Made by a program: the position numbers and the translations under genes | The notes under the pieces: generated by a model | What the model was told of the DNA's origin: nothing | The model's database searches: none | The model's input: the letters and a program-made list of their open reading frames with translations, nothing else | Shown here: positions 1-58,145 of the stretch, piece by piece | Layout of the letters: each line of letters opens with the position of its first letter | Numbering within the stretch: the first letter of the stretch is position 1 | Source of the DNA: Clostridia bacterium | Lineage (GTDB): Bacteria > Bacillota > Clostridia > Oscillospirales > Acutalibacteraceae | Assembly: GCA_017507805.1 (NCBI GenBank) | Contig: JAFWAC010000023.1 | Location: forward strand, 1-58,145 | Length of the DNA: 58,145 nucleotides | Direction: 5' to 3'

Positions 1-1
1 A

Positions 2-1471
2 ATTAAGGAATATCCTATGCTTGGCTATATGCGTAGCCGTTATTCTCACGAGGAAATAAAAGAGATTGTTGCCTTTGGCGCGCTTTACGGTATAGAGCTT
101 GTCCCCTGCATACAAACCCTTGCGCATCTTAAGGGCTTGCTCAAATGGATACATCACTCAACCCTTAAGGATGTTAATGATATTCTGCTTGTCGACCATG
201 AGCCTACATACGAATTTATTGAAAGTGTTGTTAAAACAATGCGTGAAATCTATACCACGAACAGAATTCATATCGGTATGGACGAGGCGTTTTTATTAGG
301 TCGCGGTGCTTATATGAACAAGCACGGTGCGGTTGAGGAGCACGAGATTTTCACACGCCACATTAACCGCGTGGTGGATATATGCGTGAAAAACGGCTTT
401 TCAAAGCAGATTATGTGGTCGGCTAATGTGACAAAGGAGGAAATTCCCGAGTCTGTAAGTATGGTTATGTGGGATTACTACCGTACCGAAAAACAGCAAT
501 ACTATAACGCTTTGGAGAAGTGCAAGAAAAGGGCGCAGGATGTCATTTTCGGTGATACTGCCTACAAGTGTACGGGTATCGCTTCCACACAGAGGTTCAG
601 CGTCAAGGTTGCCGAGCCTGCTCTTGCCGCCTGCGATGATGCGGGTATTAAATCACTTCTACTTACCTCTTGGGGTGATATGGGGGCAGAGGTAACAACC
701 TTTTCACCCTTGCCAAGCTTACAGCTTCACAGTGAATTTGCCTATTCAAACCCGATTGAGCCTGAATATGTAAGCCGCAGACTTGAAGCTACTGTCGGTG
801 TACCCTGTGAGCCTTTCCTTGATATAGATTACTGCAATCTTTTGCCCGGCTCGGATTTGGTTTTCGCAATGAGTACGGGAACAGCCCTGCTTTATCAGGA
901 TGTTTTGAGTGGTGTGCTTGATAAGCATGTGGCTAACGCGCCGGATGCAAAGGAATATCTTGAAAAGGGTGTTGAATTGTTCGGTAAATATATGGAAAAA
1001 TATCCCGATTATGCCTATATTTTCAAAATTCAGCAGATTTTCTGTAAAGTGCTTGCAATTAAATGGAATTTGGGAGTGCGCGTGACCGAGGCTTACCGCA
1101 AGGGCGACAAGAGTGCCTTGATGAGAATGGCAAATGAGGATATTCCCACCGTTACGGGATATATAAATGAGCTTTATCTCGCGCTTAAAAATCAGTGGTA
1201 CAGGGAAGCTAAGAAAAACGGCTTTGATGTTCAGGATATCCGATTTGGCGGTCTTACAAACAGACTTGCCGCAGTCCGCGAGCGACTTATTGCCTACTGC
1301 AACGGTGATGAGGAGCGCATAGAGGAGCTTGAGCTTGAGCGTCAATTCTTTGATAACCGCACAGAGCCCGGGATTTATACCGATTGGGTTGGAAACAAAC
1401 ACGAAAATGTTTATGCCGATTGCGTTTTCTATGACCGCAATGTAACCTGTAATATGCTTTCGGGCAATTGA
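2..1471 (+). CDS. GH20-like beta-N-acetylhexosaminidase, 5' truncated by window edge
   Basis: The reading frame is open to the left edge (no stop upstream of the ATG at 17), so the N-terminus is missing. The visible part contains HIGMDE at 269-286, which matches the GH20 H-x-G-x-D-E signature in which the Asp-Glu pair acts in substrate-assisted hydrolysis of terminal GlcNAc or GalNAc. The segment before it (GIELVPCIQTLAHL) and the later MWDYYR and TSWGDMGAE segments also suit a TIM-barrel hexosaminidase. A helical C-terminal part of about 200 residues follows the barrel. The stop overlaps a possible TTG of the next gene, so the three glycosidase genes are probably one operon. Whether it is secreted cannot be judged because the start is absent. 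Family assignment is by motif; substrate is inference. Confidence 0.8.
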   Translation: MKEYPMLGYMRSRYSHEEIKEIVAFGALYGIELVPCIQTLAHLKGLLKWIHHSTLKDVNDILLVDHEPTYEFIESVVKTMREIYTTNRIHIGMDEAFLLGRGAYMNKHGAVEEHEIFTRHINRVVDICVKNGFSKQIMWSANVTKEEIPESVSMVMWDYYRTEKQQYYNALEKCKKRAQDVIFGDTAYKCTGIASTQRFSVKVAEPALAACDDAGIKSLLLTSWGDMGAEVTTFSPLPSLQLHSEFAYSNPIEPEYVSRRLEATVGVPCEPFLDIDYCNLLPGSDLVFAMSTGTALLYQDVLSGVLDKHVANAPDAKEYLEKGVELFGKYMEKYPDYAYIFKIQQIFCKVLAIKWNLGVRVTEAYRKGDKSALMRMANEDIPTVTGYINELYLALKNQWYREAKKNGFDVQDIRFGGLTNRLAAVRERLIAYCNGDEERIEELELERQFFDNRTEPGIYTDWVGNKHENVYADCVFYDRNVTCNMLSGN

Positions 1472-1488
1472 TAAAAAGGGTGATTGAA

Positions 1489-4101
1489 ATGGATAAGATT
1501 TATGTTCTTAATAACGGTAAGGTCTGGGTACAGCTTGATACAACCTATCCGCAGGTAATGTCTTACTACCTTGCAGAAAGTGACGGCACCTTAAACGGCG
1601 GTTGCAGTGAGCATGGGAGTATTATCAAGATTAACGGTGCGCCATACACCGCAGAAATTGAATTCAAGCCCATAAGTGACACAAAGGCGGAATATTATAT
1701 TTCGGTTAAGGGTGTAACCCTTGGCGATAAATTGACCGAAATCAGCTTTATCTCGGCAATTTATCTTGAGGAAAACCGCGTTTGTAAAACCATTTATTCG
1801 GTTGAGGGCGACTTCGAGGACTGCGGATTAGAGCTTACCTTCACAACCCCGATTTTGGTTACAGCCGATGAAAAGGAAAGCATAGCGGTATCGAAATTCA
1901 ACATAGAAAAGGGCTTTGAGTACATAGGCACCGCCGAAAATTCCGATGCCTTTTGTCAGGACGAATGTTCATTTGCTTTTATGTGGAATACCTCTGTAGC
2001 GGCAGGTCTTTACACCCCCTCTGCCACACACCGCCCCTATATAGCCGAGGTAACTGAGGAAAAAACCGCTAAGTTTTTTGAGGGAACATATTATCACAGA
2101 TTTATAGACGGGCACCGCGCCGCGAAGGAAACTCCTGACGGGGTTATAACCGAAACCGACTATAAGATTATGGTAGGTCTTGTTTCGGATGTGAATAATA
2201 ATAACATTGTTGATTGGCAGGACGCGGCGCTGTGGCTTCGCACCGTTATTCCTCAGTTGCCCGAGGATTTGAAAAATATGTTTAAGTACGGCAATTGGCG
2301 TCAGCTACATCTGGCATTTCCAAAGGCCGGCGGTGATTTTCACACTAATCCTGTATTTACGGTGGTTTATTCCACAATGGTTCAGCTTTTGCAAATGCAA
2401 AAACAAATTTTTGCTCTTACTGACGGTACTGTCAACTGTAGCTATGAAACGGTTGGTTGGCAGGGCAGAGGTCACGATTACGGCTGGCCCGATTTGTCCG
2501 AACAGCCCTTTAACCCTGCAATAGGTGATGTGGAGTATTTTAAAAGTTTCCGTGAAAGGCTGGCAGAGTACGGCGCAGACCTTTCCTTCCATATTAATCA
2601 GACCGATATTTCGGATATTACAAGCTGTCTCTATCGCCGCGGCAGTGCGCCCAGCCCGTTTGGCAATTTCCTTGTTAAAGCAGAGCAGGTTTCCTATCCG
2701 CACAGGACCTTTGGCTGGACAGGCTTTTCAATTTCGCACTATGCCGATTTCCGCAAGGGCTATTCCCGAAACAGACAGGATGCATTTGTTGAAAAGTATT
2801 TTGCACCCTTTGCAATGTATACCGATGTAATGGTGGACCGCCCAAGCCTTGGCTTCAGAGGGGTTGAGGAAAAATACGCAAAGGCGCGTAATATCCAGCA
2901 TTGGGAGGCTTTGGGCACCCATATGGCGACAGAGTATTATAAGCCTGAAAAGTTTTTAAACGGACAGTTTATGTTTAACTGCTATAAATATCCTAATGTT
3001 ATCGATGAATTTGTCACCGCCTGCCTTATACAGCGCGGATCATTTATCAGAACGCAGGAGGATAGAATTTTCGGCAACACCCGTTACGGTGCTGACGGTC
3101 AGGCGAATTGGTATCTTGACGGAAATTTCCGCGCCGAGGCATTTGCCAGAATGATATATATGTCTTCGTTATATAACGGATTTTTGCGCGATCAGGGTAT
3201 CAGATATTTTGAGGAAACCGAAACCGAAAAAAGGGTATATTACGGTAAAAACACCTGCATCACTTATGACAAGGAAACCGACACCTATGTCACCTTTATG
3301 GGTGATACCTTTATTGCCGATTGCCAAACCCGTATTGTTCCGGAAGCGGATAACGCGCACCGTTGCTTTGTTTACAGCAGCAATCCTATTAACCTTGAGT
3401 GGGTACTGCCCGAAATGTGGCAGGATTGCGCCGAAATATATCTTTACAGAGTGACAGTGAACGGAAAACGCAAGCCTCAAAGACTTGCCGTTAAGAACGG
3501 ACGGGTTAGCCTTAACATTCCCTGTGATAAATATAAATTCTATATCTTAAGCGATATTTTGCTTGAAAATAATATGGCTGAGGAGCCTGATTATGCAAAA
3601 GAAGCAGAATTGACCGCTTCCTGCAGTGTCTATGTTGAGGGCGAGGAAATGATAGTAGCTCCCGGTATGGACAGACTTATGATACCTGCCTCCGCCTCAC
3701 CTGATGGAGATTGGCGAAAAACAATTATGATGAGTAATGACATTATGGCGGATGACGAGGGCAATATTTATTATTACTATCCCTGCTGTCAGCGCTGTGT
3801 TACTGACGGGGACAAGGATACTGCCTGGCGCGTAACCTTTGACGGGCAAAATTCAGCCTGGATTAACTTTGATTTCCGTGATGATGTGTTTGATATTAGT
3901 AGCATAAGTATTGATTTTAAATGCAAAGCCCCCGACCTGCGTGTTAAGGTTATCGGAGTATCAGGCGGAAAAGAAACCGAGCTTTACTGCGGAACAGACC
4001 TTGATATTAGTGTTGACGGCAAGGCAATTTCACAGATAAAAATAATGCTCTTGTCTGAGACCAAGGAATCTACCTATGTGAGAAATATATCAATTCACTA
4101 A
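1489..4101 (+). CDS. GH101/GH129-like glycoside hydrolase with C-terminal discoidin-like domain, no signal peptide
   Basis: The start is the ATG at 1489, placed 8 bases after AAAAAGGG; a TTG at 1468 overlapping the previous stop is less likely. The product is about 870 residues. It has an N-terminal beta-sandwich-like region, a barrel-like middle with GHDYGWPD near residue 328 and a HIN segment, then MYTDV (Asp446) and ATEYY (Glu482). That layout resembles endo-alpha-N-acetylgalactosaminidases (GH101, related to GH129), whose nucleophile and acid/base are an Asp and a Glu some 30-40 residues apart; assigning these two residues is inference. The C-terminus (DGDKDTAW onward) looks like an F5/8 type C or CBM32 fold. 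No signal peptide or membrane segment is visible, so it is probably cytoplasmic. It is clearly paralogous to the next gene. A DUF-type uncharacterised hydrolase family is an alternative. Confidence 0.7.
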   Translation: MDKIYVLNNGKVWVQLDTTYPQVMSYYLAESDGTLNGGCSEHGSIIKINGAPYTAEIEFKPISDTKAEYYISVKGVTLGDKLTEISFISAIYLEENRVCKTIYSVEGDFEDCGLELTFTTPILVTADEKESIAVSKFNIEKGFEYIGTAENSDAFCQDECSFAFMWNTSVAAGLYTPSATHRPYIAEVTEEKTAKFFEGTYYHRFIDGHRAAKETPDGVITETDYKIMVGLVSDVNNNNIVDWQDAALWLRTVIPQLPEDLKNMFKYGNWRQLHLAFPKAGGDFHTNPVFTVVYSTMVQLLQMQKQIFALTDGTVNCSYETVGWQGRGHDYGWPDLSEQPFNPAIGDVEYFKSFRERLAEYGADLSFHINQTDISDITSCLYRRGSAPSPFGNFLVKAEQVSYPHRTFGWTGFSISHYADFRKGYSRNRQDAFVEKYFAPFAMYTDVMVDRPSLGFRGVEEKYAKARNIQHWEALGTHMATEYYKPEKFLNGQFMFNCYKYPNVIDEFVTACLIQRGSFIRTQEDRIFGNTRYGADGQANWYLDGNFRAEAFARMIYMSSLYNGFLRDQGIRYFEETETEKRVYYGKNTCITYDKETDTYVTFMGDTFIADCQTRIVPEADNAHRCFVYSSNPINLEWVLPEMWQDCAEIYLYRVTVNGKRKPQRLAVKNGRVSLNIPCDKYKFYILSDILLENNMAEEPDYAKEAELTASCSVYVEGEEMIVAPGMDRLMIPASASPDGDWRKTIMMSNDIMADDEGNIYYYYPCCQRCVTDGDKDTAWRVTFDGQNSAWINFDFRDDVFDISSISIDFKCKAPDLRVKVIGVSGGKETELYCGTDLDISVDGKAISQIKIMLLSETKESTYVRNISIH

Positions 4102-4132
4102 TTATAATAATCTTTGAATAGGAGAGGGCTAA

Positions 4133-6973
4133 ATGAGTTTTTTTAGAAAAAAAGAAACAAAGCTGTTGCTTGTGGTGATAGTTGCTTTTTTGATTATAGT
4201 TTCCTCGGCTTGTATTCTGCTTTTGCCCGAAAAGGAAGCAAGCTACAAAAACGATTTCGGCAAAGGTGTAAATTTCGACCCGAACGGAGTTTTTGAAAGC
4301 TACCTTTCCAAAGAAAATACCGATGTTTTGGAAAATAAAGCTTTAACGGTAGTAATCGATAAAGCTAACCCTCGCGCCCTTATTTACCGCTTGGGTGACA
4401 GCGCATATATGCTGGGCGCAGGGGAGAGCACAAACAGTGAATATGTAATCAATTCATCAGGCTATGAGCCGGAAAAAATTGATTATAGGAAAACCGGTAA
4501 AGCTTCGGCAGAATATACCCTCACCTTCGAGAATGTCAAGCTTTCGGGCAGTGTCACAAAAAATATTACGGTTTGCTATGAATTAAAGCTTGAGAAAAAT
4601 GAATTTGTAAAGCGCATAAAATCCATTGAAGGCGATGATAAATCAAGCCGACTTTGGATTGAGGAGGCTGTACCGGTTTTGCAGGTCAACAATTCGATGG
4701 CGAATGCCGGTGTTGCGGCTTCAAGCACCGCCGATATGAAGCTTACCGATATGGTGGGTGACTTGAGTGAGCTTAACACGGGCAGAATTTCAAACAGCAG
4801 CTTTTCGTTTCTTTGGAATAATGGGATAGCCGCCGGAATTTACACGCCGTCATCCTTTACAAGCCCCTACACGGCAGAGGTGAAAAATAACGGCATGGTC
4901 AAAAGCGCAGTTATATATGCCGGCAAATATCATCACCGCTTGGCTGACGGTGTCCGCGTTCAACGCGAGGATGCCAACGGTAAGATAAAAGATGTTTTTT
5001 ATGAAATGCGGGTAGGCTTTGTTAGTGACGAAAATGCCACAAATTCGGTTGATTGGCAGGATGCCGCACTTTGGCTTAAGGCTGAAATTCCACCTATGCC
5101 CGAAAAGCTGAGGGAATATCTGAAGGTGGGAACCTGGGGGCAAGCCTATATAGCGTTTCCTTCGTCCACATATATAAAGGACAGTAAAAACATTCCTGCC
5201 TTTACATATGTTCACGGCACATATGAACAGTATTTCAATGTTCAGAAAAATCTTTATAATTTAACAGACGGTATTGCTAAATACAGCTATTGCATGGTTG
5301 GCTGGCAGGGGCGCGGTCACGACTACGGTTGGCCCGACCTTTCAGAACAGATTGTTAATCCGGCGGTTGGCACAACCGAAACGGTGGTGGAGTATCAGAA
5401 AAAGCTTGCAAAATATGGCGGCGACCTTTCATTTCATATAAATCAAAGCGATATTTCGGATGCAAGCCTTGTTTTTAATAATAAGAGTAAATACGGTAAC
5501 AGTTCTGTATGGCTCGACAAAAGCAAGGTCAATGTGGGTACCGATTTCTTTGGCTGGACCGCATATACCCTTTCTCATTTTACCGATTTTATAAACGGCT
5601 ATTCAAAAGCCCGACAGGAGGCTTTTGTCAAAAAATACTTTGCTCCCTTTATTATGTATATGGATGTATTCACCGACCATCCTAACGGTGACTACGGCAC
5701 GGCGGAGGAGCAATACGCTAAGGGCAGAGAGGTTCAGCATTGGCGCACCCTTGGTACTAACATTTCCACTGAATATTATACTCAGGAAAAATTTATGAAC
5801 GGTCAGTTCCTTTTTAACACAAGCGGCGGAATAAGTGTTGTTGACAGCTTTATGCTGGCAGGCAACGGTCATTTCAATTCCACAAGCTTTTTCAATACCG
5901 CCCCTGAGGCTTATGCATGGGGATATGTCGGTTCGGGAAACATTACCGTGTCCTCAACAGAAAATCTGACAGCCTCGGATATAATGGAAAAGGTTATAAG
6001 AAACGGATTTTTGAATATCGGTATTCTGGGCGAGGCAGGCATCCGTTACTATGAGGAAACGGAAAAGAAAATTATCACATATTGGAATGACGGTATAAAG
6101 CTTGAATATGACAAGGGGACTTCTAATGTTATTGTCACACACAACGGCGATACGGTGGCAATAGGAAAGGATATTATCTATGCTGCTCCGGACGGTAGCC
6201 CCAGAGCCTTTGTTTACTGCTCACTCGCACGCGAGGCAACATGGAGACTGCCTGAAAGAATGCAAAAATATAAAAAGCTCGCTCTCTATGAGCTGACGGC
6301 AGATGGCAGGGTTTATGTTGATACCCTCAAGGTGACCGATGACAGTGTTACATTCGCCATGAAAGGCAAAACCTCCTATGTTTTGGTTGGCGGAATAACA
6401 GGCAAAAGGTCTGCAAGGGTTAATCTTGCCGCATCCTCAAAAATTACTGCAACCTCTAAGGACAGCGGCGTAAAAAATAATAATAACGAGTCCTTCAACC
6501 AGATAACCCTTTCGGTTTCCAAGGAAAAAGCACCAAGCGAAAGCTGGAATGACACATTAAAAACCTTGCTCCCGACAATGTTTGATAAAGACGGAGGTAT
6601 AAAATACGAGTGGCCCTGCCGCCCGTATTGCACTGCAGACGGGGATATTAATACCTGGTGGCAGCCGAATGCCGACACTACATTTGAAGAGCCTGATTTG
6701 GCAGACGGTGAGGCATATCTTGAATATAAGCTAAAGGAAAAATCAAAGGTTTCCAAAATCAAGATAACCGAAATCTCCGAACAGGACCGGAAGGTTACTA
6801 AATTTGAAATTCAGTATTTCAGCGGCGGAATATTTAAAACCATTTATTCGGGAGAGGAAATTCCTGAAAAAGAAATAACCTTTGATGCTGTTGAAACCAC
6901 AAGGATAAGAGTGGTTATTTTAGAAGCCCAATCCTTAACACCGCGAATTGCAGAGGTGGAAATTTACGGATAA
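4133..6973 (+). CDS. GH101/GH129-like glycoside hydrolase, membrane-anchored paralog
   Basis: The product is 946 residues, starting at ATG after GGAGAGGG. Residues about 10-31 form a hydrophobic segment ending in SSAC, so it is exported and anchored, either by the segment itself or as an atypical lipoprotein. The catalytic-type region parallels the preceding gene: GHDYGWPDLSEQ, a HINQSDISD segment, MYMDV (Asp511) and STEYY (Glu547), with the same 36-residue spacing as its paralog. A C-terminal discoidin-like domain begins near CTADGDINTWW and ends IAEVEIYG. It lies 31 bases after the paralog. Established: GH101/129 enzymes act on core-1 mucin O-glycans or alpha-GalNAc. Inference: this copy works outside the cell and the unanchored copy works inside. 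Exact specificity is unknown. Confidence 0.7.
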   Translation: MSFFRKKETKLLLVVIVAFLIIVSSACILLLPEKEASYKNDFGKGVNFDPNGVFESYLSKENTDVLENKALTVVIDKANPRALIYRLGDSAYMLGAGESTNSEYVINSSGYEPEKIDYRKTGKASAEYTLTFENVKLSGSVTKNITVCYELKLEKNEFVKRIKSIEGDDKSSRLWIEEAVPVLQVNNSMANAGVAASSTADMKLTDMVGDLSELNTGRISNSSFSFLWNNGIAAGIYTPSSFTSPYTAEVKNNGMVKSAVIYAGKYHHRLADGVRVQREDANGKIKDVFYEMRVGFVSDENATNSVDWQDAALWLKAEIPPMPEKLREYLKVGTWGQAYIAFPSSTYIKDSKNIPAFTYVHGTYEQYFNVQKNLYNLTDGIAKYSYCMVGWQGRGHDYGWPDLSEQIVNPAVGTTETVVEYQKKLAKYGGDLSFHINQSDISDASLVFNNKSKYGNSSVWLDKSKVNVGTDFFGWTAYTLSHFTDFINGYSKARQEAFVKKYFAPFIMYMDVFTDHPNGDYGTAEEQYAKGREVQHWRTLGTNISTEYYTQEKFMNGQFLFNTSGGISVVDSFMLAGNGHFNSTSFFNTAPEAYAWGYVGSGNITVSSTENLTASDIMEKVIRNGFLNIGILGEAGIRYYEETEKKIITYWNDGIKLEYDKGTSNVIVTHNGDTVAIGKDIIYAAPDGSPRAFVYCSLAREATWRLPERMQKYKKLALYELTADGRVYVDTLKVTDDSVTFAMKGKTSYVLVGGITGKRSARVNLAASSKITATSKDSGVKNNNNESFNQITLSVSKEKAPSESWNDTLKTLLPTMFDKDGGIKYEWPCRPYCTADGDINTWWQPNADTTFEEPDLADGEAYLEYKLKEKSKVSKIKITEISEQDRKVTKFEIQYFSGGIFKTIYSGEEIPEKEITFDAVETTRIRVVILEAQSLTPRIAEVEIYG

Positions 6974-7107
6974 TTCAAGCGGATTGCAGACCGCCGCTTA
7001 TGGCTGTGCGACCGTCCGCCAAAGCTTTGATTGGTTTAAATACTTGGGGCTGTAAAAAAACTCAATCACCTCAAAAGCCCATAAAATAAATTAACTTAAT
7101 GAAAAAG

Positions 7108-7148
7108 AATGCGGAAGAAGTGAAAAAAACAAACTTCTTCCGCATTTT
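7108..7148 (+). terminator. Hairpin H1 of AATGCGG family, 3' of GH101-like gene
   Basis: Perfect 13-bp stem, AATGCGGAAGAAG (7108-7120) with CTTCTTCCGCATT (7134-7146), followed by TTAAATTTTT. It probably terminates the glycosidase operon. It is one of five hairpins in the window sharing the AATGCGG/CCGCATT base. Confidence 0.7.
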
Positions 7149-7176
7149 AAATTTTTAATTAGCTGATTTGAAATAT

Positions 7177-7401
7177 AAATTATAGTTTGCCGCGTGCCGC
7201 GGCGGCCAATCCGCCTTTTTATTCTGCAAAATTGCAACCCAATACCCCGATGGTGTAATTGCCTCTAACCTACAACTTAAATTGATTATTTGTAGGGACA
7301 GGCGTCCTCGACTGTCCGTTGATTTAGATGTATTTTGCGGGCAGTCGAGGACGCCTGCCCCTACAATATATCATATTGATTAGTGCGCAAACTATAATTT
7401 G
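7177..7401. mobile_element. MITE-like element copy 1, with a nested insertion
   Basis: Non-coding element bounded by AAATTATAGTTTGC (7177-7190) and its inverse GCAAACTATAATTT (7387-7400). Its sequence matches, in inverse orientation and nearly base for base, the element at 44956-45090, except that about 90 extra bases sit between CCTCTAACCTACAA and ATATATCATATTG. It encodes nothing. No clear target duplication was seen. Confidence 0.8.
7276..7366. mobile_element. Second palindromic element nested in the MITE-like copy
   Basis: This block is present in copy 1 and absent from the copy at 44956-45090. It carries a long imperfect inverted repeat: GTAGGGACAGGCGTCCTCGA near 7292 and its inverse TCGAGGACGCCTGCCCCTAC near 7345, with a loop of about 30 bases. 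CTACAA flanks it on both sides, which may be a short target duplication. Confidence 0.7.
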
Positions 7402-7453
7402 TTTTTTTACAACCCCTTTTTTCAGAAATTATAAATAATTAACAGTAAAGGTA

Positions 7454-7482
7454 TTGACAATAATTTGCTGTGGTTTTATAAT
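7454..7482 (+). promoter_or_regulatory. Promoter of marR-ABC operon
   Basis: TTGACA at 7454-7459, a 17-base spacer, and TATAAT at 7477-7482: a consensus sigma-A promoter about 35 bases upstream of the MarR-family start codon. Confidence 0.85.
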
Positions 7483-7483
7483 A

Positions 7484-7497
7484 GTTAGCAAGCTAAC
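7484..7497. promoter_or_regulatory. Palindromic operator at marR promoter
   Basis: Perfect palindrome GTTAGC-AA-GCTAAC directly after the -10 box and covering the likely transcription start. The position suits autorepression by the adjacent MarR protein. The half-site GTTAGC recurs in the feo promoter region (38948 onward). Confidence 0.7.
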
Positions 7498-7517
7498 ATT
7501 TTACGGGCAGGTGTACT

Positions 7518-7964
7518 ATGCAAAGAGAAAATGATATAGGCTTTGCCGTAAGGCGGCTTTCAAATGCAATAAAGCGGGATGTTGAAAAAAACCGTGCCGA
7601 TTTGGGGATTGTAATTCCAAAGGGTATCAGCGGCTGGGTAATCAGGTATCTTTATGATAATGCTGACAGGGATGTTTTTCAGCGCGATTTTGAGGAAAAC
7701 TTTTCGATAAGACCGTCAACAGCCAGCCGTATGCTTAAAGCGATGGAGAAAAAAGGCTTTATTGAAAGGGTGAGCGTTGAAAATGATGCAAGGCTCAAAA
7801 AAATTGTACTGACCGAAAGGGCAATAGAAAACCATAAGCTTATTTTGGCAGATATTAAAAGACGGGAAGCGCTTTTGCGGCGCGGTATTTCAGATAGTGA
7901 AATAACGGTCTTTTTTGAAACAATGCAAAAGCTCACAGCAAATTTGGAGGAACAAAATGATTAA
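7518..7964 (+). CDS. MarR-family transcriptional regulator
   Basis: The product is 148 residues, the usual MarR size. It has a winged helix-turn-helix (VFQRDFEENFSIRPSTASRMLKAM helix pair, then a wing around ENDARLKKIVLTERA) and helical ends for dimerisation. The start at 7518 follows GGGCAGGTGTACT, a modest ribosome site. The gene overlaps the downstream ABC gene by 8 bases. Upstream lie a consensus promoter and a perfect GTTAGC palindrome, so it most likely represses its own operon and is released by a drug-like or metabolite ligand. MarR plus two half-size ABC exporters is a common Firmicutes arrangement. The ligand cannot be told from sequence. Confidence 0.92.
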   Translation: MQRENDIGFAVRRLSNAIKRDVEKNRADLGIVIPKGISGWVIRYLYDNADRDVFQRDFEENFSIRPSTASRMLKAMEKKGFIERVSVENDARLKKIVLTERAIENHKLILADIKRREALLRRGISDSEITVFFETMQKLTANLEEQND

Positions 7965-9702
7965 GACCTTGGTAAAATCAATCAGAGAATATAAGCTCCC
8001 TTCAATACTTACCCTCATTTTTATTGCGGGCGAGGTTGTAATTGAGGTGCTTATTCCGTTTATAACGGCAGATCTTGTTAATAATATAAAGGCGGGCGCA
8101 CCGATAGAAGCGGTGGTTAAAACGGGATTAATTCTTATCCTTATGGCGGTGCTGTCGCTTTCGTGCGGTGGTATAGCAGGTGTTACCTGTGCAAATGCTT
8201 CAACCGGCTTTGCAAAAAATTTGAGACACGATATGTTCAAAAAAATTCAAGGCTATTCCTTTGGTAATATCGATAAATTTTCTTCAACCTCATTGGTTAC
8301 AAGACTAACCACTGATATTACCAATGTTCAGATGTCTTATATGATGCTCATTCGTACTGCAATCAGAAGTCCCTTGATGTTTGTTTTCTCGATTGTCATG
8401 GCGTATGTGATGGGCGGAGCGCTCGCAACCTCTTTTGTGGTGGTTGTTCCTGTGCTTTTATTCGGTTTGCTGTTTGTGAGCCGTAAGGCAATGCCGGCAT
8501 TCAGACGGGTTTTCAAGAAATATGACCGACTTAACGAATCAATTGAGGAAAATGTCCGCGCGACGCGTGTTGTAAAGGGCTTTTCAAGAGAGGAATATGA
8601 AAAGCAGAAATTTGCAGATGCGGCAGATGATATAACCTTTGATTTTACAAAGGCAGAAAGAATTGTTGCCCTCAATGCCCCTATTATGCAGTTTTGTATG
8701 TATTTTAACATGGTATTCATTCTGCTTATCGGCTCAAAGCTTGTGATTTCAAGCGGCGGCAGTACCGTTGATGTGGGTCAGATTTCTGCAATGCTGACCT
8801 ATGGCGTGCAGATACTTATGTCACTGATGATGCTGTCAATGATTTATGTAATGCTCACCATGTCGGCAGAGTCGATTAAGCGTATCTGCGAGGTATTAAA
8901 CGAGGAATCCACCCTTAAAAACTGCGAAAACCCCGTTACAGCTGTGGTAGACGGTTCGGTAAGCTTTGAGAATGTGAGCTTCAAGTATTCTGAAACCGCA
9001 AAAAGATTTGCACTTGAGGGTATTAATCTTGAAATCCGTTCGGGTATGACGGTTGGTATAATCGGCGGCACGGGCTCAAGTAAATCCTCGTTGGTACAGC
9101 TCATTCCAAGACTTTACGATGTCACCGAAGGCTCTGTAAAGGTCGGGGGAGTGGATGTAAGAGAATATGATATCAATGTTCTGCGCGACAGTGTGGCAAT
9201 GGTTCTGCAAAAAAATCAGCTCTTTTCCGGTACAATCAAGGAAAACCTGCGTTGGGGCAACGAAAATGCAACCGATGAGGAAATAGCAGAGGTTTGCCGG
9301 CTTGCGCAGGCAGATGAGTTTATTGCCACTTTCCCTGAAGGGTACGACACTTATATCGAGCAGGGAGGCACAAATGTTTCGGGCGGACAGAAGCAAAGAC
9401 TTTGTATTGCCAGAGCATTGCTTAAAAAGCCAAAAATATTGATTTTAGATGACTCCACAAGTGCGGTAGATACCAAAACTGACGCATTTATCCGCATGGG
9501 CTTTAAAAAGTTTATACCCGAAACCACGAAATTCATTATTGCTCAGCGTGTTGCATCTGTTGAGGATGCTGATATGATAATAGTTATGGAAAATGGTAAA
9601 ATCGCAGATTTGGGCACACACAGCGAGCTTTTGCAAACGAGTGAAATTTACCGTGAGGTATATGAGCAACAAACCACAGGAGGTGCCGAAAATGAAGACT
9701 AA
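7957..9702 (+). CDS. ABC exporter half-transporter, subunit with degenerate ATP site
   Basis: The start is ATG 7957 after GGAGGAACAAA. The 581-residue product has an N-terminal six-helix exporter domain and a C-terminal nucleotide-binding domain: Walker A GGTGSSKSS (Lys376), signature VSGGQ (474-478) and Walker B LILDD (Asp498). The residue after Walker B is Asp499 where catalytic Glu is usual. This is the hallmark of the non-hydrolysing site in heterodimeric exporters such as TM287/288 and BmrCD (established knowledge). Its partner is the next gene, which overlaps by 11 bases. It probably exports drugs or other amphipathic compounds. Start, domains and motifs are seen; substrate is unknown. 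Confidence 0.92.
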   Translation: MIKTLVKSIREYKLPSILTLIFIAGEVVIEVLIPFITADLVNNIKAGAPIEAVVKTGLILILMAVLSLSCGGIAGVTCANASTGFAKNLRHDMFKKIQGYSFGNIDKFSSTSLVTRLTTDITNVQMSYMMLIRTAIRSPLMFVFSIVMAYVMGGALATSFVVVVPVLLFGLLFVSRKAMPAFRRVFKKYDRLNESIEENVRATRVVKGFSREEYEKQKFADAADDITFDFTKAERIVALNAPIMQFCMYFNMVFILLIGSKLVISSGGSTVDVGQISAMLTYGVQILMSLMMLSMIYVMLTMSAESIKRICEVLNEESTLKNCENPVTAVVDGSVSFENVSFKYSETAKRFALEGINLEIRSGMTVGIIGGTGSSKSSLVQLIPRLYDVTEGSVKVGGVDVREYDINVLRDSVAMVLQKNQLFSGTIKENLRWGNENATDEEIAEVCRLAQADEFIATFPEGYDTYIEQGGTNVSGGQKQRLCIARALLKKPKILILDDSTSAVDTKTDAFIRMGFKKFIPETTKFIIAQRVASVEDADMIIVMENGKIADLGTHSELLQTSEIYREVYEQQTTGGAENED

Positions 9703-11626
9703 CAATATGCCCCGTCCAAACGGAGCACAGCCTCCGATGAAGCGAAAGCTCAATTTCGGCGCACTCAAAAGGGTTTTGAAGATGCTTTTTTCGTACTATC
9801 CGGTGCTGTTGCCGGTTGCAATTGCCTGCATCATTTTTTCGGCAATCGCTTCGGCAATTCCGGCAATATTCAATCAACAGGTAATTGCTGCCATTGAGGA
9901 ATGGTATATAAGCCGTGATTGGGCAGCGGCAAGGTCGGAAATTGTGCCCAAGATTGTTGTTCTTGCGGTGCTTTATGCCATTTCTCTGATGGCTGTTATT
10001 GCCCATACACAGCTTATGGCAATAATCACTCAAGGATTTTTGGGAAAAATGCGTAAGACAATGTTTAACGGAATGCAGAATTTGCCTGTAAGGTTTTTTG
10101 ATACACACAAGCACGGCGATATTATGAGCTATTACACCAATGATATTGACACACTCCGTCAGCTGGTTTCTCAGTCAATACCGGCGCTTTTGCAGGCAGG
10201 TATTATAGTTACAAGCGTTTTCTTTATAATGCTTTGGTACAGCATCTGGATGACCTTGGTGGTAATTGCAGGTGTGTTCTTAATGCTTTTTGTTTCCAAA
10301 AAAATCGGCGGCGGCTCTGCAAAGTATTTTATCCGTCAGCAAAAGGCAATCGGTAAAACAGAGGGCTTTATTCAGGAAATGATGAGTGGGCAGAAGGTGG
10401 TTAAGGTTTTCTGTCACGAAGCCAAAGCACAAGAGGATTTCGACAGAATCAATAACGAGCTTTTTCAGGACAGCCGCCGCGCTAATGCCTACGCCAACTG
10501 CTTAGGCCCGATTATTATGAATATAGGTAATGTTTTATATGTTATAATTGCAATGGTCGGAGGCTTGTTCTTGCTTTCGGGTGCAAAGAATTTCAGCATT
10601 TCCGGAATGGCATTCGAGATTAGCATAATAATCCCTTTTCTTAATATGACCAAGCAGTTCACAGGTAATGTCAGTCAGGTTACCCAACAGATAAATTCAA
10701 TCGTTATGGGACTTGCCGGTGCTGAGAGAGTTTTTGCTCTTATGGATGAAACTGCAGAAACCGATGAGGGCTATGTGACACTTGTCAACGCCACCGAGGA
10801 TGAAAACGGCAATATAACCGAAGATGAAAACCGCACAGGAATATGGGCTTGGAAGCATCCCCACCATGACGGTACTGTTACCTATACCCGCCTTACGGGT
10901 GATGTGAGACTTCACGATGTAGATTTCGGTTATACCGATGAAAAAATCGTGCTCCACAATATTGATATTTATGCCGAGCCCGGTCAGAAAATAGCCTTTG
11001 TTGGTGCAACGGGCGCAGGAAAAACCACCATAACAAATCTTATCAACCGTTTTTATGATATTGCAGACGGTAAAATCCGTTATGACGGTATTAATATCAA
11101 TAAAATCAAGAAAAGCGATTTGAGACGCTCCTTGGGTATAGTTTTACAGGAAACAAACCTCTTTACGGGAACGGTTATGGATAACATCCGCTACGGCAGA
11201 CTTGATGCTACCGATGAGGAATGTATAACTGCGGCAAAGCTTTCGGGCGCAGACGATTTCATAACCCGTTTGCCTGACGGATACGAAACTCAGCTTACCA
11301 ACAACGGTGCAAATCTTTCTCAGGGACAGCGCCAGCTTATTGCTATTGCCCGCGCGGCGGTTGCAGACCCGCCGGTTATGATATTGGACGAGGCAACCTC
11401 GAGTATTGACACCCGTACCGAGGCTATTGTTCAGCGCGGTATGGACCGACTTATGCAGGGCAGAACGGTATTTGTTATCGCACACAGACTTTCAACCGTC
11501 AAGAATTCCGATGTGATAATGGTGCTTGAAAAGGGCAGAATTATCGAGCGCGGCTCACACGAAGCCCTTATTGCACAAAAGGGCAAGTATTATCAGCTTT
11601 ACACAGGCGCTTTTGAATTGGAATAA
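9692..11626 (+). CDS. ABC exporter half-transporter, subunit with canonical ATP site
   Basis: The start is ATG 9692, 10 bases after AGGAGG, inside the end of the preceding gene; an in-frame start at 9593 would overlap too much. The 644-residue product has a Lys/Arg-rich N-terminus, six membrane segments, an acidic and aromatic linker (about 370-410) and an ATPase domain: Walker A GATGAGKTT (Lys444), signature LSQGQ (542-546), Walker B ILDEATSSID with catalytic Glu567. It pairs with the degenerate-site subunit as a heterodimeric exporter. The longer linker is typical of the larger partner in such pairs. A hairpin at 11635-11691 follows it. Confidence 0.92.
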   Translation: MKTNNMPRPNGAQPPMKRKLNFGALKRVLKMLFSYYPVLLPVAIACIIFSAIASAIPAIFNQQVIAAIEEWYISRDWAAARSEIVPKIVVLAVLYAISLMAVIAHTQLMAIITQGFLGKMRKTMFNGMQNLPVRFFDTHKHGDIMSYYTNDIDTLRQLVSQSIPALLQAGIIVTSVFFIMLWYSIWMTLVVIAGVFLMLFVSKKIGGGSAKYFIRQQKAIGKTEGFIQEMMSGQKVVKVFCHEAKAQEDFDRINNELFQDSRRANAYANCLGPIIMNIGNVLYVIIAMVGGLFLLSGAKNFSISGMAFEISIIIPFLNMTKQFTGNVSQVTQQINSIVMGLAGAERVFALMDETAETDEGYVTLVNATEDENGNITEDENRTGIWAWKHPHHDGTVTYTRLTGDVRLHDVDFGYTDEKIVLHNIDIYAEPGQKIAFVGATGAGKTTITNLINRFYDIADGKIRYDGININKIKKSDLRRSLGIVLQETNLFTGTVMDNIRYGRLDATDEECITAAKLSGADDFITRLPDGYETQLTNNGANLSQGQRQLIAIARAAVADPPVMILDEATSSIDTRTEAIVQRGMDRLMQGRTVFVIAHRLSTVKNSDVIMVLEKGRIIERGSHEALIAQKGKYYQLYTGAFELE

Positions 11627-11634
11627 ATAGGTAT

Positions 11635-11691
11635 AATCCTCACTTTATATGAATACTATTAAAAAGAAGTATTTTATATAAAGTGAGGATT
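11635..11691 (+). promoter_or_regulatory. Long leader hairpin burying the ribosome site of the SPOCS gene
   Basis: A 16-bp perfect stem (11635-11650 with 11676-11691) is topped by a second stem AATACT/AGTATT. The 3' arm contains AAGTGAGG (11681-11688), the only ribosome binding site for the ATG at 11699. The structure could terminate the ABC operon (it is followed by TTTGTATT, a weak U-tract) or control translation of the spore gene by hiding its ribosome site, or do both. Confidence 0.7.
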
Positions 11692-11698
11692 TTGTATT

Positions 11699-13231
11699 AT
11701 GGAACAAAAGTGCCTAAAGACAAGCGTATATTTCAATGATACGGTATACAGCGATTCGGCAGAGCAGGCAATAGATGTAGATTTTACCCTGCCTGATTAC
11801 TGCCCCGATATTTCAAAAATTTTCAAGTGTCGCGCTGTGCCGAGGATTACCTCAAAGGGGATAAACGGAAAAACCGTAACGGTGGACGGTAATGTGGCTG
11901 TAACACTTATCTATGCTGACCGTGACGGTAATCTCTGCTCCTATGAATATTCCTATCCCTTTGTTAAAAACCTTGAAATGCCCAACGAGTGCGCAGGCGC
12001 AAATCTTTGCTGCAGGGTGCGTTGCGAATATATAAACTGCCGCGCAGTTACCGGCAGAAAGGTGGATATTCACGGCGCTGTCGGGCTTTACATAAAGGTT
12101 TTCAAAAGAAAGTGCGAGGAAATAATATCCGATTTTGATGACGGAAATATAGAGCTTCGCCGCGGTATCGCTCCTGCAACTGTGCCTATGGGTTATGCCG
12201 AAAAATATCTGCTTATTGAAGAAGAAATCCGTATAGGTCAGGGACAGCCCTCTGTTGGGAATATTTTAAGGTGCGATGCCAACACCTGCGTGAAGGAAAC
12301 CAAGGTGATAAACGATAAGGCGGTTGTAAAGGGTGAAATGACGGTAAGCCTTCTCTACTGTCCCGAGGGGGGCGGAAATCCGCAATGCGTAAAAACCGTA
12401 ATCCCTTTCAGCCAGATTGTGGATGTTGAGGGTATCACCGACACCTGTATGTGCGATACCAAATCCGAAATCGCCTTTTTTGAGGCAAAGCCCCGAATTT
12501 CTGCAACGGGGGAGACCAAGTGTATTTCTCTAACTGCCAAAATTCTGCTCACCTGCGAGGGCTATTGCGGTAACGATATTGCTGTGGTGCTTGATGCCTT
12601 TTCGAGAAAATATCAGGCAGATATCAAACGCAACAAGGTTTCCTTTGAAAAAATAACCTCAAATATAAGTGAGGTTTACCACTGTAAAAAAAGTGTGGAG
12701 CTGGAGGAAAGCATCACTTCGGTTATAGATTTGTGGTGTAACATCAAGACTGCGACAACAAAATTTGAAAACTGCAATATGATAATTTGCGGTACACTTA
12801 TTGCCGGTATGATAGTCTGCAATGAAAATGACACCGCAATTTACTGTGAAAAGCCGATAGATTTTGAATATAAATATCCTGTCAGCTGTGAGCTTGGCAT
12901 ACCTCACTGCGAGCCGCAGATAGAGATACTTTCCTGCGGCTACACAATAACCTCATCGAATAATATAGAGCTGAGGGTGGAGCTGGGCATTAATGCGGCA
13001 ATATATGAAAAGAAGGATATGTCGCTCATTTCCGAAATGTCACTTGATAATACGCGCACCGTTGAGCGCCGTGGCAGAGCTGCCATGACGGTTTATTTCC
13101 CCGGCGCCGATGAATGTGTGTGGGATGTTGCCCGCACCTACAACGCAAGTGTGGAGGAAATTATGAGTGTAAACAATCTTGAAAGCGAAAGCTTGTGCGA
13201 GGGGAAAATGCTGTTGATCCCTCTTATGTGA
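11699..13231 (+). CDS. SPOCS (DUF3794) and LysM domain protein, SipL-like spore coat morphogenesis
   Basis: The product is 510 residues. An N-terminal segment with VDFTLPDYCPDISKIFKCRA is followed by a second repeat of the same type (IGQGQPSVGNILRCDA) and a third beta-rich region around 300-430. The C-terminus is a LysM motif (TVYFPGADECVWDVARTYNASV to EGKMLLIPLM). This architecture matches the SPOCS-LysM family, including SipL of Clostridioides difficile, which binds SpoIVA and helps build the coat (established). Cys content is high. The gene sits alone between the ABC operon and a convergent operon. Expression in the mother cell is expected, but no sigma-E or sigma-K promoter could be assigned. 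The hairpin over its ribosome site is unusual. Confidence 0.85.
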   Translation: MEQKCLKTSVYFNDTVYSDSAEQAIDVDFTLPDYCPDISKIFKCRAVPRITSKGINGKTVTVDGNVAVTLIYADRDGNLCSYEYSYPFVKNLEMPNECAGANLCCRVRCEYINCRAVTGRKVDIHGAVGLYIKVFKRKCEEIISDFDDGNIELRRGIAPATVPMGYAEKYLLIEEEIRIGQGQPSVGNILRCDANTCVKETKVINDKAVVKGEMTVSLLYCPEGGGNPQCVKTVIPFSQIVDVEGITDTCMCDTKSEIAFFEAKPRISATGETKCISLTAKILLTCEGYCGNDIAVVLDAFSRKYQADIKRNKVSFEKITSNISEVYHCKKSVELEESITSVIDLWCNIKTATTKFENCNMIICGTLIAGMIVCNENDTAIYCEKPIDFEYKYPVSCELGIPHCEPQIEILSCGYTITSSNNIELRVELGINAAIYEKKDMSLISEMSLDNTRTVERRGRAAMTVYFPGADECVWDVARTYNASVEEIMSVNNLESESLCEGKMLLIPLM

Positions 13232-13265
13232 CGGATAAAGAAACGGTAAAAACAAATTAAAAACA

Positions 13266-13305
13266 AATGCGGAGGAGGTTGAGAACACACCCCTTCCGCA
13301 TTTTA
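13266..13305. terminator. Hairpin H2 of AATGCGG family, between convergent genes
   Basis: AATGCGGAGGAGG pairs imperfectly (with wobble) with CCCCTTCCGCATT and is followed by TTATTTTTT on the plus strand. It sits between the SPOCS gene and the convergent DUF4364 gene, so it probably serves as terminator for the former. Confidence 0.65.
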
Positions 13306-13349
13306 TTTTTTGAAGTAATAAATAATAAGCAATAGTGATAAGTAATGTG

Positions 13350-13388
13350 CCGGAAAGCGGCACGATATATATCGGTTTGCGTGGCAAA
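13350..13388. repeat. Two short hairpins downstream of H2
   Basis: GTGCCG-GAAAG-CGGCAC (13350-13366) and GTTTGC-GTG-GCAAAC (about 13374-13388) are adjacent perfect small stems in the gap between convergent genes. They are probably a decayed repeat or a terminator for the minus-strand operon; nothing else was seen in this gap. Confidence 0.4.
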
Positions 13389-13439
13389 CACCAAACTTCT
13401 CACATCTTCACTCTTACCTTTTACCTCAAATTATAGATA

Positions 13440-13991
13440 TTATTTTGTCAACAGCTCAATTATTTTTGAATATATTTCCGAAGTGTTATCCAAAAATTTT
13501 TCCTTGATGTAAAGTCCCTGTTCCTCATCCGCAATCATAAGCTTAACGCTGATAAGCGGAACACCGTTGTCGATTGCGGAGCAGGTAATGTAGGCTTTTT
13601 CACCCTCTCGGGAGATTTTTATATCGGTTTCCTTTGCATTTTTGAAGCGGGAAACCATTTTTATTGCCGCTGAATATGCTCTGTCCTTCACAGCAAGCGG
13701 CAACGAGGTTTTAAGGGTTTGTGCAATACTGCGTCCGCTGTCTGTAATTACATAGGTATCATCCTTCTGGTCATGAAGCCTGAGCTGACCGCCCTTGCAA
13801 AGGGATGCTATTGAATCGTTTACCTCAAAGCAATTGGCAATCCCCTCATAGTGCAGAGTGTCTGCAAGAAGTCTGCCCGGAACGGGTTTGTTAATCGCTG
13901 CAAGTAAATAGCATATTAAAATGCGTATCTGTGCGGTGCTGAAAAGACCGCCCGCCTGTGATACTCCGGCTGAAACAGCATCTTTTTCCAA
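13440..13991 (-). CDS. DUF4364 family winged-helix protein
   Basis: The product is 183 residues. It begins with TTG at 13991, 8 bases after AGGAAG; there is no in-frame ATG nearby. The N-terminal part (AQIRILICYLLAAINKPVPGRLLADTL) looks like a winged helix and the C-terminal half is a mixed alpha/beta domain (ISREGEKAYITCSAI). This agrees with DUF4364, a clostridial family of unknown role. It is the last gene of hom-lysC-DUF4364, 16 bases after lysC, so it may regulate or simply travel with threonine/lysine synthesis. Function is not known. Confidence 0.75.
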   Translation of the reverse strand: MEKDAVSAGVSQAGGLFSTAQIRILICYLLAAINKPVPGRLLADTLHYEGIANCFEVNDSIASLCKGGQLRLHDQKDDTYVITDSGRSIAQTLKTSLPLAVKDRAYSAAIKMVSRFKNAKETDIKISREGEKAYITCSAIDNGVPLISVKLMIADEEQGLYIKEKFLDNTSEIYSKIIELLTK

Positions 13992-14007
13992 AAAAATACT
14001 TCCTTTA

Positions 14008-15216
14008 TCAGTTTATAAATTTGTCGTGTACGGCAGAAACGGCACTATCTGCATATTTGGCATCAATAAGCACGGAGATTTTGATTTCGCTTGTGGAAAT
14101 CATCTGGATGTTGATGCCTGCATCGTAAAGCGCCTCAAACATTTTGGAGGCAACACCGGGATTACTTTCCATTCCTGCACCCACGATGGAAATCTTTGCA
14201 ACGGTATCGTCAATGCTGATGTCCTTGTAGTTAAGAATATCCTTAAGAGCTTCAATAGCTTCAATAGCCTGCTTGCTCTGGTCGCAGGGAACGGTGAAGG
14301 TGATGTCCTTTGTGCCGTCACGGCCTACCGACTGCAGAATTATATCAACATTCACCTTAAACTGCGCAAGCTTGTTGAAAAGCTTAAATGCAACACCGGG
14401 GGTATCCTCAAGACCAACCACCGAAATTCTTGCAACATTGTTATCCTTGGCAACGCCCTTAATCAAAGTTTTTTCCATCTTAATTTTCTCCTTTACAATA
14501 GTACCGGGTTTAATCTCAAGGCTTGAAAGCACCTCAAGCTCCACATTATATTTTTTTGCCATCTCAACAGAACGGTTGTTAAGCACCTGAGCGCCCATTG
14601 CGGCAAGCTCAAGCATTTCATCATAGCCGATTTCATCCATCTTTACAGCCTTTGAAACCTTGCGCGGGTCTGCTGTGTAAACACCGTCAACATCGGTGTA
14701 AATCTGGCAAAGGTCGGCGCGCATTGCCGCAGCAATGGCAACGGCGCTTGTGTCAGAGCCGCCGCGTCCCAAGGTGGTAACATCGTCATACTTATTAAGA
14801 CCTTGGAAGCCGGCAACAATAACAATGTTTTTCTTGTCAATTTCCTTTTGAAGTCTCTCGGTATTGACACGCTTTATTCTTGCCATTCCGTAGTGAGAAT
14901 CGGTTTCAAAGCCTGCCTGCCAGCCAAGCAGGGATTTAACGGGACAGCCCAGCTTCTCAATTGCCATTGCAAGCAGAGCAATTGAAATCTGCTCACCTGC
15001 GGCAAGGAGCATATCCATCTCACGCTTTGAAGCACCATCAGGATTGATTTCCTTTGCCTTGTCGATAAGGTCATCGGTAGTATCACCCTGAGCAGAAACC
15101 ACAACTATAACATCGTTGCCCTTTTTGTAATCATCGATAATGCGGTTGGCAACATTAAAAACTCTTTCGGCATTGGCAACCGATGAGCCGCCGAACTTTT
15201 TAACTATTAGTGACAT
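14008..15216 (-). CDS. lysC: Aspartate kinase
   Basis: Aspartokinase phosphorylates aspartate as the first step towards lysine, threonine, methionine and diaminopimelate. The start is ATG 15216 after GGAGG; an upstream in-frame ATG at 15231 contains that ribosome site and is rejected. The 402-residue product has KKFGGSSVAN (6-15), the kinase core with GFQGLNKYDDVTTLGRGGSD, and two C-terminal ACT domains (VARISVVGLEDTPGVA and ISIVGAGMESNPGVA). Tandem ACT domains imply end-product feedback. It follows hom by 21 bases, pointing to the threonine/methionine branch. No lysine riboswitch is seen here, in contrast to dapA-lysA. Confidence 0.95.
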   Translation of the reverse strand: MSLIVKKFGGSSVANAERVFNVANRIIDDYKKGNDVIVVVSAQGDTTDDLIDKAKEINPDGASKREMDMLLAAGEQISIALLAMAIEKLGCPVKSLLGWQAGFETDSHYGMARIKRVNTERLQKEIDKKNIVIVAGFQGLNKYDDVTTLGRGGSDTSAVAIAAAMRADLCQIYTDVDGVYTADPRKVSKAVKMDEIGYDEMLELAAMGAQVLNNRSVEMAKKYNVELEVLSSLEIKPGTIVKEKIKMEKTLIKGVAKDNNVARISVVGLEDTPGVAFKLFNKLAQFKVNVDIILQSVGRDGTKDITFTVPCDQSKQAIEAIEALKDILNYKDISIDDTVAKISIVGAGMESNPGVASKMFEALYDAGINIQMISTSEIKISVLIDAKYADSAVSAVHDKFIN

Positions 15217-15237
15217 ATTCAGAACCTCCAAATGAAA

Positions 15238-16467
15238 TCAAAGCATGGTGTGCAATATTTTATAATTGCAGTTTTCCAAGCTGTTTAATTTTTCTGCCGT
15301 TTCGCTTTCAAAAGCTTCCTCGGTTATAAAGGCAATTTCCTTGCGGTATTTGTTTTTCACAAACTGTATCCCCGCTGTGCCAAAGGTGTCATGGAATTGC
15401 TTTTCCAAAGCCTCAAAGCTGTCAGACCAAATTTTCACAAAAAGTCTTTCGGGCTTGTTGCTATCCGCAACACTTTGGCTGTCGCCGTCCTCCCAACTGA
15501 GATATTTGCGTGCGTCAATGTGCTTGATGCAATCCATAATATCTGCAACAACTGCGCTGGCGGTGGCCTCCTTGCCGGCGCCCTTACCGTAAAACATAAC
15601 CTCGCCGGTCTGGTCTCCGGTTACAAGTATCGCATTGAATACACCGTTCACACCCGAAAGTATACACTCGCGGCTCACAACGGTTGGGCGCACCCAAATA
15701 CTGATTTTACTGCTTTCAAGCAGCTCGGCATGACCGATAAGCTTTATAACACAGCCGAAATTATCTGCATATTCCACATCGTCAAGAGAAATTTTGGTTA
15801 TACCCTCGGTAGAAACCTGGTCGGGATAAATATGCTTGCCGAAAGCCAAAGCGGCTAAAATACAGATTTTTCTGCAAGCGTCATGACCTTCAATATCTGC
15901 CGTGGGGTCTTTTTCGGCATAGCCCTTTTCCTGTGCTAAGGCAAGGGCGGTATCAAAGTCCATATTATCCACTATCATTTTATTTAAAATGTAGTTTGTT
16001 GTTCCGTTCAAAATTCCCGAAACCTCGGTTATGCGGTTAGCGGCAAGACACTGAACCATAGGTCTTAATACAGGTATACCGCCGCCGACACTTGCTTCAA
16101 AAAGGAAGTTGACATTGTTTTGTTCAGCAATTTTTATAAGCTCTGCACCCTTGGCGGCAACAAGCTCCTTGTTTGAGGTAACAACGCTCTTGCCCTTAAG
16201 CAAGCATTTTTTTACAAAATCATAGGCAGGGTTCACTCCACCCATAACCTCGGCAACAACCTTTACATCATCGTCATTTAAAATAATTTCAAAATCCTTA
16301 ATGAATTTGTCGCTGTAAGAAAGCCCGTCAAAATCACGCAGGTCGAGAATGTATTTCACATTTACCTCGGTTTTAACCCTTGCGGAGATAAGTTCATTGT
16401 GGTGGATTAAAATTTCCGCCACACCCGAGCCTACAACGCCATGTCCCATAATAGCAACGCTAATCAT
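15238..16467 (-). CDS. hom: Homoserine dehydrogenase
   Basis: This enzyme reduces aspartate semialdehyde to homoserine. The 409-residue product has an N-terminal NAD(P) fold (IMGHGVVGSGVAEI), SVVTSNKELVAAKGAEL, and the catalytic core GGGIPVLRP and LNGTTNYIL followed by YAEKDPTADIEGHDACRK. A C-terminal ACT-like region (about 340-409) suits threonine feedback. The start at 16467 follows GGAGGAAAAA. It is first of a three-gene minus-strand operon with lysC and DUF4364. The gap to the divergent gene at 16629 has an AT-rich promoter region but no recognisable riboswitch. Confidence 0.95.
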   Translation of the reverse strand: MISVAIMGHGVVGSGVAEILIHHNELISARVKTEVNVKYILDLRDFDGLSYSDKFIKDFEIILNDDDVKVVAEVMGGVNPAYDFVKKCLLKGKSVVTSNKELVAAKGAELIKIAEQNNVNFLFEASVGGGIPVLRPMVQCLAANRITEVSGILNGTTNYILNKMIVDNMDFDTALALAQEKGYAEKDPTADIEGHDACRKICILAALAFGKHIYPDQVSTEGITKISLDDVEYADNFGCVIKLIGHAELLESSKISIWVRPTVVSRECILSGVNGVFNAILVTGDQTGEVMFYGKGAGKEATASAVVADIMDCIKHIDARKYLSWEDGDSQSVADSNKPERLFVKIWSDSFEALEKQFHDTFGTAGIQFVKNKYRKEIAFITEEAFESETAEKLNSLENCNYKILHTML

Positions 16468-16628
16468 TTTTTCCTCCTTGAAATAAGGAATATTTATTTA
16501 AAAATTCCCTATACTTATAAGGTTAATAAAAATATTATATTACACTTTTTCCTTAAAATCAACATTAAAATTATGAGCTTACATATTTTTACCCGATTAC
16601 CAAAAAGAAGGGAGCTTGACGGTTAAAT

Positions 16629-17693
16629 TTGGAGCAAGAAGCTAAAAAAAGATTTCTGATTAACACTGCTTTCACGGTGACAGCAGGGATAATTGTTTAT
16701 ATTTCGGGCAAATTTTTGTTTCAGTATCTCTTTCCGTTTGTTGTTGCGGCGGTTATTGCGTGGGCAGTACAGCGACCTGCAAAGCATCTCTCCGTTCATA
16801 TACGCATCAAAAGTGGCTTGTGCGCCGCGGTGCTGGCAGGCGGGGCGTATGTTCTTGCCGTTGCTGTTTTGGGATTTCTGCTGTTCCGGGTTGCAAGGTC
16901 TGCCGGAGGTATACTTCGTGAGCTGCCCGATTTTTTCAGTGTTATTATAACCAAGGCTTCTGCCTTGGAGGAACAGCTCACAGCACTTTTAGAGGATATT
17001 TCACCCGAAATCGCCGAACAAACGGGGCTTATTCTGCAGGAAATCCTTGAGGGGGCAAGAAAAAGCCTCGGCAGCTTTTTTTCAGATACAGCCGCAACAG
17101 TTGCCGCAAGAACCCCGAATTTGATTTTCAGCGCAATAGTAACCCTTGTGGCAAGCTGCTACATTGCAAAGGATTTTGAGGGGCTGGCAAAATTCTGCCG
17201 TGCGCTTTGCGGTAAAAAGAGATACCTTAATGTGCTGAAAATAAAAGAAATTTTCACTAAAAGTATTCTCCGTATTATAAGGGGATATTTAATTTTAAGC
17301 GGTATAACCTTTTTAGAGCTTGCGGCGGCATTTTTGCTTTTAAGGGTAAGATATGCACTGATTTTGGCGTTGCTCATTGCTTTTGTGGATTTGCTGCCGG
17401 TATTCGGCACAGGCACAGTGCTTGTGCCTTGGGGGATTGTTGAGCTTATTCTCGGCAAGGGATTTTTCGGAGCTGCGCTTATTTTGCTTTATTTAACGGT
17501 TGTGCTTGTACGGAATTTTGCCGAGCCCAAGGTTATCGGAAGACAGATTGGTATTAATCCGCTTTTCACCCTGCTTGCCATGTTTGCAGGACTAAAGCTT
17601 CTGGGCTTTTGGGGGCTTATCGTTTTTCCCGTTGTGCTTATAGTGACCGTTAAATATTACAAAGCCGAGATGGAGAAGGAAGCTTTGTCATAA
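16629..17693 (+). CDS. AI-2E family / YtvI-like integral membrane protein
   Basis: The 354-residue polytopic protein has a hydrophobic hairpin near residues 10-40, further segments around 65-90 and 155-175, and a C-terminal cluster of about four segments (FLELAAAFLLL, ALILALLIAFVDLLPVFGTG, AALILLYLTVV, LLGFWGLIVFPVVL). The FVDLLPVFGTG and GRQIGINPLFTLLAMFAGLKLLGFWG motifs match the AI-2E transporter family, whose sporulation branch is YtvI. An in-frame TGA at 16617 leaves TTG at 16629 as the first start; GGGAG lies 14 bases before it, farther than usual. A sporulation role is inference. Confidence 0.8.
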   Translation: MEQEAKKRFLINTAFTVTAGIIVYISGKFLFQYLFPFVVAAVIAWAVQRPAKHLSVHIRIKSGLCAAVLAGGAYVLAVAVLGFLLFRVARSAGGILRELPDFFSVIITKASALEEQLTALLEDISPEIAEQTGLILQEILEGARKSLGSFFSDTAATVAARTPNLIFSAIVTLVASCYIAKDFEGLAKFCRALCGKKRYLNVLKIKEIFTKSILRIIRGYLILSGITFLELAAAFLLLRVRYALILALLIAFVDLLPVFGTGTVLVPWGIVELILGKGFFGAALILLYLTVVLVRNFAEPKVIGRQIGINPLFTLLAMFAGLKLLGFWGLIVFPVVLIVTVKYYKAEMEKEALS

Positions 17694-17772
17694 ACAGAGC
17701 TTCTGCATATTATGTATTAGGTGTTTAGTGTGACAGGTTCGACTAAGCCTATATATTTTCGGAGTGAAAGAA

Positions 17773-17997
17773 ATGGAAGGATATACAATTATTACCGAAA
17801 CGGTAACTCAGGCATTAAAGGGCAGGGACTTGCTCAGAAAAAACGGATGTAAGGCACAGGTGGAAAAAACAAACTCCGGTGTCAGAAAACCGGGATGTGA
17901 ATATTCAATAAGAATAAACGGCGGCTGTCCGAGAGCAGAGCAAATTCTGCAAAACGGCGGCGTGCGAATACTTGAAATGAAAAAACAAAGGGCGTGA
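17773..17997 (+). CDS. DUF3343 family small protein
   Basis: The 74-residue product starts at ATG 17773, 8 bases after GGAG (a GTG at 17764 overlaps that site). It reads as a small ferredoxin-like fold with two Cys (CKAQVE, PGCEYSIRINGGC), agreeing with DUF3343, described as a putative Se/S carrier protein and often found beside cysteine desulfurase-like enzymes. Here the desulfurase-like gene begins 30 bases later, supporting a shared role in sulfur or selenium handling. A terminator-like hairpin covers its stop codon. Confidence 0.75.
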   Translation: MEGYTIITETVTQALKGRDLLRKNGCKAQVEKTNSGVRKPGCEYSIRINGGCPRAEQILQNGGVRILEMKKQRA

Positions 17998-18013
17998 ACC
18001 GCCCTTTTTATTT
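17987..18013 (+). terminator. Hairpin over the DUF3343 stop codon
   Basis: AAAGGGC, a 7-base loop holding the TGA stop, then GCCCTTTTTATTT. It has the form of an intrinsic terminator or attenuator between the two gene partners. Confidence 0.6.
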
Positions 18014-18026
18014 GAGGTGATTTTGA

Positions 18027-19181
18027 GTGATTTATTTTGATAATGCCGCCACAACCGGCAAAAAGCCTAAAGCGGTTATAAAGGCTGTGGAAACAGCCCT
18101 GCTGGAATATTCTGCAAATCCCGGGAGAAGCGGTCACACCCTTTCCGTAAGGGCGGCAGACACGGTTTACAGGGTGAGGGAAAAAACAGCGGAGTTTTTT
18201 GGTGCTTCGGGCCCGGAAAATATTGTATTCACCCTTAACTGTACCCACAGTATAAACTGCGTTTTAAAGGGGCTTTTGCGGCAGGGCGACCACGCGGTTA
18301 TTTCCTCTATGGAGCATAATGCCGTGATGCGGCCGCTAAAGAAAATCGGTATACCCTTTGATATTGCCGAGGTTTCTCTCGAAAACGATGATGAAACCCT
18401 TAAAGAGCTTGCAAAAAAGATAAAGCCTAATACAAAACTCGTTTTTTGCACAGGCGCTTCAAATGTATGCGGTAAAATTTTGCCGCTTCGGCAAATAGGT
18501 GAGCTTTGCCGCAAAAGGGGCGTGCTGTTCGGTGTCGATGCCGCACAAATAGCAGGGGTAGTCCCGATAAACATAAAACAAATGAAGATTGATTTCCTTT
18601 GTATTGCACCGCATAAGGGCTTGTATGCACCAATGGGCGTTGGAATACTTATCTGCGAAAGACCGCTTCCGAATACCGTTTTGGAGGGCGGCACAGGCAC
18701 TAATTCGGCAGACCTTTTTCAGCCTCAGCTCTTGCCCGAACGGCATGAAAGCGGCACCCTCAATTTACCCGGAATTATGGGAATCGGTGCCGGGATAGAC
18801 TATGTAAAACAGCTTGGAACAGAAAAAATATCAAATCACGAAACAGGAATTATAAAGACGGTGTATTTCGGGCTAAGGAATAATCCCGAGGCGGTGCTTT
18901 ACACTCCCGAGCCGTTTGTGAATAGCTACGCACCCGTCCTTTCCTTTAATATTTCGGGTGTACCCAGCGGTGTCACGGCAAATCTGCTTGCCGAAAACGG
19001 CATAGCCGTAAGGGGAGGCTTGCACTGCGCTCCCATGGCACACCGACAGCTTAACACCCTCGATACAGGCACGGTCAGACTTTCAACCGCCACCTTTAAT
19101 ACCTATTCGGAGGCAGAAGCCTTTTTGAGGCTTGTAAACAGCCAAAATTTCCTAAAAAAACTTAAAAAAGCTATTGAATGA
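18027..19181 (+). CDS. Cysteine desulfurase family class V aminotransferase
   Basis: PLP enzyme of 384 residues starting at GTG 18027, 6 bases after GAGGTGA. Visible features are YFDNAATTGKKP at the N-terminus, EHNAVMRP, FGVDAAQIAGVVPI, the PLP lysine in APHKGLYAPMG (Lys197), and GGLHCAPMAHR with Cys334 as the likely sulfur-accepting residue. This matches the EF2568-like branch of cysteine desulfurases. It probably takes sulfur (or selenium) from cysteine or selenocysteine and passes it to a partner such as the DUF3343 protein upstream; the partner assignment is inference. No selenoprotein machinery is present in this window. Confidence 0.85.
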   Translation: MIYFDNAATTGKKPKAVIKAVETALLEYSANPGRSGHTLSVRAADTVYRVREKTAEFFGASGPENIVFTLNCTHSINCVLKGLLRQGDHAVISSMEHNAVMRPLKKIGIPFDIAEVSLENDDETLKELAKKIKPNTKLVFCTGASNVCGKILPLRQIGELCRKRGVLFGVDAAQIAGVVPINIKQMKIDFLCIAPHKGLYAPMGVGILICERPLPNTVLEGGTGTNSADLFQPQLLPERHESGTLNLPGIMGIGAGIDYVKQLGTEKISNHETGIIKTVYFGLRNNPEAVLYTPEPFVNSYAPVLSFNISGVPSGVTANLLAENGIAVRGGLHCAPMAHRQLNTLDTGTVRLSTATFNTYSEAEAFLRLVNSQNFLKKLKKAIE

Positions 19182-19270
19182 GCAGGGCGATTATGTTAAT
19201 ATATAGTTAGATATAATTATAACAAGCAATGATAAAGACTTTTTAATAACGATGAAGAGGATGTTTTGCC

Positions 19271-20167
19271 GTGGGTGCCTTTTTTAATTCGATATATTCC
19301 ATTTGGAATCAGATAGTTTATGCTGTTTCCGAGCTGAGAATACCCTTTGATATAATCGATATTCTGTTAATGGCATTTGTGATTTATAAGGCAATCGGAT
19401 TTTTGCGTGAATCGCGCGCCGGTCAGCTTGTTAAAGGTCTTATAATCCTTTTTGTAATGTATGTTGTTGCAAAATGGTGGGAGCTTGCCACCGTGAGCTG
19501 GATTCTTTCAAAGGTTGTGGATTCTGCGATTATTGCGGCAGCGGTGATTTTTCAGCCGGAGCTTCGGCGTATACTTGAAAAGGTGGGCAGAACAAACTTT
19601 GCCCGCGGTCAGATTTTTGAACAGGATGAGGACCGTCTCTCCCGGTGTATAGATAATGTGACAAAAGCGGCAGGTGCTATGCAGGAGAAAAAGATTGGCG
19701 CGCTTATCGTTTTTGAACGCAAAAGTCAATTGGGCGAGATTATAAACACCGGCACCGTTGTGGATGCCGAAGCCTCTGTTTCGATAATAAATAATATATT
19801 TTTTCCGAAATCTCCCCTGCATGACGGCGCAATGATAATACGGGACGGTAAGATTTTCGCCGCCGGATGTATTCTGCCGCTTACCCAGCGTGAGGATTTG
19901 AGCCTGCAGCTTGGAACACGGCACAGGGCGGCTATCGGTATGACCGAAAATTCGGATGCGGTTGTTTTGGTGGTTTCGGAGGAAACGGGAACGATTTCGA
20001 TTGCTTTAAACGGTCAGATAACAAGAAATTATAATCCGATAACGGCAGGTGCGGAGCTTCGCAGACTTCTGCTTGATGACACCCAAAAGGATACTCCAAC
20101 CGTCAAAACGGTTATTAAAAGAATTTTACCCAAGGGTAAGGCGGACGGAAAGGAAGATAAGCAGTAA
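19271..20167 (+). CDS. cdaA: Diadenylate cyclase CdaA
   Basis: It makes c-di-AMP from two ATP at the membrane. The 298-residue product has three N-terminal hydrophobic segments (to about residue 85), then a DAC domain with the DGA motif at 185-187 and RHR at 217-219, both essential in this family. The start is GTG 19271, 10 bases after GAAGAGG; an ATG at 19261 is out of frame. The next gene is cdaR with no gap (stop TAA directly followed by ATG). In many Firmicutes glmM follows cdaR; here it does not. Confidence 0.95.
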   Translation: MGAFFNSIYSIWNQIVYAVSELRIPFDIIDILLMAFVIYKAIGFLRESRAGQLVKGLIILFVMYVVAKWWELATVSWILSKVVDSAIIAAAVIFQPELRRILEKVGRTNFARGQIFEQDEDRLSRCIDNVTKAAGAMQEKKIGALIVFERKSQLGEIINTGTVVDAEASVSIINNIFFPKSPLHDGAMIIRDGKIFAAGCILPLTQREDLSLQLGTRHRAAIGMTENSDAVVLVVSEETGTISIALNGQITRNYNPITAGAELRRLLLDDTQKDTPTVKTVIKRILPKGKADGKEDKQ

Positions 20168-21427
20168 ATGAAATTTTTAAAAGCTTTTTCGGTAAAGAAG
20201 CTCTTTTATAACAAGCGCTTCACGGTTCCCTTCTCAATTCTTGCCGCTTTTGCACTGTGGGTTGTTATTTCGGTCAACCAAAAACCGACCATGAGCCGCA
20301 CCTTTACCGATATTGCAGTAAGTGTAAATCTTGAAAAAACCTTTGCAGCAGAGAATAATATGAGCATAATCGGTGATATTTCCGAGCAAAAGTTCACCGT
20401 GACGGTAAGAGGACCAAGCTACCTTGTAAGCTCGCTTTTGCCCTCAAACATCAGCCTTTATGCTTCGGCGGCGGAGGTTGATGCACCGGGAGAATATAAA
20501 TTACAGGTGGCGGCGGCAAATACCTCGTCAGAATATGAGATATTAAGTATTTCTCCTCCCACACTCAACCTTTCCTTTGATTATATTGAAACCAAGGAGT
20601 TTACCATTGCCGCAAGCGCGGTGGGTGTTACTGCCGCAGAGGGCCTCATAGCTGAGCCGGGTGTTGTAAGCGGTACTGAAAACGATACAGTCACTATAAC
20701 CGGACCGCGTACCGTTGTTAATAAAATCGAGACGGTTGTTGCCGAGGCAGAGGTGAACAAAACCTTAAATTCCAGCGAAACCTTTGATGCAAGCATCGCG
20801 CTTTATGATGAAAAGGGTGATAAGGTTGACACAGCTCATCTTACCCTCAGCGCCTCTAATATAAAGGTCACGGTGCCGATTTCCAAGAAAAAGACTGTGC
20901 CCGTAAAGGTAGTATTTTCAAATATGCCGTCAAGCTTTAAAGCTTCAACCCTCAAGACGGTGGTTGACCATTCAACGGTTACCGTTATCGGCACGCCGGA
21001 AACCATTGATAAGGTGAGTGAAATTTCCCTTTCACCGATTGATATTACAACGGTTTCCCCATCGGCTGTCAGCTTTGATGTTTCGGCGAAGCTGCCTGAC
21101 GGTGTCCGCCTGCTTGATAATATTGACCATTTTACGGTGGTTGCAGATGTGAAGGATTATGTGGAAAAGACCTTGACCGTCACCTCAATTTCCAAAACGG
21201 GCTTAGGCTCCAAGCTCACCGCCAAAACAGAGAATAGCATTGTGAATGTGAAGGTGTGCGGCCCGAAAGCTTCTGTAAGCAAGCTCAAAGCCTCGGATGT
21301 TTATGCTCTGCTTGACCTTACGGATAAAAGCACCGGCGAGCATACGGTCAATGCCGCTATTAACTTTAAAAAGTATACCGATGTCTGGGCGGTCGGCACA
21401 TATAATACTACCGTTACAATAAAATAA
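20168..21427 (+). CDS. cdaR: YbbR-domain regulator of CdaA
   Basis: The 419-residue product has one N-terminal membrane segment (TVPFSILAAFALWVVISV, about 18-36) and then an extracytoplasmic chain of about four YbbR-type beta repeats. Repeat ends are marked by VRGPSYLVSSL, ITGPRTVVNKIETV, VIGTPETIDKVSEI and VCGPKASVSKLKAS. It is coupled directly to cdaA and, by analogy with CdaR, probably binds and modulates the cyclase from outside. The gene is followed by hairpin H3. Confidence 0.92.
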   Translation: MKFLKAFSVKKLFYNKRFTVPFSILAAFALWVVISVNQKPTMSRTFTDIAVSVNLEKTFAAENNMSIIGDISEQKFTVTVRGPSYLVSSLLPSNISLYASAAEVDAPGEYKLQVAAANTSSEYEILSISPPTLNLSFDYIETKEFTIAASAVGVTAAEGLIAEPGVVSGTENDTVTITGPRTVVNKIETVVAEAEVNKTLNSSETFDASIALYDEKGDKVDTAHLTLSASNIKVTVPISKKKTVPVKVVFSNMPSSFKASTLKTVVDHSTVTVIGTPETIDKVSEISLSPIDITTVSPSAVSFDVSAKLPDGVRLLDNIDHFTVVADVKDYVEKTLTVTSISKTGLGSKLTAKTENSIVNVKVCGPKASVSKLKASDVYALLDLTDKSTGEHTVNAAINFKKYTDVWAVGTYNTTVTIK

Positions 21428-21644
21428 GCCTGCAAATGCAAAAGCTTATAAAATCAGAAAAAACAATTAAAAAATGCGGAAAAGGTGAAAAATCAACCTT
21501 TTCCGCATTTGCTTGGTATAAAAGATAGCTTGTGCCACTCTCCGCCGCCTTGGTTTTAAAGGTAAATAATCTGCCATAGGGCATAATTGTAAAAATAAGG
21601 GCGATAATTAAAATTGTGCTGAGAATTTTTTTGAAATGTAACAT
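21414..21644 (-). CDS. Possible small exported peptide, doubtful
   Basis: A 76-codon minus-strand frame starts at ATG 21644, 11 bases after GGGAG. The first 35 residues look like a signal peptide (MLHFKKILSTILIIALIFTI, then KTKAAES). The rest runs through hairpin H3 and over the end of cdaR, so the C-terminus is unlikely to be a functional protein as read. It may be a decayed gene or chance. Not recognised. Confidence 0.25.
   Translation of the reverse strand: MLHFKKILSTILIIALIFTIMPYGRLFTFKTKAAESGTSYLLYQANAEKVDFSPFPHFLIVFSDFISFCICRLILL
21473..21509 (+). terminator. Hairpin H3 of AATGCGG family, 3' of cdaR
   Basis: Perfect 14-bp stem AATGCGGAAAAGGT / ACCTTTTCCGCATT with a 9-base loop. It probably ends cdaA-cdaR, though the following TGCTTGG is a poor U-tract on this strand. 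Confidence 0.65.
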
Positions 21645-21768
21645 AATATTCAGTTCTCCCGATTGTTTATGTTGTTATTTTAATATAACACTTTATAAGC
21701 TCTTTTTCAATAAATAAAAATTAATCTTTTTTCTATTGACTTAATTGGATTAAAGCCTTAAACTTAAT

Positions 21769-21891
21769 ATGATAGCAGTTAAGGCTGTCGTTAAGCTGTT
21801 GCCGTTTTTCGGTACGGATTATATATTTAAGACAGAGGAGCATCTTTTGGTTTCGGATGACAGAAAAGACCTTTTAAATGTGTTAGAATAG
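21769..21891 (+). CDS. Possible 40-residue ORF, no family recognised
   Basis: The frame MIAVKAVVKLLPFFGTDYIF continues to LLNVLE and stops just before dinB. It has no ribosome site, but TTGACT (21736) and TAAACT (21759) with 17-base spacing place a possible transcription start at the ATG, as in leaderless messages. It could equally be the tail of a lost gene. The rest of the 21510-21911 gap holds only the doubtful minus-strand frame. Confidence 0.25.
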   Translation: MIAVKAVVKLLPFFGTDYIFKTEEHLLVSDDRKDLLNVLE

Positions 21892-21911
21892 TTTGAAAGC
21901 TGAGGATTAAA

Positions 21912-23099
21912 TTGAAGGACCGCATAATTTTGCATTGCGATTTTAATAACTTTTTTGCATCGGTTTCCTTGATTTACAACCCCACCTTAAAGGGGTTTCC
22001 TGTCGCGGTTTGCGGAGATAAGGAAAACCGTCACGGAATAGTGCTTGCCAAAAACGAGCAGGCAAAGGCTTTTGGTATTAAGACGGCTGAGCCGATTTTT
22101 GAGGCAAAAAACAAATGCCCCGAGCTTATAACCCTGCCGCCGATTTATGATAAATATGCGGAGTATTCCAAGCGGGCTCTCGAAATATATTCAAGATATA
22201 CCGATTTGATAGAGCCCTTCAGCATTGACGAGTGCTGGCTTGATGTAACAGGGAGCACTTTGCTTTTCGGGGACGGTGAGCAGATTGCCGAAAGGATAAG
22301 ACAGGACATAAAGCGCGAGCTTGAGCTTACCGTTTCGATTGGTGTGAGCTTTAACAAGGTTTTTGCAAAATTGGGCTCGGATATGAAAAAGCCCGATGCA
22401 ATAACGGTTATAAGCAGAGAAAATTTCAAGGAAAAAATATGGAGCCTGCCAATTTCCGATATGCTTTTTGTGGGCGCAAGGTCTGCCGAAAAGCTGAGAA
22501 ACAGCGGAATTAATACAATCGGCGATCTAACACTTTGCAGTGATGATGCCCTTAAACGCCTGCTCGGAAAAAACGGGCTTGAATTTAAGCGGTATGCCTT
22601 GGGGGAGGATAATTCACCCGTGGTAACCCCCACAGAGGAGGACAAGCCGAAAAGCATCGGTAAATCCTTTACAGGCGCTAAGGATTTCACCCAAAACGAT
22701 GAGGTGTGGAAAAAGTTTCTGGAGTTTTCTCAGCATATATGTGACATTCTGCACGCTAAGGGGCTGTATGCCGGCGGTGTGCAGGTGCATATTCGCACAT
22801 CCACACTTTCGGTGAGAGAGTTTAGCCAAAGCTTTACCGATTGTACCAACAGCGCACTTATCTTTGCAAGGCGCGGCTTTGAGCTTTTTTGTAAAAATTA
22901 CACCTTCGGTGAGCCTTTGCGCTCGGTGGGATTAAGGGCGATTAATATAAAGGACGGCAAAACCGCCGTCCAGCAGGATATTTTCGGTGAGGACGAAAAG
23001 CAGGCACAGATAGAACAGATTGATGCTTCAATTTATGATTTGAGAAAAAAATTCGGCAAGTCCAGCATAAAACGCGGCGGGGCTTTGGATAAACGGTGA
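21912..23099 (+). CDS. dinB: DNA polymerase IV (Y-family)
   Basis: Error-prone lesion-bypass polymerase of 395 residues. The start is TTG 21912, 6 bases after TGAGG. Catalytic carboxylates are visible as HCDFNNFF (Asp10) and SIDECWLD (Asp106, Glu107). Palm, thumb with helix-hairpin-helix (GINTIGDLTLCSDDALKRLLG) and little-finger regions follow in order. QQDIFG near the C-terminus may be a sliding-clamp binding motif. It is 4 bases from the LCP gene. No obvious LexA box of the GAAC-GTTC type was seen upstream. Confidence 0.93.
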   Translation: MKDRIILHCDFNNFFASVSLIYNPTLKGFPVAVCGDKENRHGIVLAKNEQAKAFGIKTAEPIFEAKNKCPELITLPPIYDKYAEYSKRALEIYSRYTDLIEPFSIDECWLDVTGSTLLFGDGEQIAERIRQDIKRELELTVSIGVSFNKVFAKLGSDMKKPDAITVISRENFKEKIWSLPISDMLFVGARSAEKLRNSGINTIGDLTLCSDDALKRLLGKNGLEFKRYALGEDNSPVVTPTEEDKPKSIGKSFTGAKDFTQNDEVWKKFLEFSQHICDILHAKGLYAGGVQVHIRTSTLSVREFSQSFTDCTNSALIFARRGFELFCKNYTFGEPLRSVGLRAINIKDGKTAVQQDIFGEDEKQAQIEQIDASIYDLRKKFGKSSIKRGGALDKR

Positions 23100-23103
23100 T
23101 AAA

Positions 23104-24183
23104 ATGAATACAGATAATAATAACGGTTTTGACATTAAAATGGGCAGGGATATTTACTCAAATTCCCCGCAGGATATTTATTCGGGCTATGAGGACATTT
23201 CCTCTGATTCGGGGAGAACATCACAGAGACCAAAACGGAAAAAGAAACGCAAAAAGCATCTGTTCCTTAAATTTTTTGCAGTGCTTTTGTGCCTTGTTCT
23301 GATATTCGGTATAGGCTTTTATGCCTACGGTTACCGCCTGATTGATAAAATAACCCGTGTACCGCTTGACACGGCGAATTTAGGAATTTCAACGAGCAAC
23401 TACTCCGAGGTTAAAAATATTGCGCTTTTAGGACTTGACACCCGTGATGACAATAAAATCGGCAGGTCGGATGCCAATGTAATCCTCACGGTTGATAAGG
23501 CGCACAAGAAAATCAAGCTCACCTCTATTGCAAGGGACAGCTATGTTTCAATAGACGGTCATTCTAAGGACAAGCTCACCCACGCTTATGCCTACGGTAG
23601 GTCACAGCTTAGCGTGAAAACCCTTAACCAAAATTTCGGGCTGGAGATAACCGATTATGTAACTATGAACTTTTTTGAGCTGGCGCGCATTATTGATTAC
23701 ATAGGCGGAGTGGTTATCGATGTGGACGAAGCGGAAATGCAGGAGCTCAACTCCTACATTTTTCCTCGCACCGATTTGGGAGATATTCCCTGTGAGGATA
23801 TACCCTTTGCAGGAAAGCAGACCTTGTCTGGCGGTCAGGCTGTTTGCTATGCAAGAATCAGGCACACAGACGGTGATATCGAGCGCGGCAACCGCCAAAA
23901 AGAGGTACTGACCGCTATGTTTGCCGCGGTAAAGAAAATGAACCCCTTGAAGCTGCCCGAGCTTGCAAGTCTTGTTATTGCTGAATGCGAAACCTCGCTT
24001 TCAACCGATGATATTATTGAAATGGGGCTTTGGGCGGTGTTTGCATCGCCGGAGTTTGAGCAGCTCAGTATTCCAAACGATAATGTTCCGGCACAGGGTA
24101 AAACGGTGGGCGGCAAATGGTGCTATGTCTACGATTTGGAAAAAGCGGCGGCAGAAATAGAAAAATTCATATTGGAGAATTGA
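23104..24183 (+). CDS. LytR-CpsA-Psr (LCP) family glycopolymer ligase
   Basis: The 359-residue product has a disordered, polar N-terminus, a Lys/Arg stretch (42-52), one membrane segment (53-76) and an outer LCP domain. The core shows NIALLGLDTRDD, ITSIARDSYVSIDGH-type ARDSY, DKLTHAYAYG, MNFFELARIIDYIGGV and CYARIRHTDGDIERGNRQKEVL, the conserved Arg/Asp motifs of the family. LCP enzymes attach teichoic acids or capsule to peptidoglycan from lipid-linked precursors (established). It lies between dinB and an alcohol dehydrogenase with gaps of 4 and 1 bases, an unusual grouping. Confidence 0.92.
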   Translation: MNTDNNNGFDIKMGRDIYSNSPQDIYSGYEDISSDSGRTSQRPKRKKKRKKHLFLKFFAVLLCLVLIFGIGFYAYGYRLIDKITRVPLDTANLGISTSNYSEVKNIALLGLDTRDDNKIGRSDANVILTVDKAHKKIKLTSIARDSYVSIDGHSKDKLTHAYAYGRSQLSVKTLNQNFGLEITDYVTMNFFELARIIDYIGGVVIDVDEAEMQELNSYIFPRTDLGDIPCEDIPFAGKQTLSGGQAVCYARIRHTDGDIERGNRQKEVLTAMFAAVKKMNPLKLPELASLVIAECETSLSTDDIIEMGLWAVFASPEFEQLSIPNDNVPAQGKTVGGKWCYVYDLEKAAAEIEKFILEN

Positions 24184-24184
24184 A

Positions 24185-25348
24185 ATGAAATTTGATTTTG
24201 AATTTTACAATCCCACAAAAATTTTCTTTGGCAGAAATGCCATGGATAATTTGGAAAATCAGCTTGAAAATTACGGAAAAAACATTTTGTTTGTTTACGG
24301 CAAGGCTTCGATTAAAAAAATCGGGCTTTATGAAAGGGTGATTAATGCCCTTAAAAGCACAGGAAAGACCGTTACCGAGCTTTCGGGTATAAAGCCTAAC
24401 CCGACCTATACACAGGTTTTGGAGGGTGCGCGGCTTGTAAGAGAAAATAGCATTGATTTGATACTTGCCGTTGGCGGCGGCTCGGTTATAGACTGCGCAA
24501 AGGCAATTTCGGTTTCAGCCTTTTGCGAGGGCGATCCTTGGCAGAAATATTGGGTGGATTTTGAGCCGCTTGGCAACAAAACCGTACCCGTTGGCGCAAT
24601 TCTCACGATGGCGGGTACCGCCTCAGAGATGAATGCCGGCTCGGTTATTACCAATGAAGCGGTTATGATTAAAGAGGGTAGAGTTTTCACACCGGAGGTC
24701 AACCCTGAGTTTTCAATTCTTAACCCCGAATATACCTACACCGTTCCCAAAATTCAGATGGTAAGCGGTGTGTTTGATGTTATGTCGCATCTTTTGGAGC
24801 AGTATTTTTCGGGCGAGGATGACAATACCACCGATTATATAATAGAGGGAATTTTAAAATCCTTAATTCACAGCACACGGATTGCCCTTGAAAATCCCAC
24901 CGATTACGAGGCACGCAGTAATATTATGTGGTGCGCCACTATGGCGCTTAATAAAATCACGGGGCTTTCAAAGGAGCAGGATTGGCTTGTTCACGGTATT
25001 GAGCATCAGATAGGCGCTTATACCGACTGTCCTCACGGAGTGGGACTTGCAATCGTTTCCGTACCTTATTATAAACACATTTATAAATACGGGCTTGATA
25101 AGTTTGTCCGCTTTGCGGTAAATATCTGGAATGTTGCTGCCGTGGGCTTGACAAAGGAGCAAGCCGCCTTGGCAGGCATTGAAAAAATGGCTGATTTTAT
25201 AAAGGAAATGGGTATTCCCACAACCCTGCGCGAAATCGGCGCCACCGAGGATACGCTCGAAAAAATTGCAGGCTCCATAGAGCCCGGCGGCGGATATAAA
25301 TATGTAACCAATGCCGAAATCCTTGAAATTTTAAGAGAATGCTATTAA
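24185..25348 (+). CDS. Iron-containing alcohol dehydrogenase (BdhA/YqdH-like)
   Basis: Type III dehydrogenase of 387 residues that probably reduces aldehydes with NAD(P)H, as the butanol dehydrogenases do. Visible features are the dinucleotide motif LAVGGGSVIDCAKAIS, LTMAGTASEMN, metal-binding candidates in FDVMSHLLEQY and LVHGIEHQIGAYTDCPHGVGLAIV (His residues spaced as in the family). ATG lies one base after the LCP stop region and follows TTGGAGAATTGAA. Hairpin H4 follows. Physiological substrate is unknown; a fermentative role is likely. Confidence 0.9.
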   Translation: MKFDFEFYNPTKIFFGRNAMDNLENQLENYGKNILFVYGKASIKKIGLYERVINALKSTGKTVTELSGIKPNPTYTQVLEGARLVRENSIDLILAVGGGSVIDCAKAISVSAFCEGDPWQKYWVDFEPLGNKTVPVGAILTMAGTASEMNAGSVITNEAVMIKEGRVFTPEVNPEFSILNPEYTYTVPKIQMVSGVFDVMSHLLEQYFSGEDDNTTDYIIEGILKSLIHSTRIALENPTDYEARSNIMWCATMALNKITGLSKEQDWLVHGIEHQIGAYTDCPHGVGLAIVSVPYYKHIYKYGLDKFVRFAVNIWNVAAVGLTKEQAALAGIEKMADFIKEMGIPTTLREIGATEDTLEKIAGSIEPGGGYKYVTNAEILEILRECY

Positions 25349-25359
25349 AGAAATATAAA

Positions 25360-25425
25360 CAAATTATATTTTAGCGCAGAGAAGAAAAGAACATCCCTAC
25401 AAATAGCTCAAATAAACTGTAATTT
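25360..25425. repeat. Decayed, internally deleted MITE-like remnant
   Basis: The ends CAAATTATATTTTAGCGC and AAATAAACTGTAATTTAAAG resemble the terminal repeats of the elements at 7177 and 44956. The flank running into hairpin H4 (ATTACA, then GCAAAAATGCGGCAG) also matches the flank beside 45090. Alignment is by eye. Confidence 0.4.
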
Positions 25426-25454
25426 AAAGTAATAATTACAACACCAAAAGCAAA

Positions 25455-25498
25455 AATGCGGCAGAAGCTGTTTCTGACTTCTGCCGCATTGGTTTTTT
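25455..25498 (+). terminator. Hairpin H4 of AATGCGG family, 3' of alcohol dehydrogenase
   Basis: Perfect 13-bp stem AATGCGGCAGAAG / CTTCTGCCGCATT followed by GGTTTTTT: a good intrinsic terminator for dinB-LCP-adh, opposite a convergent AraC gene. Confidence 0.8.
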
Positions 25499-25552
25499 CT
25501 CACCTAAGGTGCCTGTGGATTTTGGTAGAACAAAAAGCCTCACATGGGCTTT

Positions 25553-26410
25553 TTATTTTTCCTCATAATATTCCTTTTTCAAATTGCGGTATTGCAAGGG
25601 TGTGATTTTATATCTGCGTTTGAAAATTTGCGAAAAATAGGATTGGCTGTCAAACCCTACCGCAAAGGCAATCTCTGCAATGGACTTATCTGTATTTCTG
25701 AGCAATGCCTTGGACTCCTCAAGTCGCTTATCTGTAAGATACTGAAATGGACTGCAGCCCGAAATTTCCTTGAAAAGACGGGTTAAGTGCCACCGGCTGA
25801 TATAGCTTTTTTGTGAAAGCTCGTCCAAAGTGATTTTTGAAGCATAATTTTCGTCTATATAAGATTTAATAATATCCAAAGCACGGTTTTTATCAAGGCT
25901 GTCTGCCGAAGCAATGAAATTTTCAAACAGCTCCATAATGAGCAGTATCAGTTTATTTTTAACCTTGCTTGGGTATGCAAAGCCCTTTTCCCGCAAGGCA
26001 ATCAGAATTTCGGATTTCAGCGCTTTCACCTTTTCATCGTCACAAACCAATACAGGGGATTGCCGCGATGACAAAATCTGATTATAAGCAAAGCCCTCTA
26101 CCAACAGATTGTCAATGGCAAAAAAGGCGTATTCAAGCGGCTCACCGGGATTTGACATTTCGAGATGGTCGGTATTGGCATTTACTATCACGATAGTGTT
26201 TTCGGTCATTTCATAGGTACGGTCATCAAGCTTCAACTGTCCCGTGCCGCCCAAAACAAAAAATATCTCAAGATAATTGTGACTGTGGAGCTTACTCGGC
26301 CAATCACCCTCATCCTTGGTTATACCGAAATAAAGCAGTACCAAAGAATTAAGCTTATCTATAGATTTCTCAAGACTGCTCAAATCCGACTGAATAATCT
26401 CGTATGACAT
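25553..26410 (-). CDS. AraC-family transcriptional regulator with cupin-type sensor
   Basis: The 285-residue product has an N-terminal cupin-like domain (HSHNYLEIFFVLGGTGQLKLDD, ITIVNANTDHLEMSN-like segment), a linker of helices and a C-terminal double helix-turn-helix (ITLDELSQKSYISRWHLTRLFKEISGCSPFQYL, then IAEIAFAVGFDSQSYFSQIFKRRYKITPLQYR). This is the layout of sugar-responsive regulators. The start at 26410 follows AAGGGGTGTCAGT. It stands alone, with no sugar genes adjacent, so its target is unknown; the glycosidases at the left end are possible but unproven. Confidence 0.92.
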   Translation of the reverse strand: MSYEIIQSDLSSLEKSIDKLNSLVLLYFGITKDEGDWPSKLHSHNYLEIFFVLGGTGQLKLDDRTYEMTENTIVIVNANTDHLEMSNPGEPLEYAFFAIDNLLVEGFAYNQILSSRQSPVLVCDDEKVKALKSEILIALREKGFAYPSKVKNKLILLIMELFENFIASADSLDKNRALDIIKSYIDENYASKITLDELSQKSYISRWHLTRLFKEISGCSPFQYLTDKRLEESKALLRNTDKSIAEIAFAVGFDSQSYFSQIFKRRYKITPLQYRNLKKEYYEEK

Positions 26411-26517
26411 ACTGACACCCCTTGTGTTTAAGGATGATTATATTTTACAATATAATTCAGATTTCTGCAATGGTATTTTTTAGTTTTCTTGAAAAAATTG
26501 GAAATTTTGCAATATTT

Positions 26518-26590
26518 TTATAGTTTTCTGTGCTTCGTGGCAGTAATTCCGCCTGTTTATTCTGCAAGGTTTCAACCCAATACACCTTGA
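26518..26590. repeat. Decayed MITE-like fragment
   Basis: TATAGTTTTCTG, GTGGCAGTAATTCCGCC, TTATTCTGCAAGGTTTC and AACCCAATACACC follow in the same order as the left half of the element at 7177-7265 with many substitutions. Only the left half is present. Aligned by eye. Confidence 0.55.
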
Positions 26591-26636
26591 AAAATCAAGT
26601 TATTTCTTACTTTTATCTTTTTCTTTTACTGAGGTC

Positions 26637-26665
26637 TTGACAAATTAAGTATTATGTGTTAAATT
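26637..26665 (+). promoter_or_regulatory. Promoter of dapA-lysA
   Basis: TTGACA (26637-26642), 17-base spacer, TAAATT (26660-26665), placing the transcription start a few bases before the riboswitch. Confidence 0.75.
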
Positions 26666-26675
26666 TGAAAATACA

Positions 26676-26834
26676 GATAGAGGCGCGATTGGTTATCAGT
26701 AATCCTTGGGTGCTAACCTCGGCAGAGGGATACCGCGGATGAAAGGAGCTGTCGCCGAAGGTGTGTGCCGGCAGGTATACTCCTGGTAAGACGGAATAAT
26801 ATTCGGCTTACTGTCGCATTTGCGGAGTGCTATC
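26676..26834 (+). ncRNA. Lysine riboswitch (L box)
   Basis: Conserved L-box blocks are seen in order: GATAGAGGCGCG, AGTAATCC, GGATGAAAGGAGC, GTCGCCGAAG, TGCCGGCAGGTAT, TACTGTCGCATTTGCGGAG and GTGCTATC. GATAG (26676-26680) pairs with CTATC (26830-26834) as P1. Lysine binding closes the aptamer and stops transcription or translation of the downstream lysine genes (established). Its position just before dapA-lysA agrees. Confidence 0.93.
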
Positions 26835-26851
26835 GAAAACAGAGTGAATTT

Positions 26852-26902
26852 GGCGTTGCGCCTTTTTTCTGATTTTGGTAGCCGAGCAATCGGCTATTTT
26901 TT
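26852..26902 (+). terminator. Riboswitch expression platform with two hairpins and U-tracts
   Basis: A small GGCG/CGCC stem followed by T6 (26852-26868), then a strong stem TAGCCGA-GCAA-TCGGCTA followed by T6 (26879-26902). The second is a standard intrinsic terminator upstream of the dapA ribosome site, suiting transcriptional control by lysine. Confidence 0.8.
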
Positions 26903-26923
26903 ATTGTTTTGGAGGAATTTAAA

Positions 26924-27811
26924 ATGAAAACACCAATTTTTGAAGGTATTGCGACCGCGCTTATCACACCGATAACCGAAAGCGGTATTGATTACGAGGC
27001 TTTCGGTAAGCTTATCGATTGGCAGATTTCGGAGGGCATAAACGCGCTTGTTATCTGCGGAACTACCGGTGAAGGCTCAACCCTTACAGACGAGGAGCAC
27101 CGCGAGGCGATTGCCTATTCTGTGAGACGGGCTGCCGGCAGAGTGCCGATTATCGCAGGTACAGGCTCGAACGATGCGGCGTATGCCTTAGACCTCACCC
27201 GTTTTGCCTGCTCTGTGGGTGTTGACGGTGTGCTTGTTGTTACCCCCTATTATAACAAGGCAACCCAAAACGGACTCATAAAGCTTTTTACACAGATTGC
27301 CGATGAATCCACCGTTCCTGTAATACTCTACAATGTGCCCTCTCGCACAGGGGTAAATCTCGCCCCCAAAACCGTTGCGGCATTGGCAGAGCATCCGAAC
27401 ATCAATGCCATTAAAGAGGCAAGCGGTAATATTTCTCAGATTGCGGAAATTGCCGCGCTCTGCGGTGATAAGCTCACAATTTACTCGGGTAATGACGACC
27501 AGATTGTTCCTATAATGTCTTTGGGCGGTAAGGGCTGCATTTCGGTGCTTTCAAATGTTGTGCCCAAGAAATCGGTTGAGATTTGCGATAAATTCTTTGC
27601 AGGCGATGTTAAGGCATCTGCTGCAATTCAGCTTGAATATCTGCCCCTTATAAATGCGCTTTTCAGCGAGGTCAACCCCATTCCCGTAAAAGCGGCGATG
27701 GCGGCAATGGGCTTTTGTGAGGACTATTTGCGTCTGCCGCTTACCCCTATGGAGGACGCAACACGCAAGGTGCTTTATGAGGAAATGCGTAAGGTTGGGA
27801 TTGATTTTTAA
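26924..27811 (+). CDS. dapA: 4-hydroxy-tetrahydrodipicolinate synthase
   Basis: It condenses pyruvate with aspartate semialdehyde, the committed step to diaminopimelate and lysine. The start is ATG 26924 after GGAGGAATTTAAA. The 295-residue product has GTTGEGSTL (46-54), the catalytic Tyr in LYNVPSRTG (Tyr136), Arg141, and the Schiff-base lysine in AIKEASGN (Lys164). It is controlled by the lysine riboswitch upstream. Its TAA overlaps the ATG of lysA by one base, so the two are translationally coupled. Confidence 0.96.
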   Translation: MKTPIFEGIATALITPITESGIDYEAFGKLIDWQISEGINALVICGTTGEGSTLTDEEHREAIAYSVRRAAGRVPIIAGTGSNDAAYALDLTRFACSVGVDGVLVVTPYYNKATQNGLIKLFTQIADESTVPVILYNVPSRTGVNLAPKTVAALAEHPNINAIKEASGNISQIAEIAALCGDKLTIYSGNDDQIVPIMSLGGKGCISVLSNVVPKKSVEICDKFFAGDVKASAAIQLEYLPLINALFSEVNPIPVKAAMAAMGFCEDYLRLPLTPMEDATRKVLYEEMRKVGIDF

Positions 27812-29106
27812 TGATTTGTGATAACATTTCGGTGAACAGCAAAGGGCACCTTACCTTTGCCGGCTTTGATACGGTGGAGCTTGCCGAAAAATACGGCACT
27901 CCTCTTTACCTGATGGATGAAAACAAAATCCGCGAGCATGTGCGTACCTATAAGAACGCAATGGCAGAGTATCTGCCCGAGGGCTCAATACCCGAATTTG
28001 CAAGCAAGGCTTTTTCCTGCAAGCAGATTTACCGCATTATGGCAGAGGAAGGCATTGATATTGACACCGTTTCCTGCGGCGAAATTTTCACTGCGGTACA
28101 GGCAGACTTCCCAATGGAAGGATGCTTTTTCCACGGCAACAACAAAACCGATGCCGATATCCGCTTTGCCATGGAAAACAAGGTGGGCTTTTTCGTTGCA
28201 GATAACGGGGAGGAGCTGCTTGCCATAAATAAAATTGCAGGCGAGCTTGGGATAAAGCAAAATGTTCTTTTAAGGGTTACTCCCGGTATTGACCCACACA
28301 CCCATAAAAAAATCTCCACCGGCTCGGTGGAGTCGAAGTTTGGCGTTGCAATCGAAACGGGTCAGGCAAAGGAGCTTACAGAAAAGCTTTTAAGGCTTGA
28401 AAACATTAATTTGAAGGGATTTCATTGCCACATCGGCTCGCAGATTTTTGAATCCGAGCCTTTTATCACAGCCTCAAAAATTATGCTTGAATTTATTGCC
28501 GACATCAAGGCTTCCTTTGGCTTTGTTTCGGAAATCCTTAATTTGGGAGGCGGCTTCGGCGTGAGGTACACCGAAGCAGACCCTGTGATTAACTATGCCG
28601 AGAAAATCCGCGAGGTGGCAGATGCGCTTAATAAGCTCTGCGGTGAGCTTAACCTTACCTGCCCTAAAATCCACATGGAGCCGGGCAGAAGCCTTGTTGC
28701 CGATGCCGGAATGACGCTTTATACCGTTGGCAGTGTTAAGGAAATTAAGGGATATAAAAATTATGTTTCGATTGACGGTGGAATGGCTGATAATCCCCGT
28801 TACACCCTTTATGAATCACCCTATACCGTAATCACTGCCTCAAAAGCAGACCAAAAAGCTGATTTTGTTGCAACGGTTGCAGGCAGATGCTGTGAATCGG
28901 GCGACCTTATTCAAGAGGATGTTGCTTTGGCAAAGCCCGACCGCGGTGATATTTTGGCAGTGCTCACAACAGGGGCTTACAATTATTCAATGGCATCAAA
29001 CTACAATCGTATTGCAAGACCGCCCGTTGTAATGCTTAAGGACGGTGCTGACTATATCGCGGTTAAACGCGAAACCCTTGCCGATGTGTGCGGATTGGAT
29101 ATATAA
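27811..29106 (+). CDS. lysA: Diaminopimelate decarboxylase
   Basis: PLP enzyme making lysine from meso-diaminopimelate. The 431-residue product, a normal length, has the PLP lysine in FASKAFSC (Lys66), GFHCHIGSQI, NLGGGFGVRY, HMEPGRSLVADAG, and the C-terminal RCCESGD motif with the catalytic Cys. Coupled to dapA and under the same lysine riboswitch. The intermediate dap genes are not in this window. Confidence 0.95.
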   Translation: MICDNISVNSKGHLTFAGFDTVELAEKYGTPLYLMDENKIREHVRTYKNAMAEYLPEGSIPEFASKAFSCKQIYRIMAEEGIDIDTVSCGEIFTAVQADFPMEGCFFHGNNKTDADIRFAMENKVGFFVADNGEELLAINKIAGELGIKQNVLLRVTPGIDPHTHKKISTGSVESKFGVAIETGQAKELTEKLLRLENINLKGFHCHIGSQIFESEPFITASKIMLEFIADIKASFGFVSEILNLGGGFGVRYTEADPVINYAEKIREVADALNKLCGELNLTCPKIHMEPGRSLVADAGMTLYTVGSVKEIKGYKNYVSIDGGMADNPRYTLYESPYTVITASKADQKADFVATVAGRCCESGDLIQEDVALAKPDRGDILAVLTTGAYNYSMASNYNRIARPPVVMLKDGADYIAVKRETLADVCGLDI

Positions 29107-29120
29107 AAGAGGTGTGAAGT

Positions 29121-29780
29121 ATGGTTAATATCGGTAATGATTGGGACCAAATTTTAGCAGATGAATGGGCGAAGCCCTATTATAAGCGGTTGCGCTCGTT
29201 TTTAAAAACGGAATATTCCACACAGAGAATTTATCCTGATATGCACGATATTTTCAACGCTTTGAAATACACCTCATTTAAGGATACCAAGGTGGTAATA
29301 ATCGGTCAAGATCCTTATCACGGCTTTGGTCAGGCGCACGGATTGTGCTTTTCGGTTAAGAAGGGTGTTATTCCGCCGCCGTCACTAAAAAATATTTTCA
29401 AGGAGCTTGAAGCCGATATCGGCAAGCCAATCCCTGCCCACGGGGAGCTTACCGATTGGGCAAAGCAGGGTGTCCTGCTTTTGAACACGGTGCTTACCGT
29501 TCGCGAGGGTAATCCCAACAGCCACAAGGGAATGGGCTGGGAAAGCTTTACCGACCGCGTAATAGCAGAGCTTAATAAAAAGCAAGCTCCTGTGGTTTTC
29601 TTGCTTTGGGGGGCAAATGCTCAGAGGAAGGCGGAAATCATAACCAACCCCATGCACCGCAAGCTTATAACGGTGCATCCGAGTCCCCTCTCCGCTTCAC
29701 GCGGATTTATGGGATGCAGGCATTTTTCCAAGACAAACGCAATTTTAAGAGAAAACGGATTACCCGAAATTACTTGGTAA
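29121..29780 (+). CDS. ung: Uracil-DNA glycosylase
   Basis: Removes uracil from DNA. The 219-residue product has the water-activating motif VVIIGQDPYHG (Asp64), GLCFSV, LLNTVLTVREGNPNSHKGMGWE, and the HPSPLSASRGF leucine-loop motif, all of family 1 UDG. ATG 29121 follows AGAGGTGTGAAGT, 14 bases after lysA, and there is no terminator between, so it may be read from the lysine operon. It ends at a bidirectional terminator. Confidence 0.96.
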   Translation: MVNIGNDWDQILADEWAKPYYKRLRSFLKTEYSTQRIYPDMHDIFNALKYTSFKDTKVVIIGQDPYHGFGQAHGLCFSVKKGVIPPPSLKNIFKELEADIGKPIPAHGELTDWAKQGVLLLNTVLTVREGNPNSHKGMGWESFTDRVIAELNKKQAPVVFLLWGANAQRKAEIITNPMHRKLITVHPSPLSASRGFMGCRHFSKTNAILRENGLPEITW

Positions 29781-29800
29781 TCACTATGTAATATAAACCC

Positions 29801-29833
29801 AAGTGGGGTGAGCATCGCTCACCCCACTTTTTT
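29801..29833. terminator. Bidirectional terminator between ung and mazF-like gene
   Basis: AAGTGGGGTGAGC / GCTCACCCCACTT, 13-bp stem with a short loop, T-tract after it on the plus strand and an A-rich flank on the other side. Confidence 0.85.
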
Positions 29834-29839
29834 GAATTT

Positions 29840-30187
29840 TCACTGTAAAAGCCCGAAGCTCACGCTCAGCGCTCTGTCAACCATTCCCATACATTCGCCG
29901 TTAAGACTGCCCATTTTTTCTTTCAGGCGTTGCTTGTCAATCGTCCTCACCTGCTCCAGCAAAACAATCGAGTCCTTTGCAAGACCGCAATCGCTTGCTC
30001 CGACCGAAATGTGTGTCGGAAGCTTGGTTTTGTCCCGCTGGCTTGTAATAGCGGCGGCAATCACCGTTGGGCTGTAACGGTTACCCACATCATTTTGAAT
30101 TATAAGTACCGGTCGCACACCGCCCTGCTCAGAGCCCACAACAGGACTCAAATCGGCATAGTAAATTTCTCCCCGTTTTATATTCAT
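29840..30187 (-). CDS. MazF/PemK-like endoribonuclease toxin, no antitoxin adjacent
   Basis: The 115-residue product is a full-length MazF-type mRNA interferase: [24 protein letters not shown] at the N-terminus, [10 protein letters not shown], the conserved [10 protein letters not shown] and LPTHI strand, and [10 protein letters not shown]. It resembles EndoA of Bacillus. In type II modules a short MazE/NdoAI-like or RHH antitoxin gene precedes the toxin. Here the region upstream on the same strand (30188 to the rplM promoter) holds no such frame. The ribosome site is weak. The antitoxin may be elsewhere, or the gene may be tolerated at low expression. Toxicity was not tested. Confidence 0.88.
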
Positions 30188-30405
30188 TGCTATTTCACAC
30201 TCTCGTCTACTGTATTGTAGTTATATTTTTACCGAAACTCACGGAAAATAATCAAACAGCTTAATATTTCTTTACATAATATGAAAATCCGGCTTGCAAT
30301 GTTAAAAAAATTAAAAATCAAAAGTGAGGAAACGGGAGGAAAACGGAGATAAATCGAGAAAACGAGAGAAAGAAAAGAATAAATTAAAATTTGCAAAAAT
30401 TTTTG

Positions 30406-30434
30406 TTGACATGGGCGAACAGTTGTGTTATCAT
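30406..30434 (+). promoter_or_regulatory. Promoter of rplM-rpsI
   Basis: TTGACA (30406-30411), 17-base spacer, TATCAT (30429-30434). The rest of the 30188-30405 gap is AT-rich with nothing further recognised. Confidence 0.8.
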
Positions 30435-30440
30435 ATTCAA

Positions 30441-30492
30441 GCTGATTGGCGCAGGGTTTATCCTGCGCAGAAAATTAAATTCAAAACGGAGG
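30441..30492 (+). promoter_or_regulatory. Putative L13 leader
   Basis: A compact hairpin GCGCAGG / CCTGCGC (30449-30455 and 30462-30468) sits between the predicted transcription start and the ribosome site. Firmicutes rplM operons often carry a short L13 leader for autogenous control; assigning this hairpin to it is inference from position and form. Confidence 0.6.
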
Positions 30493-30502
30493 AATTTGAG
30501 TT

Positions 30503-30931
30503 ATGTCTACATTTATGGCAAAGCCTGCTGAAATTCAGCGTAAATGGTATATAATTGATGCTGCAGACAGACCCTTGGGCCGCACAGCTACAAAGGTTGC
30601 GGATATTCTCAGAGGCAAATTAAAGCCCGAGTTTACTCCCCATGTTGATTGCGGCGACCATGTTGTTGTTATCAACGCTGAAAAGGCAATTCTTACAGGC
30701 AAGAAGTTGGAAAACAAGTATTATCGCCGTCACACAGGCTATATCGGCGGTCTTAAGGAAGTTAAGTATGCAACCCTTATGAAGACCCGTCCTGAGCTTG
30801 CGTTGGAATTGGCAGTTAAGGGCATGGTTCCTGATACTACCATCGGCCGTAAGGCTCTTACCAGACTTCACATCTACAAGGGTGCTGAGTATGCACAGGT
30901 TGCTCAGAAGCCTGAGAAGCTTGAATTTTAA
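30503..30931 (+). CDS. rplM: 50S ribosomal protein L13
   Basis: The 142-residue product is the normal length for L13 and shows [60 protein letters not shown] and [23 protein letters not shown]. The start at ATG 30503 lies 10 bases after GGAGG; a second in-frame ATG at 30515 (MAKPAE) is also possible. It is followed at once by rpsI, the usual pair. Confidence 0.97.
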
Positions 30932-30948
30932 GAAAGGAGCACGAGATA

Positions 30949-31347
30949 ATGTTTGAAGCAAAGCCTTATTTTTACGGAACCGGCAGAAGAAAGAGTTCTG
31001 TTGCCCGCGTTCGTGTATACAACGGTACCGGCAAAATCACTATCAACGATAGAGATATAGATGATTATTTCGGTCTTGAAACCTTAAAGCTTATCGTTCG
31101 TCAGCCCTTAAATCTTACCGGCACACTCGATAAGTTTGACATTGTTTGCCGCGTAGCCGGCGGCGGTGTTACAGGTCAGGCCGGCGCTATCCGCCACGGC
31201 ATTTCGAGAGCTCTTCTTCAATATGATGCAGAGCTTAGAGCTGAGCTTAAAAAAGCAGGTCTCCTTACACGCGATCCGCGTATGAAGGAAAGAAAGAAAT
31301 ACGGTCTCAAGGGAGCCCGCCGCGCACCCCAGTTCTCCAAGAGATAA
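30949..31347 (+). CDS. rpsI: 30S ribosomal protein S9
   Basis: The 132-residue product has [27 protein letters not shown], a [15 protein letters not shown] core and the basic tail [24 protein letters not shown] that reaches the ribosomal P site. RBS AAGGAG lies upstream; it follows rplM by 17 bases and ends at a strong terminator. Confidence 0.97.
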
Positions 31348-31374
31348 TCTTATATTTTTCAATGTTTACAAAAA

Positions 31375-31408
31375 CCCCGAAACCATTTTTGGTTTCGGGG
31401 CTTTCTTT
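31375..31408 (+). terminator. Terminator of rplM-rpsI
   Basis: CCCCGAAACC / GGTTTCGGGG (10-bp perfect stem, 6-base loop) followed by CTTTCTTT. Confidence 0.9.
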
Positions 31409-31565
31409 ACGCTCTCATTTTTGATTTTGTGCAAGCTTGGTAGAAACATAAAACCATTCTCTAATTGTCGAAGATGTTGCTATGGGACATACTATTATCG
31501 AACTGTATCTTAATTATAAGAAATAAACTGTCACAAGAATAAGGATTCTAAGCCGGCATTTTCTT

Positions 31566-31616
31566 GCACCTTTTTAAGGTGCCGATATTGACAATATTCG
31601 CGGTTGGGTTTATAAT
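31566..31616 (+). promoter_or_regulatory. Hairpin and promoter upstream of typA
   Basis: GCACCTT-TTT-AAGGTGC hairpin (31566-31582) directly precedes TTGACA (31588-31593), which with a 17-base spacer meets TATAAT (31611-31616). The hairpin may end upstream transcripts. The remaining 31409-31565 holds only a short unassigned frame ending near 31525. Confidence 0.8.
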
Positions 31617-31648
31617 AAATTGTCTCAAAATAAAAATAAGGTGATTAA

Positions 31649-33472
31649 ATGTCAAGAATAGAAAATTTAAGAAATGTTGCAATTATTGCCCATGTTGACC
31701 ACGGTAAAACCACATTGGTTGACCAGCTTTTGCGTCAAAGCGGTACATTCCGCGAAAACGAGAATGTAAACGAGAGGGTAATGGACTCTAACGACCTTGA
31801 GCGTGAGCGCGGAATAACAATACTTTCAAAAAACACAAGCGTTATGTACGGGGATGTTAAGATTAATATTGTGGACACTCCCGGTCACGCCGATTTCGGC
31901 GGCGAGGTTGAGCGAATACTCCAAATGGTGGACGGTGTTTTGCTTTTGGTGGATGCCTTTGAGGGCTGTATGCCACAGACTCGTTTTGTGCTTAAAAAGG
32001 CATTGGCTTTGGGTAAAAAAGCGGTGGTGGTTGTCAATAAGATTGACCGCCCCATGGCAAGACCGCATGAGGTTGTTGACGAGGTTTTAGATTTGTTTAT
32101 AGAGCTTGGTGCGGATGAAAATCAGATTGAATTTCCTGTGATTTTCGCTTCGGGCAGAGATGGCTATGCCACATATTCGCCCGATATCCCCGGCAAGGAT
32201 ATGAGACCGCTGTTTGATGCAATTGTAAAGGAAATTGATCCGCCCGAGGGCGATACCGAGGGTGCTTTGCAAATCCTTTTCTCGAATATCGAGTATGACG
32301 ATTATTTAGGCAGAATCGGTGTCGGCAGAGTAATCAGGGGCAGTGTTAATGCGGGACAAACAGTAGCTCTTTGCCATAAGGACGGTACCAGCAGCAATGT
32401 TAAGATTGCAAAGCTGTTTATGTATAAAGGACTTAAGAGGGTAGAGGCGGAAGCCGCCACCGTTGGCGATATTATTCAGGTTGCGGGAATTGCACAGCTT
32501 GAAATCGGCGAGACTGCCTGCGATACCGAGCATATTGAGGCTTTACCCTTTGTCAAAATTGACGAGCCCACCTTGGCAATGAACTTTATGGTAAACAACT
32601 CACCCTTTGCAGGTCAGGACGGTAAGTTTGTGACCTCGCGCAATCTGCGCGACCGCCTTTTCAAGGAGGTTATGACCAATGTGAGTTTAAGGGTTGAGGA
32701 GACCGATTCTGCCGATACCTTTAAGGTTTCGGGCAGAGGTGAGCTTCATCTTTCGATACTTATAGAAACTATGCGCCGTCAGGGGTATGAGTTTCAGGTT
32801 TCTCCGCCCGAGGTTATATACAAGCGTGACGAAAACGGCACACTTTTGGAGCCTATTGAGCTTTTGATGATTGAGGTGCCGGAGGAATATGTCGGCGCTG
32901 TTATGGAACGGCTTGGTACTCGCAAGGCGGAAATCAAGAATATGGGTACACGCGAGGGCGGTACTTCGCACCTTGAGTTTGTAATCCCTGCAAGAGGGCT
33001 TTTGGGCTACCGTTCGCAGTTTATGACCGATACCAACGGTAACGGAATAATGAATCATGTGTTTGACAGCTACCAGCCCTTTAAGGGTGAGATTGAGCAA
33101 CGCTCCACCGGCTCGATTATAGCACACGAGCAGGGGGAAGCTACCGGCTACGGACTTTTCAACACCCAAAGCCGCGGCAGATTGTTCATAGGCCCCGGAA
33201 CTCCTGTTTACGAGGGTATGATTGTGGGCGAAAACCCAAAGAGTGAGGATATTGTCTGCAATGTTTGCAAAAAGAAGCAGATGACCAACACCCGTGCCTC
33301 CGGCTCGGATGAGGCTTTACGCCTTGTGCCGCCCTCAAAGCTCAGCCTTGAACAATCCTTGGAGTTTATCAGAAATGATGAGCTTGTGGAGATTACACCC
33401 GAAAACATCCGTCTGCGCAAGAGAATACTCAACAAAGAAGAACGAATGAAGGCAGAGTCTAAGAAAAAATAA
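31649..33472 (+). CDS. typA: Ribosome-associated GTPase TypA/BipA
   Basis: EF-G-like translational GTPase of 607 residues, the family norm. G motifs are visible: [10 protein letters not shown] (14-23), [29 protein letters not shown] and an SGRDGY segment; then the domain II, III and V-like regions and the BipA C-terminal domain ([28 protein letters not shown] in shape). It helps ribosome assembly or stress translation in other bacteria. Its last base overlaps the ATG of the next gene. Confidence 0.96.
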
Positions 33473-34377
33473 TGGAGTATGTAATTCTTGATTTAGAGTG
33501 GGACAGTGTTTATTTCACACCCGAAAAGAGGTTTATAAATCAGATTTTGCAGATAGGCGCTGTAAGGCTTGACAGTGATTTTAACACAAAGTCTGTTTTC
33601 AGTGCTACTGTATGCTCTGCAATATCAAAAAAGGTTACAAGCCGTTTTGCAAAGCTGACGGGGATAACCTCCGAAATTATGCGCGAGGGTATTCCCTTTG
33701 AGGAAGCGGTTGATGCCTATAACCGTTTTGCCGAGGGCGCCCAAATCACAATGACCTGGAGCAATTCCGACCTTTATACAATACTTGAAAACGAGGAGCT
33801 TTTACTTAAGGATAAGGTGAAGTTTATATTTAATAAATATCTTGACCTTCAAAAGCTGGTGCAATCGGATTTGGCGCTTAAAGGGTATGAAAGCAAAAAT
33901 CAGATTTCGTTGGAGGCGGCGGCTGAGCTTTCGGGCATTGATACCGAGGGCTTTGAGCTTCATACCGCCCTTGACGACTGCCGTGTCTGTGCCGAGCTTT
34001 TAAGAAAAAGCTATAATGAGCAGAGGTTCAATTCGTTAATAAAGGATACAAGCTCGCCTGATTTTTATGCAAGACTTAAATTCAAGCCCTACTCGATTTC
34101 TGACATAAACGACAAACAGATTGACCGCGCTCAGCTCGATTTTTTATGTCCTGAGTGCGGCGGTGTTACCAAACGGATTTCCCGATGGAAATACCGCAAC
34201 CGTTGGTTTGTTTCGGATTTTCAGTGCAAAAAATGCCGTTTTAAGTTTAACGGCAGGGTAGCTTTCAAAAAAACCTATGATGATTTGCAGGTTCGCCGCA
34301 AGGTTTGCGAATTCAGGACTAAGAAAAGGAAAACAAAAGATGATATGCAGCCTTTGTCCGAGACGGTGCAAAGCTGA
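33472..34377 (+). CDS. DnaQ-like 3'-5' exonuclease domain protein with C-terminal zinc ribbon
   Basis: The 301-residue product begins with YVILDLEWD (Asp7, Glu9), the ExoI motif of DEDD exonucleases, continues with ILQIGAVRLD, LTGITSEIM (ExoII region weakly formed) and LHTALDDCRVCAELL (ExoIII with Asp). Near 222-262 two pairs CPECG and CKKC make a zinc ribbon. Similar two-part proteins are annotated as exonucleases of the KapD-like type in clostridia; target nucleic acid is unknown. The start overlaps the typA stop (TAATG), so it is coupled to it, and its end overlaps the radical SAM gene by 38 bases. Confidence 0.82.
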   Translation: MEYVILDLEWDSVYFTPEKRFINQILQIGAVRLDSDFNTKSVFSATVCSAISKKVTSRFAKLTGITSEIMREGIPFEEAVDAYNRFAEGAQITMTWSNSDLYTILENEELLLKDKVKFIFNKYLDLQKLVQSDLALKGYESKNQISLEAAAELSGIDTEGFELHTALDDCRVCAELLRKSYNEQRFNSLIKDTSSPDFYARLKFKPYSISDINDKQIDRAQLDFLCPECGGVTKRISRWKYRNRWFVSDFQCKKCRFKFNGRVAFKKTYDDLQVRRKVCEFRTKKRKTKDDMQPLSETVQS

Positions 34378-35209
34378 GCGCACCGAAACACGGAATATAA
34401 ACGGATTTTGCAAAATGCCTTTGCTGCCTCGTGTGGCAAGGGCTGATTTGCATTTTTGGGAGGAGCCTGTAATAAGCGGAGAAAAGGGCTCGGGAACGGT
34501 GTTTTTCAGCGGTTGCTCCCTTGACTGTGCCTTTTGCCAGAATTATGAGGTTTCGCACAAGGGGAAGGGTAAAACGGTGAGCCTTGAGCGCCTTGCGGAA
34601 ATTTTCCGTGAGCTTGAAAAAAGGGGTGCTCACAATATAAACCTTGTGACGCCCTCTCACTATACCCTTGCGATAAAAAAGGCGCTTGATATTTATCGCC
34701 CGCAAATACCCATAGTCTATAATTCGGGCGGATATGACAGTGTGGAAGCTCTCAAAATGCTGGAAGGGTATATCGATGTTTACCTTATGGATTTGAAATA
34801 TCTGTCGGGTGACAGGGCGGCACTTTATTCCGGCGCTGAGGATTACCCCCAAATAGCCGCCGCGGCTATTGCCGAGGCTTACCGTCAATGTCCGCAATCG
34901 GTAATCAAAAACGGATTGATGCAAAAGGGTGTGATAGTAAGGCACCTTTTATTGCCGCAGGGCACAAGAGAAGCTATGAATGTTTTTGATTGGGTAAGGC
35001 AGAACACACCGAGGGCATATTTCAGTATTATGAGCCAATATATACCCCTTGGCAGAGCGCAGGATATGCCGATTATTAACCGCAAGACCACACACAGGGA
35101 ATATGAAAAGGTCGTGGACTATATATGCGGCTTTGATTTTGAAAATGTGTTTGTGCAGGAGCTTGAAAGCGCAAAGACCGATTTCATTCCGAATTTTAAC
35201 CTCCCTTAA
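34340..35209 (+). CDS. Radical SAM protein, PflX / COG1313-like
   Basis: The start is ATG 34340, 9 bases after AAAAGGA; the frame is open further up but that would overlap the exonuclease more. The 289-residue product has an N-terminal Cys group (Cys3, Cys6, Cys10, Cys24), then the radical SAM cluster motif GCSLDCAFCQNYE (Cys59, Cys63, Cys66), INLVTPSHY and YNSGGYD in the barrel. This matches the PflX group related to pyruvate formate-lyase activating enzyme. No glycyl radical enzyme lies nearby, so the target is unknown. Confidence 0.85.
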   Translation: MICSLCPRRCKAERTETRNINGFCKMPLLPRVARADLHFWEEPVISGEKGSGTVFFSGCSLDCAFCQNYEVSHKGKGKTVSLERLAEIFRELEKRGAHNINLVTPSHYTLAIKKALDIYRPQIPIVYNSGGYDSVEALKMLEGYIDVYLMDLKYLSGDRAALYSGAEDYPQIAAAAIAEAYRQCPQSVIKNGLMQKGVIVRHLLLPQGTREAMNVFDWVRQNTPRAYFSIMSQYIPLGRAQDMPIINRKTTHREYEKVVDYICGFDFENVFVQELESAKTDFIPNFNLP

Positions 35210-35224
35210 AAAGGGAGGCTTTTT
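35200..35224. terminator. Terminator overlapping radical SAM stop
   Basis: CCTCCCTT-AAA-AAGGGAGG followed by CTTTTTG; the TAA stop forms part of the stem and loop. It separates this operon from the convergent MBL gene. Confidence 0.85.
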
Positions 35225-35228
35225 GTTG

Positions 35229-35855
35229 TTATATACTGTGGGAAAGGTAAACCCTGTTACACATTTTTGAATATTTTTTGATGAAATACAGGCTTTTTTC
35301 GGGGCAATATGAGGAAGCGGTGGGAATGCTTCTTTCGAGACATTCCTTTAAATAACATTCGTCCCCTGCAAATATGTAGGTTTGGTTTTCAAATCTTGCT
35401 TCAACAATGGAGGAGCCAATACTGTGACCGCCTAACTTTATTATTTTAATGTCTTGGGTGAGGTCATATTTTTCCTCAAACAGTACAGTTTTCAAGCCCT
35501 TGAGATAATCCCTGCCATATTCGTATTCCTGCGCCTGAATATAAAACACCGCATTTTTAAAGCACTCTGCCGCTTCGATATGGTCATGGTGGGCATGTGT
35601 GATTATCACATCGGTAATGCTTTGGGCAGAGGCTCCGATTGAGGCAAGCGCTTTTACGGGACCTATAAAGTTTTTCATATCAAAGCCCGGCATTGTGCGG
35701 CAACCGGCATCAATAAGTATTTTTCGGTTCTCTGTTTCTATAAGATAGATAAAGAAATCAATGTATCGTTTTTTGCCCTCTGCGCCGTTTGGGAAAATTG
35801 CGTTTTCGGGCAAAAAGGAGTTGGCATATTTTATTCTTAAAATATTTTTAATCAC
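35229..35855 (-). CDS. Metallo-beta-lactamase fold hydrolase
   Basis: The 208-residue product has the metal motif THAHHDHIEAA (His87, His89, Asp91, His92), then GGHSIGSS and IFAGDECY for the further ligands. The pattern resembles N-acyl-homoserine lactonase-like and other small MBL hydrolases, but the substrate cannot be named. The start is GTG 35855 behind AAGTGATATAA, which is modest. The C-terminus, YLSHSI, is short after the last His, as is typical of this branch. It lies alone downstream of the phosphohexomutase terminator. Confidence 0.85.
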   Translation of the reverse strand: MIKNILRIKYANSFLPENAIFPNGAEGKKRYIDFFIYLIETENRKILIDAGCRTMPGFDMKNFIGPVKALASIGASAQSITDVIITHAHHDHIEAAECFKNAVFYIQAQEYEYGRDYLKGLKTVLFEEKYDLTQDIKIIKLGGHSIGSSIVEARFENQTYIFAGDECYLKECLERSIPTASSYCPEKSLYFIKKYSKMCNRVYLSHSI

Positions 35856-35889
35856 TTATATCACTTTACTTTCTTATGATAGAGCAAAT

Positions 35890-35925
35890 AAAATAGTGCG
35901 GCAGAATTACCTGTCACACTATTTT
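35890..35925 (-). terminator. Terminator of phosphohexomutase operon
   Basis: AAAATAGTG / CACTATTTT stem with an inner CGGCAG/CTG pairing, U-rich on the minus strand after the stem. Confidence 0.75.
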
Positions 35926-35937
35926 ATTGAGCACATA

Positions 35938-37428
35938 TTATATTATAAGGCTATCAAGCGCAGAAATATCAAGGCAGTCGAATTGAGAGAAAAAGCTCTT
36001 TAAGGCTTCGGCATCCTTTTTAATTCCGCCCTTTACATCACTTGCAAAATTTAAGGGCATTACAGGGTCGTGAACACTGAGCCTAAGTAAAAACCAGCCG
36101 TTTTCGGTGGAAATACGGATACCCTCACGGTTGTCGTCAGCTATGCGGTATTCGGGACGCGTGGAGGCAAACTCCTCTAAGGCATCAATAACACGCTGAC
36201 CGTAAACCTTGAAATGCTCACAATTTATGGTAAATCGCACCTCTTTTTCCTCGCAGGGCATTTTGAGGGTGCTTAATATTGAGTTTATATCCTTGCCGCG
36301 AGCCAATTCAATCACGATTTTTGTAACAAGATACGCACCGTCATCAAGGAAATAATTTTCCCTTAATGCCGCGTGTCCCGAGGTTTCAATCGCCAAGGGG
36401 CAATCCATTCCCTCGTTTACAAGCTCAATTGCCTTGTTAATAACATTTTTATAGCCGCGGCGGTAGCGGTAATGAGTACAGCCAAGCTCGTCCTCAAGAA
36501 AGGTCTTGAGACCGTCACTTGTGACCGAGTCGGTCACGATGACGGCATCCCTTCTGCCCTCTGCCGCTATGTATGCTGCCAAGGCAATAAGGCGGTCACG
36601 GTTGATTTCCTTGCCGTCCGAGCCCACACAGCCTGCGCGGTCAACATCGGTATCAAAAATCAGCCCCAAATCGGCTTTGGCTTCAAGCACAGCCGAGCAG
36701 ATGCTTTCCATTGCCTTGCCGTCCTCAGGGTTGGGAATATGGTTCGGGAACATTCCGTCCGGCTCCAAAAAGCGGCTTCCTGTTATATCTGCGCCCAGAC
36801 GCTCTAAAACATCGCGGGCATAAAAACCGCCTACGCCGTTTCCGGCATCAACAACTATTTTATACCCGTTTAGGGGCTTTTCGTCCTCTCTCTTACCCAC
36901 TGCATCGCAAATCATACGGCGAAGTCTTGCGGCATAAACCGACATATAATTGAGCTTGACAACCACGCCCGCGCAGTTGCAGATGATTTCCTCGCCGTTG
37001 TTGGCAAGCGCCACTATCTCGGAAATATCCGAGCCGTCAAGTCCGCCTTCGGGTGTGAAAAATTTAAGACCGTTGCGGTCAAACGGGTGATGGCTTGCCG
37101 TAATCTCGATTGCGGCATCGGTCTTAAGGTCAACCGTGGTCATAAACATAGCCGGTGTGGAGCTTAGCCCACAGTCAATTACTGTGACACCTGCGTTTAT
37201 CAGCGCGTTTTGCACATACCTTGCAATGGTTTCACCCGTGATACGCGAATCGTGCCCGACCGCAATCACAAGCTCGTGAGGATTTTTTTGATATTTGTTT
37301 ACATACCAAGCCACAAAGGCGGCTGTTATGTCATAAACCGCATCGGTAGTAAGGTTTACTTCTTTTCCGCCTTTATCGCTTGCGATACCGCGTATATCGG
37401 TACCGCTTTTAAGTGAATTGTAATCCAT
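35938..37428 (-). CDS. Phosphomannomutase/phosphoglucomutase
   Basis: Alpha-D-phosphohexomutase of 496 residues. Visible are the phosphoserine loop ITASHHPFDRNG (Ser112), the metal loop FDTDVDRAG, sugar-binding SGHAALREN (with GYKNVINKA before it) and a C-terminal phosphate-binding region (NREGIRIS). It interconverts sugar 1- and 6-phosphates for wall or exopolysaccharide precursors; glucose or mannose preference is not decided. It is not GlmM-like by length. ATG 37428 follows GAGGTGTTTCACT, just after a small membrane protein gene. Confidence 0.92.
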   Translation of the reverse strand: MDYNSLKSGTDIRGIASDKGGKEVNLTTDAVYDITAAFVAWYVNKYQKNPHELVIAVGHDSRITGETIARYVQNALINAGVTVIDCGLSSTPAMFMTTVDLKTDAAIEITASHHPFDRNGLKFFTPEGGLDGSDISEIVALANNGEEIICNCAGVVVKLNYMSVYAARLRRMICDAVGKREDEKPLNGYKIVVDAGNGVGGFYARDVLERLGADITGSRFLEPDGMFPNHIPNPEDGKAMESICSAVLEAKADLGLIFDTDVDRAGCVGSDGKEINRDRLIALAAYIAAEGRRDAVIVTDSVTSDGLKTFLEDELGCTHYRYRRGYKNVINKAIELVNEGMDCPLAIETSGHAALRENYFLDDGAYLVTKIVIELARGKDINSILSTLKMPCEEKEVRFTINCEHFKVYGQRVIDALEEFASTRPEYRIADDNREGIRISTENGWFLLRLSVHDPVMPLNFASDVKGGIKKDAEALKSFFSQFDCLDISALDSLII

Positions 37429-37440
37429 AGTGAAACACCT

Positions 37441-37569
37441 CTAAAATCTGCCGAAAAGAAATCCGGCACAAAAATAACCTATAAGTAAAAGCATTATAGC
37501 GGCGGCAGTAAAAAGCATGGATTTTAAAAACATACTGCCTGCGCGGCTTTTCTTTTTATTACCGTTCAT
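37441..37569 (-). CDS. 42-residue membrane protein, first gene before phosphohexomutase
   Basis: The frame MNGNKKKSRAGSMFLKSMLF continues into a hydrophobic stretch and ends FLFGRF. It is preceded by GAGGTGTTTTGT and its stop lies 12 bases before the mutase ATG, whose own leader repeats GAGGTGTTT. One membrane segment (about 17-40) with a basic N-terminus inside is predicted. It is below common gene-calling length limits. Not recognised as any family; co-expression with the mutase is likely. Confidence 0.65.
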   Translation of the reverse strand: MNGNKKKSRAGSMFLKSMLFTAAAIMLLLIGYFCAGFLFGRF

Positions 37570-37633
37570 ACAAAACACCTCAAGGGTAGTTTTGACCTCA
37601 AACAATATATTTAAACATTGGCGGTGACCTTAA

Positions 37634-38182
37634 ATGACCGTTTCAAAAATAAACAGCGAAGCAATAAGGGTTGTTCTGACACACACCGAGGTTTTAAGCT
37701 GCTTTGGCACATACGAAAGACTTTTCCTTATGAATGACGGCACCAAGCAGGTCTTGACCGCACTTTTAAGGGATATAATCTCGGAAAACAGGGATATTTA
37801 CCAAAACAGAAAAATTTTAGCCCGTGTCAAGGCGCAAAGGGACAACGGATGTGAAATTGTTTTGTCAGCGTTGAGTGTGGGAGAGGCGAGGATGGCAAAA
37901 GAATATGTTGCCTCCTTTCCCGACAGTGAGAGCCTGACACAAGCTTTACTGATGCTTTACAGCTGCCGCACGCTTTGCACAGAGAGCTCCCTTTATAAAT
38001 GCGATTGCGGGTACAGACTTATATTAAGCTCCTGTGATGAGGCTGTGGGGCTCCTGCTTAACGAATTTTGCCATGCTGTGAGCTGTTCCGCTTTAGAAGC
38101 CGAGGCGGTCAGAGAGTATTGCAAGCTGATTGCCGAAAACGGCGTAATTCAAAGGTACGGTGCCGCCTTTAAAGGGATTTGA
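37634..38182 (+). CDS. MecA-like adaptor protein
   Basis: The 182-residue product has an N-terminal region (VSKINSEAIRVVLTHTEV, then a region ending LLRDIIS) and a C-terminal region with SSLYKCDCGYRLIL, EAVGLLLNEF and EYCKLIAENGVIQRYGAA. The order matches MecA, whose N-terminal domain binds targets and whose C-terminal domain binds ClpC (established). It is shorter between the domains than Bacillus MecA (about 218 residues) and lacks an obvious acidic linker. The Cys content (eight or so) is unusual for MecA. ATG follows GGCGGTGACCTTAA. It converges on and overlaps rpe by 14 bases. Confidence 0.65.
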   Translation: MTVSKINSEAIRVVLTHTEVLSCFGTYERLFLMNDGTKQVLTALLRDIISENRDIYQNRKILARVKAQRDNGCEIVLSALSVGEARMAKEYVASFPDSESLTQALLMLYSCRTLCTESSLYKCDCGYRLILSSCDEAVGLLLNEFCHAVSCSALEAEAVREYCKLIAENGVIQRYGAAFKGI

Positions 38183-38813
38183 TAAAGCTCACATTTTCTT
38201 CCATCTTATCCGAAAAAACAAAGCTGCCTGCTACAAGCACATTGGCACCTGCCGCCACTGCCAAGGGAGCAGTTTCGGTGTTTATGCCGCCGTCAACCTC
38301 AAGGTCGATATCAAGTCCCCTTGAGGTAATTTCCTTTTTAAGGGCTTCAAGCTTGCCGAGCGCAGAGGGCATAAAGCTCTGTCCGCCAAAGCCAGGCTCA
38401 ACCGACATCACAAGCACCATATCGCAAAGCGGCAAAAGGTCAAAAATTTCTTGCGGCTCGGTGCAGGGCTTGATTGTAAGGCAGGATTTGCAACCAAGGG
38501 CGCGGATTTCCTTCAGCGTTTCTGCAACAGGACTGCCCGCCTCATAATGGAAACCCAAAATATCGGCAACCGCGGCAAACTCCTTTATGTATCTGTGAGG
38601 TCGGTCTATCATTAAATGAACATCCAACGGAAGGGTAGAGTGCTTTTTGATTGACTTTATAACCGGCACACCAAAGGATATATTGGGCACGAAAATACCG
38701 TCCATAACATCTAAATGAAGCATATCCGTGCCGGCATGCTCCAATCGTGCAATGTCCTCCTTAAGGGTTAAAAAGTCTGCTGTCAGCACCGAGGGTGAAA
38801 TCTTTACTGCCAT
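38169..38813 (-). CDS. rpe: Ribulose-phosphate 3-epimerase
   Basis: Epimerase of the pentose phosphate pathway, 214 residues. It begins MAVKISPSVLTADF, with HLDVMDGIFVPNISFG, DVHLMIDRPHRYI, VMSVEPGFGGQSFM and DLEVDGGINTETAP, all the expected metal and phosphate loops. ATG 38813 lies 8 bases after AGGAG; a TTG 6 bases further up is rejected. In Bacillus rpe lies next to rsgA in the prkC cluster; here it is separate by about 18 kb. Confidence 0.95.
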   Translation of the reverse strand: MAVKISPSVLTADFLTLKEDIARLEHAGTDMLHLDVMDGIFVPNISFGVPVIKSIKKHSTLPLDVHLMIDRPHRYIKEFAAVADILGFHYEAGSPVAETLKEIRALGCKSCLTIKPCTEPQEIFDLLPLCDMVLVMSVEPGFGGQSFMPSALGKLEALKKEITSRGLDIDLEVDGGINTETAPLAVAAGANVLVAGSFVFSDKMEENVSFIKSL

Positions 38814-38909
38814 TTTCAAATCTCCTTACATTATACCTACATAGTTATTTTAAAGCATATAAGTGGCTTTGTCAACCGAAAAAGCAATTAAAAAATCTTA
38901 AAAAAGGTA

Positions 38910-38938
38910 TTGACAAATCTTGGGATAGGTGGTATTAT
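38910..38938 (+). promoter_or_regulatory. Promoter of feo operon
   Basis: TTGACA (38910-38915), 17-base spacer, TATTAT (38933-38938). Confidence 0.8.
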
Positions 38939-38947
38939 ATTCAGGCA

Positions 38948-38963
38948 GTTAGCTTAGGCTAAT
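38948..38963. promoter_or_regulatory. DtxR/IdeR-like palindrome at the feo promoter
   Basis: TTAGC-TTAG-GCTAA immediately after the -10 region. It resembles the DtxR-family operator core TTAGGTTAGCCTAA (established) and is placed to block initiation, as expected for iron repression of ferrous iron uptake. Confidence 0.65.
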
Positions 38964-38979
38964 TATTTTTGAGGCTGTC

Positions 38980-38997
38980 AGTTAGTGTCAACTAACT
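38980..38997. promoter_or_regulatory. Second palindrome in feo leader
   Basis: AGTTAGT-GTCA-ACTAACT, perfect 7-bp arms, between the promoter and feoA. It could be a second operator for the same regulator or an RNA hairpin. Confidence 0.55.
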
Positions 38998-39015
38998 CGT
39001 GTTGGGGTGAAAATT

Positions 39016-39234
39016 ATGAATTTAACAACTGCACAGGAAGGAAAAGAGTACATAATCAAGCAAATCCTTACCGATGATGAGGAGCTTGATGCATTTCTTT
39101 TTTCTTTGGGGTGCTACAGCGGCGAGCCCATAACGGTGGTTTCTCGCCTTAATGGAAGCTGTGTGGTTTCGATTAAGGACGGCAGGTATAATATCGACAG
39201 TCAGTTAGCAGAGGCAATTGTTATAGAGGATTAA
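39016..39234 (+). CDS. feoA: Ferrous iron transport protein A
   Basis: The 72-residue SH3-like protein MNLTTAQEGKEYIIKQI with LGCYSGEPITVVSR and the closing SQLAEAIVI matches FeoA, which assists FeoB. The start is ATG 39016 after GGGGTGAAAATT; the GTG at 39007 overlaps that site. First gene of a three-gene iron operon. Confidence 0.92.
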   Translation: MNLTTAQEGKEYIIKQILTDDEELDAFLFSLGCYSGEPITVVSRLNGSCVVSIKDGRYNIDSQLAEAIVIED

Positions 39235-39237
39235 ACA

Positions 39238-39293
39238 AAACCGCTTTGAGGCGGATTGTTTTTCGGCGCGCAGTTAGCAACGGGTAACTGCGC
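39238..39293 (+). terminator. Two hairpins between feoA and feoB
   Basis: CCGC-TTTGAG-GCGG followed by ATTGTTTTT (39241-39263), then GCGCAGTTA / TAACTGCGC (39268-39276, 39285-39293), a perfect 9-bp stem followed by TCGTTTT. The second contains the AGTTAGC word seen in the operators. They may attenuate feoB or bind the regulator. Confidence 0.6.
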
Positions 39294-39334
39294 TCGTTTT
39301 AAAAAATAATATATATTTTGGGGAGGAAACCAAT

Positions 39335-41356
39335 ATGAGAATTGCTTTAACGGGCAATCCGAACAGTGGTAAGACCACAATGTATAATGCCTTAACAGGC
39401 AGTAACGAAAAGGTTGGCAATTGGGCAGGCGTTACGGTTGAGAAAAAGGAGCACGCCATAAAAAAGAGCTTTTATGACGGTACGGCAGTGCTTATTGCCG
39501 TTGACCTTCCGGGTGCTTATTCAATGTCACCCTTTACCTCGGAGGAAAGCATCACAAGCTCTTATGTAAAGAATGAAAATCCCGACGTTATTATCAACAT
39601 TGTGGATGCCACGAATTTAAGCCGCAGTCTTTTCTTTACAACCCAGCTTCTGGAGCTTGGTATTCCGATGGTTGTTGCTCTTAACAAGGCAGATATCAAC
39701 GAGAAAAAGGAGACTAAAATCGATACGGCGGCACTTTCTCAAAAATTGGGCTGTCCGGTAGTGGATACAGTTTCCACCTCTGCCGATGGCTTGAAGGAGG
39801 TTATCGGTGCGGCAATAGCGCTGGTGGGAAAGGAACAGAATGCGCCCTTTATTCAGGGCGATGTTGACCTTACCGATAAAAAGGCGGTTGAGATTGCCGA
39901 CAGAAAGCGCTTCCAATTTGTTAATACGCTTGTGGCTGAGGTTGAAACCCGTAAGGTTTTGACAAGGGACAGAAATTCACAGGATAAAATAGATGCTGTT
40001 TTCACAAACAAATGGCTCGGTATTCCGATTTTTGCGGTCGTGATGTGGCTTGTTTTCTGGATTTCACAGGCAGGCCCCGGTGTGTGGATTGCTGATTGGC
40101 TGGTAGGGCTTCTTGAAATCGGACAGGGTGCAATAGGCACCTTGCTTGAAAATGCCAATCCCTTGCTTTATGCTCTGCTTATTGACGGTGTTATCGGCGG
40201 TGTTATCGCCGTTATCGGTTTCCTGCCGCTTGTTATGGTGATGTATTTCCTTATTGCGCTGTTAGAGGATTGCGGATATATGGCGCGTGTATCGGTGGTT
40301 TTGGATCCCATATTCAAAAAGGTTGGTCTTTCGGGCAAATCGGTTATCCCCTTTGTTATCGGTACAGGCTGTGCAATCCCCGGTGTTATGGCTTGCCGCA
40401 CAATCCGTAATGAGCGCGAGCGCAGAGCCACCGCAATGCTTGCTCCCTTTATGCCATGCGGCGCAAAGCTTCCCGTAATCGCACTTTTTGCAGGCGTTTT
40501 TTTCAGGGATGCTTCTTGGGTTGGCACGCTTATGTATTTTGCAGGTATTGTGTTTATTCTTTTAGGTGCTTTGCTTATCAATAAGCTTACCGGATATAAG
40601 TCAAGAAAATCCTACTTTATTATCGAGCTTCCCGAATATAAGGTCCCCTCTTTCTGGAGAGCCTTCAAGTCTATGTGCGGACGCGGCTGGGCTTACATAG
40701 TAAAGGCGGCAACGATAATCCTTGTCTGCAACACTGCCGTTCAGATTATGCAGACCTTTGATTGGAGCTTCAGGGAAGCCGCATCTGCCGATGCTTCAAT
40801 TTTAGCTTCTATTGCGGGACCCTTTGCTTATATCGTACTGCCCGTTGTGGGGATTGTTTCCTGGCAACTTGCCGCGGCTGCTGTTACAGGCTTTATCGCA
40901 AAGGAAAATGTTGTCGGCACCCTGGCAGTTTGCTTTGGAGTTACAAACTTTATCAATGTTGATGAGCTTGTCCTCGAGGGCGGCGCAGATGAGGTTGCGG
41001 CTAAAATGGGTATCACTGCAGTTGCCGCCTTGGCATATCTTATGTTCAATCTTTTTTCGCCTCCCTGCTTTGCGGCTATCGGTGCTATGAACAGCGAAAT
41101 GAAAAGTGCAAAATGGCTTTGGAGTGGTATTGCACTCCAGCTTGGCATCGGCTTCATAATCGGCTATTTGGTAAACACTGTCGGCACTCTTATTGTTGAT
41201 GCCTCATCACTTCATATCGGCGGTGCTGTCGGCGGCGGTATTGCCGTTGTGATTATGGCAGTTATAGTGGCTTGTCTTTGCATTAATGCCGAGAAAAAGC
41301 TTAAATCAGAATATGCCTTGAACAGTACCAAAAAGGCTGAAGCCGTAACCAAATAA
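39335..41356 (+). CDS. feoB: Ferrous iron transporter FeoB
   Basis: GTP-gated Fe2+ uptake protein of 673 residues. The N-terminal G domain shows GNPNSGKTT (7-15), DLPGAYSM, NKAD and the SAD-type G5 region; then a helical insertion and about eight membrane segments. Gate-type motifs LPLVMVMYFLIALLEDCGYMARVS and GTGCAIPGVMACRTI, and later FMPCGAKLPVIALF and GFIAKENVVGTLAV, match FeoB. GGGGAGGAAACCAAT precedes the ATG. It follows feoA by 100 bases with hairpins between. Confidence 0.96.
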   Translation: MRIALTGNPNSGKTTMYNALTGSNEKVGNWAGVTVEKKEHAIKKSFYDGTAVLIAVDLPGAYSMSPFTSEESITSSYVKNENPDVIINIVDATNLSRSLFFTTQLLELGIPMVVALNKADINEKKETKIDTAALSQKLGCPVVDTVSTSADGLKEVIGAAIALVGKEQNAPFIQGDVDLTDKKAVEIADRKRFQFVNTLVAEVETRKVLTRDRNSQDKIDAVFTNKWLGIPIFAVVMWLVFWISQAGPGVWIADWLVGLLEIGQGAIGTLLENANPLLYALLIDGVIGGVIAVIGFLPLVMVMYFLIALLEDCGYMARVSVVLDPIFKKVGLSGKSVIPFVIGTGCAIPGVMACRTIRNERERRATAMLAPFMPCGAKLPVIALFAGVFFRDASWVGTLMYFAGIVFILLGALLINKLTGYKSRKSYFIIELPEYKVPSFWRAFKSMCGRGWAYIVKAATIILVCNTAVQIMQTFDWSFREAASADASILASIAGPFAYIVLPVVGIVSWQLAAAAVTGFIAKENVVGTLAVCFGVTNFINVDELVLEGGADEVAAKMGITAVAALAYLMFNLFSPPCFAAIGAMNSEMKSAKWLWSGIALQLGIGFIIGYLVNTVGTLIVDASSLHIGGAVGGGIAVVIMAVIVACLCINAEKKLKSEYALNSTKKAEAVTK

Positions 41357-41372
41357 TACTAATTAAAACACC

Positions 41373-41400
41373 AAAACCGCCCTTTAAAGGCGGTTTTGTA
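41373..41400 (+). terminator. Terminator after feoB
   Basis: AAAACCGCC / GGCGGTTTT stem followed by GTATTGATTTTT. The Cys-rich gene lies just beyond, so it may be expressed by read-through. Confidence 0.8.
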
Positions 41401-41423
41401 TTGATTTTTAAGGGATGAAAATT

Positions 41424-41609
41424 ATGGAAAATTTTATCATTATAGCTATAGTGGTAATAATAGTGGGCTTGGCAGTTTTATATATATATAAATCAAAGAA
41501 AAACGGCAAAAATTGTATTGGCTGTCCGGATAGCTGCTGTTCCTCCAAACAGAGTGACGGCTTCAAATGCACAGGCTGTTGTTCGGGCTGTCATAATACC
41601 GAAAAATGA
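41424..41609 (+). CDS. FeoB-associated Cys-rich membrane protein
   Basis: The 61-residue protein has one N-terminal membrane segment (about 3-24), a short Lys-rich stretch and a Cys-rich tail (CIGCPDSCCSS, CTGCCSGC). This form is typical of the small FeoB-associated protein family found after feoB in Firmicutes. ATG 41424 follows AAGGGA at a better distance than the ATG at 41415. A role in handling Fe2+ on the inner face is inference. Confidence 0.85.
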   Translation: MENFIIIAIVVIIVGLAVLYIYKSKKNGKNCIGCPDSCCSSKQSDGFKCTGCCSGCHNTEK

Positions 41610-41642
41610 AAAATCCTCTGTGTCATGCAATCAATCATTTGT

Positions 41643-41671
41643 CAACACAAGAGAACCGTCCCCTTGTGTTG
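41643..41671. repeat. REP-type palindrome, left copy
   Basis: A 29-base imperfect palindrome with outer CAACACAAG / CTTGTGTTG and inner GAGAACCGTCCCC. It is the exact reverse complement of 42150-42178. Two further partial copies of CCCCTTGTGTTG follow in tandem up to 41693. Confidence 0.85.
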
Positions 41672-41734
41672 CCCCTTGTGTTGCCTTGTGTTGATTCTTT
41701 ACCACATAAAAATCTCAAACAGAACATATGCTTA

Positions 41735-42091
41735 TTATTCGTTTCTAAAATCATATACATCGTGTAAAACATTTAATGTTTTACCATTTATAACAACATT
41801 TTCTTCATCAAGCCAATTGACATCCGCTTCATCCTCGTGATAACTCCAATAAATATTCTTTTTGTTCTCATTAAGGTTATCTATAAGTTCTCCACGTATT
41901 GCAAAATCGGTTGTTGCTCCACCATTACACAAATAAATATTAATTGTGTAATTAGAAGATGGAGAATCATATGCTACTACAAATTCACCTTGCGGAAGAT
42001 TACTCATTGTTCCACAGGATGTTAATAATATTGCAAAAGAAACAATAAAAATCAATCTTAATGGCTTGATATGTTTTGAATTTATATGCAT
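41735..42091 (-). CDS. Small lipoprotein, DUF5412-like
   Basis: The 118-residue product has a signal peptide ending in LLTSC (lipobox), so it is a lipoprotein on the outer face of the membrane. The mature part (EFVVAYDSPSSNYTINIYLCNGG, IRGELIDN, IYWSYHEDEADVNWLDEENVVING) resembles DUF5412 proteins of unknown role. RBS AAGGAG precedes the ATG. Base use is more AT-rich than its neighbours and the gene is framed by inverted REP palindromes, which together point to recent arrival. Confidence 0.75.
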   Translation of the reverse strand: MHINSKHIKPLRLIFIVSFAILLTSCGTMSNLPQGEFVVAYDSPSSNYTINIYLCNGGATTDFAIRGELIDNLNENKKNIYWSYHEDEADVNWLDEENVVINGKTLNVLHDVYDFRNE

Positions 42092-42149
42092 AGTACACTC
42101 CTTTTTATCTTAAATCTAATATATCCTAAATTTGTTGCCAACTTTCACA

Positions 42150-42178
42150 ACACAAGGGGACGGTTCTCTTGTGTTGTT
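42150..42178. repeat. REP-type palindrome, right copy
   Basis: Exact inverse of 41643-41671: outer CAACACAAG / CTTGTGTTG with inner GGGGACGGTTCTC. With the left copy it brackets the lipoprotein gene. Confidence 0.85.
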
Positions 42179-42249
42179 TTAAATAGTTACTATTTTTCAC
42201 CGTCTACATATACACAACAATTCAAAACACAAAATAGGTTACAAAATTT

Positions 42250-42423
42250 TCAAAATTTTCTAACAATATTAAAACCCACACCAGTTAATCGGCTGATTTG
42301 TCTTATAGACAAACCTTTTTCGCGACAAAGTTTTAAGTATTTATCGCGTTTTTTTACATCTGAATTTTTCAACACGGGGAGACGATTCCCTGTGTAACCT
42401 TTTCGTGTGAAGTTGTGTGCAAA
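42250..42423 (-). pseudogene. Remnant of REP-associated (Y1/RAYT) transposase C-terminus
   Basis: The minus frame reads GYTGNRLPVLKNSDVKKRD, then KYLKLCREKGLSIRQISRLT and GVGFNIVRKF before a stop. The GLSIRQISRLTGV helix-turn-helix and the following basic residues match, from memory, the C-terminal end of REP-associated tyrosine transposases. The catalytic HUH and Tyr domain is absent: an in-frame stop lies at about 42424 and no continuation was seen. It lies 72 bases from the REP palindrome. Confidence 0.65.
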
Positions 42424-42500
42424 AATTGCTTAATTTAAATAAAAAAGCTTTAATTTCAAATTGAACAAAAAAGGCTTTGAAAGCGCATGAATAAAGGAAA

Positions 42501-42520
42501 AGACCGCTATTACGCGGTCT
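42501..42520 (-). terminator. Terminator of tRNA-Leu
   Basis: AGACCGC-GTAATA-GCGGTCT then TTTTCC on the minus strand, 7 bases after the tRNA end. Confidence 0.85.
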
Positions 42521-42527
42521 TGATGTT

Positions 42528-42611
42528 TGGTGCGGGTGACAGGAGTCGAACCTGCACACCGATGGCGCTAGCTCCTAAGGCTAGTGCGTCTGCCAATTCC
42601 GCCACACCCGC
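42528..42611 (-). tRNA. tRNA-Leu (anticodon UAG)
   Basis: Acceptor GCGGGTG / CACCCGC, D arm, anticodon stem CTAGC / GCTAG with loop CTTAGGA (anticodon TAG), a long variable region (about 12 bases) as in class II tRNAs, and T arm GCAGG-TTCGACT-CCTGT. Discriminator A and an encoded CCA are present at the 3' end. Minus-strand promoter at 42633-42661. Confidence 0.95.
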
Positions 42612-42632
42612 ATATTTAAATATTACTCTAAC

Positions 42633-42661
42633 AGTTTACCTGTTAAAGCCTGATTTGTCAA
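42633..42661 (-). promoter_or_regulatory. Promoter of tRNA-Leu
   Basis: On the minus strand TTGACA (42661-42656), 17-base spacer, TAAACT (42638-42633). Confidence 0.75.
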
Positions 42662-42688
42662 GTGCTGAAATTTAAAAAATTAAAAATT

Positions 42689-42719
42689 GACCGTAGGGTG
42701 AAGCTTCAATCCTACGGTC
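42689..42719 (-). terminator. Terminator of Gfo/Idh/MocA gene
   Basis: GACCGTAGG / CCTACGGTC, 9-bp stem, followed on the minus strand by AATTTTTAATTTTTT. Confidence 0.8.
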
Positions 42720-42727
42720 TTTACAGC

Positions 42728-43981
42728 TTAAAAAATCTCATTAAAGGGTTGCTTTTGGTCAAGTGCATATTCGGTTTCGCACAAATCGGTTCGTCTGTAC
42801 CACTTACCCTGTGTGAAATCGGGGATTGCAACAGGCTGACCGCCCAAAGCGATGGATTCCTCACTCAACGCGGAAATACACATATAGGTTACGGTGTCAT
42901 AAACATCAATAGGGGGCTTTGCCTTTTTCTCTACTGCATCAAAGAATGCGTGTAAAACCATCCAATCCATTCCGTCATGTCCGCCCTTGGGATCAAAATT
43001 TCTCCAAAGCTTGTGCAGGTGCTTTTCCTCATATTCTGCGGCATTTCCCCACAGACCTCTGCCGTTAAATTCAAATTTATCGTGCTCTCCGTCAAAGAAA
43101 AAGCTGTCGGTATCCTCAAAATATGAGCCTGCGGTACCGCGCACCGTAAAGCCGCGGGAATATGAACGGGGCAGGGTGGTATCAAGGGTTAGCTGAATGG
43201 TTTGTCCCTTGGCGCATTTTATAACTGTTGTGACAATATCGCCTTGTGCAAATTCAAGGTCTGCGAGCCGGTCGTCAGACTTAAGGTTTTTCTGTATATA
43301 TTCATTTAAGCCTCTACTGCTTGACGCAAATGATGCAAGGCTGACAAGGCGGTTTCCGTTATTTATATTAAGTAATTTTGCGATGGGGCCCAGCTCGTGG
43401 GTGGGGTAATTTTCGCAATTACGGTTAAGGTAGTTAAGAAAACGGTAATGCTTAGTTTCGGGACCGCCGGTAATTTCACTTCTCAGGTCGTGCTGATAGC
43501 CTCCGGCACAGTGGACAATCTCACCCAAAATACCCGAACGCACCATATTAAGGAGCATAAGCTCACGTTTGCCGTAACAGCAGTTTTCAAGCAGCATGCA
43601 GTGCGTTCCTGTTTCTTCATAGGTATTTACAAGCTTCCAGCAGTCATTCAGGCTGTAAGCACCGCCAACCTCAAGACCGACAGGTATGCCCGCGCGCATG
43701 AAGGCGGTTGCTATTTCAACATGGGTTTCCCATGAGCTTGAAATGATAACGGCATCAAGGTTGCCTTTTGCTATAAGCTCCTTGTAATCGGCTGTTACAA
43801 AAGGTTTTGGGTATCCGGCTTTCTCTACCGCCTCTGCGGCATTTTCTGCGCGGTCTATATATTTATCGCATGTGGCGCAGAGTAGTATGTTTTCCTCAAG
43901 CATTGGAATTAAAACGCCGGTGAGCAGTCCTGTGCCTCTCTTGCTGCAGCCAATCAAGCCAAATCGTATTTTTTTATTCAT
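42728..43981 (-). CDS. Gfo/Idh/MocA family oxidoreductase
   Basis: NAD(P)-dependent sugar-type dehydrogenase or glycosidase-like member, 417 residues. The start is ATG 43981, 9 bases after AAGGGG; a GTG directly before it is less likely. The N-terminal Rossmann part has IRFGLIGCSKRGTG, ATCDKY, DAVIISSSWETHVEIATAFM and GIPVGLEVGGA (in place of the common EKP), followed by the C-terminal beta-sheet domain (GTHCMLLENCCYG, HELGPIAKLL). The EVGG variant is typical of the group annotated as alpha-N-acetylgalactosaminidase-like or uncharacterised. It is divergent from an AraC regulator that probably controls it. Substrate unknown. Confidence 0.85.
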   Translation of the reverse strand: MNKKIRFGLIGCSKRGTGLLTGVLIPMLEENILLCATCDKYIDRAENAAEAVEKAGYPKPFVTADYKELIAKGNLDAVIISSSWETHVEIATAFMRAGIPVGLEVGGAYSLNDCWKLVNTYEETGTHCMLLENCCYGKRELMLLNMVRSGILGEIVHCAGGYQHDLRSEITGGPETKHYRFLNYLNRNCENYPTHELGPIAKLLNINNGNRLVSLASFASSSRGLNEYIQKNLKSDDRLADLEFAQGDIVTTVIKCAKGQTIQLTLDTTLPRSYSRGFTVRGTAGSYFEDTDSFFFDGEHDKFEFNGRGLWGNAAEYEEKHLHKLWRNFDPKGGHDGMDWMVLHAFFDAVEKKAKPPIDVYDTVTYMCISALSEESIALGGQPVAIPDFTQGKWYRRTDLCETEYALDQKQPFNEIF

Positions 43982-44099
43982 CACAAAATTCCCCTTTACA
44001 TAAGAAAATCGGTATGCTACAATTATACAAGAACTAAAAACATATATCTATACGAAAAAATATCAAAAATATACAATTTCAGCTCAAAAGAGGTGCGCT

Positions 44100-44951
44100 A
44101 TGCTTTGGAAATCCTACTTAATTAAGGAACAGATAAAAATAGACCGGTTTTACAGTGCTTTCAGGCGGTATTACGGGCAAGGCTATGGTTTTAAGGGAGA
44201 AATACATAATTTTTGGGAGTGCCTTTATGTGATAAGCGGGAGTCTGCAGGTTTCGGCAGACGAGCGAATATACAATATGTCTGCAGGAGATATTATTTTT
44301 CACATGCCGTTAGAGCTTCATAAGTTTACAGTTCTTTCCGAGAACGGTGCTGATATATTCGTTTTTTCCTTTTCCTTAGAGGGGGCAATGGCGCACTATA
44401 TGGAAAAAAAGCTTTTCACCTTGAACGATAGGGAAAAAAGGCTTATTGGGGAAATGCTTGAGTATATGGAGCAGGGGTTTACAAAGGTTTGTTTGGGGGA
44501 AAGAAAGTTCAGTTATAAGCAGTATATTGAGCCGATGGAGATATTGCCGCTTTATTCCCAAACCGTAGTAGCTTATCTGTATCGACTGATACTTTTTTTG
44601 ATAGATGAAAACGGCGTTACCGCTTTTTCAACCGAGCCGGATGCGGAAATTTTCAAAAAAGCGGTGGATTTTATGGTGAGCAATATTTGCGGTAAGCTTT
44701 CTGTGGGGGATTTTGCGCGGCACTGCAATGTAAGCGAAGCGGGGATAAAGCGCATTTTCGCAAAATATTCGGGTGTGGGAGTTCATAAATATTTTCTCAC
44801 CCTTAAAATAAAGACTGCAACCGAGCTTTTAAACAGCGGAATGTCTGTAGGTCAGGTTGCAGAAAAGCTTGGGTTTAGCAGTCAGGGCTATTTTTCTGCC
44901 ACCTTCAAGCGCGAAACGGGTGAATTACCTTCCGAATATTTCGGGCGGTGA
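44100..44951 (+). CDS. AraC-family transcriptional regulator
   Basis: The 283-residue product has an N-terminal cupin-like part (IHNFWECLYVISGSLQVSADERIYNMSAGDIIFHMPLELHKF in pattern), a helical middle and a C-terminal pair of helix-turn-helix motifs (LSVGDFARHCNVSEAGIKRIFAKYSGVG and VGQVAEKLGFSSQGYFSATFKRETGELPSEY). ATG follows AGAGGTGCGCT. The 118-base gap to the divergent oxidoreductase must hold both promoters, so it likely regulates that gene. Confidence 0.92.
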   Translation: MLWKSYLIKEQIKIDRFYSAFRRYYGQGYGFKGEIHNFWECLYVISGSLQVSADERIYNMSAGDIIFHMPLELHKFTVLSENGADIFVFSFSLEGAMAHYMEKKLFTLNDREKRLIGEMLEYMEQGFTKVCLGERKFSYKQYIEPMEILPLYSQTVVAYLYRLILFLIDENGVTAFSTEPDAEIFKKAVDFMVSNICGKLSVGDFARHCNVSEAGIKRIFAKYSGVGVHKYFLTLKIKTATELLNSGMSVGQVAEKLGFSSQGYFSATFKRETGELPSEYFGR

Positions 44952-44955
44952 AAAA

Positions 44956-45090
44956 CAAATTATAGTTTGCACACTAATCAATATGATATATTGTAGGTTA
45001 GAGGCATTTACACCATCGGGGTATTGGGTTGCAATTTTGCAGAATAAAAAGGCGGATTGGCCGCCGCGGTACGCGGCAAACTATAATTTG
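44956..45090. mobile_element. MITE-like element copy 2 (uninterrupted)
   Basis: 135 bases bounded by perfect 15-bp terminal repeats CAAATTATAGTTTGC (44956-44970) and GCAAACTATAATTTG (45076-45090). No coding capacity. It is the inverse of copy 1 without the nested block. It lies 5 bases after the AraC stop codon. Confidence 0.85.
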
Positions 45091-45107
45091 AAGCGGAAAT
45101 TACAGCA

Positions 45108-45148
45108 AAAATGCGGCAGAGATGAAGCTTTTTCATTTCGCCGCATTT
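45108..45148 (+). terminator. Hairpin H5 of AATGCGG family, 3' of AraC gene
   Basis: AAATGCGGC / GCCGCATTT base with an ATGAA/TTCAT upper stem; lies 18 bases from the MITE-like copy. The rest of the gap to yicC is AT-rich with nothing further recognised apart from the promoter. Confidence 0.65.
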
Positions 45149-45278
45149 CATCATTGTAACCCCACAATATAGCTTTACCATATAATGAAATGATTTTTTC
45201 ACAAAGCATATTAAAAGTAAACAGGGGATATATTGGACTTGAAAAAGATTAAAAAAAGGTTACAAAAGAGCCGGAAAG

Positions 45279-45308
45279 TTGACAAATGCCCATAGACTTT
45301 GGTATAAT
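45279..45308 (+). promoter_or_regulatory. Promoter of yicC cluster
   Basis: TTGACA (45279-45284), 18-base spacer, TATAAT (45303-45308). Confidence 0.8.
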
Positions 45309-45353
45309 GTTAGAACTATAATTTTATCTTTTTGAATTTGGAAGTGAATATTA

Positions 45354-46232
45354 ATGCTAAAAAGCATGACCGGCTTTGGCAGAGCTTCACAGCAAATAGG
45401 TGAGCTTGAGGTTACGGTTGAGATAAGATCTGTTAATCACAGATATTTTGAGTTTTCCTGCCGTATACCGAGAGCATACCAATTTGTAGAGGAAAAGCTC
45501 AAGGCACTTTGCCAGCAAAGCATTTCGCGAGGCAAGGTTGAGGTTTCGGTGTTTGTGGAAAACCGTTCGGAAAACAGCACCGAGGTGGAAATCAACCGTT
45601 CATACGCAGGCGCTTATATCAAGGCGCTTAAAGCCTTGGCGAGGGAATACAAAATTAAAAACGACCTTAAGGTATCTGCCTTTGTGGGCAACCCCGAAAT
45701 ATTCAGAACCAAGCGCAGTGAGGTATCGGAGGAGCTTGTCAGCGAAGCGGTGCTTACTGTGGCAGGTCAGGCGATAGAAGGCTTTATTGAAATGCGTGCG
45801 GCAGAGGGCGAGAGGCTTTATGCGGATATAGCCTCAAGGGCAGAGACAATACTTAAAAAGGTTGGCTTCATTGAGGAGCGCGCACCCGAAACGGTTGCAG
45901 AATACCGCCGCCGTCTTGAACAGCGCATAAGGGAGCTTCTGGAGGATGCCAAGGTTGACGAACAGCGTCTTATCACCGAAACAGCCGTTTTTGCGGATAA
46001 GGTAGCAGTGGATGAGGAGACCGTAAGACTTAAAAGCCATATAGAGCAGATGTATTTATTGCTTAAGGCTGATGAGCCTGTAGGTAAAAAGCTTGATTTT
46101 ATTGTTCAGGAAATGAACCGTGAGACTAATACAATAGGCTCGAAAGCGCAGAATATTGACATTGCGCATACGGTTGTGGACATAAAGTCCGAGATTGAAA
46201 AAATAAGAGAACAGGTTCAGAATATCGAGTAA
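45354..46232 (+). CDS. yicC: YicC/YloC family endoribonuclease
   Basis: The 292-residue product starts MLKSMTGFGRA, the typical YicC opening, with EIRSVNHRYFEFSCRIPR and the C-terminal domain ending in the conserved GKKLDFIVQEMNRETNTIGSKA region. YicC proteins are stress-linked RNases in other bacteria. First gene of the housekeeping cluster behind a consensus promoter; remA follows by 27 bases, as in Bacillus. Confidence 0.95.
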   Translation: MLKSMTGFGRASQQIGELEVTVEIRSVNHRYFEFSCRIPRAYQFVEEKLKALCQQSISRGKVEVSVFVENRSENSTEVEINRSYAGAYIKALKALAREYKIKNDLKVSAFVGNPEIFRTKRSEVSEELVSEAVLTVAGQAIEGFIEMRAAEGERLYADIASRAETILKKVGFIEERAPETVAEYRRRLEQRIRELLEDAKVDEQRLITETAVFADKVAVDEETVRLKSHIEQMYLLLKADEPVGKKLDFIVQEMNRETNTIGSKAQNIDIAHTVVDIKSEIEKIREQVQNIE

Positions 46233-46259
46233 TCAGGTCTTACAAAGGAGAAATTCTGT

Positions 46260-46529
46260 ATGAAATTGGTTAATATCGGCTTTGGCAATATGGTTTCGGC
46301 AGACCGTATGATTGCTATTGTAAGCCCCGAATCTGCACCGATAAAGCGTATAGTGCAGGAGGCAAGGGAACGGGGAAGCCTTATTGATGCCACACACGGC
46401 CGCCGCACAAAGGCGGTAATTATTACCGACAGCGACCATGTAATTCTTACCTATTTGCAGGCGGAAACCCTGACAAACCGCATGCTGGAAGAGGAAAATA
46501 ATGTGACAGAGGATAACACGAATGAATAA
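46260..46529 (+). CDS. remA: RemA-like regulator (DUF370)
   Basis: The 89-residue product [20 protein letters not shown] with [30 protein letters not shown] matches RemA, a DNA-binding activator of matrix and osmoprotection genes in Bacillus. The C-terminus extends past the domain by a short acidic tail. It overlaps the start of gmk by 8 bases. Confidence 0.93.
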
Positions 46530-47136
46530 AGGCGGAGTTTTTATAATATCGGGACCCTCGGGGTCGGGTAAGGATACCCTTTTAAAGGAGCTTTTTAAGA
46601 AAAGAAGCGAGCTGCGCTTCTCCATTTCATCTATAACAAGGGAAATGCGCGAGGGTGAAATCGAGGGTGAAAAGTACAATTTTATTTCCAAGCAACGCTT
46701 CGAGGAAATGATAGCCGGAGATATGCTTTTAGAGCATAATTGCTATGTCGGAAACTATTACGGCACACCCAAAGCACCCGTTATTGACGCCATTTCTCAA
46801 GGCTTTGATATGGTTATTGAGGTGGATGTCAACGGCGCGGCACAGATAAAACAGAAAATGCCCGAGGCGGTGGCGGTGTTTATTATGCCCCCATCCTTTG
46901 AGGAGCTTGAAAGACGGCTTCGCGGCAGGGGCACCGAGTCCTATGAGGTCATAAAAAAGCGTATGGACGCGGCGCTCGGTGAAATAGCAAGAGCAACGGA
47001 GTATGACTATATCGTGGTTAATGACGATATAGCCGTAGCCGTTGACGATATAATCACTATTATTGCAAGCAACGGTTTAAAGCTTGATAATAATAGGCAT
47101 ATTATTGAAGAGGTGTTAAAAAATGTTAAATCCTAA
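46522..47136 (+). CDS. gmk: Guanylate kinase
   Basis: It phosphorylates GMP to GDP. The 204-residue product has the P-loop [10 protein letters not shown] (11-20; Asp follows Lys where Ser or Thr is more usual), [20 protein letters not shown] for GMP binding, and [13 protein letters not shown] 46522 overlaps remA, and its own end overlaps rpoZ by 14 bases. Confidence 0.95.
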
Positions 47137-47296
47137 TATCGGTAAGCTTATTCAGAACTGTGAAAACAGATACCGTCTTGTAATCGATGTGGCCCGCACA
47201 GCGAGAGATATTTCGTCCAAGGCTGCAGAAGCCGGTGAAATTTCGATTGAAAAGCCGGTAAGTGTTGCTATTGATAAATTGGCATCCGAGCTTTAA
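47123..47296 (+). CDS. rpoZ: RNA polymerase omega subunit
   Basis: The 57-residue product [20 protein letters not shown], then IDVARTARDISSKA and KPVSVAIDKLASEL, matches short Firmicutes omega, which stabilises the beta' subunit. It starts inside the end of gmk after GAAGAGGTG, as in other Firmicutes. It is easy to miss because of its length. Confidence 0.92.
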   Translation: MLNPNIGKLIQNCENRYRLVIDVARTARDISSKAAEAGEISIEKPVSVAIDKLASEL

Positions 47297-47331
47297 TTTA
47301 ACAGAATTTCAGTTTAGGCAGGTGGGTATAA

Positions 47332-49749
47332 ATGGAGGGTCTTGTAGCAGAGATTGCATTGGCAAACACAACTGTTGCTTATGACCGTCTTTATACCTAT
47401 TCGGTGCCGCCTGAGCTTTATCAAAAGGCGGAGGCAGGCAGCAGAGTGCTTGTGCCCTTCGGAAATGGCAACATAAAAAAGCAGGGGATTATTTTCGCCG
47501 TTAAAACGGCAGAAATAAAGGGACTTAAAAAAATACTTTCAGTGATTGATGACCAACCCGTGCTCACAGAGGAAATGATGTCTTTAGGAAAATTTATGCA
47601 GGAAAGCCTTTTCTGCACCTATTATGACGCAGTTTCGGCAATGCTGCCGGCAGGGCTTAGCTATAAGCTTGTGAATTACTATTCTGCAAATACAGAATTT
47701 TCGGATATATCTCTTTTGAGCCCTTCCGAAAAAGAGGTTTACAATTATTTGGAACGGACGGGCGAAAGGGACGAAGCCACCCTTAGGGCAGAGCTTTCGG
47801 TCACAGCGGAGCTTTTGGAGCAAATGGTTGTTAAGGAAGCGGTAATAAAAAGCTGTGATGCAAAAAGACGAATGGGGGATGCCACACAAAAATGGGTGCG
47901 TCTTTGTGACCGTGAAGCAGATTTACCAAAGCTGACACCCCGCCAGACAGAGGTTGTGAGGCTTTTGTCAGAGGTTGGGGAAGCGGCAGTAAAGGAAATA
48001 TGCTATTTCACAGGTGTCACCGCATCGGTTGTGGAAAACCTTGTTAAAAAGGGAATTTTAATCTCCTTTGAAAAGCAGGTTTTCAGAACTCCCTATAAGC
48101 TTGCGAAAACTGCCGTCAGCAAGCAAATCGTGCTGTCGGACGAGCAAAACGCGGCATACGAGGGCTTGCTTGGAGAATACCGTTCGGAAAAAGGGGCTGC
48201 CTCTTTGCTTTACGGTGTTACAGGTTCGGGCAAAACACAGGTTTTTCTGAAGCTGGTTGACGAGGTTGTCGCCTGCAAAAGAGGGGTAATTGTGATGGTG
48301 CCCGAAATTTCCCTCACACCCCAGCTTATTTCAATATTCACCGAAAGATATGGCAACAAAATCGCCGTTTTTCACAGCGCAATGTCAATGGGTCAGCGTA
48401 TGGACGAATGGCAACGCATACGCGATGGCAGGGCGCTTATAGCCGTTGGCACACGCAGTGCCGTTTTTGCCCCTTTTAAGGATTTGGGGCTTATCATAAT
48501 TGACGAGGAGCAGGAGCATACCTATAAATCCGAAAAATCCCCACGCTTTCATGCAAGGGATTTGGCGAGATACAGAACGGCTTATCACAAGGGGCTTCTG
48601 TGTATGGCTTCGGCAACCCCGTCTGTCGAAACCTTTACCGCCGCCAAAAACGGCAGATACTCTCTTTTCACCCTTAAAAACCGTTACGGTAATGCCGTTT
48701 TGCCCACGGTGGAAACTGTGGATATGCGCCTTGAGCTTAGAAACGGAAACAAGGGAATTATAAGCAATCTGCTTTATAATGCCATTTCTGATTGCCTTGA
48801 GGAAAAAAAGCAGGCAATCCTTTTGCTTAACCGCCGCGGTCATAATACCTATGTATCGTGTCCTGAGTGCGGATATGTGGCGACCTGCCCTAATTGCAGT
48901 GTTTCTCTTACATACCATTCTGCCAACAATCGCCTTATGTGCCACTATTGCGGCCATTCGCAAGCGGCAGAAAGGGTGTGTCCTGAGTGCGGATGTCAGC
49001 ATATGCGCTTTTCGGGTTTGGGTACTCAAAAGGCAGAGGAGGAGCTAAAGCTTCTTTTCCCTGATGCGGAAATTCTCCGCCTTGATGCTGACAGCACCAT
49101 GACGCGCGACTCCTATGCTTCATATTTAGGGGATTTTGCAAAGGGGAAATATAATATTTTGCTCGGCACTCAAATGGTCGCAAAGGGCTTGGATTTTTCT
49201 GATGTCACACTTGTCGGAGTTCTGGGTGCGGACAGGGCAATGTTCAGCGAGGATTACCGCGGCTTTGAGCGCACCTTTTCACTGCTTACGCAGGTTGTCG
49301 GCAGAGCCGGCAGGGGCGAAAATCAGGGCAGGGCAATAATTCAGACGATTGACCCAGAAAGCAACCTGATTGGGTTGGCGCAGAGACAGGATTATGACAC
49401 CTTTTACAGTGAGGAAATTCTCACCCGCAAGCTTATGGTTTATCCTCCCTACTGTGATATATGTGTGATTAGCACACAGTCGGAAAACAGGGAGACAGCC
49501 CAAAGCACCGTAGAAGCGATTTTCGCAAGCATAAAACAGCTTTTGGAGGGTGAGTTTTCAGATATAAAGATTATCATTTTGGGGCCCACACCTGCGGCTG
49601 TGCCAAAGGTTAATAACCGCTACCGCTACCGTATGATGATAAAGTGCAAAAATAATGTAAGATTTAGAAAAATGCTGCGCTGTGCTACCGAAAAGGCTTG
49701 GTCACGCGCCACGGTTACGATAGATTTTAATCCCGAAACTATCATTTAA
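47332..49749 (+). CDS. priA: Primosomal replication helicase PriA
   Basis: Restart helicase of 805 residues. The N-terminal DNA 3'-end binding and winged-helix regions are followed by Walker A GVTGSGKTQ, Walker B IIDEEQEH, a zinc-binding block CPECGYVATCPNCS and CHYCGHS then CPECGC, and helicase motifs MVAKGLDFSDV and QVVGRAGRG. ATG follows AGGCAGGTGGGTATAA. In Bacillus coaBC lies between rpoZ and priA; it is missing here. Confidence 0.96.
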   Translation: MEGLVAEIALANTTVAYDRLYTYSVPPELYQKAEAGSRVLVPFGNGNIKKQGIIFAVKTAEIKGLKKILSVIDDQPVLTEEMMSLGKFMQESLFCTYYDAVSAMLPAGLSYKLVNYYSANTEFSDISLLSPSEKEVYNYLERTGERDEATLRAELSVTAELLEQMVVKEAVIKSCDAKRRMGDATQKWVRLCDREADLPKLTPRQTEVVRLLSEVGEAAVKEICYFTGVTASVVENLVKKGILISFEKQVFRTPYKLAKTAVSKQIVLSDEQNAAYEGLLGEYRSEKGAASLLYGVTGSGKTQVFLKLVDEVVACKRGVIVMVPEISLTPQLISIFTERYGNKIAVFHSAMSMGQRMDEWQRIRDGRALIAVGTRSAVFAPFKDLGLIIIDEEQEHTYKSEKSPRFHARDLARYRTAYHKGLLCMASATPSVETFTAAKNGRYSLFTLKNRYGNAVLPTVETVDMRLELRNGNKGIISNLLYNAISDCLEEKKQAILLLNRRGHNTYVSCPECGYVATCPNCSVSLTYHSANNRLMCHYCGHSQAAERVCPECGCQHMRFSGLGTQKAEEELKLLFPDAEILRLDADSTMTRDSYASYLGDFAKGKYNILLGTQMVAKGLDFSDVTLVGVLGADRAMFSEDYRGFERTFSLLTQVVGRAGRGENQGRAIIQTIDPESNLIGLAQRQDYDTFYSEEILTRKLMVYPPYCDICVISTQSENRETAQSTVEAIFASIKQLLEGEFSDIKIIILGPTPAAVPKVNNRYRYRMMIKCKNNVRFRKMLRCATEKAWSRATVTIDFNPETII

Positions 49750-49762
49750 AACGGAGGAAAAT

Positions 49763-50203
49763 ATGGCAATAAGGAATATAGTAAAAATCGGTGATGAGGT
49801 TTTAAGAAAAAAATGTCGCACTCAGCTTGATTTTGACCAAAAATTAGCTACAATTCTTGATGATATGGCAGAAACCATGTATAAGGCAGAGGGCGTTGGA
49901 CTTGCGGCACCGCAGGTCGGAATTTTGCGCCGCTTTTGCGTGGTTGATGTTGGGGACGGAATTATCGAGCTTATAAACCCCGTTATAACCGAAAAAAGCG
50001 GCTCGCAAATTGGGAGTGAGGGCTGTCTTTCGGTGCCTGACCGCTTTGAGGAGGTCGAAAGACCGATGAGTGTTACGGTGCGCGCTCAGGACAGACACGG
50101 CAACAACTTCACCGTTACTGCTGAGGGGTTTAAGGCAAGGGCATTTTGCCATGAGATTGACCACCTTGACGGGATACTTTATATAGATAAAATTAGAAAA
50201 TAA
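49763..50203 (+). CDS. def: Peptide deformylase
   Basis: It removes the formyl group from nascent proteins. The 146-residue product has GVGLAAPQVG (motif I), EGCLSVPDR (Cys88) and CHEIDHLDG (His130, Glu131, His134), the three metal-site motifs. ATG 49763 follows GGAGGAAAAT. It is followed by fmt, the enzyme for the opposite step. Confidence 0.96.
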   Translation: MAIRNIVKIGDEVLRKKCRTQLDFDQKLATILDDMAETMYKAEGVGLAAPQVGILRRFCVVDVGDGIIELINPVITEKSGSQIGSEGCLSVPDRFEEVERPMSVTVRAQDRHGNNFTVTAEGFKARAFCHEIDHLDGILYIDKIRK

Positions 50204-50213
50204 AGGTAGATTT

Positions 50214-51152
50214 ATGAAGATAGTTTTTATGGGGACACCCGATTATGCCGTAAAAACCCTTGAAGCCCTTGTAAATGCAGGGCATGAGGTTGCGGCGGTT
50301 TTTGCTCAGCCCGATAAGCCGGTGGGCAGAAAGCATATTTTGACGGCACCGCCTGTAAAGCAGTGCGCCGAAGGCTTAAATATACCGGTTTATCAGCCGA
50401 ATACCTTGAGGGACGGCGAATCTGCCGAGCTTTTAAGACAAATAGCTCCCGATGCTATTGTTGTTGTGGCTTACGGCAAGCTTTTACCAAAAGAAATTTT
50501 GGAAATTCCGAAATACGGCTGTGTCAACGGACACGCTTCTTTGCTTCCTAAATACAGAGGGGCTTCGCCTATACAGTGGTGTATCGTCTGCGGTGAAAAG
50601 CAGACCGGTGTTACCACAATGCTTATGGACGAGGGTATGGACACAGGCGATATTTTAAAGACGGTAACGGTTGATATCGGTGAGGACGAGACTGCGGAGG
50701 AGCTTTTTGAAAGACTTTCCGACATCAGCGCTTCGCTTATGACCGAAACCCTTGACGGACTTGAAAAGGGTATAATTAAACCTGTTAAGCAACCCGAAAC
50801 GGGTGTGAGCTACGCGCCGATTATAAAAAAGGAAATGGCGCTGATAGATTTCAGTAAAACTGCCGAGGAAATACGAAACGCGGTAAGAGGCTATTATTCC
50901 TGGCCCTGTGCCTATTTTTTCCTGCAGGGGCGGCGGATTAAGGTAATCTCTGCGTTTGTTGCAGAGGCTTGCAGGGAAGCGCCAGGCACAGTGATTAAAA
51001 GCTCAGAGGAGCTGGTTATCGCCTGCGGCGGGAACACCTCTGTAAGACTTGAGATTATCCAGCCCGAGGGCTCAAAGCCGATGACCGCCGCACAATTCCT
51101 TTGCGGCAATGCCGTGGAGAAAGGAATAAGTGTGGATAACAGCAATGGCTAA
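50214..51152 (+). CDS. fmt: Methionyl-tRNA formyltransferase
   Basis: The 312-residue product has KIVFMGTPDYAVKTLEAL at the N-terminus, the catalytic-region NGHASLLPKYRGASPIQW, the DTGDILKT segment and a C-terminal OB-like domain. It formylates initiator Met-tRNA. Its end overlaps the start of rsmB. Confidence 0.96.
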   Translation: MKIVFMGTPDYAVKTLEALVNAGHEVAAVFAQPDKPVGRKHILTAPPVKQCAEGLNIPVYQPNTLRDGESAELLRQIAPDAIVVVAYGKLLPKEILEIPKYGCVNGHASLLPKYRGASPIQWCIVCGEKQTGVTTMLMDEGMDTGDILKTVTVDIGEDETAEELFERLSDISASLMTETLDGLEKGIIKPVKQPETGVSYAPIIKKEMALIDFSKTAEEIRNAVRGYYSWPCAYFFLQGRRIKVISAFVAEACREAPGTVIKSSEELVIACGGNTSVRLEIIQPEGSKPMTAAQFLCGNAVEKGISVDNSNG

Positions 51153-52419
51153 TCCGAGAAAGATTGCTGTTACAGCTCTGCTTAAAATTTATCGGGACAG
51201 TGCATATTCAAACCTTGCTCTCGGCAGTATTTTAAAGGAATATGAGCTGTCTGTAGCAGATAAGGCTTTGGTTTCGGCTTTGGTTTACGGTGTTCTTGAC
51301 AGATGCAAAGCATTGGATTATGTGCTTTCCCGTTTTATGAAAACACCGATTGAAAAAACTGCCCCTTTTACCCTTAATGTTTTAAGGACTGCCCTTTATC
51401 AAATAATGTTTATGGATAAAATTCCCGAAAGCGCCGCCGTTAATGAGGCTGTGAAGCTTGTTAAAAATTCCAGGGAAGCAAGAAATGCAGGCTTTGTTAA
51501 TGGGGTTTTGCGCTCGATTTTAAGGAGTGACACGCTTTTGCCCGAGGGCTTTTCGGCTGAAGCCTTGAGTGTGAGATTTTCCTGCCCCGAATGGATGGTA
51601 AATAGCTTTTTAGGGGATTACGGCTGTGATACAGCGGTTGCTCTTTTAGAGGAAAGCTTAAAGCCTGCCCCATTTACGGTGAGGGTGAATACCCTTAAAA
51701 CAGATACAAAAGCTTTAAAAGCTGAGCTTTCAGGGTTGGGAATTACCTGCAAATCGGGAGAGAATGAAGCCTCTCTTGTGATAGAAAAGGGTATGGATAT
51801 AGCCGATAACAGATTTTATAAAGAGGGCTTTTTCTATGCACAGGACTTAGCCTCCCAAAAAGCTGTTGCGGCACTTTCTCCAAAGCCCGGAGAACGGATG
51901 CTCGATATGTGCGCCGCCCCCGGAGGAAAAAGCTTTACGGCGGCTATGTTGATGGAAAACCGTGGTGAAATTATTGCCTGCGATTTGTACGAGGCGCGTG
52001 TCGGGCTTATAGCACAGTCTGCCAAAAGATTAGGGCTTCGGATAATTAAGCCTGCTGTGAATGATGCCACAGTGTTTAATGAAGCCTTGGGCGAGTTTGA
52101 CTGTGTTTTGTGCGATGTTCCCTGTTCGGGATTGGGGGTTATCCGCCGCAAGCCCGAAATAAAATATAAAGGTGAGCAGGATTTTTCCGAGCTTGCGGAT
52201 ATACAGTACCGCATACTTTGCAACGCAGTAAGGTATCTTAAGCCGGGCGGGAGAATACTTTACTCAACCTGCACACTGCGCAAAGCGGAAAACGAGCTGA
52301 TTGCGGAACGCTTTTTAAAGGAGCACGGTGAATTTTGTAAGGTGAATGAAAAGACACTTATGCCGCATATTGATAAAACAGACGGTTTTTACTATGCCCT
52401 GTTTCAGCTCAAAAACTAA
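51145..52419 (+). CDS. rsmB: 16S rRNA (cytosine-967-C5)-methyltransferase
   Basis: The product is about 424 residues: an N-terminal NusB-like RNA-binding domain (about 1-135), then a SAM methyltransferase domain with DMCAAPGGKS, CDVPCSGLGVIRRKPEIK (catalytic Cys) and ILYSTCTL. ATG 51145 is chosen because it begins MANPRKIAVTALLKIY, like relatives; a GTG at 51130 lies nearer AAAGGA and cannot be excluded. Overlaps fmt by 8 bases. Confidence 0.93.
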   Translation: MANPRKIAVTALLKIYRDSAYSNLALGSILKEYELSVADKALVSALVYGVLDRCKALDYVLSRFMKTPIEKTAPFTLNVLRTALYQIMFMDKIPESAAVNEAVKLVKNSREARNAGFVNGVLRSILRSDTLLPEGFSAEALSVRFSCPEWMVNSFLGDYGCDTAVALLEESLKPAPFTVRVNTLKTDTKALKAELSGLGITCKSGENEASLVIEKGMDIADNRFYKEGFFYAQDLASQKAVAALSPKPGERMLDMCAAPGGKSFTAAMLMENRGEIIACDLYEARVGLIAQSAKRLGLRIIKPAVNDATVFNEALGEFDCVLCDVPCSGLGVIRRKPEIKYKGEQDFSELADIQYRILCNAVRYLKPGGRILYSTCTLRKAENELIAERFLKEHGEFCKVNEKTLMPHIDKTDGFYYALFQLKN

Positions 52420-52436
52420 AAGGGGGAATTCCTTTT

Positions 52437-53483
52437 TTGGGTAAAACCGATATTAAGTCTATGACAGTGCCCGAGCTTGAGGAGCTGCTTTCGGGCTACG
52501 GTCAGCCGAGGTTTCGCGCGGGACAGCTTTTTAAATGGCTGCACTCCGGCGTTACCGATTTTGATGCTATGACCGATATGCCGCTAAAGCTCAGGGAGGC
52601 ATTAAAGGAAAACTGCTATATTGCCGATGTCACCGTTGCGCGCAGACTTCAGTCGGAGATAGACGGGACGGTCAAATATCTCTACCGCCTTAGTGACGGG
52701 GAGTATATAGAATCGGTGCTTATGAAATATGAGCATGGGTATACGGTCTGTATCTCCACTCAGGTGGGCTGTCGGATGGGCTGTAGCTTCTGTGCATCGG
52801 GCATTAACGGGCTCTGCCGTAATCTTACTCCATCAGAAATGCTTTCACAGATAATGGCGGCTGAAAGAGATAATAACATACGGGTATCCAATGTGGTTAT
52901 GATGGGTATGGGTGAGCCGCTTGATAACTTTGATAATTCGGTAAGATTTTTACAGCTTGTTTCAGACGATAAGGGTATGAATATAGGCTTGAGACATATT
53001 TCCCTTTCTACCTCAGGTGTGGTAAGCGGAATTGAAAAATTAGCCGAGTATAATTTCCCGATAACCCTTTCGGTTTCACTTCATGCCCCGAATGACGAAA
53101 TACGCAATTCGATGATGAAGGTCAACCGAAAATGGAATGTTGACACACTTTTAAAGGCTTGCAAGGCTTACCAAAGGGTAACAACAAGGCGTATTTCCTT
53201 TGAGTATGCTCTTATAGAGGGCGTCAATGACAGTGAAGCCTGTGCCAAGGAATTGGCAAAAAGGCTTAAGGGCATTATGTGCCACATAAATCTTATACCT
53301 GCAAATCCGGTAAAGGAAAATTCCTTTAAAAAGCCGGATAAAAATAAAATTCTTGCATTTAAGCAGCAACTTGTGTCTTTGGGGCTTAATGCCACCGTAA
53401 GGCGCACCTTGGGGGCAGATATCGATGCTTCCTGCGGTCAGTTGCGGCGCAGAGCAAAGGAGGTGGATGGCAGTGATAATTAA
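52437..53483 (+). CDS. rlmN: Dual-specificity RNA methyltransferase RlmN
   Basis: Radical SAM enzyme that methylates A2503 of 23S rRNA and A37 of some tRNAs. The 348-residue product has VGCRMGCSFCASG (Cys112, Cys116, Cys119) and the late Cys in ASCGQLRRR that forms the methyl carrier loop. TTG 52437 is the start, 10 bases after AGGGGG. It overlaps prpC by 11 bases. Confidence 0.95.
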   Translation: MGKTDIKSMTVPELEELLSGYGQPRFRAGQLFKWLHSGVTDFDAMTDMPLKLREALKENCYIADVTVARRLQSEIDGTVKYLYRLSDGEYIESVLMKYEHGYTVCISTQVGCRMGCSFCASGINGLCRNLTPSEMLSQIMAAERDNNIRVSNVVMMGMGEPLDNFDNSVRFLQLVSDDKGMNIGLRHISLSTSGVVSGIEKLAEYNFPITLSVSLHAPNDEIRNSMMKVNRKWNVDTLLKACKAYQRVTTRRISFEYALIEGVNDSEACAKELAKRLKGIMCHINLIPANPVKENSFKKPDKNKILAFKQQLVSLGLNATVRRTLGADIDASCGQLRRRAKEVDGSDN

Positions 53484-54213
53484 CAGTAAAACCGATATAG
53501 GGCTTGTCAGGAGCAGCAATCAGGACGCTTTTTTTGCCGCTGAGCTTGAGGGCGGCGCAGCATTTGCCGTTGTTTGTGACGGTATGGGAGGCGCAAATGC
53601 CGGAAATATAGCAAGTGAAACGGCTGTAAGGCTGATATCGGAATATGTAGTTCACTCCTTCCGTTTGGGGATGGATTCTTTTGAGGCTGAAAAGCTTCTG
53701 AAAAATGCGATTACAAGCGCCAATATCGAGATATACGGTATGGCTCAGAAGGACCCCGAATTGAACGGAATGGGCACCACTGCCGTAACCGCGCTTGTCG
53801 AGGGTGACAGGGCGGTAATAGTTCATGTGGGTGACAGCAGAGCATACATTGCAGGAAAAGAGCTTGCTCAGCTTACCCGCGACCATTCGGTAGTTCAATC
53901 TTTGTTGGAAAGCGGTAAAATTACTCCGGAGGACGCTAAAAGCCATCCGAGAAAAAATGTTATCACAAGAGCCTTGGGTGCTGAGCAGGAGGTCATATCT
54001 GACGGCACAGAGGTAACCTTGAAGGAGGGCGAAAGCCTGCTGCTTTGCACGGACGGTTTAAGTGGCTTTGCAGAGCCGTCAGAAATTCTTGGTGCGATTA
54101 ATATTGAGGATAAGGCGGCGGCTGTAGAGGAGCTTGTGCGCATTGCAAAATCCAACGGCGGCGGCGACAATATTACGGTTGTCCTGCTCGGTCTGTCAGA
54201 AAGGAAAGGGTAA
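53473..54213 (+). CDS. prpC: PP2C-family protein phosphatase
   Basis: Partner phosphatase of PrkC, about 246 residues. It has DIGLVRSSNQDAF, VVCDGMGGANAGNIAS, IVHVGDSRAYI, LTRDHSVV, and GGGDNITVVLL, the metal-coordinating motifs. GTG 53473 is preferred, 9 bases after AAAGGAGG; the ATG at 53467 is only 3 bases from it. It is followed by prkC after 3 bases. Confidence 0.94.
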   Translation: MIINSKTDIGLVRSSNQDAFFAAELEGGAAFAVVCDGMGGANAGNIASETAVRLISEYVVHSFRLGMDSFEAEKLLKNAITSANIEIYGMAQKDPELNGMGTTAVTALVEGDRAVIVHVGDSRAYIAGKELAQLTRDHSVVQSLLESGKITPEDAKSHPRKNVITRALGAEQEVISDGTEVTLKEGESLLLCTDGLSGFAEPSEILGAINIEDKAAAVEELVRIAKSNGGGDNITVVLLGLSERKG

Positions 54214-54216
54214 TTT

Positions 54217-56190
54217 ATGGATAAGTATGTAGGTAAGCGTCTGGACGGACGGTATGAAATACAGGAAATTATCGGCGTTGGCGGTATGGCGGTTGTCTAT
54301 AAAGCAAGGGACAATCAGGAAAACCGTACCGTTGCGGTTAAAATTCTCAAGGAGGAGTTTGTCTCCAATGAGGAATTTTTGCGCCGCTTTAAAAATGAGT
54401 CAAAGGCGATTGCAATGCTCTCTCATCCGAACATTGTAAAGGTTTATGATGTAAGCTTTGGTGACCTCATTCAGTATATAGTAATGGAATATATTGAGGG
54501 TATAACCCTTAAGGAGTTTATCGAGCGCGAGGGTAGCCTGCGCTGGAAGGATGCAGTTCACTTTACCATCCAGATACTTAAAGGGCTTCAGCACGCGCAC
54601 GACAAGGGTATTGTTCACCGCGATGTTAAGCCTCAGAACATAATGGTGCTTTCGGACGGAACAATAAAGGTTACCGATTTCGGAATTGCACGCTTTGCCA
54701 GAAGCGATCAACGCACAATAACCGATAAGGCAATCGGCTCTGTTCATTATATAAGCCCCGAACAGGCAAGGGGTGAGAATACCGATGAAAAGGCTGATAT
54801 ATACTCGGTTGGCGTGATGCTTTACGAAATGCTTACGGGTAAGCTGCCCTTCCAGGCGGAAAGCGCCGTTTCGGTTGCTATTATGCAGCTTCAGCGCGAT
54901 CCCCAGCTCCCCACCGAAATAAACGGCTCCATTCCCTTGGGGCTTGAGCAGATAACCATGCACGCAATGCAGAAAACACCCGAAAGGCGTTATCAGTCTG
55001 CGGCAGAAATGCTTTGCGACTTAAATCAGTTCAGAAAGGACCCGTCACTCACCTTTGAGTACCGCTATTTTGTGGATAATTCCCCCACAAAGTTTGTCGG
55101 AGATATCGGCACTGCTTCTGTGGCGGAGGAGCCCGAAACCGATAACAAGGAAAAGAGCAGTATAATCCCGATTTTGGCAGGAATTGCCGTAACACTTATT
55201 ATTGCGATAATCGTTTTGGGTGTGCTTTTCATTCCCAAGCTTTTCTCAGGCACAGGTGAGGAGATTGCCTGCCCGAAGTTTATCGGTCAGAAATATGAGG
55301 ATATTATGGGCAATTCCGAATATACCTCCAATTTCGTTTTCGAGCCTAAATGGGACACCAACGAGGACTATGCCTACGGTTATGTTTATGAGCAATCCGA
55401 AACAGTGGGCGAAAAGCTTAAAAAGGATGCCAAAATCACCCTTTATATCAGTATGGGACAGTCAACCAAAAAGGTACCCGATGTTTACGGTAAAACCGAG
55501 TCTGCCGCCGTTTCGGAGCTTAAATCCAACGGCTTTACAACGGTTATTTCCGAAATGCCGAGCGAGGATGTGGAGGCAGGACTTGTTGTTAAGACCGAGC
55601 CGCAACGCACCGAGGTTGTAAGTGAGGGCGCACAGATAACGGTTTATATAAGCTCGGGTAAGCCCACCAAGAATGTAAGCGTTCCCGATGTTGTGGGTAT
55701 GACTAAGGAGGCTGCCGAATCACGCCTTAGTGACGAAAAGCTTGTGAGTGAGGTTGAGGAGATTAATATCACCTCGGACGAAAAGTATTATCCCATCGGC
55801 TATGTTGTAAAGCAGGAGCCGACAGACGGCTCTGCCCAGGTGCCGGAGGGAACAACGGTTAAAATTTATGTCTGTGCAGGCTATCAGTATGATGTGACGG
55901 TTGACCTTCCGTCCGATCTGGCAAAGGGCATTTATAAAATCACCCTTTGGGAGGGCGGCACAATGATTGATGACGGTGATACAATCGACAGCGCCAAGCT
56001 TTCGTCATATACCTTTAAAAAGATGGTTTCCAAGGAGCTTGATATTAATCTGACGGTTAAAATTGCCGATAAGGATAACAATCAGTATGACCTGTTTGAT
56101 ATTTCGGTTAATAATAAAACCGGCAGGGTAAGCGAAACCTACAGCTATGAGGAATATCCTACTTCCGGTAGCGGTGACGCCGGTTTATGA
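54217..56190 (+). CDS. prkC: Ser/Thr kinase with PASTA domains
   Basis: The 657-residue protein has a kinase domain (GVGGMAVVYKA, Lys42 in VAVKIL, VHRDVKPQN with Asp136, TDFGIARF at 153-160), a linker, one membrane segment (about 310-333, IIPILAGIAVTLIIAIIVLG), then three extracellular PASTA repeats (starts near ACPKFIGQKYEDI, VPDVYGKTESAAV and VPDVVGMTKEAAE) and a beta-rich C-terminal domain of about 90 residues. PASTA kinases sense wall fragments and control growth and spore germination in Bacillus. The first repeat is divergent. Next to its phosphatase as usual. Confidence 0.95.
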   Translation: MDKYVGKRLDGRYEIQEIIGVGGMAVVYKARDNQENRTVAVKILKEEFVSNEEFLRRFKNESKAIAMLSHPNIVKVYDVSFGDLIQYIVMEYIEGITLKEFIEREGSLRWKDAVHFTIQILKGLQHAHDKGIVHRDVKPQNIMVLSDGTIKVTDFGIARFARSDQRTITDKAIGSVHYISPEQARGENTDEKADIYSVGVMLYEMLTGKLPFQAESAVSVAIMQLQRDPQLPTEINGSIPLGLEQITMHAMQKTPERRYQSAAEMLCDLNQFRKDPSLTFEYRYFVDNSPTKFVGDIGTASVAEEPETDNKEKSSIIPILAGIAVTLIIAIIVLGVLFIPKLFSGTGEEIACPKFIGQKYEDIMGNSEYTSNFVFEPKWDTNEDYAYGYVYEQSETVGEKLKKDAKITLYISMGQSTKKVPDVYGKTESAAVSELKSNGFTTVISEMPSEDVEAGLVVKTEPQRTEVVSEGAQITVYISSGKPTKNVSVPDVVGMTKEAAESRLSDEKLVSEVEEINITSDEKYYPIGYVVKQEPTDGSAQVPEGTTVKIYVCAGYQYDVTVDLPSDLAKGIYKITLWEGGTMIDDGDTIDSAKLSSYTFKKMVSKELDINLTVKIADKDNNQYDLFDISVNNKTGRVSETYSYEEYPTSGSGDAGL

Positions 56191-57080
56191 ACGGAATAAT
56201 TATTAAAGCACTGTCCGGCTTTTACTATGTAAGCTGTGACGGGCAGACCTATGAATGTAAAGCAAGGGGAAGCTTCCGCAAAAGCGGGGTTTCCCCTTTG
56301 GTCGGGGATAGGGTTGAGTTTGAAATTACGGATGACGACAAGGGTGTAGTAAATGAAATACTGCCCCGAAAAAACTGTATTTCCCGTCCGCCTGTTGCTA
56401 ATATTGATAAGCTTTTCATAATATCAGCCTTTGCTTCCCCTGCACCGAATACTCTGCTTATCGACAAAATGACGGTTATTGCCGAGCATAACGGCATAGA
56501 GCCGATTATTGTCTTTAATAAATGTGATATGGGCAGCTTTGCCGAGTGGGAGTGTATCTACAAAAAGTCAGGCTTCAGGGTTTATACCGTATCTGCTGAT
56601 AGCGGTGAGGGTATAGAGGCGCTTGAAGCTGAGCTTGAAAACAGTGTCAGCGCTTTTACGGGTAATTCGGGCGTGGGAAAATCAAGCCTTTTAAACCGTC
56701 TTTTCGGTAGTGATATAATTTTGACGGGCGAGGTGAGCGAGAAGCTGGGACGCGGCAGACACACTACCCGCCACACCGAAATTTACCGCCTGCCCTGCGG
56801 CGGCTTTGTTGCCGACACTCCGGGCTTTTCCTCCCTTGAATTGGAGACCGATGACTACACTGTAAAGGAAAATCTACCGTTTTATTTCAGGGAATTTTCT
56901 GAAATTTCCGATAACTGCCGCTTTTCAACCTGTACCCATACGGGAGAGAAGGGCTGTGCTGTTACAGAGGCTGTGGCTTCGGGCAAAATTGCCGAAAGCC
57001 GCCACAGCTCATATTGCGAGTTATTTGCCCAAATGAAGGATTTAAAGCCGTGGGAGGGTAAAAAACGCAAAAATCGGTAA
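56187..57080 (+). CDS. rsgA: Ribosome small subunit GTPase RsgA
   Basis: Circularly permuted GTPase of 297 residues that helps 30S maturation. An N-terminal OB fold is followed by permuted G motifs (FNKCD, then FTGNSGVGKSSLLNRL, then ADTPGFS) and a C-terminal zinc knuckle (CRFSTCTHTGEKGCAV). Its ATG overlaps the prkC stop (ATGA). Confidence 0.95.
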   Translation: MNGIIIKALSGFYYVSCDGQTYECKARGSFRKSGVSPLVGDRVEFEITDDDKGVVNEILPRKNCISRPPVANIDKLFIISAFASPAPNTLLIDKMTVIAEHNGIEPIIVFNKCDMGSFAEWECIYKKSGFRVYTVSADSGEGIEALEAELENSVSAFTGNSGVGKSSLLNRLFGSDIILTGEVSEKLGRGRHTTRHTEIYRLPCGGFVADTPGFSSLELETDDYTVKENLPFYFREFSEISDNCRFSTCTHTGEKGCAVTEAVASGKIAESRHSSYCELFAQMKDLKPWEGKKRKNR

Positions 57081-57135
57081 CATTTTTCCTGTTTCCTTAT
57101 ATACTGATAATGTAGGTAGGTAAGGAGGAAACACT

Positions 57136-57285
57136 ATGAGAAAGCGTTGCAATTTTAACAAGGGAATTTTGGCATTGACCTTTGCCTGCGGTTTACTTAT
57201 AAGCTGTTTCTGCCCACCGAGATTTTTGGTTGCTGTTCTGGCAATCTGGGTTATAATACTCGGACTTTCCTGCAGCAGATATTAA
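57136..57285 (+). CDS. 49-residue hydrophobic protein
   Basis: The frame MRKRCNFNKGILALTFACGL continues through FCPPRFLVAVLAIW and ends LSCSRY. AAGGAGGAAACACT precedes the ATG. Two hydrophobic segments and Cys/Pro at the turn suggest a small membrane hairpin. It lies between rsgA and the SpoVM-like gene, so a sporulation link is plausible but unproven. Not a family I can name. Confidence 0.7.
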   Translation: MRKRCNFNKGILALTFACGLLISCFCPPRFLVAVLAIWVIILGLSCSRY

Positions 57286-57298
57286 CGGAGGTACGGTT

Positions 57299-57385
57299 AT
57301 GAAGGTAGTATTGTTCAAAAGCCCGAAATTTTTAAGCGGAATTTTGCGTGTGATATTCGGTATTAAAAAGCAGAGCGTGCAATAA
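57299..57385 (+). CDS. spoVM: Stage V sporulation protein SpoVM-like peptide
   Basis: The 28-residue product MKVVLFKSPKFLSGILRVIF then GIKKQSVQ aligns with Bacillus SpoVM (26 residues) at K-PKFL-GI-R and the following G, the amphipathic helix that senses convex membrane on the forespore. CGGAGGTACGGTT lies before the ATG. The place after rsgA matches Bacillus apart from missing rpe and thiN. It is far below usual gene-calling size. Confidence 0.8.
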   Translation: MKVVLFKSPKFLSGILRVIFGIKKQSVQ

Positions 57386-57418
57386 CCGCACCGCCCTCGC
57401 TACATAAAGCATTAAAAC

Positions 57419-57701
57419 AGGCTGTCTCATTAAAGGCTTTTTGCACAACCCCTGCCTCCCTCTGACGAGGGTGCGGGTGTCCTGTGGACACCTCTGCGTA
57501 AGCAGAAGCACCGACCGAGCCGGCAGGCAAGACGGTGGCACGGCGTAGCCGTGACGGAGGGAGAGAAAAGGTGAAGTTTTTACAATTAGTATAGTTTTTC
57601 TCTCCCTCAGTCTCGTTTCACTCGACAGCTCCCTCGTCAGAGGGAGCCGAGGGCGAAGCTTCTCCGGCAATTTGTGCATTTTGACCTTAGTGAGACAGCC
57701 T
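57419..57701. mobile_element. Inverted-repeat element of about 283 bp
   Basis: Ends AGGCTGTCTCA (57419-57429) and TGAGACAGCCT (57691-57701) are perfect inverse copies, with imperfect matching continuing inward to TTGCACAA / TTGTGCA. Inside is a further inverted repeat built on CCCTCTGACGAGGG and CCCTCGTCAGAGGG. No protein is convincingly encoded. It resembles repeats I recall from gut Ruminococcaceae; that is recollection, not a search. Confidence 0.75.
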
Positions 57702-57720
57702 TTTTTATGTTAAAAAAAGC

Positions 57721-57764
57721 TTGACTTTTTGTGGTCTATTAAGTATAATTATATTGTGGACCAC
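57721..57764 (+). promoter_or_regulatory. Promoter with inverted operator for RHH gene
   Basis: TTGACT (57721-57726), 17-base spacer, TATAAT (57744-57749). GTGGTC (57731) and GACCAC (57759) flank the -10 as an inverted pair, and GTGGACCAC is itself a palindrome. A good site for the ribbon-helix-helix product just downstream. Confidence 0.7.
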
Positions 57765-57781
57765 GAAAAGGAGGTGTTAAA

Positions 57782-57952
57782 GTGTCTCCACGGACAGGCA
57801 GACCAAAGATTGATAACCCCAAGGATATGATTGTTAAAGTTCGTTTTGACAAGGTTTTGCATAGCAAATTATTGGCTTATTGCGAGGAAAATTCAATAAC
57901 ACGAACAGAAGCTATCAGAAAAGCGGTTTTAAATCTTTTGTCTGAAAAATAA
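57782..57952 (+). CDS. Ribbon-helix-helix (CopG/Arc-like) DNA-binding protein
   Basis: The 56-residue product starts at GTG 57782 after AAAGGAGGTGTTAAA: VSPRTGRPKIDNPKDMIVKV and RFDKVLHSKLLAYCEENSI, then TRTEAIRKAVLNLL. A strand of alternate residues plus two helices is typical of RHH repressors, which often act as antitoxins or plasmid-type regulators. A palindromic promoter suggests autorepression. The truncated gene after it might be the partner, though a terminator-like hairpin lies between. Confidence 0.8.
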   Translation: MSPRTGRPKIDNPKDMIVKVRFDKVLHSKLLAYCEENSITRTEAIRKAVLNLLSEK

Positions 57953-58001
57953 AAAGAGACTGCCGGATAAAAAGGTTAGGCACCTCCGACAGTCCACAAA
58001 C

Positions 58002-58077
58002 AAAACACACAAGCAAAGATTACTTGCGGTAAATCTATTATACCTCATTGTTAAGCTTTCTGCAAGTGTGTTTTTAT
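58002..58077 (+). terminator. Terminator-like hairpin after RHH gene
   Basis: AAACACAC (58003-58010) with GTGTGTTT (58067-58074) followed by TTATT; the loop is long. A separate stem, GACTGCCGGA with TCCGACAGTC, lies at about 57959-57995. Confidence 0.5.
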
Positions 58078-58091
58078 TGGAGGTATAAAAA

Positions 58092-58145
58092 ATGTATAAA
58101 GCAAACACAAAAATGATTGACCGAATATGGGAAATCACGGACAAG
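58092..58145 (+). CDS. Unidentified gene, truncated by right edge
   Basis: ATG 58092 after GGAGGTATAAAAA opens a frame of 18 residues, MYKANTKMIDRIWEITDK, to the edge. The ribosome site is strong. Too short to assign. Confidence 0.5.
   Translation, partial: MYKANTKMIDRIWEITDK

Follow-up and report, generated by a model that had tools for sequence, protein, structure and literature searches.

A short modular repeat resembling MITEs and BOX elements, presumably moved in trans, one end of which preferentially faces terminators

Several described repeat families resemble the element studied here. For example, the BOX elements found in Streptococcus pneumoniae and S. suis have boxB modules, in varying number, between their end modules, and they cluster with and insert into other repeats (excerpts of PMC3049150). 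TIRtrons, with their TIRYT genes, are inverted-repeat families tied to Y1 transposases and, in the excerpts of PMC3733652, carry no GTAG heads. In this study, we analysed a window of 58,145 nucleotides (the whole stretch of DNA) from a Clostridia bacterium, together with its draft genome and genomes of its genus. The element found there resembles the MITEs described in excerpts of PMC10969869 in that it is short and gene-free, has inverted ends and a high copy number, and presumably moves in trans; it differs from them in that no target duplication was detected and no parent insertion sequence was found. We believe that it is probably a non-autonomous, ends-only element that is mobilised in trans and inserted just beyond terminator stems without detectable duplication. 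An earlier sequence-only reading of the window did not include the grammar of modules, the preference for terminators or the cargo of REPINs described below.

That reading had proposed a small non-coding inverted-repeat element in two good copies and two remnants. The element is real: copies A and B (Table 1) share their ends, lie in opposite orientation and match at 98% identity in one block of 99 nt and likewise at 98% in another of 47 nt. About 91 nt, including a 27-nt inverted pair, are present in copy A only, between the two matching blocks, so a single internal indel separates the otherwise near-identical copies. The remnant placed at 26518-26590 was confirmed as a decayed A module. The probable remnant at 25360-25425 is a true family member but no remnant of that module; it is a short element of B type in which both ends are present, and its best local scores against L005 and L011 were 57 and 53, whereas shuffles reached at most 33 (100 shuffles, five loci, one strand). 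The pattern AATTATAGTTTRBCG (at most 2 mismatches) occurred 5 times in the window against 1.25 expected, and 0 of 100 shuffles reached 5. Copy A folded better than shuffles (z -11.85), owed largely to its REPIN hairpin; the z of copy B was -4.54, with 1 of 200 shuffles folding equally well. In the window, Rfam at gathering thresholds returned a lysine riboswitch and a tRNA and nothing else, and the hairpin beside copy B was not scored as a terminator by the terminator scan.

Table 1. Features of the element family in the window
Feature	Position	Strand	Remark
Copy A	7177..7401	+	> A-module, REPIN, alpha2 end <
Left end of copy A	7177..7192	+	AAATTATAGTTTGCCG
A module of copy A	7189..7269	+	about 80 nt; between two sites elsewhere in the genome
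REPIN Ra in copy A	7292..7364	+	two inverted GTAG-headed REPs, arms 7292-7318 and 7338-7364
Right end of copy A	7389..7400	-	AAACTATAATTT
Terminator-like hairpin	7108..7147	+	29 nt ahead of copy A, within the outer repeat
Outer repeat around copy A, left part	7046..7176	+	GGGGCTGTAAAAAAAC...
Outer repeat around copy A, matching right end	7401-7416		GTTTTTTTACAACCCC
Copy B	44957..45089	-	same element as copy A without REPIN, reverse orientation
Hairpin adjoining the A-side end of copy B	45110..45148	.	A- and T-rich edges; by eye
Short B-type element	25361..25425	+	> alpha3 ... beta-like <
Decayed A module	26518..26586	+	single end; 77% match to A module

Complete elements are bounded by the imperfectly palindromic 12-mer AAATTATAGTTT and a short tail, mostly RBCG, with AAACTATAATTT as the right-end form. 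In the own genome, where elements are short like those of the relatives, internal copies of the 12-mer divide the modules according to the grammar > (A >)n B <, n = 0-2, so that the A module occurs 0, 1 or 2 times per element. The A spacers measured 71-79 nt; of 23 B segments, 13 had a spacer of 109-111 nt, and the B module frequently carries a REP doublet (REPIN), which copy A has and copy B lacks. This composite short repeat with end modules and a variable middle-module count resembles BOX in layout, which alone was compared, not sequence; it differs from BOX, as described in the excerpts of PMC3049150, in its host, in that the repeated unit itself bears the end 12-mer, in housing REPINs and in that one end prefers terminators.

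A cassette system would also produce modules: a site-specific recombinase would cross over at the dyad-symmetric 12-mer and add, delete and flip A and B as cassettes. The 12-mer recurs between modules, the spacers are near-constant, a lone 12-mer exists in genome G050, and among 15 arrays with a middle site B stands beside A in both orientations (alpha first in 7, beta first in 5, unclassified in 3; by eye), although independent insertion also yields both orientations. In the sub-clade of genome G044, however, the ends differ (left TTYAAATTATAGTTTATCG, right GCGATAAACCCCAATTTA), being unlike (ATA versus GGG) and inverted, and no recombinase with such ends was met in the loci examined. We consider a cassette system quite improbable, and on the reading of an element mobilised in trans the head-to-tail arrays (> A > A > B <) may have grown by further insertions beside an older copy, comparable to the varying boxB number of BOX elements.

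The family is abundant, as had been suspected from four traces in the window. With copy B as query, 66 blastn pieces were obtained at E <= 1 in the 2.34 Mb of the own genome, some of them just an end. The examined loci of this draft genome gave a catalogue of 48 clusters, of which 6 were dropped and 42 kept; four of these 42 are single-site and several lack one outer end. A smaller set of 40 clusters (8 dropped) was the basis of the gene-context count, in which the elements lay mostly at the 3' ends of genes. Two clusters with good ends and other cargo (C14:31914 and C20:19245) are included in the set of 42 and absent from the set of 40.

Across 70 genomes of the genus, the distribution is patchy: exact ends numbered 5-70 in seven genomes (own 60, G044 70, G026 60, G062 21, G012 18, G050 16, G001 5), 1-2 in two (G058 2, G032 1) and none in 61, and the reversed-pattern control gave 0-1 per genome. 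One of the two G058 matches (L093) is apparently a chance match inside a gene. The loci of seven relatives contained 84 distinct left ends. Of these, 62 could be paired with a right end (<=3 substitutions, <=900 bp) with no gene between, and 22 had no right-end match inside 900 bp, many of them at contig ends. Up to 12 candidate places were scored per genome in one comparison and up to 4 in another. Removal of G012 loci L062 and L064 (3 rows) and of one pair by a duplicate/short-flank filter left 58 elements. These are 79-339 bp long and gene-free, with terminal inverted repeats, and conservation breaks off sharply at either end. Their interiors are not conserved; the cargo consists of other small repeats (REPINs, long hairpins and AT-rich repeats), and no interior repeat class was common to all 58 classified elements. 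The left-end pattern had 0 matches in viral contigs, and copy A had no match in plasmids and phages.

Presence and absence were seen at two loci in relatives. At locus 1, element ends occur in G044 and G062 and are absent from G058. Two elements flank a 5.1-kb block in G044, two ends sit at the termini of two contigs in G062, and one simple insertion within a single contig was seen in no genome; the lone 12-mer of G050 is found here and may be a scar, a remnant or a target. At locus 2, only G044 of ten aligned genomes has the element, and other repeats occupy the gap in five relatives. An empty site for copy B was sought near yicC; no end pattern was found in 80 named loci (615 kb) and the neighbouring gene upstream of yicC varies across 13 inspected regions, so the search yielded no empty site for either copy in the window. 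The sequence-only reading had staked its claim on further copies and on an empty site in some relative; the family stands up to this through the two loci, though this does not extend to the window's two copies. Strong folds and a position mostly at the 3' ends of genes would also suit an RNA element with a regulatory or structural role that spreads by recombination instead of transposition, but the presence and absence at two loci, the lack of a common interior class and the absence of exact ends from 61 of 70 congeners make this very improbable.

Target duplications of 2-9 nt did not rise above permuted pairs in the 58 elements of relatives (largest z 1.95, all offsets tried), a result that concerns the sequence outside the ends, since an invariant duplication may lie within them. 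The earlier designation as MITE-like is borne out by the short, gene-free body and inverted ends, and not by target duplication. If the element were a classical MITE belonging to a DDE insertion sequence, AAATT / AATTT at the two ends would conceal either a TA target or an invariant palindromic AATT duplication, with the enzyme lost or in the unassembled part. Inverted ends, a short non-coding body, strong folds and AATT at both ends as a possible hidden duplication agree with such a MITE, but no duplication was detected outside the ends, the empty allele of G058 at locus 1 has no AAATTT-like target between the terminator and the shared downstream sequence (by eye), and the preferred end is directed towards terminators, which is unusual for DDE elements. 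We regard a DDE origin as unlikely.

Group IIC introns insert directly behind terminator hairpins in a single orientation. The element here often sits behind terminator hairpins with a preferred end facing them, but at 79-339 bp it is too short for an intron and reverse transcriptase, and its ends are inverted. A terminator-like hairpin with its T-run facing the ATA-type end was found in 38 of the 58 elements of relatives, compared with 8 of 58 facing the other end; shuffles gave 0.4 and 1.0, respectively, and random windows 3 of 446. The stem-to-end distance was 9-24 nt in 37 of these 38 hairpins and 32 nt in one, in a scan blind to stems closer than ~6 nt or beyond its 70-nt window. On the opposite strand, the same hairpins scored in 33/58 at the ATA-type end and 6/58 at the other end, so the counts settle which element end faces the hairpin and not the terminator direction. 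The link was weaker in the own genome: 21 of 42 clusters had a terminator against a background of 26/901 windows (19/40 against 23/457 in the smaller set), at distances of 20-45 nt, with one at 65, and without constant polarity relative to the modules (by eye). In contig orientation, left ends had a terminator in 16/38 cases and right ends in 5/39. Selection against insertions elsewhere could partly account for the proximity to terminators, but alone it leaves the facing end unexplained.

The transposase with matching ends that the sequence-only reading expected elsewhere was sought and not found. The own genome has two Y1 transposases, IS200-type by eye, without the element's ends; none of the scanned Y1 loci of relatives has them, and neither a long two-ended copy with a transposase nor an insertion sequence sharing the ends was met among the loci examined in the own genome and relatives. 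In this respect the element differs from IS200/IS605-type systems and, because no Y1 gene was found between its ends, also from TIRtrons as far as the excerpts of PMC3733652 describe them. Y1 matches occur in 49/70 genomes and do not track the element (by eye). RAYT-type genes are present in genomes that lack the element's ends, and none was found in G000, G062 or G001; with this mismatch a simple Y1 link fails on co-occurrence. Four places where two ends enclose a gene (L072, L117, L118 and L119) were inspected as possible autonomous copies; where read, they are not transposons but hold a host-type gene (patatin-like or TspO-like, by eye) between two separate elements.

We infer that a trans-acting enzyme probably recognises the 12-mer-plus-tail ends and inserts the element a few nt past an intrinsic terminator stem, so that its ATA-type end faces the hairpin and no detectable duplication arises. 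As one fixed end faces the hairpin and no duplication remains, a single-strand HUH transposase (IS200/IS605- or RAYT/TIRYT-like) is our leading but tentative candidate. The lack of detectable duplication outside the ends of the 58 elements resembles IS200/IS605-type mobilisation, and the end preference (38 versus 8 of 58) recalls insertion into one strand, yet hairpins were scored on either strand (38 and 33). Inverted ends are commoner in DDE transposons, which counts against an HUH enzyme. Somewhat more doubtfully, the family could be an undescribed ends-only mobile frame that sets a fixed end to T-rich terminator tails without duplication, forms polar arrays at the same terminator, collects mobile repeats and depends on an enzyme class new to such elements. 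If terminator-side insertion with a fixed end facing holds true, it would be a way in which dense bacterial genomes tolerate mobile DNA, and the family would offer a testable case for hairpin-directed insertion. The elements also border a rearranged gene block in one relative and shelter REPINs whose family arms occur inside the RAYT-type reading frames of relatives.

The insert of copy A consists of two inverted GTAG-headed palindromes and is therefore a REPIN, and the hairpins of copy A and other copies are GTAG-headed REP doublets like those of the REP/REPIN systems with RAYT in the excerpts of PMC2817692 and PMC3733652. In contrast to these systems, a GTAG head is absent from the outer element, and the scanned RAYT loci lack its ends; the REPINs are cargo of the outer element, not its frame. 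A cognate RAYT for the copy A REPIN was not found in the own draft genome and viral contigs held no RAYT relative, while reading frames of RAYT-type genes in G044, G026 and G058 contain arms of the same family as this REPIN. The term RAYT-type denotes likeness, as NF047646 scored 71.7 bits against L316, below the cut-off of 80. Separately, REP arms lay inside the reading frame in 11 of the 12 RAYT-type genes read.

The window's two full copies of the short, gene-free inverted-repeat element, copy A and copy B, had been described in the sequence-only reading as near-identical and inversely oriented, together with one remnant and one probable remnant between them. The pair is genuine: the copies lie on opposite strands and are 98% alike over 99 + 47 nt, and pairwise comparison showed that copy A is longer by about 91 nt. 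The first remnant was confirmed; the probable one proved to be a real short element of a second type with both ends, not a remnant of the same module.

Elements of the family and other features in the window
Feature	Position	Strand	Description
Copy A	7177-7401	+	> A ... alpha2 <, plus REPIN Ra
Copy B	44957-45089	-	> A ... alpha2 <
Remnant	26518-26586		decayed copy of one element part, 77%
Short element	25361-25425		second type, both ends present
Outer repeat GGGGCTGTAAAAAAAC...GTTTTTTTACAGCCCC	7046-7176 with 7401-7416		internal terminator-like hairpin
Lysine riboswitch RF00168	26670-26840		upstream of dapA, about 84 nt past the decayed module
Inverted pair CAACACAAGAGAACCGTCCCCTTGTGTTG	41643-41671 / 42148-42176		29 nt, perfect; brackets DUF5412 gene
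Long hairpin	57449-57653		CTCCCTCTGACGAGGG / CCCTCGTCAGAGGGAG-type arms

In the own draft genome (2.34 Mb, 87.6% complete), blastn with copy B as the query gave 66 pieces at E <= 1, and the end pattern AATTATAGTTTRBCG had 60 exact matches, with 0 for the reversed control. The fetched loci contained 48 clusters, of which 42 were kept and six weak ones dropped. Of the 70 congeneric genomes, 9 had exact matches to the pattern (own 60, G044 70, G026 60, G062 21, G012 18, G050 16, G001 5, G058 2 and G032 1) and 61 had none. Because the reversed control gives 0-1 matches per genome, the single match in G032 and one of the two in G058 may be chance matches. With copy B as the query at E <= 1e-4, only G012 and G017 matched besides the own genome, where no more than 12 candidate places were scored in each genome.

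The own elements follow a modular grammar. Each complete element is bounded by the 12-mer AAATTATAGTTT, written ">", or by its complement, written "<", and further sites of this kind separate the modules; the middle site is decayed or missing in copies A and B. Module A spans 71-79 nt between sites and occurs 0, 1 or 2 times, and module B, composed of an alpha end, usually a REPIN (an inverted doublet of short GTAG-headed REP palindromes) and a beta end, is 109-111 nt long in 13 of 23 segments and within 11-447 nt in the rest. Examples of the order are > A > A > B (L010), > B < A(reversed) < (L018) and > A > A > (L017). By eye, among the 15 arrays with a middle site, the alpha end of B faces A in seven (L014, L008, L013, L006, L021, L009, L011) and the beta end in five (L018, L016, L025, L010, L026); three were left unclassified (L005, L017, L022). 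A further repeat, roughly TTTGAGGTAAAAGGTAAG...TACTTCAAA, was seen at or near element ends in L007, L010, L014 and L044, and several genome copies of the outer repeat house different inner elements at the same position.

Elements of the G044 sub-clade read TTYAAATTATAGTTTATCG ... GCGATAAACCCCAATTTA, and their two ends pair except for ATA vs CCC. The own beta end is CCCCAAT followed by AAACTATAATTT and resembles a right end of the relatives to which another site has been joined. A right-end match lay within 900 bp of 62 of the relatives' 84 left ends, and the 58 distinct elements were 79-339 bp long (median 181). Simple patterns detected REPIN-like sequence in 31 of the 58, and this classification gave no repeat class common to all. 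In the smallest form seen (L325 of G012), the ends make up a perfect palindrome of 43 nt, and an A-like stretch comes after it. Hairpins of the same kind as the window's long hairpin are cargo in some elements.

Of the relatives' 58 elements, 38 had a terminator-like hairpin, its T-run pointing to the element, at the ATA-type end, and 8 had one at the opposite end; scored on the opposite strand, the counts were 33 and 6. Dinucleotide shuffles gave at most 1.0 per class, and random windows of the same loci 3/446. One end of the element thus faces hairpins preferentially, and many of these hairpins look bidirectional. At the ATA-type end, the stem lay 9-24 nt from the element in 37 of 38, in a scan spanning 70 nt and blind to stems nearer than about 6 nt. 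In the own genome, 21 of the 42 clusters had such a hairpin at an end (background 26/901; 19/40 against 23/457 windows with the uncorrected list), 20-45 nt from the element in 20 of 21. In contig orientation, hairpins stood at 16/38 left vs 5/39 right ends, an imbalance that is perhaps chance. Of 40 own clusters, 18 lay between convergent frames, 14 between codirectional and 4 between divergent ones, with 4 unclassified; a crude gene caller placed one cluster inside a long frame. No target duplication of 2-9 nt stood out in the relatives' 58 elements (largest z 1.95).

No empty site was obtained for copies A and B themselves. The host is an uncultured clostridial bacterium; its YicC has its best named matches (69-71%) in MAGs labelled Oscillospiraceae or Clostridia bacterium, and the nearest include many from herbivore guts. 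Relatives were compared at two places. At locus 1, G044 and G062 have the left element end behind a gene end and its terminator, and they share the sequence beyond the right end; the terminator of G058 leads directly into the corresponding sequence, without an element. G050 has only a lone 12-mer in place of the ends (AAACTATAATTT, behind the terminator at about L337 9169-9180), and G015 has other sequence inserted. The two element ends of G062 are at the termini of two contigs. At this place in G044, two elements enclose a gene block of 5.1 kb (L335 8175-13290), which sits elsewhere in G062, G015 and G058. Therefore, the elements bound a rearrangement at locus 1, and a simple single insertion is seen on no contig. 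The contig break weakens this evidence, and locus 2 compensates: in this narrow intergenic gap (L073), only G044 among ten aligned genomes has the element, contained in a single contig, while five relatives have other repeats and four have none.

This presence/absence pattern and the distribution suggest that the element is mobile. Insertion with one fixed end facing the hairpin and no duplication is more in keeping with single-strand HUH enzymes than with DDE enzymes. Among the Y1 loci scanned in the own genome and relatives, no Y1 gene bearing these ends was found, and across the genus the occurrence of Y1 genes, by eye, does not track the element. Arrays may have grown by repeated entry at one terminator tail, where each new element would enter beside an older copy.

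We compared the element with published systems (PMC3049150, PMC3733652, PMC10969869, PMC6006769 and PMC2817692). Its layout works like that of BOX (PMC3049150). Its ends and copy number resemble those of a MITE (PMC10969869), but no duplication was found, which kept us from classing it among classical MITEs. We regard the element as a new form within the known kind of modular mobile repeats.

The insert of copy A is a REPIN of two inverted GTAG-headed palindromes. Among REP arm families, Ra was seen in 12 distinct contexts of the fetched own loci, Rb in 24 and Rc in 14, and Rd was absent from them. According to PMC2817692, genes of RAYTs (REP-associated Y1-type transposases) are always flanked by REPs. 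In contrast, 11 of the 12 distinct RAYT-type frames of the genus, recovered from part of the weaker Y1 matches, carry inverted GTAG-headed arms inside the coding sequence (L316:1003-1515, also L315, L318, L319, L320, L321, L323, L330, L331, L332 and L311); the twelfth, fragment L317, is without them. The arms are 23-29 nt long, 112-136 nt apart and, by eye, at the same two protein positions. Those of L316 measure 27 nt, whereas the longest inverted pair in 200 codon shuffles averaged 11 nt (max 23). Four plasmid relatives were compared. In Leptolinea, REP pairs lie on both sides outside the gene, and in Spirosoma an inverted pair that contains GTAG lies at the gene end; Monoglobus has one arm before the annotated gene and the other inside, and the Chloroflexota record has no REP pair. 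Repeats similar to CAACACAAGAGAACCGTCCCCTTGTGTTG flank a Y1 transposase of ~250 aa in a relative (L302).
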